Assembly (NCBI GenBank): GCA_964036195.1
Contig: OZ038460.1
Coordinates: forward strand, 5,893,504 to 5,957,503
DNA from: Sphaerolaimus hirsutus
Lineage: Eukaryota > Nematoda > Chromadorea > Monhysterida > Sphaerolaimidae
DNA length: 64,000 nt
Direction: 5' to 3'
Part shown: in pieces, positions 1 to 64,000 of the stretch
Layout: each line of letters opens with the position of its first letter
How positions within the stretch are numbered: position 1 is the stretch's first letter
Made by a program: the position numbers and the translations under genes
The notes under the pieces: generated by a model
Seen by the model: the letters and a program-made list of their open reading frames with translations, nothing else
The model's database searches: none
What the model was told of the DNA's origin: nothing

Positions 1-57
1 TTTTGAGGGGGGGTATTTCGAGGGGGGTATTTCGAGGAAATACGGTAGAAATTTTTG
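1..57. repeat. Right end of a CCGTATTTCCTCGAAATACCCC-type MITE
   Basis: The window opens inside an element ending in GGGGGTATTTCGAGGAAATACGGTA, the terminal inverted repeat of the most abundant short transposon family here. The left end lies outside the window. About 60-720 holds only scattered short open frames and nothing I can support as a gene. Confidence 0.6.
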
Positions 58-723
58 AATTTTCACTATCAAATGGCAGTGACTGTGGACGATGACTCTT
101 GGACACGATGAAGGTATTGATAAACATATTATCCATGAAAAATTGCAGACATGTATCATCATCCACTTTCATGTAATCAATTTTGCGATGGAATTTTATG
201 CTGGAATTTTACGTCCGAGCTGTAATCGCTCCATTAGGCATATTAGTGGCAGCCGTGCACACGTTTAGGCACGCCACTGCGAAAAAAAAAAATAAAAAAC
301 TGAAGAAAAAAGATCCAGGTCCCAACCCAATCCCGTTAAGTCGATTCCGTTTGAACCCTATCACGAGGTGATGCTTAAGTGACAACTACGGTTTGCATGA
401 ATAACTTGTGAACGAGTGGAGCTATCGCAGCCATATTTTGAGGGAACCTTTCCTACATAGTTCTAAATGTTCACCTAAATTTTGAATTTCATCCGACCAC
501 CCAGTGTCAAGTTATTCAAAATCTAATGTATTGGTCTAAATTGCCACACCCTGTACATTTGACTTTGATTCACGAAGGAAATGAAATGAATGAAAGACGA
601 GAAACACATGGTTTTATTGAATTTTATCACACACATTGTTTTTCAGGCATCAATTTTAAAACTTCGTTCCAAATATGTGCAAGCGCCAAATGCAGAAAAT
701 ATAGTTAAGAGAGTGCATTTGAC

Positions 724-1147
724 ATACCGTATTTCCTCGAAATACCCCCCCCCCTCGTTTGACCCCACCCTCTCGAGACCACTATGAAACAATCACCCCC
801 CCCCTCGAAATACCCCCCCCAGATTGAGTGTAAAGAGAACGTACATGACAAAACCTGCAGTTTGTGTTCTGCGTAGTGCAGAACACACGTTAAAACAATA
901 TCGTAATCACGTTAGAACAGTGTTCATACCATCTACGTACTAATATTAGTCTACAGGAGTCTTTACATGTCAGTTATTGATGCATTTTTCTACCCCAGCG
1001 CACATCACAAACAACGATTTTGTACTAGGATTTCAAAAAAAGTTCTTGTGAAACCCCCCCTCGAAATACCCCCCCCTCGTTTAACCCCCCTCTCGGGAGC
1101 ACTATGAAACAATCACCCCCCGGGGGGTATTTCGAGGAAATACGGTA
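724..1147. repeat. MITE with TACCGTATTTCC termini
   Basis: Starts with TACCGTATTTCCTCGAAATA and ends with the reverse complement near 1147. The interior has C-rich and G-rich runs and no credible coding. The same termini recur near 18.83-19.05, 24.57-24.89, 29.22-29.58, 30.44-30.72, 46.32-46.74, 47.87-48.41 and 62.52-63.39 kb. Confidence 0.7.
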
Positions 1148-1149
1148 TA

Positions 1150-1380
1150 CACTAGTGATGTAAAAGATACCGGGACATTTGGCACCGCACCGAACCGGCG
1201 CACCTCTGCCACTCCTTAGCAAGGCTCCTGGCACCTTGGGGCACTGGCAAAAAGTGCACCGCACCATTACACCGCAAAAAGTGCCCCGCACCGGTACCGA
1301 CGGGCAGCGGTACATTGCTGGTGCTAGCAGGGCACCGAAGGGCACCGCACCGGGTCCGGGTTGCAGGTTCCGAAGTACCT
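1150..1380. repeat. Degenerate GGCACCGCACC-rich repeat tract
   Basis: Irregular iterations of GGCACC, GCACCGCACC and similar words, open in several frames because of composition. It looks like simple-sequence or MITE interior, not a gene. About 1380-1740 shows nothing recognisable. Confidence 0.5.
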
Positions 1381-1749
1381 AATGATCGGGTAGATTTTCA
1401 GTGGCCGCACATTTGGAACCGCATATTTCCATGAATTCCTGACAGATTTTCATGATTGAGCACTTAAAATTATCACAATGTTGCTGCGATACCATTAAAT
1501 GAAGCAATTAGAATGATCACAAATGATAGCTGAACCATTTAATGTACTCCAATACACATTCACATACCAGATTTCTTCTATTAGAAGAGCATCATTCTGT
1601 TTTGTTCAACTTTTTTTCTCTATTTTTCTGCCTTTCATTTTTTCGCCAATGTTTTGCATATTTTTACTTCCAAGAAAGTTTTTTTAATGATGAATCCTGG
1701 ACAATATTTATTTGATGAGCAAATGACAATGACAATTTGATGACAATTT

Positions 1750-2101
1750 GACAAATTAGCATGCACAAAATTTTTGCGAGACGGCGACATGCGCTGATGC
1801 AAATTTTTTTTTGGCGGTGTATAGTTTTTTTTGATTTGTCTGAATTTTGGCATGTGTGTACTCCTTCGTTTACTGAGTACACACATGCCAAAATTCAGAC
1901 AAATCGAAAAAAACTATACACTGCCAAAAAAAAATTTGCATCAGCGCATGTCGCCGTCTCGCAAAAATTTTGTGCATGCTAATTTGGTGATAATTCACCT
2001 AATTAACATGCAAACAACCCATACACACCAATCATTCATTTTTGAAAAAAAAAAATTTTTTGCCGGGTCCCGGTCCCCGGCCGGGACCTGTGTAAATAGC
2101 C
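1750..2101. repeat. Foldback element fragment of the ACCGGT family
   Basis: A near-perfect palindrome (about 1757-1984, centre near 1871) is followed by GC-rich CCGGTCCCCGG sequence ending CCTGTGTAAATAGCC at 2101. That end is the terminus of the large foldback element at 48507-62065. The matching left terminus is absent, so this copy is truncated. Confidence 0.6.
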
Positions 2102-2269
2102 CAAAGGAAGGAACCATTTCATAATGTTAATAAGTGTGTGATGTGGTGCCATTGGAGACCCTTACAAAAAATACCAGTATTAATAAAACTTTGATATACA
2201 TGGGTTGCTTTGCTGATCATGCACACAATTAGGTATTTTTTGTCCGTGCTTTTAACCGGTTCAAGATTG

Positions 2270-2275
2270 TATAGG
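2270..2275. other. Left 6 bp target-site duplication TATAGG
   Basis: TATAGG directly precedes the AGTAGTATGACCC terminus and recurs exactly after the other terminus at 33289-33294. A 6 bp duplication is the known size for Polinton integration. Confidence 0.9.
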
Positions 2276-2341
2276 AGTAGTATGACCCTTCTTTTTGACT
2301 GCACTTTCACCTTGCTAACAAGTCCATTTTCGTACACTTAG
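2276..2341 (+). repeat. Left terminal inverted repeat
   Basis: Positions 2276-2324 are the exact reverse complement of 33240-33288. The next 17 bp match imperfectly, ending in the shared CACTTAG. Such termini serve as origin (protein-primed) and integrase recognition sites in related elements; that role is inferred here. Confidence 0.9.
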
Positions 2342-2400
2342 ATTATATGTTAGTTTTGTTAGTGTTTATACTCAATCAACAATGTATAGGTTTATATATT

Positions 2401-2650
2401 TATTGAAGTCCTTGTTTACAGATGAGACACATGTTACTATTTTGTAATCAATGTTTTTAACAATGCGAATATTAGGTATTGTATATCTTTCACAAATGAG
2501 TTGAGCTACTCTATAACCAGGTTTATTGAAGTCCTTGTTTACAGACAAGACGTTGTATACGTGTTACTATTTTGTAATCAATGTTTTCAACAATGCGAAT
2601 ATTAGGTATTGTATATCTTTCACAAATGAGTTGAGCTACTCTATCACCAG
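2401..2650. repeat. Tandem duplication of the dUTPase 3' end
   Basis: Positions 2401-2520 and 2524-2650 are two near-identical direct copies differing by a few substitutions and a short indel. The right copy is the coding 3' end of the dUTPase gene. The left copy is a decayed duplicate downstream of its stop codon. Confidence 0.85.
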
Positions 2651-2957
2651 AATATACATAATAATCTTTATCACTATGATTATACAACATCATACCTACG
2701 GCACCATCATAGTCTTTGTCGATTACACCCGCGCCTACTTCTATACCAAAACGTAGAGAAAGCCCACTTTTAGAAGCGATACGTCCGTAACAACCATGTG
2801 GAAGTTTTATTCTTAAATCTGTTGGAATCCATCGTCTATCTTTTGCTGGTATCACAAAATCACCTGAACTTTTAAGATCGATTCCTGCTGAATATTCTGA
2901 TTTTCTTTCTGGTTCATGTGCATCGGGTGTTATTTTTTGAACTAGTAGGTCAGTCAT
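2523..2957 (-). CDS. dUTPase, trimeric type, lacking motif 5
   Basis: 144 aa. The enzyme would hydrolyse dUTP to dUMP and pyrophosphate, limiting uracil in DNA and feeding dTMP synthesis. Motif 1 (AGIDL), motif 2 (ASKSGLS), motif 3 with the catalytic Asp and the Tyr (GVIDKDYDG) and motif 4 (GDRVAQLI) are all visible in order. The Gly-rich C-terminal motif 5 that normally closes over the nucleotide is absent: the protein ends shortly after motif 4 in a Lys/Gln-rich tail, next to a tandem duplication of its own 3' end. The ATG overlaps the stop of the upstream minus-strand gene (ATGA), suggesting co-expression. It may be partly active or rely on another C-terminus. Confidence 0.9.
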   Translation of the reverse strand: MTDLLVQKITPDAHEPERKSEYSAGIDLKSSGDFVIPAKDRRWIPTDLRIKLPHGCYGRIASKSGLSLRFGIEVGAGVIDKDYDGAVGMMLYNHSDKDYYVYSGDRVAQLICERYTIPNIRIVENIDYKIVTRIQRLVCKQGLQ

Positions 2958-3436
2958 TTTTGCTCTGTTGTATCTGTATGTAGTTCCTTTAATTTAGTGT
3001 TAATACTGTCTTGGAATTCTTCAATGTTTTCAATATCATAGATTTCGACTCTGTCTCTAACTGGTATTTTTATTGCAAATAGGTAATGGCTTTCATTTAT
3101 ATCTATTTTATTATGTGAAAATTGTTCAACATAAGTATTGATAGCTGATGTTTTATTTGGGAATATTTCCATAGATGATCTTTTAAATATGTTGTCGTAT
3201 GTTTCACGTTTTTCATCCTTTGATAAATTTGATTTGTAATCTTTTTTCCAATTGATTGTTAGGAAATAAAAAATATAATGTGGTTTTAATATTCCTTTTT
3301 TTAATTGTCTTAGGTAATTTTTGAAACCTCTTTCGAATTGTTTTTTTCGATGTGTCCAATTCTGATTTTCCATTGGGGTTCTTTCACGTTTCTTTATAAT
3401 TTTGCCTTTCTTTTTTGGAACAATTTCATTAGCCAT
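2954..3436 (-). CDS. Uncharacterised basic protein (160 aa)
   Basis: I start it at the ATG at 3436 (MANEIV), because the frame further upstream opens only with GTG. The N-terminal 60 residues are strongly basic (KKKGKIIKKRER and more Lys/Arg), followed by aromatic-rich YIFYFLTINW, then a mixed charged C-terminus. No motif I recognise. It lies third in a tight minus-strand cluster of four genes and its stop overlaps the dUTPase start. A nucleic-acid-binding role would fit the basic N-terminus but is only a guess. Confidence 0.65.
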   Translation of the reverse strand: MANEIVPKKKGKIIKKRERTPMENQNWTHRKKQFERGFKNYLRQLKKGILKPHYIFYFLTINWKKDYKSNLSKDEKRETYDNIFKRSSMEIFPNKTSAINTYVEQFSHNKIDINESHYLFAIKIPVRDRVEIYDIENIEEFQDSINTKLKELHTDTTEQK

Positions 3437-3446
3437 ATTGAGTAAT

Positions 3447-3785
3447 CTAAAAATGTGCACACAAATCTATGGAACTTATTTTTAGTTTATATATCACAAA
3501 ATAGTTTATCATGCTATCAGATGTATCAGGATATTTCCAATGTGCCCAGTTGAGTGCATCATCTTTATTTTTGAAACATTTTTCATGAATAGGTAAACAA
3601 CGTGTTTCATCTCTAGTCCAATATTCAATATGTTTTTTGTAATTATTCATTGTTTTTGTTTTCTCTATACTTCTTGGCATCCAAAAGTATTTTACAACAT
3701 AAACGTGTTCTTTAGTTTTGATACTCTCTAATAATCTTTTTTTTAGTTCTATTTCAATGTTTTCTTTTATGTTCATATTTCCCAT
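3447..3785 (-). CDS. Uncharacterised protein (112 aa)
   Basis: Begins MGNMNIKENIEIEL at a real ATG. It is charged and Trp/Tyr-rich in the middle (YFWMPRS, EYWTRDE, NWAHWKYP). I recognise no family. It sits 11 bp after the preceding gene and 10 bp before the next start, so it probably shares one transcript from the divergent promoter region at 4.3-4.8 kb. Confidence 0.6.
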   Translation of the reverse strand: MGNMNIKENIEIELKKRLLESIKTKEHVYVVKYFWMPRSIEKTKTMNNYKKHIEYWTRDETRCLPIHEKCFKNKDDALNWAHWKYPDTSDSMINYFVIYKLKISSIDLCAHF

Positions 3786-3796
3786 CTGCGTGGAAC

Positions 3797-4291
3797 TTAG
3801 CTTGAATCCATTGAATCGTTACTACTTGTATCAGTGTTATCTTGTAAGAAAATGTAAATAGGATCCTTTCTATTTAGACAAATTTTCAAGTTGTCGAGTG
3901 TCATGGATAGAAATGCAATTTGTTGATTTGATGTACTGTTTTTTTCTTCACAGTGATAATATACAGTTATGTGAATTTTATTTTCTTTAAATTGACAACC
4001 AAATTTTTTGAATATTTTTTTCAATGGATGTTTCATGAAATGTGTTCTCAATAATAGGTCTAGTTTTATTGATTTGTTTAAAATATCACACCGTTCTCTA
4101 ATTATTGATGCTAATCTACATATTGGTATGTTTTTTGCAACAAAATTGATGAATATTGTTTTTCTCTGAAGTTTTTCATTGTGCAACACAAATAGGTTGT
4201 AAAATGCTTTACTTTTGATGTGTGAGTGTACATAAATATCACTAGGTAAAGTTAAGAATTCCACTTCAACATCAACTGTTGTGTATCCCAT
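3797..4291 (-). CDS. Uncharacterised protein (164 aa), first gene of the minus-strand cluster
   Basis: ATG at 4291. Alternating hydrophobic pattern at the N-terminus, a basic centre, and a Ser/Asp-rich tail (DTSSNDSMDSS). No known domain is visible. As the promoter-proximal gene of the leftward cluster it would be transcribed divergently from the polymerase gene. No signal peptide or membrane segment is evident. Confidence 0.65.
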   Translation of the reverse strand: MGYTTVDVEVEFLTLPSDIYVHSHIKSKAFYNLFVLHNEKLQRKTIFINFVAKNIPICRLASIIRERCDILNKSIKLDLLLRTHFMKHPLKKIFKKFGCQFKENKIHITVYYHCEEKNSTSNQQIAFLSMTLDNLKICLNRKDPIYIFLQDNTDTSSNDSMDSS

Positions 4292-4495
4292 TTTAACTGT
4301 AATGTGGATACATTATTATCAGTTGTTTTGTGTTGATCAAAAATGTTCATTTACCTTGTATCGGAGTTTTGCGTCGGTCAAAGTCCTTTGTGAGGATTTT
4401 TACGTCGAAGTCTTTTGCGAGGAGTTTTCCGTTGAAGTCCTTTGTAGTAGGAGGTTTTCAAATTTTTGAATGTGTGGAATGGTGAGATTTGACGT

Positions 4496-4503
4496 CTTTT
4501 ATA
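4496..4503 (-). promoter_or_regulatory. TATA box for the leftward gene cluster
   Basis: Reads TATAAAAG on the minus strand, with initiator-like TCACCATT about 22 bp downstream. It would give a leader of roughly 180 nt before the ATG at 4291. The rest of 4292-4760 is AT-rich with degenerate GAAGTCCTTTG iterations (about 4375-4450). Confidence 0.5.
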
Positions 4504-4761
4504 CATTCACATATGTTTTTTTTGCTTTACAAAAAAAAAATTTTTTTCATATGTTATTATTTTTTATTGACTAAAATGTATTTTTAGGTATCTATTTTCA
4601 ACCTGTTTATGTGTACTTTGGTTCACTAAAAAGGTTTTTTCATTCTTTGGTGTGTTTTGTTTGTGAACAAATTTTTTTGTTGTATCTAGTTTTTTACATC
4701 CTAAATTTTTGTGACTCAAAATCATTTTTTTGTAAAGCAAATTCGTCACCTGAATGCTGAA

Positions 4762-4796
4762 TATAAGGGCTGACTTGACGTGTGGTTTACTCACTT
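4762..4796 (+). promoter_or_regulatory. TATA box and initiator of the polymerase gene
   Basis: TATAAGG at 4762-4768 followed 29 bp later by TCACTTC at 4791. This predicts transcription start near 4792, which puts the upstream GTG outside the transcript and supports the ATG at 4813 with a leader of about 20 nt. Confidence 0.6.
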
Positions 4797-4812
4797 CGAA
4801 AAAATCAAGAAA

Positions 4813-7800
4813 ATGTCTGAGCGAGAAAATGCTGCGTCTTCTGAGGAATCCATTGAATATGAATTGGTGGATTCTGAACTTGACGAAAATAGCCAAAATG
4901 AGTATGATGCTATGGAACCATTTCATCCTGAGGAGGATGGAATTGATGATGAACAGAATTACGATGATTATAATAGTGAAAGTATTGATGCTGCTGCTGA
5001 ATTAACTATTGAGGATCAATATAAATATTTTAAAAACAATATTGTAGAATTTGAAGAAAAGTTTCCAGAGTGGGAAAATTTTTTTCAAATATCGCAACCA
5101 TATCAAGAAGAAAATGGCAAATTTTTGGTAAAATATTTTGTTTATGATGTCCAGTTTACGACAGATTTGGGTGATAAAGTGTCTGAACCTATATTGTTCT
5201 TAGAATATGTTCTTACAAAGGTTATGTCAATTGTTTTTGAAGATTGTTTATCGGAAAAAGATAAATCTAAATGTCGAATGTTTGCTGGAGTGAAGGTTAT
5301 GAGTAATGCATTTGATAAAGGTTATATTTTGACAAAAATTTCTGATATTAGAAATTTATCAATTTCATCGATACTGAATAGAGTAGAGTTAATTTTTCAG
5401 TCTGAAGCTTTGGATGAACATTCTTTACTCAATGGGTTCTTTGTACATGTTACGACTGTGGAAAGAGACGCACATGTAGCGCATGGGTTTAAGTCAAATT
5501 TTAAATCGTTAGCGAGTACTGATCAAAGGATAAAATTTTTTAAAAATGCAATATTAAATCCACCTGAATTAGAAGAGTTGAAGGATAAATGTTTACCAAT
5601 ATGTTTATATATTGGGCGTTATTTGTTGATATCCAAAATTACTAAACAACACAAATATATGAGACGCATACTGCGTAAATCCAGGAAGGGTAAGTACAAT
5701 AATTTAATTCGTGAAATGAAAGGTTATTTACAATTAGCTAAATCGTATGGATATGGAAATGGAGGTGATATAATAAAAGAAACTAAATTTTTGATTCACA
5801 CAATAAATAGTTTGGAACCAAAAATGAAGCGTGTTTTGTTTGGTGTTAGAATTTGGAGATATGAAGATGGTGGACTGTGCGTTTTTTTCAAATTTCCAGA
5901 AAATGGTGGACAAAATATTATTTGGATAGATCTGTTATACTATGGTGCAAGTCACGTTGCTTTAATTAAGTCCATTACAGCGGTGTCAAATTCGTATACT
6001 GTTACCGATTGTTGCTCAATTATGTTGTATGATAGAAATCAATCTTGTTGGTGTGGTAAAGGTATATGCCCCATGTGTTATTCTCAGGTTTTATGCAAAA
6101 TGAAAAATAATCAATCTATTCACTGTGACGATTGCAACAGAACTTTTTTTAATAAGTTTTGTTATGAACAACATTTAGTGAATATTTTTCCACGTAGAAA
6201 ACCTTCGACAATTCAACAAGTAGAAATAGATGAGGAATTTGTGGATGATGAATTGGAAAATATTTCTGTGGATTCAGATAATCTGGAAAAGTTAAAGGAT
6301 GATTTAACTGTGTGTCAAGCTGTGCAAATTTGTTCAACATGTAAGAAAAAAATTGTTCTAGGTAGGAAACATAAATTTTGCGGGTTTACAAAGTGTTATT
6401 ACTGCGGAAAATTTGTATCTATTGAAAATTCATTTAGAGATCATCAATATGAATGTTTTTTTCAAAAACCCGTACCTTATGAAAAAAAATATCCTGAAAA
6501 AAAATTTCAATTGATTTTTTATGATACCGAAACTTTTATGCAAACTAGTGAAGAAATAGGACCAATTATTAATGAAGTCAATTTTGAGAAAAAGCGTGAA
6601 AATTTGGCGAAAAGGAAGCTACATAAAACATATGCCGTGTATACTACTAAGAGATGTAATGAATGTTTTTTTGTCGAATCACCTTGTTTTGAATGCAAAA
6701 ATTCTGTTAGATTTTTTTATGGGTTACAAGCTATCGAGGAGTTTTATTTTTATGTTATGGATGACAAATTGAATAGTAATGCCACGGTAATAGCACACAA
6801 CTTGAGTTTTGATTTGTGTGAAATATTGGATTTATTAATTAAGAATGGTTTGATGCCAAAATTGTGTATAAGTAATGGAAAACGAATTTTTTATATGCGT
6901 ATAAATAAATGTTTAAGTTTTTTATGCAGTCTCAAATTTTTTCCCATGTCTTTGTCAGATTTAGGTAAGGCATTTAAGTGCAAAACTTTGAAAGGTTACA
7001 ACCCACATCTTTTTATCACGAAAAGTAATTTATTTACCAAGTATGATAATTTACCAGAATCTCATTTTTATGATGTCAATAATATGAAGAAGTTTGATAA
7101 GGATGTGTTTTTACAATGGTATAATGAACATAAATGTGAACCATTTGATGTTAAGGAACATTGTCATGCGTATATTCAAAATGATGTGAACATTTTAGAA
7201 GAAGCATTTATGAAGTTTTCACAGGAAATTTATTCCATGTTTCAAATTATACCACATTTGAATGCTAAATCTATTAGTTCTCTTGCAAATTTCATTTGGA
7301 AATACAAATTTGTTGATTGTGATATGATTTTACATACACCTATCAATAATTCGTTTAATTTTAACGATAGACAAAGTCGTTCAGCACTGAAATCTATTTT
7401 GGCACTGTCTGAATATTTTGATAATAAATATATCAGATATTCCCGATCAGATGGAGGAGAATATGTAGTAAAGTGTATAGATCCGACTACTGGGGAAATG
7501 AAACAATTTAAGATAGATTGTGTTGTTTTTACGGACCAGACTCGTACAAAAATTGATTTTTTCCGCGAGTACAATGGTTGTGTTTTTCATGGATGTCCGA
7601 CCTGCATGCCAAATAGGAATGATGTTGCACCACAAATGCATTTTTCACATCAACATAATTACGCTATGACTATGAAACGTAAATGGCTTATCGAAAAATC
7701 AACAGGAATTAGAGTAGAATCGTGGTTTGGGTGTGATATTCAAAGGTTTAGAGACACTTGCATTGAATTTGCTCAAATATATAATCGCAGTAAGGTACGC

Positions 7801-9330
7801 GATCCGCTGGACATTCGGAAATCATATTTCGGTGGACAAACTAATTGTTTTCGGGCGTTTTGTAGTACAAATATAGATGGAACGTTATTTAAAGAAAATG
7901 TGGTTGAAAAATACAACGAAGGTCTAGTAATAGGGTATGTTGACATTACATCAATGTATCCATTTGTTATGAAGTACTGTGCTTTTCCAGTTGGTGTTCC
8001 ATATATTTTGTGTAGGGAATCGTTACGAGATTTGGATTATTTTCAAGGTCAGAAATTACCATATACTGCTGGAGTATTTCAAGTTGACATTTTGGCACCA
8101 AAAGATATTTTTTTGCCATGTTTACCAGTGAAAGTTGGTGATTTTTCAATATTTACTCTGTGTTTTAATTGCGCTTTGATGTATGCATCAGGGAAAAAAG
8201 AATTACCGAAACCGGATGGGTCGTATCGTTGTACATGCACTGATAATCAGAGGTGTATTTACGGTACTTATTCTGTGAATTGTTTGAATTTGGCACTGCA
8301 GAGAGGTTACAGAATTTTACGTTTTTACGAAGGACTCGTTTATGATAATGTGTGTCAGTGGACTCCAGAGAACCCAAAAACTAACTTATTCAGTGAATTT
8401 ATAGATGTATTGTATGCTAAGAAATTAGCAGCATCGAAACGATTCGATAGTGAACAAGATAAGAATAAGTTTTGTCAAGAATTTATAGAAAAGGAAAAAT
8501 ATGATATAACTTCTGAAAAGTTCGAAATAAACCCAACGAAAGCCAAAATATGTAAACTTTTAATGAATTCGTCTTATGGACAGTTAGGTTTGAATGCTAA
8601 TAAATCTAAATTTCTTTTTGTCAAAGATCAGAGGCAATTTTTTAATACTGTTTTTAATAGCGAAAATGAAATATTGGAATTGTTTTCCATGTCGTCCAAA
8701 GTGATGAGAATAAAGTTGCAAAAAGTTGGAGATTTTGCACACAATTCTAAAAATAGTTGTTTAATTTTAGCTCTTTATGTAACAAGTCACGCTAGAGCTA
8801 TTTTACAAAATTTATTGGAACAATTTGAATATAATAGATTATTATACTGTGATACAGATAGTGCTATATTTTGTACTCAAAAAGATCAAAAGGTTCCAAA
8901 ATTTACACCTAGTGATTTAGGTGGATTGAAGGATGAAATCCCGACAGATTTGTTTATTAGTGAATTCTGTTGTATTGCACCAAAAATGTATATAAATATA
9001 TTTAGAAAAAAGGATGAACCAAGTAACGGTTTTGCAGATGTCAAAGCTAAAGGTATACGATTGACTAGTGAAAATGTTTTAAATTTACAGGCTAATGCAT
9101 TCAAAAGACAATTAATTTCATTTTTTTACGAGAAAAATCGTACAGAACCTATAAATACTTCTAATTTACAGTTCAGAAACACAGAATCACTAACAGGCGT
9201 AGCTACTGGAGTAGTACATAAGAGAGTAACTCATCACTTAACAAAACGTTATCATTACGTGTATAATCACAAAACTTATTCGATACCTTGGGGATATTCT
9301 GCGAACTTATTACCACACGAGTTGATTTAA
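4813..9330 (+). CDS. Protein-primed family B DNA polymerase (pPolB)
   Basis: 1505 aa. It would replicate the linear element from its termini using a protein primer. Exonuclease: YDTETF (residue about 571), AHNLSFD (about 661-667), YIQND (about 787). Polymerase: YVDITSMYP (about 1042), NSSYG (about 1252), YCDTDS (about 1345); all catalytic acidic residues are present. Two Cys-rich clusters precede the exonuclease (about 412-460 and 507-550) and look like zinc-binding modules. The first 70 residues are acidic. The start is the first ATG after the predicted cap site. It is followed after 9 bp by the ATPase gene. Among recognised families only Polintons and related viruses fit this size and layout. 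Confidence 0.95.
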   Translation: MSERENAASSEESIEYELVDSELDENSQNEYDAMEPFHPEEDGIDDEQNYDDYNSESIDAAAELTIEDQYKYFKNNIVEFEEKFPEWENFFQISQPYQEENGKFLVKYFVYDVQFTTDLGDKVSEPILFLEYVLTKVMSIVFEDCLSEKDKSKCRMFAGVKVMSNAFDKGYILTKISDIRNLSISSILNRVELIFQSEALDEHSLLNGFFVHVTTVERDAHVAHGFKSNFKSLASTDQRIKFFKNAILNPPELEELKDKCLPICLYIGRYLLISKITKQHKYMRRILRKSRKGKYNNLIREMKGYLQLAKSYGYGNGGDIIKETKFLIHTINSLEPKMKRVLFGVRIWRYEDGGLCVFFKFPENGGQNIIWIDLLYYGASHVALIKSITAVSNSYTVTDCCSIMLYDRNQSCWCGKGICPMCYSQVLCKMKNNQSIHCDDCNRTFFNKFCYEQHLVNIFPRRKPSTIQQVEIDEEFVDDELENISVDSDNLEKLKDDLTVCQAVQICSTCKKKIVLGRKHKFCGFTKCYYCGKFVSIENSFRDHQYECFFQKPVPYEKKYPEKKFQLIFYDTETFMQTSEEIGPIINEVNFEKKRENLAKRKLHKTYAVYTTKRCNECFFVESPCFECKNSVRFFYGLQAIEEFYFYVMDDKLNSNATVIAHNLSFDLCEILDLLIKNGLMPKLCISNGKRIFYMRINKCLSFLCSLKFFPMSLSDLGKAFKCKTLKGYNPHLFITKSNLFTKYDNLPESHFYDVNNMKKFDKDVFLQWYNEHKCEPFDVKEHCHAYIQNDVNILEEAFMKFSQEIYSMFQIIPHLNAKSISSLANFIWKYKFVDCDMILHTPINNSFNFNDRQSRSALKSILALSEYFDNKYIRYSRSDGGEYVVKCIDPTTGEMKQFKIDCVVFTDQTRTKIDFFREYNGCVFHGCPTCMPNRNDVAPQMHFSHQHNYAMTMKRKWLIEKSTGIRVESWFGCDIQRFRDTCIEFAQIYNRSKVRDPLDIRKSYFGGQTNCFRAFCSTNIDGTLFKENVVEKYNEGLVIGYVDITSMYPFVMKYCAFPVGVPYILCRESLRDLDYFQGQKLPYTAGVFQVDILAPKDIFLPCLPVKVGDFSIFTLCFNCALMYASGKKELPKPDGSYRCTCTDNQRCIYGTYSVNCLNLALQRGYRILRFYEGLVYDNVCQWTPENPKTNLFSEFIDVLYAKKLAASKRFDSEQDKNKFCQEFIEKEKYDITSEKFEINPTKAKICKLLMNSSYGQLGLNANKSKFLFVKDQRQFFNTVFNSENEILELFSMSSKVMRIKLQKVGDFAHNSKNSCLILALYVTSHARAILQNLLEQFEYNRLLYCDTDSAIFCTQKDQKVPKFTPSDLGGLKDEIPTDLFISEFCCIAPKMYINIFRKKDEPSNGFADVKAKGIRLTSENVLNLQANAFKRQLISFFYEKNRTEPINTSNLQFRNTESLTGVATGVVHKRVTHHLTKRYHYVYNHKTYSIPWGYSANLLPHELI

Positions 9331-9339
9331 TTACTTGTT

Positions 9340-10086
9340 ATGGATATGGATGCGAGAATTTTTTCACATAATGATGTTAAATTTGTAGATTGGAGGCAAT
9401 CTTATTTGATTGTAGGTCCTAGTCAAGCTGGTAAAACACATTTTTGCGTGAATTTTTTACGTGCAGCTTTGGATGGTAGTTTCGCTTTGGAACCACCAGT
9501 TGAAAAAGTTATTATTTGTTCGGGATCGAATCAGAGAAATCAAGAATCAATGTACCCAACACTTGTGGAACAATTTGGAGCAGAGAAAGTGAATATATTG
9601 GGACGCAATCAAGTCGTTAACTTGGACCAGTTGGAGGACGACTCAACACCAACTATTATAGTTTACGATGATTTACAATTGAATATGCCTATGTTATATA
9701 CTAGTAGATTGTTTTCCAATGTAGTAAGTCACGCTAAACATTTGATTGTTCTTTTCATGTCTCAAGATCCGTATTACGCAGCTCAAATGCGAACAATACG
9801 TCGTAATTGTTCATATTTAGTACTTTTCCGTTATCCCATGTCTATGGTTGTAAATAATTTGGCAACTTCGTGGTTTGGTCGTAGTACTCAGAGACACAAA
9901 TTTTTACAAGCTTATAATGATGCCGTAATGCAAAAAAAATATGGGTATTTAATAGTGAGTTTTCTAGCCAATACTAATCCTATGTTTCAAGTACGCTCAC
10001 ATGTATTTAATGAAGACGATTCTGATGATATTATCATTTACGATTTATCTAACGCTATTGAAGGAAGTAATTTTTATACGTTGTGA
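9340..10086 (+). CDS. Genome packaging ATPase (FtsK-HerA/A32 type)
   Basis: 248 aa. It would power DNA translocation into capsids. Walker A GPSQAGKT at residues 26-33 and Walker B TIIVYDD at about 105-111 are intact. Length and motif spacing match Polinton ATP proteins. Only 9 bp separate it from the polymerase stop, and its own stop overlaps the region just before the next ATG, so the genes may lie on one polycistronic transcript. Confidence 0.92.
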   Translation: MDMDARIFSHNDVKFVDWRQSYLIVGPSQAGKTHFCVNFLRAALDGSFALEPPVEKVIICSGSNQRNQESMYPTLVEQFGAEKVNILGRNQVVNLDQLEDDSTPTIIVYDDLQLNMPMLYTSRLFSNVVSHAKHLIVLFMSQDPYYAAQMRTIRRNCSYLVLFRYPMSMVVNNLATSWFGRSTQRHKFLQAYNDAVMQKKYGYLIVSFLANTNPMFQVRSHVFNEDDSDDIIIYDLSNAIEGSNFYTL

Positions 10087-10088
10087 AT

Positions 10089-10466
10089 ATGGTGTCTAAA
10101 AGAGTACCTAGAATAGTGAAACACACAGAAACATTGAGAAGAATCCATGAAATTGATACTGAATCTGGATTGAGAACCTATATAAAGAAGATACCGGAGG
10201 TTAAGCTTATAGTATTTTTGGATTGCTTGTATAATTCATCAGTGAATGAATCGTATCGCAAAAGTTTAACAAAAGGACAAAAACACCGTATCGATTATTA
10301 TCGACCATTAACTAACAGAGTATTATCCATCACTTGTAGTAATAGTAGAAGCAATTTGAATAAAGTTCGCAAAGTTTTGATTGAATACGCAACTGTTGGA
10401 TTTGTAAAGTCTATTCTATCTCCACTGGTGGTCAAGTTAAACAAACGATATGGAAACAACATCTAA
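10089..10466 (+). CDS. Small basic conserved-position protein (125 aa)
   Basis: I start it at ATG 10089 (MVSKRVPRIVKH), just after the ATPase stop; an earlier in-frame start would be GTG. Basic, with a hydrophobic stretch (VKLIVFLDCLYN) and a Ser/Asn-rich middle. No family recognised. It overlaps the next gene by 17 bp in another frame. Tight packing and intact reading suggest a real core gene. Confidence 0.65.
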   Translation: MVSKRVPRIVKHTETLRRIHEIDTESGLRTYIKKIPEVKLIVFLDCLYNSSVNESYRKSLTKGQKHRIDYYRPLTNRVLSITCSNSRSNLNKVRKVLIEYATVGFVKSILSPLVVKLNKRYGNNI

Positions 10467-11517
10467 GTCACAAAATAAAGTGAATGTTAAAGATTTTAAA
10501 TGGGTATTGAAAAAGTTCGCTACAGATGAATCTGATAAACAAGCGCTCGAAAAAATAATAAACCGCATTATTAATAGTGATCGCATTACGCTAACTGAAA
10601 AGCAGCATCTTTTAATAGCAGCTCGAGAAAAAATATCGGCTATTTTGAAGTCAAAATATAATTTTAAACCTTTTAATAAAGAGGAAACGATGTTAGCTGG
10701 ATTAAATGTGACAGGTAATGATAATGTGAGACAACCACCCTCGAGACAACCACCTTTGAGACAGCCGCCCTCACCCATACCAGATGGTGAACAAGACAGT
10801 AATCTAGGTCCAATCGATACACCAGAGTTCAAATCTACACCCGTACAATCTGATAATCGAAACCGACGTAACCGTCAATCCATGGAGGATGAACAATTTT
10901 ATTCACCGAGTGTCGTTTTTAAAGATCAATCATCAACTAGTCCGCATGAAGATAGGCTAAGTAGAAGTAAGATTCGTGGACGTAGGTCTACCATGACAGA
11001 CCCATCGTTGAGACGAAAAACTTTAACGAGACGTGTAGAATTTGATGATACTGGGTATTCACAAAAAACATCTGTTAGCCAAAAAAGAAAAACTGGAGAA
11101 ACATCACCTTTAATTCAAGGCACTCCACATTATGCACAGAAAAATGTCGATACTCCAAAAATGGCGAAAATGCTTCGATCAGTTGATCAACAATTGCAAA
11201 AGCGAAATCTAATAGTTGATAGTCAAAATAGAATATATTCACCTGATACAAAAACCCCAGTACCAGGTAGTGATTACAATGAAATTGTCCGTTATTTGGC
11301 TTCCATAAAAGCAAAAGAAACTGATGTAGGTAAGCATAGACCACCAGTAGGTCTGAGAGAATTGAGCAAACAAATGGTTAAATTACCATTGGAACACAAG
11401 AGACAGAATCTTCAAACTTACGTAAATAATATTTTGACTCCAAGGAGAAAGGGAAAAGGGACATTGTCACATGAATCGAGAGTTCCAATAAATTGGATTG
11501 AAAATGTCTGGAAATAA
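10450..11517 (+). CDS. Uncharacterised, largely disordered protein (355 aa)
   Basis: ATG at 10450. The N-terminal 80 residues look helical and charged. Residues about 94-110 carry RQPP repeats; the middle is Ser/Arg/Thr-rich with repeated RR pairs, and the C-terminus is basic (LTPRRKGKG). Position between packaging ATPase and integrase, and low complexity, are compatible with a structural or scaffold-like protein, but that is inference. It overlaps the integrase start by 14 bp. Confidence 0.7.
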   Translation: METTSKSQNKVNVKDFKWVLKKFATDESDKQALEKIINRIINSDRITLTEKQHLLIAAREKISAILKSKYNFKPFNKEETMLAGLNVTGNDNVRQPPSRQPPLRQPPSPIPDGEQDSNLGPIDTPEFKSTPVQSDNRNRRNRQSMEDEQFYSPSVVFKDQSSTSPHEDRLSRSKIRGRRSTMTDPSLRRKTLTRRVEFDDTGYSQKTSVSQKRKTGETSPLIQGTPHYAQKNVDTPKMAKMLRSVDQQLQKRNLIVDSQNRIYSPDTKTPVPGSDYNEIVRYLASIKAKETDVGKHRPPVGLRELSKQMVKLPLEHKRQNLQTYVNNILTPRRKGKGTLSHESRVPINWIENVWK

Positions 11518-12535
11518 CTATGACAAACTTTTAAGTTACTTATGGACTGGAAACTTGAATCGTGGGAGAATAAGTGCCAAAAAAATCACAAAAGGTTTAT
11601 TTTCAGCACCCGAAACATTGTATACAGAAGCTAAAAAGTATAAACCTGAAATAACTCGTAAACATGTATTAAGTTGGATTCAAAAACAACGTGGGTATGT
11701 TTTGACAAAACAAACTAAAAGAAGTAAACGAAACACTAGACCAGTAATAGCAACGGGTCTTTACAAAACTCTGTCTATTGATATAGCTTTTTTTGCACCC
11801 CCTAAACCTAATTACAATTATATTGGTGTGTTATTAGCAGTTTGCCCATTTTCAGATATGGTTCATTTTAGATTAATAAAGAACAAATCGGCTAAACACG
11901 TTAAAGTTAAATTTGCAGAAATTTTGGATGAAGTCAGAGCTAGGGGTGGTGCTCCAAATACCGTAACTTGTGACATGGCTAAAGAATTTCTTAGCAATGA
12001 GTTTCGTTCATTTTTAGAAGAAAATGAAATCAATCTTCGACCATTGGCATCATATCAAAAAAATAGTCCCGTAGAAAGGGTAATTGGAACTATCAGATCA
12101 CGTTTGGGAAGACATTTTGCAACCACAAAATATAAACGTTATTTTTACATTCTAAAACATTTGGTGGATTCTATAAACATGACACCCAGAAAGTATTTAA
12201 ACAACAAATCTCCTATAGAAGTTACCATTTTGGATGACAGAAAAATTTTTCAGAAGAGATTTTCTCCGAAATTGAATAGGCGTTCTCTTAGAAATATACC
12301 TAAAAATCGTAGACCAAAACCCAAGTTTAAACTGAATGACATTGTACACGCTCGCGTACACAAAACTTTTTCAAAGTCTACCGATCAGAAATTTAGTGAA
12401 AATACTTACTTTTTGGCTGAAATAAATACTAATTTAGTACCGTACACATACAAGATTTCAAAAGAAAGAGACGGTGAATCTAAGTTACCTACTGTATTCT
12501 ATGCAGAAGATTTGATATTAGCTACAGAACAATAA
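11504..12535 (+). CDS. Retroviral-type integrase (rve core)
   Basis: 343 aa from ATG 11504. It would join element ends to target DNA and make the 6 bp duplication seen here. Catalytic triad: D93 (SIDIAFF), D157 (TCDMAKEF), E191 (SPVERVIG), with 33 residues between the second D and E, slightly short of the usual 35. The N-terminal 80 residues are basic and I do not see a clear HHCC finger. The C-terminus is basic with an SH3-like flavour; no chromodomain recognised. Its stop overlaps the next start (TAATG). Confidence 0.93.
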   Translation: MSGNNYDKLLSYLWTGNLNRGRISAKKITKGLFSAPETLYTEAKKYKPEITRKHVLSWIQKQRGYVLTKQTKRSKRNTRPVIATGLYKTLSIDIAFFAPPKPNYNYIGVLLAVCPFSDMVHFRLIKNKSAKHVKVKFAEILDEVRARGGAPNTVTCDMAKEFLSNEFRSFLEENEINLRPLASYQKNSPVERVIGTIRSRLGRHFATTKYKRYFYILKHLVDSINMTPRKYLNNKSPIEVTILDDRKIFQKRFSPKLNRRSLRNIPKNRRPKPKFKLNDIVHARVHKTFSKSTDQKFSENTYFLAEINTNLVPYTYKISKERDGESKLPTVFYAEDLILATEQ

Positions 12536-12864
12536 TGTTAACTCGAAGCGCTGCGGCTGCGCAACCTTGTAAAGATGAAAAAGTTTATTTGAACACAATT
12601 CAGATGGAGGAATCTCATCCTTCATCACGAATGAGAAAAAAAGAGTGTACTGTGAACAAAAAGTTTATTATTCAATCTGGTTTGACAACGTTACAGTTGG
12701 TAACCGTTATTATTTTACTCATATTTATAAGCACGTATGGTTCATTGAATGATCAATCATTGCGTTACTTGATAAGTACGATACCACCGCACAATACGTG
12801 GAAAGTGTTGAATGACCTCATTTCATTTAATGCATCAGCAAATAATACTGAAAACAACACATAA
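12535..12864 (+). CDS. Small single-pass membrane protein (109 aa)
   Basis: One hydrophobic helix at about residues 47-69 (LVTVIILLIFI), a basic stretch just before it (RMRKKE, NKK) and an Asn-rich tail with possible glycosylation sites (NASANNTENNT). No signal peptide. By the positive-inside pattern the N-terminus would face the cytosol. It starts at the integrase stop (TAATG) and its own stop overlaps the next start the same way. A virion or host-membrane role is possible. Confidence 0.7.
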   Translation: MLTRSAAAAQPCKDEKVYLNTIQMEESHPSSRMRKKECTVNKKFIIQSGLTTLQLVTVIILLIFISTYGSLNDQSLRYLISTIPPHNTWKVLNDLISFNASANNTENNT

Positions 12865-13934
12865 TGGAAACACATTGTAATCAAGCGAATTTAGATTTGG
12901 TTTTAGATGGTGAAAATTTAACATTCAATTTTCCAAACAACTTACTATTTAACGCTAGCGAAAATTGGGAATTGGGAATTCAATATTTACACATTAGTGG
13001 TTTAGACAAGAGTACAAAATTTTTAAATTATTCATTGAGTGATTATTTCATTATTTTAGACATTGGTGGAAGTTTTTATTATACTGAAATAAATTTTGAA
13101 TCACTTTTTACTAAAATCGGTGAAACAAGAGTGCTAACAAAATTACCTTCTAAGGAAGATATTTTGTTGTGTATTTCGAGTTCAATTAACAATGCAGTCA
13201 AATGTGAATCTTTGTATGATCTTCAAAACAAGTGTGGTGATCATTGGTCATTTATTTTGCGAGAAATTGAAGCGTATCAAAAAGACAAAAATATTAAAAA
13301 TATTATCACGCGTAAGAAACGTAGGATAACCTATGAAAATGACGCAAATCTTTCTCGTATGGCGATAGCTGAAAAACGCGATTTAATAGATGAACATATT
13401 GGAGAATCATTGGAAATACTTAGATTAAAAAAAGTGCACCCTGAGAGTGAAAAAATGGAGAAAGGAGTAAATAAGGATAATATTTTGAAATATAAAATAA
13501 TAGATAGTTTAGTAGTTTTTGAAAAAAGTACTCAATGTAGCATGCTCATGTTTTCAAAAGCGTTGAAGGAATTGGTAGGTACAAAATTGGAATTTGTATC
13601 ATCTCAAATAGAAGATAATATATGTAATATGGAAGATGGGATAAGTAATTTTGTTGGACATAAAATGCTATACATTGTTTGTCTTTCACCATTACAAAAC
13701 ACCATTTTTGGATCAAACAAAGTTATTATTGGACACATACCATTAAATAATCAAAAAATAGTTGAAACTATCAATTATGAACCAAATAACATAACATTTT
13801 TTCCAATTGGATCTATTTTTACTGACAGATTGCATTTTGCTTTCTTAACAGAAGATTCAACACATGCATTATTTTTACCAAATGCGCGTATTTTTATGTC
13901 CGTAAGTATACGCAAACGACCGTTGTTACATTAA
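12864..13934 (+). CDS. Minor capsid (penton-like) protein, Polinton PX type
   Basis: 356 aa. It would occupy capsid vertices as a single jelly-roll protein. Support: position just upstream of core protein and major capsid; N-terminus with the LDLVLDGENLTFNFP beta pattern; and C-terminal strand ending FMSVSIRKR, typical of Polinton minor capsid proteins as I know them. A charged, Lys-rich insertion (about residues 130-215) interrupts the fold. TAATG start overlap with the preceding gene. Confidence 0.8.
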   Translation: METHCNQANLDLVLDGENLTFNFPNNLLFNASENWELGIQYLHISGLDKSTKFLNYSLSDYFIILDIGGSFYYTEINFESLFTKIGETRVLTKLPSKEDILLCISSSINNAVKCESLYDLQNKCGDHWSFILREIEAYQKDKNIKNIITRKKRRITYENDANLSRMAIAEKRDLIDEHIGESLEILRLKKVHPESEKMEKGVNKDNILKYKIIDSLVVFEKSTQCSMLMFSKALKELVGTKLEFVSSQIEDNICNMEDGISNFVGHKMLYIVCLSPLQNTIFGSNKVIIGHIPLNNQKIVETINYEPNNITFFPIGSIFTDRLHFAFLTEDSTHALFLPNARIFMSVSIRKRPLLH

Positions 13935-13955
13935 CTTCACCCAACCGCTTACTAC

Positions 13956-13986
13956 TATATAAACCACAACGTTTTAGTCATCAGTG
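13956..13986 (+). promoter_or_regulatory. TATA box plus TCAGT initiator (core-protein gene)
   Basis: TATATAAA at 13956-13963 and TCAGTGTG at 13981, 25 bp apart, directly ahead of the basic protein gene. The TCAGT initiator is the classic arthropod form. Confidence 0.65.
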
Positions 13987-14007
13987 TGTGTGTGTGTGTA
14001 CATCGAA

Positions 14008-14454
14008 ATGGACAATAAAAAATTGGAAGCAGATTGTCAGGAAATTCACAGATATAATTACGGAATGTTGAGTCAACCAGACCCAATGTTTTATGAAAAA
14101 AGTATTCAGGATGCTGCCAACTTTACGGGTGTAGTTGGTTTAGGGAGTGAAGACATTCAAACTACTAGACTTTTAACTGAACCAGTTGTTGTGAATACAT
14201 CACAACCGAGTCAAAGTAATACAGGTACAAAAAGAAAGAAAAAAGTTACAAGGAAAAAAAAGTCAAAAGTGAAATCAGTCGGTATGGGACCTAAAAAGGG
14301 AAAAGGTAGACGTGGCCGTCGCAGACGACGCAAGGTTGGTACATCTAAAATGATAAAGAATTTTCTTGGTGGTAGACGCAAGGGACGAAAAATCGGTGGA
14401 CGACGCAGACGTAAGAAGAAGAATCCAGTCACGATACCACTTTTTCCTAGGTAA
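14008..14454 (+). CDS. Basic DNA-condensing core protein
   Basis: 148 aa from ATG 14008; the GTG further upstream lies at the predicted cap site. The N-terminal 65 residues are ordinary, then come Lys/Arg blocks (KRKKKVTRKKK, GRRGRRRRRK, GGRRRRKKK). This is the composition of adenovirus core proteins VII/mu and of virion histone-like proteins, so packaging of DNA is the likely role. Likely nuclear. It has its own TATA/initiator upstream, and another TATA box follows it ahead of the major capsid gene. Confidence 0.75.
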   Translation: MDNKKLEADCQEIHRYNYGMLSQPDPMFYEKSIQDAANFTGVVGLGSEDIQTTRLLTEPVVVNTSQPSQSNTGTKRKKKVTRKKKSKVKSVGMGPKKGKGRRGRRRRRKVGTSKMIKNFLGGRRKGRKIGGRRRRKKKNPVTIPLFPR

Positions 14455-14482
14455 ACTGATCAGGTAGATGACAGGTTACCAG

Positions 14483-14490
14483 TATATAAA
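14483..14490 (+). promoter_or_regulatory. TATA box of the major capsid gene
   Basis: TATATAAA, 60 bp ahead of the capsid ATG. A possible initiator TCACATT lies at 14531, somewhat far from the box. Confidence 0.5.
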
Positions 14491-14550
14491 CAATGTTGTT
14501 GTTTTATTTTTGTGTAACTATTATTGTTCGTCACATTAGTTGTTGATAAA

Positions 14551-15972
14551 ATGGCCGCAACAAACGAAGCAGGGAGTGCTGTTGTAGCACCAGAAACATT
14601 GCTAAAATCAAAACCTGATATTGACAGTAATTTTGTAACTCCAGATGAACTATTGTATTACAAAGCTCCAACCATAGATAGCGCATTTGTGCAGCAAAAT
14701 TTTTTACCCATTCCATTAGTCACTCAACATCAGGAAGATGGTACTAGTTGGTCATTTGAAGTAAATTCATCTCAGTATTACCTCGATCTCAGTAATTTGT
14801 GGATGAGAATACGATTTAAGGTTACAAAAGACGATGGAAATGAAATTGCGACAACTTTTGGTACTCCAGAAGAAGTTTGTACTGATTGGGTTGCCGTTAT
14901 TCCTGGTATTGCTCAAACTATGTGGAGAACAATGAAAATATTTTCCAAAGAACAATTAATTATGGAATGTGTATCAGATTACAGCTATCTAGCTGACATA
15001 AAGAATAATATTTTGGAAGATATGAAAAAATTTGATAAGCAAAAGGAAATACAAGGATGGTATGTGGAAAACTATAGACAATCAAATTTGATGACTGAAT
15101 CTTTCAGGGAAAGGGCAAAAATGATAGAAGGTTCGAGAATTTGTAATGTTATGGCACCCTTGTTGATGGATTTACTCAGCGTTAAGAGATATTGGCCTCC
15201 TTCCTTTCCAATAAAATTTCAATTGGAACGTAACAGTGATCAATTTATGTTAGAATGTTTCAAAAAAGAACAAGAAGCACCAGGTTTTCGCGACCAAGTG
15301 TCAAAATATAAATTTAAATTCTTAAAGGTTGAATTATTTGGTAGATTTTTACAGCCAGCGGCTGAAATTGGCTTGGCAGTTGAGAAAATGTTACTTGGAA
15401 AACCATTGAAAATGCACTTTTTGAATTGCCGCGTGGCTAGGGTCCAAATTCAACCTGGAACTCAAGAATCATCAACAAATGCTATTATGAGTGGAAAACT
15501 TCCTTCATTTGTTTTTCTACAATTTTTGGATAAAAATCGATACCTCACTAATGATGTGTCTCAACAGAAGTTCACTTTTTCGCCAGCTAATATTCAAAGG
15601 GCATCGGTAATTTTTGGTTCCTCACGACACCCATTGAACCCCTATGAATTTGATTTGTCACCCAAGTCAGACTTTGGATATGAACTTGCCTATGTAGAGT
15701 TGTGCAGATGTCTGAAGAAGAATTTTGGTGTTGAAAATTCGGTGTCATTTGAGGATTTTAAAACGGGAAGGTTTCTATTAGCCGTTGATCCCACAGCTTG
15801 TGCAGTTTCAGGCGAACAAAGCAATCTTCACAGTATAGGGAGTTTAGGTATTGACCTTAGATTTCATAAACCTACTGATGGTAATGGTTTGACGGTACTA
15901 GTGTTCATGTTTACAATAGCTTCTATTCATTTATATTCTGATAGAACCATCTTAAGTAATGCTAATTATTGA
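14551..15972 (+). CDS. Major capsid protein, double jelly-roll, Polinton PY type
   Basis: 473 aa from ATG 14551 (MAATNEAG). It would form the icosahedral shell as trimers. Length and position (between core protein and protease) match Polinton and adintovirus capsid proteins. N-terminal strand pattern (QEDGTSWSFEVNSSQYYLDL) and repeated W/F-rich strands are consistent with the fold. I rely on family resemblance and synteny, not a catalytic motif. The next gene's ATG follows its stop by 2 bp. Confidence 0.85.
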   Translation: MAATNEAGSAVVAPETLLKSKPDIDSNFVTPDELLYYKAPTIDSAFVQQNFLPIPLVTQHQEDGTSWSFEVNSSQYYLDLSNLWMRIRFKVTKDDGNEIATTFGTPEEVCTDWVAVIPGIAQTMWRTMKIFSKEQLIMECVSDYSYLADIKNNILEDMKKFDKQKEIQGWYVENYRQSNLMTESFRERAKMIEGSRICNVMAPLLMDLLSVKRYWPPSFPIKFQLERNSDQFMLECFKKEQEAPGFRDQVSKYKFKFLKVELFGRFLQPAAEIGLAVEKMLLGKPLKMHFLNCRVARVQIQPGTQESSTNAIMSGKLPSFVFLQFLDKNRYLTNDVSQQKFTFSPANIQRASVIFGSSRHPLNPYEFDLSPKSDFGYELAYVELCRCLKKNFGVENSVSFEDFKTGRFLLAVDPTACAVSGEQSNLHSIGSLGIDLRFHKPTDGNGLTVLVFMFTIASIHLYSDRTILSNANY

Positions 15973-15974
15973 TT

Positions 15975-16478
15975 ATGGAAATAAATGATATTCGTTATGT
16001 ATTACTTCATGATCCTATTATTAAATCTAATGTATCTTGTGTGACATTGCAGAATGCATTTTTACTAGGTGAAAAACGTGCCGTTATTGTTTTTTTACAA
16101 TATCGTGATTTACCTTATGGTCATTTTGTTGCATTGTATCGTAGTGGGCAGAATTCTGCCATTTTATTTGATAGTTTGGGTGCAAAAAATCTCCACAATA
16201 AAACCATTGAATTTTTATTGAAACATTTTGTACCAGGTTGTAATGTTATAATTAATAGTATACAAACTCAAAAAGCAGATTCATCAAAATGTGGTATTTA
16301 CGCTCTCATATTTGTAAAATTGGTATTATTATTTAAAAATCATCAAATAGCAGTAGGAGAAGTGATAAAAGTAATAAACCGTTGTAAAAATAATATAGCA
16401 TTGTTATTTAGAATGTTGTTTCCTACTTTATCATTGGATAATCTTACTCAAAATGCGATAAAATTAATAAAAGAATGA
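15975..16478 (+). CDS. Adenain-like cysteine protease (capsid maturation)
   Basis: 167 aa from ATG 15975. It would cleave capsid and core precursors. His50 (YGHFVALY), Asp66 (LFDSLGA), an upstream Gln (IQTQ) and Cys106 (SKCGIYAL) form the expected C48/adenain triad and oxyanion residue. Size matches Polinton PRO. It is last in the rightward core cluster; AATAAA at about 16482 could end the transcript. Confidence 0.92.
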   Translation: MEINDIRYVLLHDPIIKSNVSCVTLQNAFLLGEKRAVIVFLQYRDLPYGHFVALYRSGQNSAILFDSLGAKNLHNKTIEFLLKHFVPGCNVIINSIQTQKADSSKCGIYALIFVKLVLLFKNHQIAVGEVIKVINRCKNNIALLFRMLFPTLSLDNLTQNAIKLIKE

Positions 16479-16545
16479 ATAAAAAATTCAAAATTTGAAT
16501 CATGTTGAACTTGGTGATGGGTGGTTTTAGTTCTATAATTAACAT

Positions 16546-17376
16546 TTAATCACTAATCATATTCAGCGAGTGGTCATTTTTGTCCAGATCGTCCCAAGTT
16601 TCCAGCGGCTTGTCGAATGCTTGGTAATTGGGGTTGATTTGTATTTTCGGAGGCGGCACGGCATAATTCTTGAACGGTGGGACTTGCACATGAAACATGG
16701 AATTGCCGGCAGCGGAATTGATATGCCGCCAATTGAGGTTGTTTGGTTTGTACCACGAAGAACCCCATTCCTCGTTATGACCTGCACGTGACATTGATGG
16801 TGGTCCTTATTACCGAGTAAGTAGGTAGATGACTCACCCTTCGGAATGGGGTTCTTTCCAGCAGCGAAATCGGTACGCATCAAGAAATTGTGAAACCCTT
16901 GTTCATAATTCGGAGCGGATCCCACGTGAATCTTGACGCCCATCGGAATTTCCTCTAGAACCGGTGTGTGGAATGCTTCGCATGTAGCATCGACCACGTG
17001 CATACCTCGGTGCACGTAGAACGGCTTGTCCGAAAAGTTGAAAAGCAGGACGCCGGCATTACCATACCAATGCAGAGCTTCTGCGCAGCATAATCTTTTA
17101 CAAGATTAAATCATAGTGAGAATTGCTGGAAAACTCACCAGAATGCATGACCACACCGTTATACAGAGCCAGGCCTAGCCTACTGGTCATGCGCAAGTAG
17201 TGACCATGCGGTGGTCTCAATCTCAAATCGAACAGCACTAGAGCACGTCCTCCGTAGGCAGGGATTTCGTAGTCATAAGCGCTGAACAGTTTGATGAACG
17301 GATAGTATATCGATGAGGTCGGTCTGAACGCTCGGTTCGTTATCAGCTGGAAGCCCACTTTGCTGTTGGCAGGCAT
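16546..17376 (-). CDS. Spliced dUTPase-fold protein, catalytic residues lost (238 aa)
   Basis: Three exons, 17376-17139, 17080-16838 and 16781-16546, joined in phase 1 both times across 58 and 56 bp introns with GTGAGT donors and CAG acceptors. The joined product shows the dUTPase order: FSAYDYE (motif 1), RMTSRLGLA (motif 2), then across the first splice a motif 3 region followed by GVLLFNFSDKPFYVHRG, as in true enzymes. But the motif 3 catalytic Asp and the motif 2 Ser are replaced and motif 5 is missing. Exon 3 is a Pro/Asn-rich tail unrelated to dUTPase. Probably a regulatory protein on the old fold, as proposed for adenovirus E4-ORF1; its function is unknown. GC-richer than the core genes. 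Confidence 0.8.
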
Positions 17377-17448
17377 GTTTTCTGGTCAGTCAGTCGATGA
17401 TGACTTTCCTGGTTAGTCAGTTTGTTGTGTTCAACTGTTTGCAACAAT

Positions 17449-17690
17449 GACTGAAATGTACAAAAAGAGCTGTTCTTATACTCGCTCCATTCACTTTTTT
17501 ACCGGTGCAAATAAATGCATTTTGTACTGTCCAAAATTTTTACCCAACCAAAAATAGGTTTTGCATGGGCATGAATAATAATATTTTGGTCTAGCAATAT
17601 TCCATTTTCAGTACAAAATGCATTTTCTTTAGACCAATAAAAAGTGGATGGAGCGAGTATAAGAACGGTTCTTTTTGTACATTTCAGTCA
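17449..17690. promoter_or_regulatory. Palindromic bidirectional promoter
   Basis: Two inverted copies of one promoter face outward. Minus: TATAAGAA at 17480-17473 and TCAGTC at 17454-17449. Plus: TATAAGAA at 17658-17665 and TCAGTC at 17684-17689. Both have box-to-start spacing of about 28 bp. The arms share GGAGCGAGTATAAGAAC and TTTTTGTACATTTCAGTCATTG. It drives the dUTPase-like gene leftward and the CxxC gene rightward. Confidence 0.85.
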
Positions 17691-17752
17691 TTGTTTGTTC
17701 TCTTCTGAGCAATAAAAACAGAAACAACTCACCCAAGCAGCATCAGCACCAA

Positions 17753-18415
17753 ATGTTCACTCCAGTAGCATTGACAGCCGACGCCTTACGTGAGAAACAA
17801 CTGCAACGGGAAGCTGAGATGGCTCAACCCAGAGACATGAGTGATGACAGTGGGATCGGAACTGACACTGAAGGTAAGCAGGTGGGGAAAGGTGGCGAGC
17901 AGCAACCAGATACAAACAAGGAACAAGGTCCAAAATGGAAACTATGGAAAAAATATAATTACCCCCTGGCTACAATGACAAGTTACTCAACCCTTACCTT
18001 TGCTTTGTGTTCTTGGTGCAGTGGGCGAACCAAATTTTTACCGAGTATTTTGTGGGGAGATGAAAGTATCAGCGTTTCCATTAGAATGTGTAAACATTGT
18101 CGAGATCGTCACGAAAAGCTGGTTGACATCTTACGTAGCAGGCAAAACAAACGAGATGAACTGGAACGAAATATTTACAGAACACCAACAGAAAATGAAC
18201 AATGGGACGGACCCGATGGAGATTCGCCCCCGTGGAAGAAAGGTGAGTTCAAGCAATTTTTAAACCATTGATTGACACTTTCATGGGTTGTTCAATTTGC
18301 AGGAAGGGACTCAGTGTCCAGAGTACGTGAGGACTGCGCGACCTCCGACGCCCATCCCTCCATTGCTGCGGCGGATCCATCCGGCGACGCAGCAACCACC
18401 CCCTCCAGGGACTGA
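17753..18415 (+). CDS. Accessory gene, intron-1-retained isoform a with CxxC pairs (200 aa)
   Basis: Reading straight through the first intron keeps a frame open from 17753 to 18242. After the second splice it continues from 18303 to a stop at 18413-18415. This frame has CSWC and CKHC pairs 23 residues apart flanking a hydrophobic, beta-prone stretch, after an acidic DSGIGTDTE segment. Small zinc-binding proteins with an acidic N-terminus occur as cell-cycle modulators in small DNA viruses (E7, E1A and the adintovirus oncoid proteins). I see no LxCxE, so likeness to those is only suggestive. Either isoform could be the main product. Confidence 0.5.
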
Positions 18416-18695
18416 ACCTGTGGTCGATGATGATGATGATGATGATGATGGGGTAGCTAACGCTATTCCATGGGGTTTTATATATAAATATGGTGATGGT
18501 AATGAAACTGGTGGTGAACTGAATCACCAACCTCGTATTCTACATGAACACTGTCACCATTATCATGTGACAGCAGCGGGAGGGTCTGAAGACAATGGAT
18601 GTGTTGAAGTAGATCAAACTAAAAACAAGAAAAAAATTGTCCACCACAGTGGTAAAGACATAACCATAAATATGACCTGTAATAATAAATCCTGA
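17753..18695 (+). CDS. Accessory gene, spliced isoform b (244 aa, three exons)
   Basis: Exons 17753-17873, 18022-18242, 18303-18695; phases agree at both junctions. The first intron (148 bp) has donor GGTAAGC and a pyrimidine-rich acceptor ending TTGGTGCAG; the second (60 bp) starts GTGAGT. N-terminus shared with isoform a, including the acidic DSGIGTD. Exon 2 in this frame is a Cys/Val-rich segment. Exon 3 is Pro-rich (RPPTPIPPLL), then a run of eight Asp, then His/Asn-rich (EHCHHYHV). No family recognised. AATAAA follows at about 18763. Confidence 0.6.
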
Positions 18696-18828
18696 CCCTC
18701 CCGCTGATCATGTTTGATTGTTGTTGTTGTTTTTTATTCACCCGGGTGTTACTTATAATTATGAATAAATAAACTTTCCTTAAAAATACTTGAATTGGAT
18801 TACAATTACTTGCTTATTTTTTATTTTA

Positions 18829-19048
18829 TCTACCATATTTCCTCAAAATACCCCCTCGAAACCTCCCTCAAAATATTCAGTATGAATTTGTGGTCCGGGG
18901 AAAACGTTCAAAACACTTACGTTAGAACATCTAAAGGCTGTTAAAACTTATAAATGGTGGTTATTGTTGCATTTTTCACATTTTTCTCTCAAAATTTCCA
19001 CTCTGAAAAAATAAACCCTGGGGGTAATTCGAGGAAATACAGTATGTA
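18829..19048. repeat. MITE with TACCATATTTCC termini
   Basis: About 220 bp bounded by TACCATATTTCCTC and GAGGAAATACAGTA, in the intergenic space after the isoform gene. It marks the start of the repeat-rich accessory arm. Confidence 0.7.
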
Positions 19049-19074
19049 AGTCACTCACTACTTAGGAAACCAAT

Positions 19075-19395
19075 GGGTACCCTGGGTATCTTGGAACCAT
19101 AATCGGTAGACAATTGGGTACCCTCTAATGGTTAGGTTAGAAACCCACACTCTACAGCTGGTTAGAACCCTACCCTTTACAGTTAACCTCTCTACACCTG
19201 GTTAGAACCCTCCACCCTCTTGGGTAGAACTCCCACTCCCTACAGCTGGTTAGAACCCTCCACCCTCTACAGAACCCACCTTTGACAGCTAGTTAGAACC
19301 CTACACCCTCTAAGAGTTGGTTAGAACTGCCACCCTTTACACCTGGTTGGAACCCTCTACAGAACCCCACCCTCGACAGCTAGTTAGAACCCAAT
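19075..19395. repeat. Minisatellite of GGTTAGAACCCTCCACCCTCT-like units
   Basis: Irregular tandem units of roughly 25-45 bp carrying GTTAGAACCC and CACCCTCTACAG. No open frame of interest. Confidence 0.6.
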
Positions 19396-19489
19396 GCAAA
19401 CACAAAACACTCCCCCCCTCCAACCTCTGTTACTGGAATGTTCCCCAATCGGAACCCCTCGGTTACTGAACTGGAAAGCCCGCAACGCG

Positions 19490-19840
19490 TCTGCGACGCG
19501 TAGCGTCTGCGACGCGTGCGGGCGTGCGTGCGACGCGTGCGTGCGTGCGTGCGGCCCCTCGGCGCGTCTGCGACGCGTGCGTGCGTGCGTGCGGCCCCTC
19601 GGCGCGTCTGCGACGCGCGTGCGTGCGTGCGGCCCCTCGGCGCGTCTGCGACGCGCGTGCGTGCGTGCGGCCCCTCGGCGCGTCTGCGACGCGCGTGCGT
19701 GCGTGCGGCCCCTCGGCGCGTCTGCGACGCGCGTGCGTGCGTGCTGGTCCCCCCTGGACGCGGTGGACTTGTCGCCCCTGGACGCGGTGGACTTGTTGGC
19801 AACCCCCTGGACGCAGTGGGTGTGTGAGCACCCCCTGGAG
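19490..19840. repeat. GC-rich 38-40 bp tandem array followed by 30 bp repeats
   Basis: Units contain CCCCTCGGCGCGTCTGCGAC followed by GCGTGCGTGCGTGC, six or more times, then about three units of CCCCTGGACGCGGTGGACTT. Long frames are open on both strands because of composition. It is far GC-richer than anything nearby. Alternating purine-pyrimidine runs could adopt Z-DNA. Coding, if any, cannot be assigned. Confidence 0.75.
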
Positions 19841-20227
19841 ACCGTGTGGACAACCGTCCCAGATGCGGGCCTGTCTGCGGAGGGTCTGCGATGGATACGC
19901 GAGGGTATACTCAGACCAGACCCAGACCTTACTCAGCAAACAACTGTGTTTTTTTGTTGAGTATTCAAAATCAATTTTCATACATTTACTTTACTACAAG
20001 TTCAGAGAAAAACAACGAAAACTGCTCACAGATAAAAAGAAAACTGCTCACAGGCAGCACAAAAAACACTTCACTGGGGTAAAAAACTCATTAAGGCTGC
20101 TGTACCAAAATCGATCAGGTACTTATATTTCACTTTGCATGATATTTGACATTTTACAGGATCAGGAAGTGTACCCGATCGATTTTACATCACGAAAAAA
20201 ATGCCCATCGAGAATGAATCACGGGGG

Positions 20228-20560
20228 TGCACTGAATGTAAATAGTAAACTCGGTGGATCGTAAAGTTAATGCAGAATCCTACCATAATTCATCGAATAA
20301 CATTTTTTATTCAAAGGTTTATGGTAGGTTTCCATATTAAGTGTACAGTCCTCGAGTGTAAATATAAAAAAGCGTGCACGCTGTTCACTACTTAAAAAAA
20401 TGCTGTCTACTCAAAAATGTAAATAGTTTTTCAGTGGACTGTAAAGTATACGCAGAATCCTACCATAATTTAATGAATAAAATTTCATAATTAAATGTAT
20501 AAATTAGCTATGGTAGGTTTCCGTACTTAATTTACTGTCCCCGAATGTAAAAAATACAAC
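20228..20560. repeat. Two tandem units of about 170 bp, each with a stem-loop
   Basis: Each unit has GCAGAATCCTACCATAAT and, some 40-60 bp later, the complement TATGGTAGGTTTCC, so each can fold into a hairpin. The flanks (GTGTAAATA, GTACAGTCC) also repeat. About 19850-20228 shows no supported gene. Confidence 0.55.
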
Positions 20561-20639
20561 AAAAAAAAGCATGGATGTACAATTCAAGAGGGTACGATTT
20601 GAGAACATTTCGCAATCAATTTGAGTGTCACATTTCGTT

Positions 20640-20990
20640 ACTTTTTGTTTGATTATTGAGGTAAAAACATGACCAAAGATATGAAGAAATAGTTCTCATG
20701 GAACACCCCCTCAAAATGTCTAATGAAATAATATTACCAAAGGAATTATTCAAGCAAATACAGTATTTAAATTTTGAAAAAAATCCTAAGCTATGTTCCA
20801 AGGGGAATTATTCTAGCAAATACGGTAATTTGTTCAGGGAATTATTCGAGCAAATACGGTAATTAAAAATCCCAAACCCAGTAAAGTGTAAAGTCAAGTG
20901 TCAAATGTCATGTAAAATGTCATGCAAAGTGTCACATGGCATGTAAAATGTCATGCAAAGTGTCAAATGTCAAGTAAAATGTCATGACAA
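20640..20990. repeat. MITE remnants and AAGTGTCAAATGTCATG repeats
   Basis: GAATTATTCGAGCAAATACGGTAA termini occur around 20740-20860. They are followed by tandem iterations of a CATGTAAAATGTCATGCAAAGTG type motif also seen at 26.0, 34.2, 36.7, 50.4 and 60.1 kb. Confidence 0.55.
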
Positions 20991-21109
20991 ATGGAAAGTA
21001 CAGTGAAACATTTTTTTAGATTTTACACTTTACAGGGTCTGGGAACGATACTTGTGCACATCAAAAAACAAATGTGCCCTGTGCACATCAAATCATCCAA
21101 TTTTCAGGT

Positions 21110-21179
21110 GCGGTATCCGGCCTGCTGGACGCCCGTGCCGGACGGTTGCTGCGCTTCCTGGAGTCAGTTCCGTAAATGA
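21110..21179 (+). other. Possible short coding exon, Cys/Pro-rich
   Basis: An acceptor-like TTTTCAG at about 21107 precedes a GC-rich stretch encoding VRYPACWTPVPDGCCASWSQ then a stop. No upstream exon is assigned. It abuts the hairpin at 21165. Confidence 0.25.
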
Positions 21180-21322
21180 AGAAGTGAGAAGTAAAACGGT
21201 AAAGGTAAAGTAAAATTACTCCGAACATCGACAACGGGTGCAGACCAGCCAACTCGAAGAACGGGTATAATTTTACTTTACCTTTACCGTTTTACTTCTC
21301 ACTTCTTCATTTACGGAACTGA
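21165..21322. repeat. Long hairpin with arms of about 54 bp
   Basis: The left arm (21165-21218) and right arm (21268-21322) are reverse complements over essentially their whole length. The loop (about 21219-21267) resembles 21753-21798 further right. Confidence 0.75.
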
Positions 21323-21599
21323 TACCTGCGCTTCAGCCCTCCTGCAAGCAGCGGCCCACTGGGAAGCGTGCAGCCTGAATGTTTAAAGTTGAGTTTTAAA
21401 AGTTTTTTGTCACTTAACACTTTTTATTACTTAGCTTGATTTTTCCTCAAAATTAAGTTGTAAATATACGAAATTAAGTGGTAATTGATAAGTAATATCA
21501 CCAGGTCAAGCAAAGCAATAAAAAGTGTTATACATCCAAATAAAAATTGGGATTTTTCAAAAATACATTAATTAATCCTCACAAAAACAAATATGAATT

Positions 21600-21840
21600 T
21601 TCCCCACCTAGGAACATTGGTGGCAGTGCACACGCGGCTGCGCCAGCCGTCGCCGCGGTCAACCGTCGTTGCGCAGCTCGCGTCGCCGCGGCGGCGTTCC
21701 GTTGTCGTGCCGTTGTTGCCGCGGTGGCGTTCCATTGCCGTGCCATTGTCGCCGAACGTCGACAACGGTTGCAGGCCAGCCAACTCGACGAACGGGTTGT
21801 TCGAACTATACACGGGAGGCCTGCAAAACATGTCAAATTA
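21600..21840 (+). other. GC-rich open stretch, possible exon (Ala/Arg-rich)
   Basis: After an acceptor-like CACCTAG (about 21613) the sequence is GC-rich and open in several frames, including an Ala/Arg-rich one (VAAAAFRCRAVVAAVAFHCR). Internal 27-45 bp repetition (GTGCCGTTGT, GTGCCATTGT) makes a repeat origin as likely as coding. Confidence 0.3.
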
Positions 21841-21867
21841 CAATACCAAATATATCAGAGATATTGA

Positions 21868-22230
21868 CAGTCCCGCACCCTGTAAAGTGTCAAGTAACTC
21901 TTAACCATTCCAAAAAAAACCTAAATCAGTCCCGCACCCTGTAAAGTGTCAAGTAACTCTTTACCATCCCAAAGTACACCTAAATCAGTCCCGCATCCTG
22001 TAAAGTGTCAAGTAACTTTACCGTCCCAAAGTACACCTAAATCAGTTCCGCACCCTGTAAAGTGTCAAGTACACCTAAATCAGTCCCGCACCCTGTAAAG
22101 TGTCAAGTAACTTTACCGTCCCAAAGTACACCTAAATCAGTTCCGCACCCTGTAAAGTGTCAAGTACACCTAAATCAGTCCCGCACCCTGTAAAGTGTCA
22201 AGTAACTTTACCGTCCCGCACCCTGTAAAG
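21868..22230. repeat. Minisatellite of CCCGCACCCTGTAAAGTGTC units
   Basis: About seven units of 40-60 bp containing CAGTCCCGCACCCTGTAAAG, GTCAAGTAAC and AAAGTACACCTAAAT, some lacking the middle part. Confidence 0.8.
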
Positions 22231-22266
22231 TGTGGATTGTCATGTTCCAATAATGATCCCATAAAA

Positions 22267-24525
22267 TTACTCAAAACCCATCAAGGTGTACCGGGAAACG
22301 TTGGCGGGTGGGTTTGCGTGTCTGGCGGGTGGGTTTGCGTATTTGGCGGGTGGGTATGCGGGTCTGGCGGGTTGGTGCGATGACAGGGAACCCCTGCGCC
22401 CGTAGCGCTGACTGGCACGGCGGCGCTCCTGCCTCTTGCGATACTGTGATTGAAAAGTGACAAATATTCAAGTGACAAAAAATGAGTTCATTTGTGAATT
22501 TTCGAAATGTGGTTTGAAAACTAGTATACGTAGGGTTGATGTTTTATATTGACACATTTTTCCTGGAAAATTCCCTATATCACCTTTTTCCTAGCTAACA
22601 GGCCACCAGCCACCACGTGAGTCACAAATGAATAGGTCATGAACACCAGTGTTTGCCATGACGTCCACGGGTTCGGGCAGGAACATTCGCATCGTACCTT
22701 GGGTGGGCAACCCGACGATGGCTGTGTAAAAAAATTGGTGTTTTTTGAGTAATTTAGCTATTTTTAAAGAGCTGAAAAATTTTTGTTTTACCAGTTGACC
22801 ATCACCAACCCTACAAAAACTACTTATTTGCATTACCAAACCTGTAAAATGTTTCATGTCATGTACATTAGATAATAACCTCTACAAACTGTAAAATACT
22901 CTCAGGGACGTATCCAGGATTTTTGAGCGGGGAGAACTGCTTGTTTACGGGGAGCTAGCAAAATTTGGAAAAATCAGAAATTGGTTTTCAGGGACCATCC
23001 GCTGTAAATACAATGAATGGGTAAGACAATTTTTCAGCTCTTTAAAAATAGTGAGATTATCTCACATCTCCAAAAACATTGAAAAAAAGAATAGTATGTG
23101 GAAATCACCACCACAAGAAGCATACACCACACCACAACACCAAAACACCACACCACAACTATTTGAGAAATAATAAGAGTTTGTTGACACGCCGGACCGT
23201 GGTCGGTGCAGCTTTTCTCCAGTGAAAAGCTGCCGGGTGTGCCCAACCACTTTCACTAGTGGTGGTGGTAGGGGTCGAAGTACTGCTGGGAGTTGTCGCG
23301 ATTGTAGAGCTGCTCGTAGTTGACGTGGTCGTGGATGTTGTTGTCGATGTGCTGGTACTGGACCTCGTTGAATATAAACTGAAAATTGACAAATCTGATA
23401 GTGAAAATTCTACAAGCACCATTGAAATGAAGGGGAATGGGGTAACCAAATCACCACAAATCACTACAATGAAATAATTGGGGGAAAAAAGCAGTTATTT
23501 ATGTTATGTAATAGTTACACATTCAACTTTTTAATATTTAAACATGAACCCACCTGTTTCCACAACGATGAGTGCACACATAGCCCAAGAATCTGGCACT
23601 ATTTACCACCATGTGGGTAGCCAATCCCATTGTGCAAACTTGTGGACACATTGACTCTGAGTTCCAAATTTTCTCATGCACTGATGTGTTGCAGGCTGGG
23701 CAGACTTTCTCGGGCGGGCAGACTTTCTCGGGCGGGCAGACTTTCTCGGGCGGGCAGACTTTCTCAGGCGGGCAGACTTTCTCGGGCGGGCAGACTTTCT
23801 CGGCTGGGCAGACTTTCTCCGGCGGGCAGACTTTCTCCGGCGGGCAGACTTTCTCCGGCGGGCACACTTTCTCTGGCGGGCAGACTTTCTCGGCTGGGCA
23901 GACTTTCTCGGCTGGGCAGACTTTCTCGGCTGGGCAGACTTTCTCGGCTGGGCAGACTTTCTCGGCTGGGCAAATCGGGCAGATCGGTGGCGGGCAGATC
24001 GGGCAGATCGGGCAGATTTGGCAGGCCGGGCAGATTGGACAGATCGAACAGACTTTCTCGGCTGGGCAGATCTGACAGATCGGGCAGACTTTCTCGGGTG
24101 GGCAGACTCTATCTGGTTTCTGTGGTCCATAGGCAATCAGCACTGGGCAAGGTCTGCACGGCTCACATGGCACGCACACTCTATCTGCTACCTCTTCTCC
24201 CATCACCACTTTGAATGTCACTGGTTTGTCAATAGTGGAATTGACGCTGTTGCTGTTGATGCTGGTGGTGTTGTCAAGGAAGCTGGTGGTGTTGTCAAAG
24301 AAGCTAGTGGTGTTGTCAAGGAAACTAGTGGTGTCAGGTGTGTCAACAGTGGTGTCGGGTGTGTCAACAGTAGTGTCAGGTGTGTCAACAGTGGTGTCAG
24401 GTGTGTCAACAGTGGTTTCAGGTGGATCAGTAGTGACCGCTGTGATGTTTGGGTAGTAAACTAGTAGTGAGTTAAACTATCTACCTAGTATAAGCATTTT
24501 ACTCACCACTGGTCACAGTCGGCAG
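22267..24525 (-). CDS. Mucin-like glycoprotein with CPxEKV hexapeptide repeats (spliced)
   Basis: Best model: exons 24525-24507 (19 nt microexon), 24439-23554, 23378-23248, 22721-22600, 22443-22267, all in phase. The large exon encodes Thr-rich TPDTTV repeats with N-glycosylation sites (DNTTS, NST), then CVPCEPC and about 17 CPAEKV/CPPEKV repeats, then a Cys-containing end. The next exon is a Ser/Thr mucin tract. The last two give a hydrophobic/acidic segment and a basic tail starting RKRQERRR, a furin-like site, then Pro/Ala repeats. Donors GTTGGG and GTTAGC are weak; if the third exon is not spliced it stops at 23159. A signal exon must lie upstream, perhaps that of the 26335 gene (phases fit). 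Surface or attachment role inferred. Confidence 0.5.
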
Positions 24526-24559
24526 CTGAAAATGGGTTTTTTTTTGTAAAATCAATAAT

Positions 24560-24895
24560 AAATAAGTTTTTTGTATTTCCTCGAAATACCTCTGAATATT
24601 TTTAACAGTTTATCAAAGGGGTGGGAGTGTGGGATTTTATCAATTGATTTCGTCAGAATTTATCGAAAACTCACTATTTGTATGCTGAGGGACTATTCGG
24701 TTTTTGTATTTATGTATTAACTTAATTTCACCACCCAAAAATTTTCATTTCACTTCAATTTGAGGGATAAATTCGAAGCTGGGTTTATTATTTTGTCAGA
24801 AATTTTCGTAATAATAATATTTAATTGAGAGGGTTTTAATTTGAGATAATATGATATTTCACCAAAAATGGGTATTTCGAGGAAAAACGGTGTAT
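24560..24895. repeat. MITE with TATTTCCTCGAAATACC termini
   Basis: Left end near TTGTATTTCCTCGAAATACC, right end near GGGTATTTCGAGGAAAAACGG. It lies between the mucin microexon and the next repeat block. Confidence 0.6.
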
Positions 24896-25190
24896 TGGGT
24901 TCCACACGCTAGTTGACATCGACACCAAATGTCAACTGATATCGATCTGAACATATGTAGGTTTGGTACCACACCCACTAGTTGACGTCGACACCAAATG
25001 TCAACTAGGTTTGGCACCACACACGCTAGTTGACATCGACACCAAATGTCAACTGATACCGATCCCGATTCAAATCTAACTGACGTTCAAACGCATTCTT
25101 TGAATTAGGAACGGAACATTAGGAACGGAACCAGTTGACATTTGGTATCGATGTCAACTAGCGTGTGTGGTGCCAAACCTACACAGTTTT
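24893..25190. repeat. Repeats of the CTAGTTGACATCGACACC family
   Basis: Several direct and inverted copies of ACACGCTAGTTGACATCGAC and AAATGTCAACTG. Related copies lie at 30.9-31.0, 37.9-38.1 and 47.6-47.8 kb. They seem to be TIRs of a MITE family. Confidence 0.65.
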
Positions 25191-26335
25191 CCCTCCCCCC
25201 CAAAAAAACACCAAATATTCACCAAAAATTATGCCAACCGAATTGTTTGGATTTGGGACGTCAGACCAGTCATTGCTCTGCGCTCGACGATCGGCAACTT
25301 CCGCGGCGGCGGCGGCCTGAATATTTATAAAATTGATTTTACTTTTTACTTACCACTTGACTGTTCAGAATTTGATAATTTAAATCACTACCATATTTAC
25401 TTAAATTACGCCCCCCGGGGTTTATTTTTTCATAGTAGAAATGCAAAAAACACACCATTTTAAGACTCTATAGATTTAGAGGTATTTTTAAGGGGTATAC
25501 TGAAATTACTTGATTCAAAACGAATGTTTTAAAACCAAAAGTGACAATTTTCTTCAAATTCAAAACTGAATATCCGGTAATGTTGCGAAACACGAACTTA
25601 CCAAATCAAACAAATCCTTCAGAGTTTCTCCCAGTTGACCATCGTCTTTCAGCCTGTCGCCGGACGCATCAGTGTCCTGTGTTTTAAAATAAAACATAAT
25701 ATTTGAAATACTAGGTATTTCGCTTTTTAAAACTGAATCCAAAACATGAATCTTCACACAAAAATTCCCGCGCCTGAAACCAATCCCTAAAATGACCCAA
25801 AACATGAGTACTAACCAAAAGGCATTTGTAGCTCTGGGCTTTCGGGAATAAATCGTCGAATCGATCGCATAAATATTTGCTAGGTGTTATAATAACGACC
25901 TTCAAAATGGACGTGTCGGCCACGTAACTGTAAAAAACAAAAATTTGTTAGTCAGTTCACGAAAATGTTATGTAAAATACCCTAGAAAATTTCGAATGTC
26001 ATGCAAAGTTTCAAAAGACATGTAAAACATCCTGTGAAAGGTTAAATGTCATGTAAAATGTCCAAAAATTCATGTAAAACACCCTGAAAAATATTTCCCA
26101 TTTTATTGCTGAATATACAAGTTTAGTACCGTATTTTCTTCCGTCAAAATATTGAATTTAACTCACTAAAACCCAAAAACTAATTTAACCTTTCAACTTC
26201 ATACTGGGCTTCGACCCTGCACACGGCCACAAAATCACTGCACTTGCATAACTCCCCGTCGCAGGGGTCTGCCAGCTGGACAGCTTGGAACAGTGCCAGA
26301 ACGCAGAAAACACGCAAAATTTCCCAGAGTGCCAT
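25179..26335 (-). CDS. Secreted protein with LRRNT-like Cys cap (four exons, 156 aa)
   Basis: Exons 26335-26190, 25927-25816, 25676-25602, 25316-25179; phases agree. A signal peptide (MALWEILRVFCVLALFQAVQ) is followed by CDGELCKCSDFVAVC, the C-x4-C-x-C-x6-C spacing of LRR N-terminal caps, then a short hydrophobic strand region and CDRFDDLFPKAQ. Exon 4 begins with an Ala run and ends in low-complexity sequence next to a MITE, so it may be a late acquisition or a wrong call. Exon 3 can instead join in phase to the mucin microexon at 24525, making one long secreted protein. Donor GTTAAA after exon 1 is weak. Function unknown; extracellular by its signal. Confidence 0.5.
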
Positions 26336-26844
26336 TCCGCTGCCGAGAATTATTGTAAAGTTACGTGGCACCTGTAAAGACTACACGTGTTAATCATTGT
26401 TGGCACGCTTCCAACACGAGACATAAATCAGTGCGAGGGTAGAGTATGATGTCCGCCGAGTGTAACAAAAATGTTAAGTAAATCAGAGTAAATAAAAATA
26501 GAGAAAATTAAAACATAAAATCATAGAAAAAAGTTTCGGCCTCCCCGAAATGATTCTATCATGCTTTTTCTTTTTCAAATAAATCTATTCAAAAGTTGGC
26601 ATAATTCCAATTTCTTTGTACCTGTTTACATAAGTAAAATTTCAGTATACTTAGTTGACAATATCCTCAAAATGTGATAAAACGACCGACAATGGTTGTT
26701 TTTAATATGTAACACACTATCGGAACACATACTTGTTCACTGTCATAAATATTAGTATAAAAACACATGTATCCAAAAATGATTTTGGAATTATGCCAAC
26801 TTCCCCGAATGTTCACCCCGTGCCCAAACAAAACACGTAAATAA

Positions 26845-27166
26845 ATACGAATGGGTGTTCTCAAAGTAACGAGATACCTACCATAACAAAATTTCGTGTC
26901 ACATGTACATAACATACTATTCAAGGTGTGAATTTGGTAGTTACAGATAAATTTGAACATGCATCTTTAGTTTTAGAAAGTAATAGCACACTGTGTTCCT
27001 GATACATTTGTACCGATTTTCATGAAAATGTTCAACATTATGTCTTGTAAAATTTCAAATTTATGCGTGACTGTCAAATTCACACCTTGAATAGTATGTT
27101 ATGTACATGTGACACGAAATTTTGTTATAGTAGGTATCTCGTTACTTTGAGAACACTCATTCGTAT
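26845..27166. repeat. Long inverted repeat, arms about 92 bp
   Basis: 26845-26936 is nearly the exact reverse complement of 27075-27166, with a loop of about 138 bp. No gene seen between about 26400 and 27450 apart from this. Confidence 0.8.
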
Positions 27167-27449
27167 AATTTGAAACACAATTAAAGCATGCATTTTATAA
27201 CATATTTATGTCAAATGCAAATTAACTTTCACTTTCACAAATTCAAAAATGTAAATAAAAGAATAATTTCTGATCAAACACTACCGAAAATTCATATCTA
27301 AATATTCAGGTGTCTATGTAATTCATGTACACATGACCTTGACATATTGAACATGCATTTTATCACCTAAATTAGGTAGGAACATTACACAACCCACAAC
27401 CTCGATCCACCTGACTAGAGTTGACAAAAAATAAATAAAATGTATAAAA

Positions 27450-28679
27450 TCAATGTTCCTCAGCAGACATGCGCAATAAATACCTTATAAAAAGTACCAA
27501 AAAATACTTATTTATTGCATACTCTGCCGTGCATGAATTAAGCATTCTTTTGAATAAATCGCGCCCACGCTTTAAGCGTTTGTGGTTGCCATTGCTAAAA
27601 AGATTGAGTACTTTTTTCACACATTCTGGTGAAGTACTCAAAAAAATAGCAGCATATTGTTTGATTTCATAAACATTGACTGAAGATGCTTGGAATTGAT
27701 TAAAAAACAACATTCTACATAAATATGGTGTAAACTCAAAATTGTGGACAATATTGATAATTTGATTGATTGACACTCTATGACTTTCATCAGTAATGTG
27801 TAAATCACAAATCAACACAGCCATTATATGTTTTGCAATTTGATATGAATACAGTGCCTGAAATTTAAAAAGTTTATTTGAAAAATTCTAAAAATTTAAA
27901 ATTCTATAAAAATCTCACTATGCCTGCCATATATGCAACGTCATTGACTGCAATTTTTTTGTCAATCTGACCATTGTATAGCCAAAATTTATTCAATAAG
28001 TTGTTCTGTAGTACATCACCAAGATTCCTAAAAAATTTGAAAAAATTCCATATACAAATATTTTTATATACAAATATTTAAACTCACTGTATATTCTTGA
28101 CTTCTGTTTTCTCAAAATTTCTGTCTAAATGACCAAAGAAAAATGGGAATTGACTTGACAAATTTTCACCCATTTTTGGACAATATCCTGATTGAATTTC
28201 TAGGCCAAAATTGACAGTTTTTTCAACAGCACTGCCTTTAATTGGGTTTGGTGTCAAATATGGATTCATGATCTGTTCTGGTATATTGTTGTTTTCTAGT
28301 GTAGGTAGGAAAACTTGTGCAGATTTACTATGACAAGCTTCATCTGGTGTATCTAACACCATTACTTGTGAACCCCCTTCATTGCTGCAACATGGTTCCT
28401 GAGTTGTGTCTGCTAATTTTCTCTTTAATGTTTTTTCTGATTTGTCTGATTTGGATGCATTCTTGTCTTCAAAAAATTGTGACAAAAAATCCACACCAGT
28501 ATGTAAATTTTCCAATGCTTCAGGTAAATCATGCCTGAAAAACACATTTCATATCATACTCAAATATCACTATCTAAATAAATACATTCACATAAAAATA
28601 TATTTATCAACACCACAATGTTTCAGACTAACTGGGAATCTTCCCGTAGGTCAGGTGTTGTGTTCCAAAATTGTTCCAT
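27450..28679 (-). CDS. Uncharacterised four-exon protein (336 aa)
   Basis: Exons 28679-28633, 28534-28088, 28027-27919, 27857-27450. Reading phase is kept through all three introns (98, 60, 61 bp; donors GTTAGT, GTGAGT, GTGAGA). The N-terminal half is polar and probably disordered, with a basic KTLKRKLAD segment and a Cys pair. The C-terminal half (about 200-336) is compact, helical and Leu/Phe/Tyr-rich with a basic HKRLKRGRD patch. No signal peptide; probably nuclear or cytosolic. I do not recognise the family. Intact phase over four exons argues for a functional gene of the accessory arm. Confidence 0.7.
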
Positions 28680-29117
28680 GTTTTCATGAAAATAATTGTA
28701 TAACAGTTTACAAAAATGCTATTTTATCCATAAATCTGAAAAATTGAAAATTTCTATATAAATTTAGTAAACCAAACAGTGACCTAGTACTTTTGGAACA
28801 TGAAATTCAAAAATTCGTACAACAAAAGAAAAGAAGTGAACAAAGACAGTAAAGGTTCACTGATCTATCTGTGGCCTAGGTGTAAGGGTAATTTGTGGTT
28901 TTTGTCCACCAAAACAGTGTTTGAAAAAGCAAATGGATGTTGACTGCCCAATTTTTTCTTATGTCGCATAGAATATACCCATTCCCAGGGAAATTTACCA
29001 ACAATTTAGAGCAATAAAAAAAACACTTTTGGGACTTTTGCTTAGGTAAAATTACTGTTCCATTGCTAAACAAAATTTATGCTGATGCAAAATTACTCAC
29101 ATGAGTACTATAAAAAG

Positions 29118-29661
29118 TCAGTTCCTTCCAAGAAGAATATCATAAAGTACAGAATCCTTACTAGAACTGGATCCATCAGACCCATTGCATTTACCTAGAA
29201 AATACATAGATAAATATATACCGTAAATCCTTGAATAAGTCCTCCCCCTCAAATAACTCCCCCTGTTATGAGCGTGAGGAAAAAATAACTCCCCCCTTAA
29301 ATAACTCCCCCCTCTGATCGATGCCGCAAATGCGAATGCAAATGCAGTTCAGCGTGCAACGATTAACTATTTTGAATGTTTTACCTGCTACGGCGACGTA
29401 AATTATACTCTTATATATGCAGTATTCTCCTTATTTTATACTTACTTTTATACTTATTTTCCTGAATATTCTGACGAAAAAATAACTCCTCCCCTCAAAT
29501 AACTCCCCCTCGAATAAGTTCCCCCTCAAAAATTCTGACAAAAAATAACTCCCCCGGGAACTTATTCAAGAATTTACGGTATATATATTTCATTTTTCAA
29601 AAATATTTACCTTTTGAAATTATTATAAAAGTTCCTCCATTTTCAATGTTTGCATAATATT
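29118..29661 (-). CDS. Two exons of a small, possibly secreted protein
   Basis: Exons 29661-29611 (phase 1 in) and 29194-29118 (ending in a stop) join in phase across a 416 bp intron that holds a MITE. They encode EYYANIENGGTFIIIS and an acidic/Ser-rich tail GSDGSSSSKDSVLYDILLG. A donor at 29991-29990 in the signal-peptide reading frame starting at 30042 would join in phase, giving about 59 residues. 28690-29118 otherwise shows no supported gene. Confidence 0.35.
29222..29585. repeat. MITE with ACCGTAAATCCTTGAATAAG termini
   Basis: Left TACCGTAAATCCTTGAATAA and right TTATTCAAGAATTTACGGTA are exact complements. The interior is CCCCCTCAAATAACT-rich. It lies inside the intron just described. 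Confidence 0.8.
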
Positions 29662-29793
29662 CTGCACAACATAAATAACAATATTAAGCATTCTAAAAAC
29701 AAAATTTTCGTCAGAAAATATAATTTTAAAAAACAATTAAATACAAAAATTTTAAATATTCTAAATAAATTTCAAAATACAAATCTCACAACT

Positions 29794-30042
29794 TTATTTG
29801 GAATGCTCAAAGGGATTCAAAAACGTTTCAAGTTCTGAATTTTCATTTATTACACAGTAAAAATCTTCTCTAGACCCGCATATACAAATTCTAGATAAAT
29901 AACTTTGACAAAAAATATTTATAGGTAATTTAGTAGTAGTTTGTATTGATAAAATTTGAGGTGTAGTGTTTGTTTCATTGTATTGTTCACCATTTAGAAA
30001 ATATATAGTTACAAAAATAATGCAGATTCTGAATACAATCAT
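29794..30042 (-). CDS. Small secreted Cys-containing protein (82 aa) or signal exon
   Basis: ATG 30042 gives a clean signal sequence (MIVFRICIIFVTIYFLN), then N-glycosylation sites (YNETNTT) and CICGSREDFYC, reminiscent of the Cys cap in the 26335 gene. The frame stops at 29794. Alternatively only the first 52 nt are used, spliced to 29661. Its start overlaps, head to head, that of the plus-strand gene at 30020, so one of the two starts is probably internal to a longer transcript. Confidence 0.45.
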   Translation of the reverse strand: MIVFRICIIFVTIYFLNGEQYNETNTTPQILSIQTTTKLPINIFCQSYLSRICICGSREDFYCVINENSELETFLNPFEHSK

Positions 30043-32485
30043 GACTAATCCTGAGGAATACATAAATAATGATATAGTCATGACCAATATGCATCCAGTA
30101 CCCCCAGAATGGGGGCAGTTGCCATTTATGCCTCCTTACCAACTAATCCCCCCACCTCCTCCCGGTCAAAATGATGAAAGAATTGATGTGCCACATCAAC
30201 CGCAACCATTGGTTGCCCTGGAAGCTTTGGCGCAAAACCCGATGGGTCTGGCACCTGCTCGGCCACCGGCACCTGGACCGGAACCGGCACCTGGACCGGA
30301 ACCGGCACCGGTTCCGGTGATGCAGAACAACGACAATTCCGACTCAGATGAAGATGATTTGGATAGGGACAAGCGTCAATTCAGGTGACAGTCCCACATC
30401 TAGTAAAAATAAAGCATATTTTTTTAGAATTAAGCAGTAATACCGTATCTCCTCCAAATACCCCCCACCCTCCTCAATATGGTGATTATGAAATAATAAC
30501 TAAACCCCCCACCCGACAAAATACCTCCTCAATATGGTGATTATGAAATACCCCCCACCCCACGAAATATATCATCAAAATAGTAACTATGAAATAATTA
30601 CCCACCCACTCAAAATATACCCCACCCCACGAAATAGTTGCACAAAATGGTAACTATGAAATACTTACCCACCCCCCTCGAAATATCCCCCCAAATTGTG
30701 AGTACAGAGAATGTACATATCATGTGTTTTTTGATCTAGTAATATGGAATGTAAATTAAAAAACAATTCTAAAATAATTTGCTTTATTTTTACTAGATTT
30801 GAGACTGTTCTCTAGGACGATTGTGAGAAATGCCAAGCAGGACCACCTACAATCGGCTGACAGCTGGTAACAATTTCAAACCCTTTCAAATATTAACTCA
30901 AGTATCAAATGTACCAGTTGACATTTGGTGTCGATGTCAACTAACGTGTGTGGTACCAAACCCAGTTGACATTTGGTGTCGATGTTAACTGATACATTTG
31001 ATACTTGAGTTAATATTTGACAGGAATTGAAACTGATACCAGGCGCGACATAGAAAGAATCAAACGCCGAATCTTTGTGAGTTACTTAACTTAAAAATTT
31101 TAATTTTTATTTTTTGAAATACCACACTTGATCAATTCAATTGCAGCCCAACGACTCCGACCTATCGGACGAGCTCGAAGAAGTCCCTACCTACAGACAG
31201 GCTAAAAAAGCAAAAATTGTGCGCAGAATTCAGAAGATGCAGCGCAGAATGCGTGCGGCTCATTACATGCAGCAGCGACAAGGAATCGGTCGCGATGGTG
31301 GTGACGGACCTGGCGGCGGCGGCGGGCCTGGCGGCGGCGGCGGACCTGGCGGCGGCGGACCTGGCGGCGGCGGACCTGGCGGCGGCGGACCTGGTGGCGG
31401 GAACTCTGGCGGCGGTTTTGGAGTCGGCGGCGGGGACTCTGGCGGCAGTTTTGGAGTCGGCGGCGGGGGCTTTGGTATTAGAGGCGGCGGAACTGGCGGC
31501 GGCGTTGCTATTGGCGGATGTGATGGGGTCGGCGGTTTCTGCGAGCGTCATCGCCTTCAAATTGCCGCTCGACCAGTGGGCAAAATTGCCGGACGCAGGC
31601 GCCCGAGCAAGCGCAGTCATGGGGGCGGACGCCTCACCCATCGTGGCTACTACAGCGAAATTAGCAGCAGTGACGAAGGTTGCGGCAAAGCTACCGAGAA
31701 AGAATGCAAAATTGTGAAACACAGTAAGTGAACATTTAACTTACTCTATATTCTCTCGAGTAAACCCCTAGAATAACTCCCCACCCTTGAATACTTCCTC
31801 CACTCAAAAAACTCTGATGAAAAATAACTCCCCTGAATAAAATGTCAATTTCTTGGTGTTTAAGATTCAAAATTGATTGAAAATTAAAATTAAAATTATG
31901 TATAAATTGTAACAGTATTTGAAAATCAAAAAATTACAGTGAAACTGATGGCGTTCAAGGAAATTATGACGCACAAGGAATCTGCGGCATTTGTTACCGA
32001 CTGCTTCAAGTGTAAGGCGGAAATCTACAAGGAGGATAAATGCCCTTTGGTGAAAATTGGTTAGTTATAGATTGGTATCTCTGGATCGGGATCGGTACCG
32101 AAGTTGGTACTTTTCGGAAATGGGATTGGGACATTCAAAAATGTTTCATATTGAGAAATTGTTTGCTAATATACTGCAAAAATAGGTCAAAATAAAAATT
32201 TGGGATCGGGATTGGGATTTCAAAGTGTAGGGTATAAAGTGAAAATACAATTCAATATTTATAAATAGGGCATTATTCCTCACAGAAAAGGCGAAAATGA
32301 TTGTAAAAATCATTAAACACAAGAGTATGGTCAAAATGGGGGCTGAAAAGTGCAATAAGTGCAAAATGGGCGGCGACATTTCCGAGGACGACATTTCTGC
32401 CGAAAATGGGGATATATTGAAAGATTATGGCAGCTGCAGCTGTCATACTTGCCCTCACGTGAGGGTTAATCCGAGGAAAGATTGA
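30020..32485 (+). CDS. Six-exon Pro/Gly-rich protein with C-terminal Cys clusters (448 aa)
   Basis: Exons 30020-30384, 30816-30866, 31043-31076, 31147-31723, 31940-32059, 32286-32485; every junction keeps phase. Exon 1: Pro-rich (APGPEPAPGPEPAP) then acidic SDSDEDD. Exons 2-3: basic. Exon 4: acidic start, basic KKAKIVRRIQKMQRRMR, a Gly-rich tract of about 90 residues, and a basic SKRSHGGG end. Exons 5-6: CFKC, CNKC and CSCHTC clusters that could bind zinc. The layout (acidic, basic, Gly-rich hinge, metal-binding end) suggests a nuclear regulator; no homologue recognised. The third exon uses a weak acceptor inside a MITE-like repeat. The ATG at 30020 could instead follow an upstream exon. AATAAA near 32511. 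Confidence 0.65.
30440..30725. repeat. MITE-like CCCCACC-rich repeats in intron 1
   Basis: TACCGTATCTCCTCCAAATA start and repeated ATGGTGATTATGAAATA / CCCCCACCCC units fill the 431 bp first intron of the Gly-rich gene. Confidence 0.55.
30885..31022. repeat. Inverted-repeat MITE in intron 2
   Basis: TTAACTCAAGTATCAAATGTA and its complement TACATTTGATACTTGAGTTAA bound two direct copies of CCAGTTGACATTTGGTGTCG. The element ends 20 bp before exon 3. Confidence 0.75.
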
Positions 32486-32519
32486 TTGATTGTGTGTGTG
32501 TGTGCATAGGAAAATAAAA

Positions 32520-33220
32520 AATTGCTGGCCTTAATTTTTCCTTATTTTTTTACACAACAAAACATCAAACTTGTTTTTTGCAACTTACTCGAGTACCTAA
32601 AGTGAATAAGTAAAAATTGAACTAATGGTCCAGCTTACACTAATTATCACACATATTTTCGAAAACTCATAAATAACCTTTGAACGTGTTTGAATTTTCC
32701 ACAATAAATGAGTTTTCTAAAATTCGTATGAAAGTTTATCGAATACTTAAAATGAATAAGTAAAGAGTAAAAAAATTTATTTACTGGAGTATTTAAAGTG
32801 AATAAGTAAAAAGTGAACAAATAAGTAACTTTCTCGAGTATCTAAATTGAATATTTAAATTTCAAAAATGCCTAAATAAGTAAATAAGTAAATACAAAAC
32901 TTATAAACATTTATTTGTCACCTATTTTTATAATGTACTTTTAAAAACGATTTTATTTACCTTATACTGTGTAAATTAATAATTTCTACGCTACAAATAA
33001 ATTGTTATAAAATATTCGGACCTACAGAAATGCATCTCATCAAAATAAAAGATAACGCAAAACCTAAAATGCGAACATCAGAAATGTCTGCAGAAACTCA
33101 CACAAAAAATATTTAGCTAAAGATGTACGATTAGGCAATTTACGAATGCTAAAAACGCAGCAGAATTCTGGATAAAATGACAGCTGTTGAAACGTGACTG
33201 ACTATACACTACTAGAAAAA
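32520..33220. other. AT-rich stretch without genes
   Basis: Loose repeats of GAATAAGTAAA and GAGTATCTAAA; no open frame of note. It leads into the right terminal repeat. Confidence 0.5.
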
Positions 33221-33222
33221 AA

Positions 33223-33288
33223 CTAAGTGTGCATAAATAGACTTGTTAGCAAGGTGAAAGTGCAGTCAAAAAGAAGGGTCATACTACT
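33223..33288 (-). repeat. Right terminal inverted repeat
   Basis: 33240-33288 is the exact complement of 2276-2324 and ends GGGTCATACTACT. The inner 17 bp match imperfectly. Confidence 0.9.
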
Positions 33289-33294
33289 TATAGG
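33289..33294. other. Right 6 bp target-site duplication TATAGG
   Basis: Identical to 2270-2275. Host sequence follows; it aligns by eye with the region upstream of the paralogous gene at 63690. Confidence 0.9.
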
Positions 33295-33493
33295 TTATCA
33301 TTGTTAGTTACTCTATTTTAACAGATTTGAGTGGGATATGTATCATAATTTTCTCAAATCGTTATTGAAAAGTGTTCACAAATCATAAAATGGTCTCATG
33401 CGAAAGTTGATGCAGTCTTCTCACATCTTTTAGAAAAATATTGGCATGTGAATATTTCCTTTGAGACAACCTTTGTGAAAAGACAAACCATTG

Positions 33494-33503
33494 AGTATAT
33501 ATA
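33494..33503 (+). promoter_or_regulatory. TATA region of the acidic secreted gene
   Basis: GTATATATAC lies about 90 bp ahead of the ATG and 205 bp inside the host side of the viral junction. The virus thus replaced whatever lay further upstream. Confidence 0.4.
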
Positions 33504-33587
33504 CTACATATCTTTCACTTTTGATCAGCCCCAAATTTGCTTGTTTTTGAAAACTGAAGCTAAATTCCAACGATACAAAACCCATAA

Positions 33588-36500
33588 ATGATGTTTCAAT
33601 TCAGCATAGTTGCAGTGCTTGTAGCACTTTGTGCCGCACAAGGTAAACCTGTTCTAGAATGAATAAAAAACATTCCATCAGATCCAAATAAAAACACAAA
33701 CTATTTTACAATTTAAAAACCAAACATACATAAACACCTCCCAGAAAATTACCCACTGAACGACTATCCATACGACGACCTCCTATTGGGGGATGACGTT
33801 CTATACGATGACGCCTTGGGCGATGTTCTCAATGCCGATCCACTGTATTCCATTTCTGATGGCGGCGAACCAATCGCTGAATATGGTGAGTGAAATAATT
33901 GACAGTAAGTGCTGACGCAAATGCCAGACCCTGCGAACAGGGTTGGCAAAATCTCAGAAAAGAAAAAAAATAAAATAAAAATAAAATGGAAAATTGAAGA
34001 ATAAAATAAAATAAAATAAAATGGAAAATTTCAAAATAAAAATAAGAATTGTATAAAAATTCGAATTTTTGTAAATTTTTTGTAAAATTGTATACAAATT
34101 CATATTTTTGTAAAAATTGTATAAAAATTCATATTTTTTGTAAAAATTTTTTCTGTTGTTTATAGTTCAACCTGTTCATTTCGTGGAGCTGGGGCAGTCC
34201 CAAGCCATGTAAAGTGTCAAAATGTCATATGAAATGGAATGGAAAGTGTCAATTTTCATGAAAATGTTATGTAAAGTGTCAATTGTCATGACAAATATAA
34301 ATTAAAGTGGAAACTGTAATGCAAATTGTATCCAAATCGTATATTTTGTATCCACATCTTGTTGTTTTTGTAACCAAATTTTATGTGAACATTTGGATAC
34401 AAAAACATAAGATTTGGATACCAAAATATAAGGTTTGGATACCAAAACATAAGATTCAGATACACAATTTACACTCTGCATGACATTTATCATGACAATT
34501 ATACTTTGCTTGACATTTGAGATAGCAATTGACTCTTTACTACATTTGTCATGACAATTGACACTTTGCATGGTGTTTTACAAATGCGCCCAGCACACTC
34601 CAGTAATCCTTCTACTGAAAATGCAAACCATCATCAATAATTGTAACTTAACACTTGCAACTAGCTAACAATACCTACTGCATGCAACTTTTGCAAAGTA
34701 ATGGAAAAATTTGTCACGCGTTTTTCATGTTTAGGTCTAATTATCACATTTTTCTGACCTTGCATGCAAGATTCTGATTTTTTGTAAAATTTCTGTAAAA
34801 TGTTTGTAAAATTTTTGTAAAATGGTCCATTTTATTATTTTATTATTTTTTTGGAATAAAATAAAATAAAATGAAACAAGAATAAAATTAAAATAAAATA
34901 CATTTTTAAACAATTTTTGTACAATTTGTATACAAATTATTTTTATAAAACCAACCCTGCCTGTGAAGTGTAAAAGACCCTGCCATGTGTCATATAAAAG
35001 ACAGGGTCTTTTATATAACATTTGACACTTTACAGGGTCTTTTACACTTTACAGGGTTGTTTACAGGGTCTGGGAGTGCCTCCAGATTGACACATTGTAT
35101 TTAGGTACATTGTACTCTGATGGGAAATTTTCCCCATGGCCTGTACATGGCGAAACTGAGAAAAGTTATGGGAAAAGTTTACTGATCCTCCATTCGAGTA
35201 CTGAAGCAATTTAAATATGAGTTTCATCAGTTCATATTTGCAATTCATCATCATTTACGATAGTTAACGGTTTTCGCACGTTTATGCCTTCACGAAAACG
35301 AAAATAGAACTGCACCCTCCAGTTGAACGGCAGTCTCCAATAGAACGACAGGTATAATTACATTGTATTATTGGAATAGTGCCGGAACACAAAAACATAA
35401 AAAATGGACGCAGAGAACGTTAAAAAGGGCTTCAATAAATGTTAAATCTCAAATTGATGCTCTGATAAAGAAAGTAAAGTATTTATATTACTAAAGTTTT
35501 ACAAAAATGTAGCTGATAGAGTATGTTCAAATGAAAAATTGGTACAAAAAATAGAGTGGCAGTCTCCAATAGAACGTCACCCCCAATAAGAACGGCAGGT
35601 AAAAAAGTTGACAAAAAATAGAACAGCGCTTTTCTAAATAGTAGAAAAAATACGGGAAACAAGTACATCCCTCAAAATATCACACGCCTCCCCTAACCTA
35701 ATCCTATACAGGGCAGTATCCGAATGAGCCAATTGGTCCACTTGTAGATATGCCACCACCAGCTGGAAAAGCAGGATCCCATCAAAATCCCTGGAATTTT
35801 GGTATGTGAAAGCAATGGGTATATCTATATACCTAGTAGTTCATTTTGTGAGTAAAACCGCATGGGGGGTTCTGCTTATGGACAAGTGACAAGTGAGTGG
35901 TTTAAGTGTCCCAATGCTGATACCCTGGCAACGGTGGGTACTCTTATCCATACTCCCTGAGTAGTGATGTAAAAGCGCCATGGCGCTACCGCCAAAGCGA
36001 AAAGCGCCACGGCGCTTTTGGCGCTTGGCGCTATTTTTCTGTGGCGCCATGCCCATGAAAAGCGCCATGGCGCTTTTGGCGCCTGGCGCTATTATTGATC
36101 GGCGACAGGAACAAAATGCCTGGCGCTTGGCGCTTGGCACTAGCGCCATAGCAAAAAGCGCCATGGCGCTTGTCGCCATTTTGCTGTGGCGCCATTGGCG
36201 CTTGGCGCTGGGGTGGGAAAAGTGCCATGGTGCTTGGCGCCAAAGTTCCGGCGCTTTTCACATCACTATTAGCGTTCTAAAAATCTCTTGGAGATTCATA
36301 TTTAAAAAAATTTCAGAAAATATAATTAAATGGCAATTTAATTATATTTATATTTTTTCTGAGATTTTTCAGAGAGATTTTATTATATTTTTTATTTCTG
36401 TGGGATAAAATATAAAAAATCTCTCTGAAGCTACGTTTTTGAAAAATTTTACCCCACTTTTCATACTTTTTTCCCATATTCACATTCAAATCTACTACAA

Positions 36501-38346
36501 TCCATGCTTTTTTCCCTTTATTTTTGGCTTATTGTGCTTATGCTTATAATGTGCTTATTTATAAACCATGTTTGGCTATTTTATCCCCTTTTATGTCTTG
36601 AAAAAGCTTATCATATTTCTCCAATCAAAGCACCCCTGGTGGCAATCCCAAGCCCTGTAAAGTGTAAAGTAAAGTGTCAAATGCAATTCAAATGTCAAAT
36701 GTAAAGTCAAATGCAAAGTCAAATGTCAAACATAAAGTCAAATGCAAAGTCAAATGTCAAACGTAAAGTAAAGTGTCAATTGTGTATCCAAATCATATTT
36801 TTGGTATCCAAATCTTATGTTTTGTATCCAAATCTTATGTCAAAAATAAGATTTGGATACAAAAACATAAGATTTGGATATGGAAAAAATGATTGGGATA
36901 CACAATTGACACTTTACTTTACATTTGACACTTTACTTTGTATTTACCTAACTATGTGTTGCAAAACTACGCTTGATAAAGTTGAATTGCTTTTGAGGAA
37001 CTTACGCAATATTCCCTAGACCCACCAAATCACTGAACATAAGCACCACTTCAAGTTGCTCTGGTAAATTACACCAGAAGTGTTTGATGTAGCCGCAGCA
37101 TGCAATTAAATAGGCATATGTGTGCTAAAGCATGCAAACAAATTCTTGTGCAACAGATGGTCTTCTGATATTTCCTCACTGCAATATTTTTTTACAATAA
37201 GAGATGATCACCAAAAATTTTTCGGATGAGAAGTAAAGCACCCAGGTGCTTTATACGGAACATTTTGCACAGCACTGCACCCCAGGAGCTTTGATCGGAG
37301 AAATACGGAGATTGGAGAAATAAATTATACTGTTGTTTGTGTTGCTTGTAATTTCAAATAAAACTGTTTAAGCAATACAAAAGAGCTTATTGAATACATT
37401 TTTACTCTGTGTTGTCCAAAAAATTGAAATATAAAAAAACTAAAATTCCAGCAGGGAGATTTTTTTAGGGTTTTTTTCAAGCATGGGAGATTTTCTCAGA
37501 GATTTAATTATATTTTCGAGAGATTTATTATTTTTTATTTTTTAGAGAGATTTTCTGAGATTATATTTAATCATATTTTCTCAAAATCGGTCATTTTTTG
37601 GAACGCTAATCACTATCCCTGAGTAGCGTTCCAAAAATGGGTGTTTTTCAGAAAATATAATCAAATATATCTCAGACAACCTCACAAAATTAAAAAAAGT
37701 TCATTAAATCTCTCTGAATAACGCAAAAAATATAAATAAGATATCAAACTCCCGAGTTTTTTAGAACACCAACCCCGAGTTGAGGCTCGAATAACGTGAG
37801 TTGAAAAGGTTATCGAAAATTGCGCACTTTCAGAAATTCAAATTTCGAATTAGAAAACATTTAATCATTTAACAACAGCACAGTAAATGAGTGATTTAGT
37901 AAACTTTCTCCCACCCCCACAATGGGCCCACATACGCTAGTTGACATCGCAAATTCCTGTCAACTCACTGTCAACTTAATAACATAAAAAAACCTTTTTA
38001 AAGCATCACACATACTTAACAGAAACAATGAAAATTAAGTGTCATTATGCAACATTAGCTCTATCAGTTAGGAAAGTTGAAATTACATAATATTCACCAG
38101 AATTTAGTTGACATCCAGCGTTGTGACGCCGCCAAGCCACACGACACCCCCCCCAATCCCTATTACCCCCCCGCCCACAATGCCACAGGAAAGCAAGGAC
38201 CCCCCCAGCACGTTGCGCAAAACGGACCAAGAGCCCATCCACGATCGAGACCCGCGAGAACAAGTCCGCGACGCATGCGGCCCCCGCTAATGCTCCGTGG
38301 AGGTGTGTGTGTCCTGGGGGGTGGGGGGCAGTTCTGTGAAGAGTGA
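33588..38346 (+). CDS. Host secreted acidic, Tyr/Asp-rich protein (gene A)
   Basis: Exons 33588-33642, 33745-33885, 35712-35801 and, less surely, 38108-38346; all junctions are phase 1. Exon 1 is a signal peptide (FSIVAVLVALCAAQ). Exon 2 repeats acidic YPYDDLLLGDD, LYDDALGDVLNAD. Exon 3 is Pro/Gly-rich (PPPAGKAGS). Exon 4 is Pro/His/Arg-rich and starts at an acceptor within a MITE-derived sequence. A paralogue begins at 63690. Function unknown; such acidic secreted proteins occur in cuticle, shell, silk or adhesive secretions, but nothing here chooses between them. Introns are full of repeats. Confidence 0.65.
33955..35070. repeat. AAAATAAAAT tracts and GTGTCAAATGTCATG palindromic repeats
   Basis: Intron 2 of gene A holds AAATAAAAT simple repeats (33960-34040, complements near 34820-34890) around iterations of AAAGTGTCAA and GGATACAAAAACATAAGATT, arranged as inverted copies. 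These look like a decayed MITE with nested repeats. Confidence 0.6.
35310..35640. repeat. Repeats of CAGTCTCCAATAGAACG
   Basis: Two to three direct copies of GGCAGTCTCCAATAGAACG and AGAACGGCAGGTA near 35330-35355 and 35550-35610, still in intron 2. Confidence 0.5.
35963..36269. repeat. MITE with TAGTGATGTAAAAGCGCC termini
   Basis: TAGTGATGTAAAAGCGCC at the left and GGCGCTTTTCACATCACTA at the right, with many internal GGCGCTTGGCGC copies. A hyper-palindromic short element. Confidence 0.75.
36270..37770. repeat. Nested TTAGCGTTCNAAAAA elements and TGTATCCAAATCTTATG palindromes
   Basis: TTAGCGTTCTAAAAAT at 36270 and ATTTTTTGGAACGCTAA near 37600 bound a 1.3 kb unit. Inside are AAGTGTCAAATG and TATCCAAATCTTATG inverted arrays (36650-36950). 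A smaller relative follows at 37622-37770. No coding seen. Confidence 0.55.
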
Positions 38347-38349
38347 AGT

Positions 38350-38435
38350 GGAACAGGGAGGTGGAGGGAGGGGAAAGGGAAGGGGGAAAGGGAGGGGGGA
38401 AGGGAAGGGGAAAGGGAGGGGGAAAGGGAAGTAAA
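38350..38435. repeat. Homopurine GGGAAAGGGAGG tract
   Basis: About 80 bp of almost pure purine (AGGGGAAAGGGAAGGGGG), directly after gene A's predicted stop. It could form triplex or quadruplex DNA. About 38440-39000 holds no supported gene. Confidence 0.75.
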
Positions 38436-39004
38436 AAATACAAAAATGTAAAGAATGATGGGAGTACTTAGAAAGCATTGTTTCCGATAAGGGTAATGAT
38501 GATTGAGCGGGAAACGTGTCGATTTTTGGTATGCGTCGGGACTTCGAAATTGAAAATGTTACCTATTCAAAAAAAACTTCACTTCGCTTTTTATTTCACT
38601 TTTCACATATTCTTCAATTCACTTTTTGCGAAATGGGCCCCTGTTTTACTTTTCATTGGGATTGATTATAGGAAACGGAAATGGGTTCGAATGGGTTCAA
38701 GTTTGGAGATTTACCCAAGCACGTATTTTCATGTAAACTTTCTCTGCAGTCAAAGCACGTACCTATATGGTTCCGATTGTTGGTGCTCCCGTCCCACCCA
38801 CGTTTTACATTGTAACAAATCGTAGATGAATCAAAGAAGTTGTTATTCCACGGCCTCGCCAGAGTGTTCCACAGCTTGGCGCAGATGAAAAAGAGGTGAC
38901 AGTGATACCATTTCTGATAATTTATGGCTATTTATTTAAAAAAATGTTTTTGAAAAATCTTCCCATTTATTGAAGAATCTTCGGTTATTCATGGTGTTTT
39001 ATGC

Positions 39005-39490
39005 AGAGTTGTTAGAATTACTGAACTTTAAAAAGAGTATATGTAAATGTAAGTATTTTGTTTTTACTCACCAAAAAGTATAGAAAACGTAAAACACCTT
39101 TTTATACTCGTACTCGCGTAAATGTGAGTAAAATACTTTTTCCCCACGAAATGTAAAAGCGAGAGCTTTTCCATGGAAAACGTAACGGGCTACTACTTTT
39201 TATGTGTGAGAGTGAGTTTTACACTGGAAGACATAATAGATGTCGTTTCTTAATGATAATTTAGGATTTTTTAGAAAAATGATATGATTTCGTCCAAATT
39301 TTCTTATTTTAGACACAGAAAATTGTGATTTTACAAACAAAAAATACATTTTATCTGTACGCGCGTAATTTAAAAATGTACGCGTAAAAGTGAGTACATT
39401 ACTTTTTTTAAAGTATATGTAAATGTATTTACCACGTACTCGCGTACGCGTGATTTTCGAGTAAATGTACGTACATTTTAACAACTGTGC
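39005..39490. repeat. Inverted-repeat element with GTTGTTA termini
   Basis: AGTTGTTAGAATTACTG on the left mirrors TTTTAACAACTG on the right. The interior carries GTACTCGCGTAAATGTGAGTA in both orientations. Probably a decayed MITE. Confidence 0.5.
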
Positions 39491-39789
39491 TTTACAGGGT
39501 GCGAGCTGGGTATTATACAGAAAATTAACCTAAATACTCCCTTAGTTTCACCTGTTTTGATCCCTAATGCCGAGATAGAAAAACAGACATAGCTTTTCAG
39601 AACTCTGGTCTAAAATCCGGAGTTACAGCATAACGATAAATAAAGACAGTGAAGCGACAAATACATTTCGCTATTTGTCGGCAATCTCAACGAGAAATGC
39701 TGCCGACAAATAGCGAAATTTTGGTTTTTCATTGATATCTCAAGAAACACTGGAGCTTTTTGGATAATTTTTGGACACGATGAAGATAT

Positions 39790-40175
39790 CGGTTAAAGTT
39801 GCGTTCAGACTGCATCATGTGCCGACAAAAAAAGAGTAAAAAAGTTCCATATCTGCAAGAAAAAACAGTGAAGTATACTCACTAGTTCAGTGTACACACA
39901 TGCCAAATTTCAGATAAATCGGGCCTTTCGTTCCATAGTTATATGCATTCGAAAAAATTTACATTGTCGGTTGGCTTTTTTTGATCAAATTTTTCAAATG
40001 CTTATAACTATGGAACGAAAAGCCCGATTTATCTGAAATTTGGAATTTGTGTACACTGAACTAGTGAGTATACTTCACTGTTTTTTCTTGCAGATATGGA
40101 AGTTTATTCCGGATTTATGGAACTTTTTAATATTTTTATTTGTCGGCACATAATGCAGTCTGAACGCAGCTTAAT
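39790..40175. repeat. Foldback MITE with GCGTTCAGACTGCAT termini
   Basis: The left TTGCGTTCAGACTGCATCAT and right ATGCAGTCTGAACGCAGC are complementary, and the pairing continues inward for most of the element (GTGTACAC, GATTTATCTGAAATTTGG). A related GCGACAAATA repeat flanks it. Confidence 0.75.
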
Positions 40176-40348
40176 GCTTTCAACATGTCAATTTAGGGAT
40201 GGATACCTCCAAGCGTTCTTGTGTAATCGAATTTGTTGGGACATGTATTTGTCGCTTCACCTTCTATTTATCGTTATACTGTAACTTAATAATAACACAA
40301 TAATAACGCACTCGCTTAATAATAACACCCTTAATAATAATGTCGCTA

Positions 40349-40405
40349 AAGCGGCGTTTACACTGCATTTTGTGCCGACAAAAAAAGAACTCGAAAAGTT
40401 TCATA
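40349..40405. repeat. TIR of the GTGCCGACAAAAAAA MITE family
   Basis: AAAGCGGCGTTTACACTGCA and TTTTGTGCCGACAAAAAAAG resemble the complement of 45530-45585, but only one end of each copy is present. About 40405-40900 shows no supported gene. Confidence 0.5.
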
Positions 40406-41056
40406 ATTCCACAATAAATAAGAAGACATCACGCCATTTCCTTTGTCCCTTTAACTGGTGTTCACGTGTAGCTGATGCCGGGGTAGTCGCTCGAGAACAG
40501 GTTGTCCATGTATATGCGTGGTTACAAAATGAAATGTGAAACAGAAAAAGAAATTTCTATTTAAAATAAGTCTTTTAACTTGAAATTTGAGCGATGCACA
40601 CGCCTCACCCACCCCCGCTTGCAGAAAATACCAGTAAATGTAATATCAATTTTGGCTGCATTTGGTGGGAAAAAAGGGGTAAACTTTTTATCGTTTCCTT
40701 TGGGGTACCATGCCGTAGTAGTAGACCCAATCCACTATAAAGTAGTCAGCGTTTCATAGTGGGGGCGGGATGGCATGGCCTTACAGGTACCCATGGCTAT
40801 CTGCAAACGGGTATCAAAGTAAAATTTGACCACATGCAACGTCAAATTTACAACCTACACTTTGATACCACTCATAGCGAAGTTTGTGCATCCATGCCAG
40901 CGTGCAAAATTATAAAGCGTCAAATTCTAGTAAAATTAGTACAAACATAAAAGCAAACTCAACACGTAGATTAAATAAAATTAAAAAATAGACCCATAAA
41001 ATAGTCACCGAACAGACATTAGGACACTCAAAATTCTGACCTGACAGCAAACTTAC

Positions 41057-41236
41057 ATTTGGGGGCGCTGGATAATCTTGTGAAGCCTTTAGTTTCTTGA
41101 CCTTTTCATACAAAGCATTAACGAATTTTTGTTGCACTTTGTACTTCTCTTTCCCAATGTGAGCCGCATTTGCATTTTTCTTGGTTTTTTGTTGAATTTC
41201 TGCACTTTCGGCCGGTGTGGGGGATGTATTTGACAT
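41057..41236 (-). CDS. Possible first coding exon of a host gene (60 aa)
   Basis: ATG 41236 (MSNTSPTPAESAEIQQKTKK) runs in a Lys/Gln-rich, coiled-coil-like frame to a strong donor (CCCAAAT|GTAAGTTTG) after exactly 60 codons. No downstream exon identified. Unrecognised family. Confidence 0.4.
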
Positions 41237-41535
41237 TGTTAGTAAATAAGGAAATGTAAAAGTGTGTCTGCATGGAAGGGGATCATATTTAGCATTCGTA
41301 GGGAAACGTATGTCGACAAGTATCTACATTCACAGTAAAAATTGTCGAAAATATCGAAAATAACATCAAAAATGGCATAATCGATAAAAAATTCGAAAAA
41401 TTCATATTTTCCCGATTTGAAATTATGCCAAGTGCCGACACTCGTATTTTTCTGCTTTTTATTGGCACTATTAGTTAATTCACTGTATTTCGAAAAATAC
41501 AGTACTGTAAAATGTCCAAAATTGAAGAAATAATA

Positions 41536-44469
41536 TTAGCTATTTATGATGTCCAGGCTTTTACGCAGTAGCAGTTCTCTATTAGGTCCGTCTAGTTTTG
41601 CAACCAGGTGATGAAATTTGTCAAAGAATTTTATCACCGTGTGTATCAACTTGCACCTGTCATAACCTTGCTCAATAAATAAATAGGTGAGTTCACGAAA
41701 TCGATCCATGAACACTACAAAGTTACCTGAGAGTCTAATGATACGTACAAGTTGACTGTAAAAGACATTATAACCTAGATAATCCGCTTGATCTGTTTCA
41801 GCGTGTGTAAAGCGAATTACCTTAAAATTAAAATTGTCAGTTTTATTAAAAACTTTATAAATCGCCTCTGAGTTCATGTCTATATCAATATCTAAAAACT
41901 CGGCTTTTTCATCACTGGAATTTGTCTTATTTATTGGTAATTCACTTGGATACACCTTTTGAATCAGAGTCATCGGATCCGCGTCTCCGGTAATTATACC
42001 CCACACATCATCAATGTAACGACTAAAAAACCGCATTTGTCGAACCAGGCTTACATTTTCTCTGGCATTCATAAAATCAATTTCGATCATAGTCATGCAA
42101 ACATCTGCGCACATGGGACTTGCGGCACCTCCTTGAGCAATTCCCTTGATTTGATGTAAAATGTGTCCTGCAAAACAAATGTATGACTCTTTAATTACTC
42201 TTTCTATTAAATACAGTATGTCATGGTAAGCATAAGCACCTTCTGAAGGGATATCCGTATACCAAGTGTTTTTAAAACCGATTTTCAAGAATTTTTTCTT
42301 GCAATGTTTGAAGCAAAATTCTGCGGCTTTAAAGAGATTTTTGAGCAGCAAAGGGTGTGGTAAGCTTGGATACATGCTGCTGAAATCACCACAGATTATT
42401 TTGCCTTTTATTCCATATAATTTTAACAGCTCTAGTCTATCCACAACAGCAGTGCTGTTATTTATAGACCAAAATTTTTTGCAAACCCGCGCTTCATCCG
42501 ACTGGTAAGAATTATGATACCGTTGCAAGTGATTTCGAAAATTTTGAAGTACCAGATGAAGCACCAAAGACGCTTTTTTCATGCTGCTTTTTGTACCCGA
42601 CGCTATCGTCCTGAATTTGTAGGGGTATTTATGTAGTTTTGGAATGGCAAAAATATGTGGTAACTGACAATATGCCTCGTCAAATTTCAAGTGTAAACTG
42701 GAGTAAATATTTCGATGATCCGTAAATATTTCTTTATCAGTTTTCAACACTGGTCTATATGTATCATTTCCAGCAACGTTCAAACCGTCAGATGTGAGGC
42801 AAATTCCCAGTTCTGTACAAAGCACCTCAGCCATATACTTTTTACAAACTATAACAACATTGTTAGAAGCTTTGTCTGCGGGTGCTAACACAAATTTCTG
42901 ATGAACTTTTTGACTCATACTACGCACTTGGAAACGGTTAGGATAAGCGGTTGAAAATTTTTGAAACTTTTGACTTTTTAGCAAACTGGTGAAGCGAATG
43001 GAAGCTTCTCGAAGAACCAAATCACTTTTACTCTTTGGAAGTGCTAATTTTTTACAAAATTCATTTACTGTTTCCATCCCTGCATCAAAAGCATCAGCGT
43101 AAACAAGTTTTTCGGGTAACCTGAACTTCGAACCCTTTTGTAAAATACTTTCTAGAGAGGAATCTTGTAAAACTGACAAGTTACCTGTTATAACATGTCC
43201 ACAGGGCTCATGCACATAATCGCTATCAGCACAGTTGCAGTCAAAGTTCAGGAGGTTTGCTAGGGTATTTTCATCGATGTCCCTGAACAATTTGTTGTGA
43301 TTTAAAATCGAATGCGCAATTGGCTTTTTATAATTGTACAAAATTCTAATTTTATTTTTAACATGCCAATCCCATCCTGTTATTTTTTGACAGATTTTAC
43401 CATTCAAAAAGCCTTGAATGTTAAGTACCTCCACTAGCCTATTACAAAAATTTGTTTTCAAAATAACTGGTTTTCTTGTGTCGGGAGGTTTACCACGTTT
43501 TATCGGAATGTTACAGATAAAATATTTAACCAGAAAAACTGTTTGAAGGTTGAAGTTTCGAAGTAAAGTGCAAGGAAAATTGAAAAAACAAGATACAACA
43601 CGTTTTTTGTCAACAACCCTCAGATCCGAAATTGCAGCACAAATCCAACGATTCAACTTTAACCCTTCCAACCTGTAGTCATTTTCCAACCATTCCACTA
43701 ATTCACGCTGTACTTCTTCAGCATTTCGTCCTTTAGAACATCTTCGAGTACCGTGTGGGCGTGCACGTCGTGGTAACTTGACATGGTCAAATGGGGGTTT
43801 ATCTGGGGGGGTAGTTGTATTACGAAGCCAGTCAGTGCAATTACCTACACATTTTACTTTGTTGTTCAACCCAGAGGGGAAACTTGTGTCTAATGCTGCT
43901 ATGAAAAAGTTTTCAGTCCAGTTTAAGTGTGCACGATCTACTTGACACAGTATTCGAAAAGTTGGACGATGTCCAACTTGCTTGAAATGTTCTGCAAGTG
44001 GTCCATGTTTACCATGTTGAATATTAAGTAAATGCTGCCGCATTCTTTCATTAAATTTTTGGGTTGTCTGCCCAACGTATTTAATTGCACATTCCGCACA
44101 TTCAATGACATAAATTACATTTTGCGATTTACAGCAATAACCCTTGCCAGAACAGTAAATAGCACTTCGTTTATATGTACTTTCAGTAGAAGTTTTAGAG
44201 CTCAAGTAACCCTGTGTACAGATTTTGCACTTTCCACAAGGGGTAGTGCGAACGCCATTGCAAATTTTCCGTCTTTGCATTGCCACCGTTGGTTCCGAGT
44301 CAAAAACAAAGTTTAGGTGAACAAAATTACCTCCTTTATCTTGTCCAACGCTCTCAATAAATTTAGTTTGATAGATAGGGGACAGGAAGCAACCTGGCTG
44401 GGTGTCCAGCCCAAACCAGGGACGATGAAAAACTGAAAATTGGACCGGACATGGGGTCATCACGCCCAT
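41536..44469 (-). CDS. Naiad-type Penelope-like element ORF: GIY-YIG then reverse transcriptase
   Basis: 977 aa in one uninterrupted frame from ATG 44469. A CGKCKIC zinc-like motif at about 78-84 precedes a GIY-YIG nuclease module (VIYVIEC at about 118, YVGQTT at about 131, ERMRQH after it). The reverse transcriptase follows: GDFSSMYPSL (about 694-703), AQGGAASPM (about 776), YIDD (818) and AEFLDIDI. In classical Penelope elements the nuclease is C-terminal. N-terminal placement defines the Chlamys/Naiad group known from invertebrates. All catalytic residues seem present and no in-frame TGA occurs, unlike some selenoprotein Naiads. Element boundaries and hammerhead ribozymes not found by eye. 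Confidence 0.9.
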   Translation of the reverse strand: MGVMTPCPVQFSVFHRPWFGLDTQPGCFLSPIYQTKFIESVGQDKGGNFVHLNFVFDSEPTVAMQRRKICNGVRTTPCGKCKICTQGYLSSKTSTESTYKRSAIYCSGKGYCCKSQNVIYVIECAECAIKYVGQTTQKFNERMRQHLLNIQHGKHGPLAEHFKQVGHRPTFRILCQVDRAHLNWTENFFIAALDTSFPSGLNNKVKCVGNCTDWLRNTTTPPDKPPFDHVKLPRRARPHGTRRCSKGRNAEEVQRELVEWLENDYRLEGLKLNRWICAAISDLRVVDKKRVVSCFFNFPCTLLRNFNLQTVFLVKYFICNIPIKRGKPPDTRKPVILKTNFCNRLVEVLNIQGFLNGKICQKITGWDWHVKNKIRILYNYKKPIAHSILNHNKLFRDIDENTLANLLNFDCNCADSDYVHEPCGHVITGNLSVLQDSSLESILQKGSKFRLPEKLVYADAFDAGMETVNEFCKKLALPKSKSDLVLREASIRFTSLLKSQKFQKFSTAYPNRFQVRSMSQKVHQKFVLAPADKASNNVVIVCKKYMAEVLCTELGICLTSDGLNVAGNDTYRPVLKTDKEIFTDHRNIYSSLHLKFDEAYCQLPHIFAIPKLHKYPYKFRTIASGTKSSMKKASLVLHLVLQNFRNHLQRYHNSYQSDEARVCKKFWSINNSTAVVDRLELLKLYGIKGKIICGDFSSMYPSLPHPLLLKNLFKAAEFCFKHCKKKFLKIGFKNTWYTDIPSEGAYAYHDILYLIERVIKESYICFAGHILHQIKGIAQGGAASPMCADVCMTMIEIDFMNARENVSLVRQMRFFSRYIDDVWGIITGDADPMTLIQKVYPSELPINKTNSSDEKAEFLDIDIDMNSEAIYKVFNKTDNFNFKVIRFTHAETDQADYLGYNVFYSQLVRIIRLSGNFVVFMDRFRELTYLFIEQGYDRCKLIHTVIKFFDKFHHLVAKLDGPNRELLLRKSLDIINS

Positions 44470-44640
44470 TCCTACCAAGATTCAGTAGGCAGAATTGGAT
44501 TTGCCTAATCCACAAAACCTGGAAAAATTTTTGGTCACCCTTCACCGGGTACCTGCTTTAAGGTGAACGGTTAACAGAATTTTCACAAACAGTTCCGCTG
44601 TGAAAAGAACAACAAAAGGCGTTCCTCCCCCCTAAAAATC
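41536..44640 (-). mobile_element. Penelope-like retroelement (approximate extent)
   Basis: Extent set by the ORF plus a short 5' stretch. I could not define terminal repeats or a target duplication. Intact coding suggests a recent copy. About 44640-45060 holds nothing I recognise. Confidence 0.7.
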
Positions 44641-45086
44641 TTTCAAAAGCAAAATCTGTACACGCTCATGTTTAACTTCTAATCAAAGTAGGAAACACAA
44701 AAAAGTCAAATTTTGAAACTTAATAACGTTAAGTGTAAAATGAAACCGCATACGTTTCAACAAATTCTATGTAAAGGGTCGCCAACTAAAAACTGCTTGA
44801 AAGTGTCCCTCTCGTCGAATTTGTTGGAGCGTGCCTTCTCAACCAAAAACGGAAGTGGCTGTGTTATGAGTAAAAGTTAGAATCAGCCGGGGTAATGATA
44901 AGAAAAAAATACATTCTTGCAAATCTAAATAATCGTAAAATTCGGGCATGTCGTTCACGAGTTAAAAACAAATTACACTTGTCGGTTCGGTTTTCTTTTT
45001 GAAACCGAACCGACAAGTGTAATTTACTTTCAAGTCTTGAACGACAGGCGCAAAGTATCTGCAAATTGGCATGTGTGTACACTTAA

Positions 45087-45475
45087 CTAGTGAGCATAGG
45101 CGGCGCAAGGTCCCAATTTGCGCTTGTGACATTCACATTAGCCAAACTTTCACCTTGTGACACCTTTTTATCGAAGCCCTTATGTGAAGTTGGCAGCCAG
45201 CCAAAATTTTTCGAAATCGCTATAAATATAAAAAAATGGGTAACAAATAGGTATTAATGATGTAAATAGATGAAAATAGTGATTATATAGGTGAAAATTG
45301 GCAAAATGGTGCAAATCTTAACGATTTTGAGCTAATTTTGAGATTTCACTCTCGTTTGTACAATACACGCTTGTGAATGTCACAATGTGACAGTGAAATT
45401 TCTGCTTGTGACACCAAAAATTCCACTTGTGACATTCACAAGCGCACAAGCACTTACGCCGCCTATGCTAGTGAG
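45087..45475. mobile_element. hAT-like MITE with 8 bp target duplication
   Basis: Element 45095-45467 (373 bp) with CATAGGCGGCG / CGCCGCCTATG termini, flanked by CTAGTGAG at 45087-45094 and 45468-45475. It interrupts a MITE of the GTGCCGACAAAAAAA family. Interior includes CTTGTGACATTCACA in both orientations. 8 bp duplications are typical of hAT elements. Confidence 0.8.
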
Positions 45476-45861
45476 TATACTTCAGTGCCTTTCCTTGCAG
45501 ATATAGAACTTTATTCCGGAATTATGGAACTTTTTCACTCGTTTTTTTTTGTCGGCACACGAAACCGTGTAAACGTCGCTTTAATAATAACACACCACAC
45601 CACATTTCCTAAATAGAGTGTATTTAAATGATTTAATTAAAAGTCAATGCAACAGTACACTGGATGAAATCAGCACTAATTCGGCGGCCGCGCGACACTC
45701 ATTATTTTCCCCCAAAACAGAAGAGAGTAATTATTTTATTTGCTCACATGTTTGAATCGTCGCCCGAGTCTGGTGGAGACCATAAAAGGATCGTGCAAAA
45801 ACAAAACAAAAAACAAAGTCACTTCCTTATTCCACACAATCACAATCGAACTATCAGAGCC

Positions 45862-47003
45862 ATGCAGAAATACTCCACTTTGGTCACGGTCACGTTGGCC
45901 GTGTTCCTTTTGTTGATCGGAAATAGCGCGATCGTCGAAGCCCGGCCGCCCTTCAGAGCATTCGTGCGCCACGGTGATACCGGAGTCTTTGGCACGATTT
46001 TGAGCTCTTTTTGAGAACAGAGAACCGGAACCGAAAATTTTAAAATTTCCAACCCTAAGCCTAGCACCGGCTAATATTGGGTTTAAAAGTGTGACAAATC
46101 GAATATCGCCATCGAGAGCTTTTATGTCGAATTTTCATATCATTAACTTCTGTAAGAGATACATTTGCGCCTAGTAGCGTTGGCAAGATAATAAATACTT
46201 TCCGAAAACGATATTCGACACGATACTTTCCAACGCAGGGATTCGAAACCACATCACTTTTGCTCACAACAATAGCGCCGCAAAGTTTTCACGTGAAGTA
46301 ACTGCGGCATAGCGTAAAAACCGTATTACCTCGAAATACACCCATGGGGGTTTATTATTTCGCCATCAAAATTTGAGGGGAGAACTATTCAAGGAGGGGG
46401 GATTATTCAAGTGGGGGCATTATTTTTTCCTAAAAATTTTCAAGTGTGTTTCCATCACACAACATACACATGTACATCCAATTTCCATTCGTAGTGCACA
46501 TTCCGTTGCATCCTTACACACCGGATGTGCTGCATTTGTTTGGTGCATCTGCATGTGCTGTATTTGATGAATCAAACGAGGTATTTTACTGCTAGTTTGC
46601 TTGGTTTGATTTCATCGGTTTAATAAATGTGCATTATTTATTCTCCATCATTGTGGGGGATTATTCAAGTGGGGGAATTATTTTTTCTCACTCGTCTAGC
46701 AGGGGGGAATTTTTCGAGTAAATACGGTAATTCAGGTGACGACTCAAACCGATTTGTCAACTCTCAGGCGGGCACAGTTTCTTCGGGAGAGGGCTGCCGG
46801 GGGCGATGACGCACAACATATACCACCAGAACAGGGTGCGCGAACACCACGGCCCCGCCCGCGGACGCTTCGCTTATGGTGCGCTCATTGAGCTGGAATC
46901 ACAATGGATAGTCAACGGAAAATTTGAACGGAAAATTGATTACCTGAGAGTGGATGATGATACAGGTCTCAAATTTTTCACGGTCGCAGCTGGATCAAAG
47001 TAA
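45862..47003 (+). CDS. Small secreted host protein, two exons (115 aa)
   Basis: Exon 45862-45973 encodes a strong signal peptide (TLVTVTLAVFLLLIGNSAIVEA) then RPPFRAFVRH. Exon 46768-47003 begins GHSFFGRGLPG and ends with VDDDTGLKFFTVAAGSK. Both junction phases are 1. The donor (GGTGATACC) is weak, and without splicing the first exon would stop at 46014 as a 50-residue peptide. The intron contains a MITE. The mature N-terminus, Pro/Arg/Phe-rich and basic, would suit a defence peptide or secreted ligand; not recognised. Confidence 0.45.
46320..46735. repeat. MITE with ACCGTATTACCTCGAAATAC termini
   Basis: Left ACCGTATTACCTCGAAATAC, right TTTTTCGAGTAAATACGGTA; the interior holds GGGGGATTATTCAAGTGGGG copies. 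Inside the predicted intron of the secreted-peptide gene. Confidence 0.7.
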
Positions 47004-47027
47004 AAATTTGAAAAATGATAATTTTCT

Positions 47028-47138
47028 TTTTTAAATTTTCCGTCAGGGAACTAATTTTAATATCCCGTTACCGTTAGGTTTGTGCATTCAATCGTGTAAC
47101 AGAAAATTAAAATTAGTCCCCTGACGGAAAATTTTAAT
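47028..47138. repeat. Hairpin, arms about 32 bp
   Basis: AAATTTTCCGTCAGGGAACT and complementary AGTCCCCTGACGGAAAATTT face each other around a loop of about 50 bp, just after the secreted-peptide stop codon. Confidence 0.7.
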
Positions 47139-47577
47139 GCTGCGATTACAGCTCGGGCGTAAAATTGACCGGGCGTAAAATTAACTATTAACGGCTCTTA
47201 ACTCATCATTTATCATTTAACTTTACTCTTAACTTGCCATTTGTCATTTTACTCAACTCTTATGTTTGAACTCTTAACTTGTCCACTTGCGGAACCGGCA
47301 CCTGTATCATCATCGACTCATCATCCTTAGATCGTATTTTCGTGCATTCACATTTTGTGTGACATGACGAATGGGCACACTTCGCTGAACATTTTTGATA
47401 CAATGAATGTCATGACTGAATTTAACACCACCTCAAAGCTTCTCCTTTAAAAAACTTTATTCAAATTTTCTTAAATAAAATTCAGGGCGACGCGGATGAC
47501 AGACGAAAGTCACAACGATCAAAGCGACTTCCCAGTACGCGCGACCGACTGCGACTTATCGACTTTCTTGATTGATT

Positions 47578-47758
47578 AGGGCGCACACCCACTAGTTGAC
47601 ATGGAAAATTCGTGTCAACTGAATGTCAACAAGATAACGCAACGAAAGTTTTGAAGCATCAGACTTAATGGAATCTATGCTTTTTTACATCACAGTTGAA
47701 ATCACATCATTAACCAAAATTAGGTTGAATTTAGTCGAACTAGTGTGTGTGGGCCCTT
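47578..47758. repeat. MITE with CACACACTAGTT termini
   Basis: GGGCGCACACCCACTAGTTG on the left, AACTAGTGTGTGTGGGCCC on the right. The copy at 37921-38110 shares the left end and interior but runs straight into gene A's exon 4. Confidence 0.75.
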
Positions 47759-47869
47759 AATGTAACATATCACTTTTATTTACAAATCTTTTTTATTTTT
47801 ATTTTTTTAATTGATTATATTTATATCGACTATATTTACTATTATAGATTTCTAATGTAACATATCATT

Positions 47870-48415
47870 TCGATAACCTCGAAATAACCCCCATTCATAT
47901 TGACTTGGGGTAATGGTCGCTCTCTCTATATAAATATTAACAATAAGCTAAATTAAACAGCGAAATTGTTAAATGATGAAAAATTAAAGTTAATTATAGT
48001 TATTAAATTTGTTTCATGAAGCCAGAAATTGTACTGCAACAAAAATAAAAGAGAAGCCAATTGGAGGCCATAATTCTACTAATGTGGGGGGTCGACAAAA
48101 TGACCTCCCTATGTAAATATGAGTTCCACCGTTCGGTGACACGTATTTAATGTTTGGTTTGCCATTGAACCGAAAATGTCGAAGGGACAAAGACTTTTCT
48201 CTAGGAGTGTACTTACATAACTCTATAGACTCTTATACATGGCGCTTATTGTTACTGCGTACCTTACAAACAACAAATTAGTACTGGGATGGGAGTTCAA
48301 AAGATTTGACGACGAAATAATAAACCCTCGAACCCCCCCCCCCCTTGTTAAACTGGCGTCAAAAATGTCACACTGACAAAAAAAACCCCGGGGGTATTTC
48401 ATGAAATATAAACCC
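47870..48415. repeat. MITE with TTTCGATAACCTCGAAATAA termini
   Basis: Starts ACCTCGAAATAACCCCC and ends CCGGGGGTATTTCATGAAATA, a diverged member of the same family as 724-1147. Confidence 0.5.
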
Positions 48416-48506
48416 AAACATATTTTTACATAATTTGTTCATGAAGTTAGCCATTGTATTTCAAATATATGTCATGAATATAAATTATTATCTTTATTTT
48501 TCCATC

Positions 48507-50760
48507 GGCTATTTACACAGGCCCCGGCCGGGGACCGGTCCCCGGCAAAAAATAATTTTTTTCAAAAGTCAATAATTTGTGTGTATGTGTTCTTTGTGTG
48601 TTAATTAGGTTAATTAACACCAAAATTGCATGCACAAAATTTCTGCATGACGGTTACGCACGCCGATGCAAATTTTTTTTGGGGGGTGAATAGATTCATT
48701 CGATTTTTCTCAAATTTGGCATGCGTGTACTCCTTTGTTTAGTGAGTACGCATTCCAAATTTGAGCTCAGAGCGGTCAGTGAATATTCATTTATTTATAC
48801 TTAAAGTTTTGTCGATCACTGTATTTTTCTACAGTGGATGAAATCCTGCCGGGGACCGGTCCCCGGCAATATTGAAATGGTCCCAACCGGGGCCAAACAT
48901 CCCCGGTGAGAAAATTATTTTTTCAGTATACAATGATTTTTGGTCCCCGACCGGGGTCGTTTGGCCCCGGTACCACACAAAAATTTATGGTACTTTTCGG
49001 CACTTTGTGGTAAATGTCCCCGGTCGGGGCCAAACGACCCCGGTGAGACAAATTTTTTTTCAGTAAACAGAGAATTTTTGGACCGTACAGGGTCCATTCG
49101 GCCCGTGTGCCTTATAAAAATTTATTGCATTAGGGTGTTTAATTTTGTGTGATTATATTTAAATATAAATACATGATCGGGCTGAAAAGTCCCTGGAGAG
49201 TGCTCGCCATTCGCGCTAGGGGTGAGCTACGGTCATAAAATTTCAACACGTAAACGGAACGGGTGTTTTGAGTTTTCACCCAAAATTTCTCCTCTTTAGC
49301 TCCACCCACTGCGGAACTGTGGGGGTTACAATTTCGGTCATTTTGTACTGATTTCTAGCTCAACGCTGCTTTCAGTTGTGATCATGAAACTTTGGCTAGT
49401 GTAAGCCAGTGTGTTGGCAATGTGCTGATAGTATTCAACACTTTTATCAACATCATTGCTATTAAGGTAAAATTAATATGCAAATCAGGGTGATGTGCAA
49501 AAAACGTGGGAACTGTGATGGATGTTTTGGTGATCATCTGAGATCATGTTGTATTACAATGATTTTAATGTTGTTTTGAAATGTGGAGTAAATAATTATG
49601 TCAATCAAATTTCATTTGTGTTTCATTACTAATCTGTACTGGACACATTACCTGTGTTCAACAGCGGTGTGCATGTGCAGAGCACCATGTGTACATCAGT
49701 ACAAAATGACCGAAATTGTAACCCCCACAGTTCCGCAGTGGGTGGAGCTAGAGGAGTGAAAGTTTGGATGAAAACTCAAAACACCTGATATATTAACATT
49801 AATTTTAACGATATATTACAATTTTATGACCGTAGCTTACCCCTAGCGCGAATTGCGAGCACTGTCCAGGGACTTTTCAGCCTGAACATGTACATGCATG
49901 TGTCCCATGCTGTTGTAAATACATTGGCCGATTTTGATGTCATTTAAGTATGTTGGGGTTTGGGGTCTACCGTCTGGGCTCTGACCAAAAATTTTTGTTT
50001 GCTCAAATAATCCCCCAGTCCTGAGATAAGGGGGGTCTATATAAAGGTGTTAATTTTGTATGCCTTATCTGAACATTGATTTTGAAGCTCAATAAGTTGG
50101 TCATTTATGGGCTGTTTTGGATCGGTCAACAATTAAAATGATCAGGACAGCGTGCAGATTCAATTTTTGTGGTCGGATTAGTGATGTGTAAATTTCATAT
50201 GCTGATTTGATACAGTTGAATGAAAATGCATGCAATTTTAAAACTCAATATCTCAGCAATTTCTCAACCGATTTTCACCAATAAACACTTTAAATGATCA
50301 GAATCACCTGGAGCTTCCATGTTCCATTTATGTTCTGATTATCAGCTGCCACTCCTAGACCCCGTAAACGACCCTGAAAAGTGTCAAAGACCCTTTAAAA
50401 TTTCATGTGTCATGTAAAATACCCTGTAAAGTGTCGTGTGTATCCAAATCTTATTTTATCATATCCAAATCTTATGTTTTTGTATCCAAATCTTGCTTTT
50501 TACATAAGATTTGAATAACCTTCCTCAAATAACATCCCTCCATCGAATAACCTCCCCCTCACTCCTCTAAAGTTGCCCTTGAATAATGCCCCTTGAATAA
50601 ATCCCTCCCTTAGATAAAATAGTTCACATTGAATAATTCCCACCTTGAATTGCACACCCCCTTCAAAAAACAAAACCTTGAAAAACACCCCTTGAATAAA
50701 TCCGTTCTCATTGAGTAATTCCTTGCTTCAGTAAGATGTGATTGAGATTGATTAGTCCTT
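48507..50760 (+). repeat. Left arm of the giant foldback
   Basis: Matches the complement of 59860-62065. It holds CCCCGGTCGGGG-type repeats (48840-49100), a nested palindromic element with GGCTGAAAAGTCCC termini (about 49170-49890), and a TATCCAAATCTTAT repeat (about 50450). Confidence 0.8.
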
Positions 50761-52558
50761 GGTTGGTTAATTTTGTGCACAATTCCTGCATGGTACTTGC
50801 AGACAGTGCAAACAAGTTGTAACTTACATCTCCCTCTGCCAAAATTGATAGAGCTACTGTATTTACCGGCTTTTTTTCCTTTCTAACTCCCCCCTGTTAG
50901 TTGAGTGTAGAAAAAAGAAAAAATACCTGAAAAAATCCCTCTAAAAACCCAACTCCCTTGTAAAACTCTTCTCCGATTGATGTCTGTGAAAACATTCATG
51001 GAAAAAATATATTGCTGTATTTATTCGATCATATTGACTGCCAATGTATTGTTTCATAAGCGGTTTTGGGGGGTCAATGTAATCGAGCACGGCAATGTAA
51101 ATGAGCATGGCAATATATTTTTCAGATCGTATTCATGATTCAAGTGCAATTAGTGACGTAAGTGCAAATCATTGTCATTTTGTGACATAACGCTGCACAA
51201 TACCGTATGAGTAGATAGTGAAAGCAAAACATAGGCAGAACAGACGGTGTGCATATGTATGGCGGCGAACATCAAAACATAAATGATCATGCAACATCAA
51301 TTTTTTCATATGGCAATGTATTCGAGCAGGGCAATGTATTTTTCAGATGCTCGATAGACCCGCCAAAGTAATCGAGCAAGCCAATGTGAATGAACACATC
51401 ATTAAGATCGAAGAAATACAGTATGTTTGTTTTCTTTTTAGTCATATATTATTTTGTCTGTATTGTGGCGCTATTTACAGCAGCCCATACAAGGGACCGG
51501 TCCCCAGTGAAAAATAATTTTTTTCAAAAGTCAATAATTGGTGTGTATGGGTTGCTTGCATGTTAATTAGGTGAATTACCACCAAATTTACATGCACAAA
51601 AGTTTGGCAAGACAGTTACACGCACTGATGCATTTTGTTTGTACAAGTGTATAATTTTTTTTGGATTTGTCTCAATTTTGGCATGTGTGCGCTCCTTCGT
51701 TTATTGAGTATGCATGCCAAATTTTAGCTCAGCGCAGTCACCAGTTCTTTATTTTTATGCTTTCATTTTTGTCGTTCACTGTATTCTTGTATAGTGAACG
51801 AAATCCCACCAGGGACCGGTCCCTGGTGGGATTTTGTTCACTATACAAGAATACAGTGAACGACAAAAATGAAAGCATAAAAATTAAGAACTGGTGACTG
51901 CGCTGAGTTAAAATTTGGCATGCATACTCAATATACGAAGGAGTACACACATGCCAAAATTGAGACAAATCCAAAAAAAATTGTACACTTGTACAAAGAA
52001 AATGCATCAGTGCGTGTAACCGTCTTGCAAAAATTTTGTGCATGCTAATTTGGTGATAATTCACAAATTAATTATGCAAACAACCCATACACACCCATTA
52101 TTGACTTTTGAAAAAAATTATTTTTCACTGGGACCGGTCCCTTATTTAACAAACGTAACATATATTATTGCCATGAATGTTTTCACAGACATCAATTGGA
52201 ATGGGATGGAAGATCAAGAGAATGGGTTTTTTTAGAGGGAGCAGGTATTTTTTATCTTTTCTACACTCAACTAACAGGGGGGGTCGAGAGGGATAAAATG
52301 GAGTAACTTAGCATATTCTTTAGGAGGGTGTATAGAAATTTTTCTATTTGTCTAAATTTTTGTGTGTTACTTTGATTTGTCTCAATGTGTTGACTACTTA
52401 GTTTAGTGAATTTCAGCTCAGAGCAGTTAGTGGTTTTTTTAATGCTTTTATTTTTGTCAATCACTGTATTTTTGTATAGTGAACAAAATCCCACTGGGGA
52501 CTGGTAAGAACTAGGGTGTCAAAAAATTTTTTATGAAAAACTGAAAATGGAAAGGTAC

Positions 52559-52722
52559 ATTTTTCCCCTGTCGGGGACGAACTTCCCCGTTCGGGGACGA
52601 ACATCCCCGGTCGGGGACGAACATCCCCAGTCGGGGACGAACATCCCCGGTAGGGGACGAACATCCCCGTTTGGGGACAAACATCCCCGGTCGGGGACGA
52701 ACATCCCCGGTCAGGGACCAAA
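52559..52722. repeat. Tandem GGGGACGAACATCCCCGGTC array
   Basis: About seven 20-24 bp units, each itself near-palindromic around CCCCGGTCGGGG. Composition opens frames on both strands. Confidence 0.85.
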
Positions 52723-54544
52723 ATTATTTGTTTACTGAAAAAAAAAAATTTCTCGAGAAGTTTGACGTTTGACCCTGGTCAGGGCCATTTCAATGTTGCC
52801 GGGGACCGGTCCCCAGCAGGATTTCGATCACTATACAAAAATACAGTGATTGAAAAAAATTGAAGTATCAATAAAATAACAATCAGTAACCGCGCTGAGC
52901 TGAAATTTGGCATGCGTACTCACTATACGAAGGAGTACTCACATGACAAAATTCAGAGAAATCCAAAAAAAAATTATACACTCGTACAAAGAAAATGCAT
53001 CAATGCGTGTAACTGTCTTGCAAAAATTTTGTGCATGTAAATTTGGTGGTAATTCATCTAATTAACATGCAAGCAACCCATACACACCAATTATTGACTT
53101 TTGAAAAAAATTATTTTTCACTGGGGACCGGTCCCCAGCCGGGACCTGTGTAAATAGCCAAGTATGTGTCCAAAATTGCTTATGTGTTTGGCATGCAGTT
53201 TCACATAAAGAGAATAATATTTTAAAATGAAAAAAGATAAATACTGATTGAAAAAATAATGGAAAAATGCCAGATAACTGAAAATCAAGCCAGAAAACTG
53301 AAAATCAAGCCAGAAAATTGAAAATTGGCCTGGAAACATGGAAACAGGGAAGGTAAAAATTTTTCAGCCAGAAAATGGAAAATGGTAAGGTGAAAAATTT
53401 TGGCTGCCAGAAAATGGAAAGGTTTAAAAATTTCAGCTGATGGAAAATGGAAAACAAAAAGGTAAAAAATTTCATGTGGAAAAGCGAAAGGGAAAACGAA
53501 ACAGAAATTTGACACCCTAGTAAGAACCGCTAACTGCTCTGAGCTGAAATTTGGCATGTGTACTCATGTAACAAAGAAGTAAACACATTGAGACAAATCA
53601 AAGTAAACACACAAAAATTAAGACAAATTGAAAAATTTCTATACACTCTCCCAAGGAATATGCTAAACTACTCCATTTTTTCCCTCTCGACCCCCCCCCC
53701 CCCCCCCGTTAGTTGAGTGTAGAAAAAAAACCCCATTCCCTTGTAAAACTCACCTCCAAATGTATATGTTATGTTTGTTTTATAAAGGACCAGTCCCTGG
53801 TGAAAAATATTTTTTTTAAAGACAATAATTGGTGTGTATGGGTTGTTTGCATATTAATTACGTTAATACTCACCAAATTAGCATGCACGAAATTTTTGCA
53901 AGATGGTTACACGCGTTGATGCATTTTCTTTGGGTGAGGGTATAATTTTTTGGATTTGTCTGAATTTTGGAATGTGTGTACTCCTTCATTAAGTGAGTGT
54001 GCATGCCAAATTCAGCTCAGCCCAGTTATCGGTTCTTATTTTTTATGCTTTCAATTTTCATTCACTGTATTTTTGTATAGTGAATGAAATCCCACCAGGG
54101 ACTGGTCCCCAGCAGCAATAGAAATAGCCCCGATCGGGCCCTGGTCAGAAAATGTATTTTTCAGTGAACAAAGAATTTTTGTCCCTGACCCTGTCGGGGA
54201 TGAATGTCCCCAGCTGGGGACCAAAATTCTTTGTTTACTGAAAAAAAATTTCTCACTGGGGACATTTGGCCCCAGTCAGGGCCGTTTCTATTGCCACCAG
54301 GGACCGGTCCCTGGTGGGATTTCGTTCACAATACAAGAATACAGTGAACGACAAAAATGAAAGCATAAAAATTAAGAACTGGTGACTGCGCTGAGCTAAA
54401 ATTTGGCATGCATACTCAATAAACGAAGGAGTGCACACATGCCAAAATTGAGACAAATCCAAAAAAAATTATACACTTGTACAAAGAAAATGCATCAGTG
54501 CGTGTAACTGTCTTGCCAAACTTTTGTGCATGTAAATTTGGTGG

Positions 54545-55140
54545 TAATTAGGGTGTCAAATTTCCGTTTTCCGTTCCGTTTTCCGGCTGCTGAAATTTTT
54601 TTTCCGTTTTCTGTTCCGTTTTCCGGCAACTTTTTTTTCCGTTCCCGTTTTTCCGGCTCATTTTTCGTTTTCCGGCTAAACTTTCAGTTTTTCCGCCTTT
54701 TTTCCGTTTTCCGCCTCAATTTCCAGTTTTTCCACCTTTTTTTATTTTCCGCCTCAATTTTCCATTTTTCTGCCTCATTTTACCTTTTTCTGGCTCATAT
54801 TTCTGTTTTCTGATCAGCCAAACTAGTAAAAATTCATGCAGATTGTCAATGATGTAAAAAAAAATTCTGTTTCCAGCAAAATTACTGCAAATTTTTCCAC
54901 TTCCAGCAAAATTTTAGCAAATTTTATCTGTTTTCCGGCAAAATTTCAGCCAGTTTTTCCATTTCCGTGCAAATTTTGATTTTTCCATTTCCGTTTTTCC
55001 GGCCGCTGAAATTTTTTTCCGTTTCCGTTTCCGTTTTCCGCCAAGTGCAAATTTTTTTCCGTTTTCCGGTCCGTTTTCCGGCCGCTGAAAAATTTTTTCC
55101 GTTTCCGTTTCCGTTTTCCGTAAAAATTTTTTTTGACACC
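54545..55140. repeat. TTTTCCGTTTTCCGGC polypyrimidine array
   Basis: Dozens of irregular TTTTCCG and TTTCCGTTTTCC iterations, almost all pyrimidine on the plus strand. A purine-strand counterpart occurs near 53340-53500. Confidence 0.8.
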
Positions 55141-56009
55141 CTAGTGGTAATTCACCTAATTAACATGCAAGCAACCCATACACACCAATTATTGACTTTT
55201 GAAAAAAATTATTTTTCACTGGGGACCGGTCCCTTGTATGGGCGGCTGTAAATAGCGCCACAATACAGACAAAAGAATATATGACTAAAAAGAAAACAAA
55301 CATACTGTATTTCTTCGATCTTAATGATGTGTTCATTCACATTGGCTTGCTCGATTACTTTGGCGGGTCTATCGAGCATCTGAAAAATACATTGCCCTGC
55401 TCGAATACATTGCCATATGAAAAAATTGATGTTGCATGATCATTTATGTTTTGATGTTCGCCGCCATACATATGCACACCGTCTGTTCTGCCTATGTTTT
55501 GCTTTCACTATTTACTCATACGGTATTGTGCAGCGTTATGTCACAAAATGACAATGATTTGCACTTACGTCACTAATTGCACTTGAATCATGAATACGAT
55601 CTGAAAAATATATTGCCATGCTCGTTTACATTGCCGTGCTCGATTACATTGACCCCCCAAAACCGCTTATGAAACAATACATTGGCAGTCAATATGATCA
55701 AATAAATACGGTAATATATTTTTTCCATGAATGTTTTCACAGACATCAATTGGAGAAGAGTTTTACAAGGGAGTTGGGTTTTTAGAGGGATTTTTTCAGG
55801 TATTTTTTCTTTTTTCTACACTCAACTAACAGGGAGGAGTTAGAAAGAAAAAAAAGCGGGTAAATACAGTAGCTCTATCAATTTTGGCAGAGGGAGATGT
55901 AAGTTACAACTTGTTTGCACTGTCTGCAAGTACCATGCAGGAATCGTGCACAACATTAACCAACCAAGGACTAATCAATCTCAATCACATCTTACTGAAG
56001 CAAGGAAGA

Positions 56010-59000
56010 AATAGCCCCAATATGGCCCTGGTCAGAAAATGTATTTTTCAGTAAACAAAGAATTTTTGTCCCTGACCCTGTCGGGGATGAACGTCCCCAG
56101 CTGGGGACAAAAATTCTTCATTTACTGAAAAAAAAATTTCTCACTGGGGACGTTTGGCCCCAGTCAGGGCCGTTTCTATTGCCACCAGGGACCGGTCCCT
56201 GGTGGGATTTTGTTCACTATACAAGAATACAGTGAACGACAAAAATGAAAGCATAAAAATTAAGAACTGGTGACTGCGCTGAGCTAAAATTTGGCATGCA
56301 TACTCAATATACGAAGGAGTACACACATGCCAAAATTGAGACAAATCCAAAAAAAAATTGTACACTTGTACAAAGAAAATGCATCAGTGCGTGTAACTGT
56401 CTTGCAAAAATTTTGTGCATGTAAATTTGGTGTTAATTCACCTAATTAACATGCAAGCAACCCATACACACCAATTATTGACTTTTGAAAAAAATTATTT
56501 TTCACTGGGGACCGGTCCCTTGTATGGGCTGCTGTAAATAGCGCCACAATACAGACAAAAGAATATATGACTAAAAAGAAAACAAACATACCGTATTTCT
56601 TTGATCTTAATGACATGTTCATTCACATTGGCTTGCTCGATTACTTTGGCGAGTCTATCAAGCATCTGAAAAATACATTGCCCTGATTGAATACATTGTT
56701 GTATGAAAAAATTGATGTTGCATGATCATTTATGTTTTGATGTTCGCCGCCATACATATGCACACCATCTGTTCTGCCTATGTTTTGTTTTCGCTATCTA
56801 CTCATACGGTATTGTGCAGTTTTATGTCACAAAATGACAATGATTTGCACTTATGTCACTAATTGCATTTGAATCATGAATACGATCTGAAAAATATATT
56901 GCTGTGCTCGTTCACATTGTCGTGCTTGATTACATTGACCCCCCAAAACCGCTTATGAAACAATACATTGGCTGTCAATATGATCGAAGAAATACAGTAA
57001 TATATTTTTTCTATGAATGTTTTCACAGACATCAATCGGAGAAGAGTTTTACAAGGGAGTTGGGTTTTTAGAGGGATTTTTTCAGGTATTTTTGCTTTTT
57101 TCTACACTCAACTAACAGGGGGGAGTTAGAAAGGAATGAAATGGGGTAAATACAGTAGCTCTATCAATTTTGGCAGAGGGAGGTGTAAGTTACAACTTGT
57201 TTGCACTGTCTGCAAGTACCATGCAGGAATCGTGCACAAAATTAACCAACCAAGGACTAATCAATCTCAATCACATCTTACTGAAGCAAGGAAAAAATAG
57301 CCCCGATATGGCCCTGGTCAGAAAATGTATTTTTCAGTAAACAAAGAATTTTTGTCCCTGACCCTGTCGGGGATGAACGTCCCCAGCTGGGGACCAAAAT
57401 TCTTCATTTACTGAAAAAAAAATTTCTCACTGGGGACATTTGGCCCCAGTCAGGGCCGTTTCTATTGCCACCAGGGACCGGTCCCTGGTGGGATTTTGTT
57501 CACTATACAAGAATACAGTGAACGACAAAAATGAAAGCATAAAAATTAAGAACTGGTGACTGCGCTGAGCTAAAATTTGGCATGCATACTCAATATACGA
57601 AGGAGTACACACATGCCAAAATTGAGACAAATCCAAAAAAAATTGTACACTTGTACAAAGAAAATGCATCAGTGCGTGTAACTGTCTTGCAAAAATTTTG
57701 TGCATGTAAATTTGGTGTTAATTCACCTAATTAACATGCAAGCAACCCATACACACCAATTATTGACTTTTGAAAAATATTATTTTTCACTGGGGACCGG
57801 TCCCTTGTATGGGCTGCTGTAAATAGCGCCACAATACAGACAAAAGAATATATGACTAAAAAGAAAACAAACATACCGTATTTCTTTGATCTTAATGACA
57901 TGTTCATTCACATTGGCTTGCTCGATTACTTTGGCGAGTCTATCAAGCATCTGAAAAATACATTGCCCTGCTTGAATACATTGCCGTATGAAAAAATTGA
58001 TGTTGCATGATCATTTATGTTTTGATGTTCGCCGCCATACATATGCACACCATCTGTTCTGCCTATGTTTTGTTTTCGCTATCTACTCATACAGTATTGT
58101 GCAGTTTTATGTCACAAAATGACAATGATTTGCACTTATGTCACTAATTGCACTTGAATCATGAATACGATCTGAAAAATATATTGCTGTGCTCGTTCAC
58201 ATTGTCGTGCTTGATTACATTGACCCCCCAAAACCGCTTATGAAACAATACATTGGCTGTCAATATGATCGAAGAAATACGGTAATATATTTTTTCTATG
58301 AATGTTTTCACAGACATCAATCGGAGAAGAGTTTTACAAGGGAGTTGGGTTTTTAGAGGGATTTTTTCAGGTATTTTTGCTTTTTTCTACACTCAACTAA
58401 CAGGGGGGAGTTAGAAAGGAATGAAATGGGGTAAATACAGTAGCTCTATCAATTTTGGCAGAGGGAGGTGTAAGTTACAACTTGTTTGCACTGTCTGCAA
58501 GTACCATGCAGGAATCGTGCACAAAATTAACCAACCAAGGACTAATCAATCTCAATCACATCTTACTGAAGCAAGGAAAAAATAGCCCCGATATGGCCCT
58601 GGTCAGAAAATGTATTTTTCAGTAAACAAAGAATTTTTGTCCCTGACCCTGTCGGGGATGAACGTCCCCAGCTGGGGACCAAAATTCTTCATTTACTGAA
58701 AAAAAAATTTCTCACTGGGGACATTTGGCCCCAGTCAGGGCCGTTTCTATTGCCACCAGGGACCGGTCCCTGGTGGGATTTTGTTCACTATACAAGAATA
58801 CAGTGAACGACAAAAATGAAAGCATAAAAATTAAGAACTGGTGACTGCGCTGAGCTAAAATTTGGCATGCATACTCAATATACGAAGGAGTACACACATG
58901 CCAAAATTGAGACAAATCCAAAAAAAATTGTACACTTGTACAAAGAAAATGCATCAGTGCGTGTAACTGTCTTGCAAAAATTTTGTGCATGTAAATTTGG

Positions 59001-59862
59001 TATTAATTCACCTAATTAACATGCAAGCAACCCATACACACCAATTATTGACTTTTGAAAAAAATTATTTTTCACTGGGGACCGGTCCCTTGTATGGGCT
59101 GCTGTAAATAGCACCACAATACAGACAAAAGAATATATGACTAAAAAGAAAACAAACATACCGTATTTCTTCGATCTTAATGACATGTTCATTCACATTG
59201 GCTTGCTCGATTACTTTGGCGAGTCTATCAAGCATCTGAAAAATACATTGCCCTGCTTGAATACATTGCCGTATGAAAAAATTGATGTTGCATGATCATT
59301 TATGTTTTGATGTTCGCCGCCATACATATGCACACCATCTGTTCTGCCTATGTTTTGTTTTCGCTATCTACTCAATCGGTATTGTGCAGTGTTATGTCAC
59401 AAAATGACAATGATTTGCACTTATGTCACTAATTGCACTTGAATCATGAATACAATCTGAAAAATATATTGCCGTGCTCGTTCACATTGTCGTGCTTGAT
59501 TACATTGACCCCCCAAAACCGCTTATGAAACAATACATTGGCTGTCAATATGATCGAAGAAATACGGTAATATATTTTTTCTATGAATGTTTTCACAGAC
59601 ATCAATCGGAGAAGAGTTTTACAAGGGAGTTGGGTTTTTAGAGGGATTTTTTCAGGTATTTTTGCTTTTTTCTACACTCAACTAACAGGGGGGAGTTAGA
59701 AAGGAATGAAATGGGGTAAATACAGTAGCTCTATCAATTTTGGCAGAGGGAGATGTAAGTTACAACTTGTTTGCACTGTCTGCAAGTACCATGCAGGAAT
59801 TGTGCACAAAATTAACCAACCAAGGACTAATCAATCTCAATCACATCTTACTGAAGCAAGGA
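56010..59862. repeat. Three tandem units of about 1.285 kb
   Basis: Units start at about 56010, 57296 and 58581, each beginning near AAATAGCCCCGATATGGCCC, and are nearly identical. Spacing between equivalent positions is 1286 and 1285 bp. Each contains a GGGACCGGTCCCTGGTGGGA palindrome core and a CTGTAAATAGCGCC end. Confidence 0.9.
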
Positions 59863-62065
59863 ATTACTGAATGAGGAGGGATTTATTCAAGGGGTGTTAT
59901 TCTAGGTTCAGTTTTTTGAAGGGGTGTGGTATTCAAGGTGGGAATTATTCAATGTGAACTATTTTATCTAAGGGATGGATTTATTCAAGGGGCATTATTC
60001 AAGGCCAACTTTAGAGGAGTTAGAGGGAGGTTATTCAAGGGAGGGAGGTTATTTGAGGAAGGTTATTCAAATCTTATGTAAAAAGCAAGATTAGGATACA
60101 AAAACATAAGATTTGGATATGATAAAATAAGATTTGGATACACACGACACTTGACAGGGTATTTTACATGACACATGAAATTTTAAAGGGTCATTGACAC
60201 TTTTCAGGGTCTGTTTACAGGGTCTAGGAGTGGCAGCTGATAATCAGAACATAAATGGAACATGGAAGCTCCAGGTGATTCTGATCATTTAAAGTGTTTA
60301 TTGGTGAAAATCGGTTGAGAAATTGCTGAGATATTGAGTTTTAAAATTGCATGCATTTTCATTCAACTGTATCAAATCAGCATAGGAAATTTACACATCA
60401 CTAATCCGACCACAAAAATTGAATCTGCACGCTGTCCTGATCATTTTAATTGTTGACCGATCCAAAACAGCCCATAAATGACCAACTTATTAAGCTTCAA
60501 AATCAATGTCCAGATAAGGCATACAAAATGAACACCTTTATATAGACCCCCCTTTTCTCAGGACTGGGGGATTATTTGAGCAAACAAAAATTTTTGGTCA
60601 GAGCCCAGACGGTTGACCCCAAACCCCAACATACTTAAATGACATCAAAATCGGCCAATGTATTTACAACAGCATGGGACACATGCATGTATATGGTCAG
60701 GCTGAAAAGTCCCTGGACAGTGCTCGCAATTCGCGCTAGGGGTAAGCTACGGTCATAAAATTGTAACATGTTAATATATCAGGTGTTTTGAGTTTTCGTC
60801 CAAACTTTCACTCCTCTAGCTCCACCCACTGCGGAACTGTGGGGGTTACAATTTCGGTCATTTTGTACTGATGTACACATGGTGCTCTGCACATGCACAC
60901 CGCTGTTGAACACAGCTAATGTGTCCAGTACAGATTAGTAATGAAACACAAATGAAATTTGATTGACATAATTATTTACTCCACATTTCAAAACAACATT
61001 AAGATCATTGTAATACAACATGATCTCAGATGATCATCAAAACATCCATCACAGTTCCCACGTTTTTTGCACATCACCCTGATTTGCATATTAATTTTAC
61101 CTTAATAGCAATGATGTTGATAAAAGTGTTGAATACTATCAGCACATTGCCAACACACTGGCTTACACTAGCCAAAGTTTCATGATCACAACTGAAAGCA
61201 GCGTTGAGCTAGAAATCAGTACAAAATGACCGAAATTGTAACCCCCACAGTTCCGCAGTGGGTGGAGCTAAAGAGGAGAAATTTTGGGTGAAAACTCAAA
61301 ACACCCGTTCCGTTTACGTGTTGAAATTTTATGATCGTAGCTCACCCCTAGCGCGAATGGCGAGCACTCTCCAGGGACTTTTCAGCCCGATCATGTATTT
61401 ATATTTAAATATAATCACAGAAAATTAAACAACCTAATGCAATAAATTTTTATAAGGCACACGGGCCGAATGGACCCTGCACGGTCCAAAAATTCTCTGC
61501 TTACTGAAAAAAAATTTGTCTCACCGGGGTCGTTTGGCCCCGACCGGGGACATTTACCACAAAGTGCCGAAAAGTACCATAAATTTTTGTGTGGTACCGG
61601 GGCCAAACGACCCCGGTCGGGGACCAAAAATCGTTGTTTACTGAAAAAATAATTTTCTCACCGGGGACGTTTGGCCCCGGTCGGGACCATTTCAATATTG
61701 CCGGGGACCGGTCCCCGGCAGGATTTCATGCACTGTAGAAAAATACAGTGATCGACAAAACTTTAAGTATAAATAAATGAATATTCACTGACCGCTCTGA
61801 GCTCAAATTTGGCATGTGTACTCACTTAACAAAGGAGTACACGCATGCCAAATTTGAGAAAAATCGAATGAATCTATTCACCCACTCCCAAAAAAAAAAT
61901 TTGCATCGGCGTGCGTAACCGTCATGCAGAAATTTTGTGCATGCAACTTTGGTGTTAATTAACCTAATTAACATGCAAAGAACCCATACACACAAATTAT
62001 TGACTTTTGAAAAAATTTATTTTTTGCCGGGGACCAGTCCCCAGCTGGGGCCTGTGTAAATAGCC
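59860..62065 (-). repeat. Right arm of the giant foldback
   Basis: Reverse complement of 48507-50760; mirrored coordinates sum to about 110,570 throughout, with few indels. Confidence 0.8.
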
Positions 62066-62100
62066 TTTTCCATCTACCTATAATAATGTTATATCATATG

Positions 62101-62499
62101 ATTTTTTTTGGCTATTTACACAGGTCCCGGCCGGGGACCGGGACTCGGCAAAAAATTATTTTTTTCAAAAGTGAATAATTGGCGTGTATGGGTTATTTGC
62201 ATGTTAATAAGGTGAATTATCACCAAATTAGCATGCACAAAATTTTTGCAAGACGGTTATACCCACCGATGCATTTTCTTTGGGCGGGTGTGTAAAATTA
62301 TTCCGATTAGTCTCAAATTTGGCATGCGTGTACTCCTTTGTTTAGTGAGTACGCGTGCCAAATTTTAGCTCCGGGCGGTTACCAGTTTTTATTTTATTCA
62401 TATTTTAATTTTTTTCAATCACTGTATTTTTGTATAGTGATCGAAATCCTGCCGGGGCCCGGTCCCCAGCCGGGACCTGTGTAAAAAGCCATTTTTTTA
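62101..62499. mobile_element. Small copy of the GGCTATTTACACAGG foldback family (381 bp)
   Basis: Element 62110-62490, ends GGCTATTTACACAGGTCCC and GGGACCTGTGTAAAAAGCC. The flanking 9-mers ATTTTTTTT and ATTTTTTTA differ at one base. It shows that short members move with the same 9 bp footprint as the giant copy 36 bp away. Confidence 0.7.
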
Positions 62500-62521
62500 T
62501 CAACACGGCATCAATTTAAAA

Positions 62522-63386
62522 TACCGTAAATCGGCAAAAAAAATGTCCCCAGGGGAGTTATTTTTTCTTCTGTATTTTTCAGATTTTTTGAGGGGGACTT
62601 ATTCGAGGGGGGGGGGGAGTTAGTCAAGGGGGAGTTATTATTTCGTCAGAATATGGAGTAAAAAGCATGATCAAAATATCATCTGAATGGGGTTAAGCAG
62701 GTTGCATAAACTTGTAAGCCAGAATAGAAATCCCGTTAATTCAGCAATGAAATCAATGCTAGTGTGCAGCAACTACAATATAATACATACTTTTAATAAA
62801 CATGTACATACATATGTTTTTATACATGGAATTCTTTCCTATCCATAAAAGGGGGGGGGGAGTAATTCGAAGGGGGAGTTTTTTCCTCAGTCAGCTTACG
62901 GAGTGAAGTTATTCGAGGATTGGGGGTTTTTCAAGAGGGGGGACTTTTTCGAGGATTTACTGTACCATATTACCTCAAATTATCCCCCCTTGAGTTTACC
63001 CCTCTCGAAATACCTTTAGGTATTTTCGAGCTGAGGAAAAAATTGACTCCCCTCGAAATACCCCCATCTGGAATGAGGTACGTCATGTATGCTATTTTAC
63101 GTACATGATGAATTTATTATTATGTCCCATTTGCACCACAGCTATACATAGGTAGACTAGTTTGTGTAGAAATGTATTGTAGGTTTCTATGTACGTACGG
63201 ATATAACCTGTTTGGTCACATTTACTAGCATTTTTGGGTATGTAAAACTGTACACTTTACTACGATCGTTCTTGCAAATTTATGGCGAAAAAATCACCCC
63301 GTCCTTTCGAATAACCCCCCCCCCACCTCAAAATTTCCTGACGAAATGATAAATCCCCATGGGGGTATTTCGAGGTAATACGGTAT
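62522..63386. repeat. Two adjacent MITEs of the TACCGTAAATC/TACCGTATTTC type
   Basis: First about 62522-62965 (TACCGTAAATCGG to GAGGATTTACTGTA). Second about 62967-63386 (CATATTACCTCAAATTATCC to CGAGGTAATACGGTATG). They lie just upstream of gene B. No coding seen. Confidence 0.65.
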
Positions 63387-63689
63387 GGTTCTTTTTACCC
63401 AAGTCGCATTTCTTACCGATTTAGGATTGGATTGTAACAATTAATCACATGAGTTTAACAAACGTAAGTGGGATATTTATGATCATTTTTCAAATCCTTA
63501 TTGAAAAGTGTTCACAATGGTTTGATGCGAAAGTTTATGCAGCTTTCTCACATCTTTTAGAAAATTATGACATGTGAAAATCTCAATGAAAAGCTAACAT
63601 TCGGAGTTTGTAATATTTTTCACTTTGGTTCAGTTTCAATTTTCAGTTTGTTAAAAAACTAAAAAAAAATTTTCAAGAAAAACACAGTA

Positions 63690-64000
63690 ATGTTAAAATT
63701 CGGATTAGTAGCAGTGCTTGTAGCACTTTGTGTTGCGGAAGGTAAAATGTTCTATGTACAGTAAAACATTCCTTCATAGATTCGAATCAACTACAAAAAC
63801 TACAAAAACCAAAAACCAAACATATTTATTTAAATCTTCACCTCCCAGAATATGACCCACTGTACTATAACGATCCACCGTACGACACGCCCTTGGGGGA
63901 TGACCTTCTATACGACGACCCCCTGGGCGATGTCCTCAACGCTGATACATTGTATTCCGACGACGGTGTCTATCCCGATTTGAGCATGGGCCCAATACCT
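63690..64000 (+). CDS. Host secreted acidic protein (gene B), paralogue of gene A, cut by window end
   Basis: Exon 63690-63741 encodes a signal peptide (FGLVAVLVALCVAE), nearly the one in gene A. The intron ends at CACCTCCCAG as in gene A. Exon 2 from 63849 encodes acidic DPLYYNDPPYDTPLGDD, LYDDPLGDVLNAD and continues to the window edge in frame. Phases and exon-1 length match gene A. The region upstream (63410-63600) aligns by eye with that of gene A, so the two are a tandem pair about 30 kb apart. Confidence 0.7.

What the first reader, a model, noticed from the sequence alone, without database searches (positions are those of the whole stretch)
2270..33294. 31 kb Polinton-like element with intact core and exact TATAGG duplication
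Seen: 49 bp identical terminal repeats, 6 bp direct duplication, and the whole replication-packaging-capsid-integration set in intact frames. Known: Polintons of about 15-20 kb carry these genes. Inference: this copy is nearly twice as long because of an accessory arm of spliced genes, so it may represent an undescribed large lineage of adintovirus-like elements.
Basis: partly seen in the sequence, partly recalled or inferred. Interest (0 to 1): 0.9.

Follow-up and report, generated by a model that had tools for sequence, protein, structure and literature searches.

The report
Polinton provirus with host-like right arm
A virus-like Polinton element lies between its own two ends in the genome of an unnamed eukaryote, but about half of its unusual 31-kb length looks more like host DNA than virus, so whether that half travels with it is the open question.

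Summary
In detail: 31,013 bp (2276-33288), inverted ends identical over 49 bp and starting AGTAGT, exact TATAGG duplication, eleven of eleven core frames tested open. PolB, packaging ATPase, retroviral-type integrase, adenain/S273R-type protease and dUTPase are supported by sequence; the major capsid protein by position, a profile match and low-confidence fold matches; the minor capsid protein only weakly. Two environmental contigs from a Limnohabitans bin share the core order.

The "undescribed large lineage" is not established. From about 19-20 to 32 kb the arm shares short repeats with the host flanks, unlike most of the core. The nine hairpin-like inverted repeats found in the element all lie right of 17,442. 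One spliced gene is almost free of CpG, as in an old methylated host gene. Exon phases agree at five of five junctions tested. The last 1.3 kb gives conflicting signals.

I favour host DNA captured before this integration (0.5) over later insertion into an ordinary ~18-kb provirus (0.3) or a native accessory arm (0.15). The deciding test, other copies in the host assembly, could not be run: all 23 requests did not complete.

The parts
2270..2275 (.). target-site duplication TATAGG, left
   Evidence: sequence
2276..2344 (+). left terminal inverted repeat, begins AGTAGT; first 49 bp identical to the right end
2523..2957 (-). dUTPase, 144 aa
   Evidence: Pfam dUTPase 2.7e-30; 40% identical to L020 dUTPase over 108 aa
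4813..9330 (+). Polinton-type family B DNA polymerase, 1505 aa; conserved acidic motif residues kept
   Evidence: 10 relatives; invariant columns
9340..10086 (+). genome-packaging-type ATPase, 248 aa
   Evidence: AAA_22 4e-6; tblastn to L022/L016/L015/L020, E 5e-12 to 3e-10; L020 relative matches Pox_A32 1.7e-6
10450..11517 (+). basic protein, 355 aa, in the place of a 228-263 aa ORF of L016, L020 and L015
   Evidence: position only
11504..12535 (+). retroviral-type integrase, 343 aa, D93, D157 and E191 kept; no chromodomain seen
   Evidence: rve 2.4e-5, below cut-off; A5 invariant columns; A5 profile to integrase structures
12535..12864 (+). small protein, 109 aa, one hydrophobic stretch by eye
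   Evidence: no PHROG
12864..13934 (+). probable minor capsid (penton-like) protein, 356 aa
   Evidence: position; weak C-terminal profile match to relatives, E 0.08
14008..14454 (+). very basic core-like protein, 148 aa
   Evidence: sequence; ORFs of 151 and 155 aa in the same place in L016 and L020
14551..15972 (+). major capsid protein, 473 aa
   Evidence: profile of L016/L020 ORFs E 1.4e-4 over 339 columns, controls 0.54 and 0.81; low-confidence model matches jelly-roll capsids
15975..16478 (+). maturation-type cysteine protease, 167 aa (H50, D66, Q99, C106 kept; catalytic roles recalled)
   Evidence: A4 invariant columns; A4 profile to S273R 4.3e-9 and adenain 4.7e-4
16563..17376 (-). dUTPase-like gene, two exons (17376-17139 and from 17080), 58-bp intron
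   Evidence: Pfam dUTPase 0.075, below cut-off; phase check
17443..17695 (.). mirror-image promoter candidate: two copies of TATAAG plus TCAGTC facing outwards between divergent genes
17753..18271 (+). putative zinc-binding protein (Cys pairs by eye), 172 aa
   Evidence: no family
18836..31900 (.). arm stretch with host-type repeats; limits approximate (motif from 18,836, shared k-mers from about 20 kb)
23538..24476 (-). frame with Thr-rich and CPxEKV repeats, probably part of a spliced gene; exon-like pieces also at 24525-24507 and 25676-25602
27451..28534 (-). spliced gene, resolved exons 28534-28088, 28027-27919, 27857-27451; 1 CpG in the first two of these
31132..32485 (+). spliced gene, resolved exons 31132-31723, 31940-32059, 32286-32485, Gly-rich then Cys-rich; 5' part not resolved
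33220..33288 (-). right terminal inverted repeat
33289..33294 (.). target-site duplication TATAGG, right

Best explanation
This is an endogenous Polinton/Maverick virus whose linear genome was integrated by its own retroviral-type integrase, making the TATAGG duplication (terminal structure shown; process inferred from the family). The core is taken to copy its DNA with a protein-primed PolB, the AGTAGT end allowing slip-back at initiation, to package it with the ATPase into a jelly-roll capsid and to mature it with the cysteine protease (inferred from homology). The right arm is largely host-derived DNA carrying a methylation-scarred gene, other spliced genes and small host repeats. I think it was captured before this integration, so that the 31 kb moved as one unit as replicating DNA, perhaps too long for the standard capsid. 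Host-likeness of the arm is supported by several tests; capture before integration is inference (about 0.5).
For: Termini and duplication enclose the whole 31 kb. AGTAGT fits the (AGT)2//(ACT)2 end motif and 6-bp duplications reported for Mavericks (PMC8097293 passages). Core order is shared with L016 and L020. 14-mers shared with the flanks: 115 against 12.2 expected over the 12 windows 20001-32000, but 16 against 14.7 over the 15 windows 5001-20000. Motif TATTTCCTCGAAATACC, chosen after it was seen in arm and flank: 5 in the arm, 5 in the flanks, 0 in the core; 0.21 expected in all. BLAST repeats shared with the 3' and 5' flank: 267 and 66 of 14,595 arm bp, 0 of 16,430 bp for 2270-18699. Of 9 inverted-repeat pairs (at least 30 nt, arms at most 400 bp apart; two share one place) 9 lie right of 17,442; separate insertions after integration should hit both halves. 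As a whole, 17400-33288 is nearer in dinucleotides to the flank 33.3-48 kb (42) than to the core (71). CpG o/e 0.10 and 0.08 with TpG/CpA 1.58 and 1.56 at 27776-28775, against 0.93 in PolB. Open core ORFs and agreeing exon phases suggest recent integration.
Against: No second copy was examined, and a block of host DNA inserted later would look the same. Core windows 3001 and 4001 also exceed expectation (6 vs 1.7, 9 vs 2.2 with 14-mers), and with 12-mers 16001 and 17001 do (18 vs 10.2, 19 vs 5.9). A second host motif tried had 7 matches, all in the 3' flank and none in the arm. By 1.5-kb windows 6 of 9 at 18776-30776 are nearer the 3' flank (one nearly tied) and 3 nearer the core. Low CpG also occurs elsewhere: 0.41 at 3776 in the core, 0.56 in the MCP gene, about 0.44 over 2.6 kb at 58.4 kb; the third exon of the arm gene has 0.58. 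31 kb exceeds the 12.7-24.6 kb of intact vertebrate Mavericks.
Confidence: 0.5

Rival explanations
1. An ordinary Polinton of about 18 kb integrated at TATAGG; later a block of about 13 kb of host DNA (gene plus small repeats) was inserted into its right arm.
For: Removing about 18,836-31,900 would leave about 17.9 kb (arithmetic), inside the published Maverick range. The last window, 32001-33000, shares no 14-mer with the flanks (0 vs 1.6 expected).
Against: No direct or inverted repeat above the script's threshold joins 16.5-20.9 kb with 30.0-33.2 kb. The gene at 31132-32485 runs in phase across the would-be right edge. By dinucleotides the tail 31.9-33.3 kb is nearer the 3' flank (32) than the core (93), so it does not look like a left-over viral end.
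Confidence: 0.3
2. The arm is a native viral accessory module and this is a large Polinton lineage; the small repeats were picked up during long residence of its ancestors in host genomes.
For: Exon phases agree at 5 of 5 junctions; the mirror promoter and a spliced dUTPase-like gene adjoin the core; polinton-like viruses of 14-40 kb are reported in protists (PMC12220804, abstract start in search listing).
Against: None of the 16 arm frames submitted reached a Pfam cut-off; CpG depletion at 27.8-28.8 kb; repeats shared with the flanks. L016 and L020 show no such arm, but end 1.9 and 2.8 kb after the protease.
Confidence: 0.15
3. The two termini belong to different Polinton copies that happen to flank host DNA, and the TATAGG match is chance.
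For: Host-like DNA lies between the termini.
Against: A 6-bp match has chance about 1/4096 without target preference; no inner terminus is seen; termini are identical over 49 bp.
Confidence: 0.03

Closest known systems
Vertebrate Mavericks (PMC8097293, passages)
   Same: 6-bp duplication, (AGT)2-type ends, TIRs from 46 bp upwards, intronless core ORFs
   Different: Intact ones are 12.7-24.6 kb; here 31 kb with a spliced, repeat-rich arm; host unknown
Polinton-like contigs L016 and L020 binned in Limnohabitans MAG20
   Same: Same order PolB-ATPase-x-integrase-mCP-basic-MCP-protease; dUTPase in L020
   Different: 19-28% identity (dUTPase 40%); dUTPase lies right of the protease in L020, at the left end here; integrase carries a chromodomain (L016); TBP gene right of the protease; no TIR found, so their full length is unknown
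Adintoviruses (Starrett 2021, recalled; paper not held)
   Same: PolB, retroviral-type integrase and jelly-roll capsids (recalled)
   Different: Published accessory genes could not be compared here
Cotesia sesamiae bracovirus protein R9XLG5
   Same: Best fold-library match of both capsid models; 28% identity to the L020 protein
   Different: Listed as 'uncharacterized'; 14% identity to the window protein

Membership tests
Polinton/Maverick (polintovirus) | Family B DNA polymerase of the protein-primed type | tested here: met
   DNA_pol_B_2 2.7e-33, relatives, motif residues invariant among 11 sequences; protein priming itself not testable
Polinton/Maverick (polintovirus) | Retroviral-like integrase | tested here: met
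   rve 2.4e-5, below Pfam's cut-off, supported by A5, a profile that includes three relatives
Polinton/Maverick (polintovirus) | Packaging ATPase | tested here: met
   relative matches Pox_A32
Polinton/Maverick (polintovirus) | Adenain/Ulp1-type protease | tested here: met
   A4 profile incl. two relatives; relatives match Peptidase_C5 and C48; the window protein alone matched no structure
[quoted passage not shown]
   Model pLDDT 37; 13 of 23 matches with E up to 0.001 are capsid, poxvirus 62-kDa, adomavirus LO7 or penton proteins, but TM by query length is 0.27 or less; capsid nature of 62-kDa and LO7 proteins recalled; low-confidence models can give meaningless matches
Polinton/Maverick (polintovirus) | Minor (penton) capsid protein | tested here: inconclusive
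   position and E 0.08
Polinton/Maverick (polintovirus) | TIRs and 6-bp target duplication | tested here: met
Large (about 30 kb) Polinton lineage | Several copies sharing the same arm and termini | not tested
   The genome search did not complete (23 requests)

The most novel reading that the evidence does not exclude
The Polinton moved as a 31-kb unit carrying a captured, formerly methylated host gene locus with introns and small host repeats, which would make Polintons natural vehicles for whole intron-bearing host genes.
Probability: 0.4. Interest if true: 0.7.

Novelty: new member of a known kind. Interest (0 to 1): 0.45.

Why it matters
Mavericks are suspected of carrying genes between animal species (recalled). 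A structurally complete copy whose arm bears intron-bearing genes and a methylation-type scar would let that be tested directly: find the donor locus and other copies. It would also show whether such units can outgrow the roughly 17-kb size that PMC8097293 (passages) considers constrained. If the arm is a later insertion, the case is an ordinary new Polinton.

Tried and rejected
Nested LTR or TIR element spanning the whole arm: none found by repeat searches. An inverted pair at 18994-19024 and 25412-25442 could bound a smaller nested element; I saw no flanking duplication by eye. Inner right terminus near 16.5-18.8 kb: none. Relatives in viral contigs by exact terminus DNA, MCP, PolB alone and ATPase: none confirmed. 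MCP in the protein database: none among 4573 candidates. PolB alignment in viral contigs: 14 distant loci; apart from PolB the matches of other ORFs had E 0.027 or worse. Host identity through the neighbouring reverse-transcriptase gene: 8 relatives, no host name. Rfam at gathering score and ARAGORN: 0 in the window. The 17443-17695 palindrome was first taken for a small transposon; the twin TATA/TCAGTC arrangement made a mirrored promoter more likely. AlphaFold models of the window and L020 capsid proteins were poor (pLDDT 37.1 and 39.5).

On re-checking I withdrew an earlier wording that the tail is core-like: shared 14-mers are absent there but its dinucleotides are nearer the 3' flank.

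Full report
Observation. The termini are real: inverted repeats 2276-2344 and 33220-33288, 49 bp identical from the outside, with TATAGG on both sides. The terminal 18-mer was found only there. The unit is 31,013 bp. AGTAGT ends and a 6-bp duplication match the (AGT)2//(ACT)2 ends and 6-bp duplications described for vertebrate Mavericks; intact ones measure 12,723-24,620 bp, mean 16,862 (PMC8097293, passages seen).

Core. Eleven of eleven ORFs tested between 2,523 and 16,478 are whole. dUTPase, PolB, ATPase and integrase have Pfam matches (AAA_22 just above its cut-off, rve below its cut-off). Direct PDB searches with the capsid, protease, PolB and ATPase proteins gave nothing useful, and the MCP found no relative among 4573 candidates. 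PolB found 10 relatives at 23-28% identity, one named from Globodera pallida. An alignment of these led to nine contigs in prokaryote genome bins; six of the nine are in one Limnohabitans bin, presumably misbinned eukaryotic virus or host DNA (inference). Two of them, L016 and L020, repeat the order PolB-ATPase-x-integrase-minor capsid-basic protein-major capsid-protease. PolB of L020 is split over two overlapping frames; its dUTPase lies right of the protease, not at the left end as here. Profiles with these relatives allowed tests that single sequences did not: protease profile A4 to African swine fever virus S273R (4.3e-9) and adenain (4.7e-4); integrase profile A5 to retroviral integrase structures; MCP profile A6 to the window MCP at E 1.4e-4 (probability 52%) against controls 0.54 and 0.81; minor capsid only E 0.08. 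A4 and A5 include the window proteins; A6 does not. MCP profile A2 matched no solved structure.

AlphaFold models are poor (pLDDT 37.1 and 39.5), and low-confidence models can give meaningless matches; yet the fold library returns many jelly-roll capsids. Of 23 matches with E up to 0.001 for the window model, 7 are named capsid or major capsid, 3 poxvirus 62-kDa, 2 adomavirus LO7, 1 penton, 3 uncharacterized, 6 nameless, 1 other. Of 9 for the L020 model, 5 are named capsid, major capsid or penton and 4 uncharacterized. TM-scores are low. That is support, not proof.

Arm. Right of the protease come a two-exon dUTPase-like gene, a mirrored promoter candidate (twin TATAAG...TCAGTC facing outwards) and a putative zinc-binding gene. 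Then the sequence changes. 14-mers shared with the flanks are at chance over 5-20 kb (16 vs 14.7), far above chance over 20-32 kb (115 vs 12.2) and absent at 32-33 kb (0 vs 1.6). Windows 3001 and 4001 also exceed chance, as do 16001 and 17001 with 12-mers; window 2001 was left out because it contains flank. A motif picked because it was seen in arm and flank occurs 5 times in the arm (from 18,836), 5 in the flanks, never in the core; another host motif occurs only in the 3' flank. BLAST repeats join 267 arm bp with the 3' flank and 66 with the 5' flank, and none of 2270-18699 with either. The nine hairpin-like inverted-repeat pairs (at least 30 nt, arms at most 400 bp apart, 15-base seed) all lie right of 17,442; two share one place and one is the mirrored promoter. 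In dinucleotides, 17400-33288 as a whole is nearer the flank 33.3-48 kb (42) than the core (71), but the core is mostly coding, which may account for part of this. By window, 6 of 9 at 18776-30776 are nearer the 3' flank; 10 of 11 at 2276-17276 are nearer the core that they helped to define; the tail 31.9-33.3 kb is nearer the 3' flank (32) than the core (93).

Genes of the arm. With borders chosen by eye, exon phases agree at five of five junctions: two in the 27.5-28.5 kb gene, two in the 31.1-32.5 kb gene, one in the dUTPase-like gene. Frames within 22.6-26.4 kb, with Thr-rich and CPxEKV repeats and two exon-like pieces with AG/GT borders, may form another gene; their phases were not checked. 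None of 16 arm frames submitted reached a Pfam cut-off. The 27.5-28.5 kb gene has 0 CpG in its 447-bp exon, and 27,776-28,775 has 2 CpG with TpG/CpA excess; PolB has o/e 0.93. Its third exon (0.58) and the MCP gene (0.56) are intermediate, and window 3776 of the core is low (0.41). Strong depletion with TpG excess is the usual scar of germline methylation (general knowledge), so I infer that this stretch lived in a methylating genome far longer than the core.

Reading. Separate insertions after integration do not explain hairpins and host motifs confined to one half. Either the unit carried the arm when it integrated, or a block entered later as one piece. I found no element-type boundary for such a block, and the 31.1-32.5 kb gene runs in phase across its would-be right edge; I therefore lean to capture before integration, without proof. 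Removing the block would leave about 17.9 kb, which keeps the rival alive.

Comparison with print. Six literature searches showed me, in the rows listed, no animal Polinton of about 31 kb with a spliced arm; only listings and some passages were seen, and many journals are not held. Protist polinton-like viruses of 14-40 kb are reported (PMC12220804, abstract start) and protist insertions of 15-30 kb (PMC10120064, passages), so the length alone is not new.

Noticed in passing
L016:11565-12119 and L020:10649-11197 (minus): Both Polinton-like relatives carry a TATA-binding protein gene (Pfam TBP 1.8e-36 and 1.5e-36). A literature search with this term listed 12 of 146 papers, none of the 12 with the term.
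   Followed up: partly
41536-44478, minus: 980-aa frame with a GIY-YIG domain near its N-terminus and weak reverse-transcriptase similarity: perhaps a Penelope-like element with permuted domains (name recalled).
   Followed up: partly
48000-62500: Dense repeat array in the 3' flank; some copies are 1,285 bp apart.
   Followed up: no
1729-2009: Palindromic repeat just left of the element, with 24 aligned pairs between it (1752-2105) and the 3' flank.
   Followed up: no
17443-17695: Mirror-image promoter candidate with two TATAAG...TCAGTC sets between divergent genes.
   Followed up: partly
11504-12535: The integrase lacks the C-terminal extension seen in three aligned relatives, which in L016 is a chromodomain by Pfam.
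   Followed up: partly
L019 start: Contig begins with TAACC repeats, like arthropod telomere repeats (recalled).
   Followed up: no
19529-19744 and 23698-23965: GC-rich 38-bp tandem repeat, and an 18-bp repeat coding for CPxEKV units.
   Followed up: no
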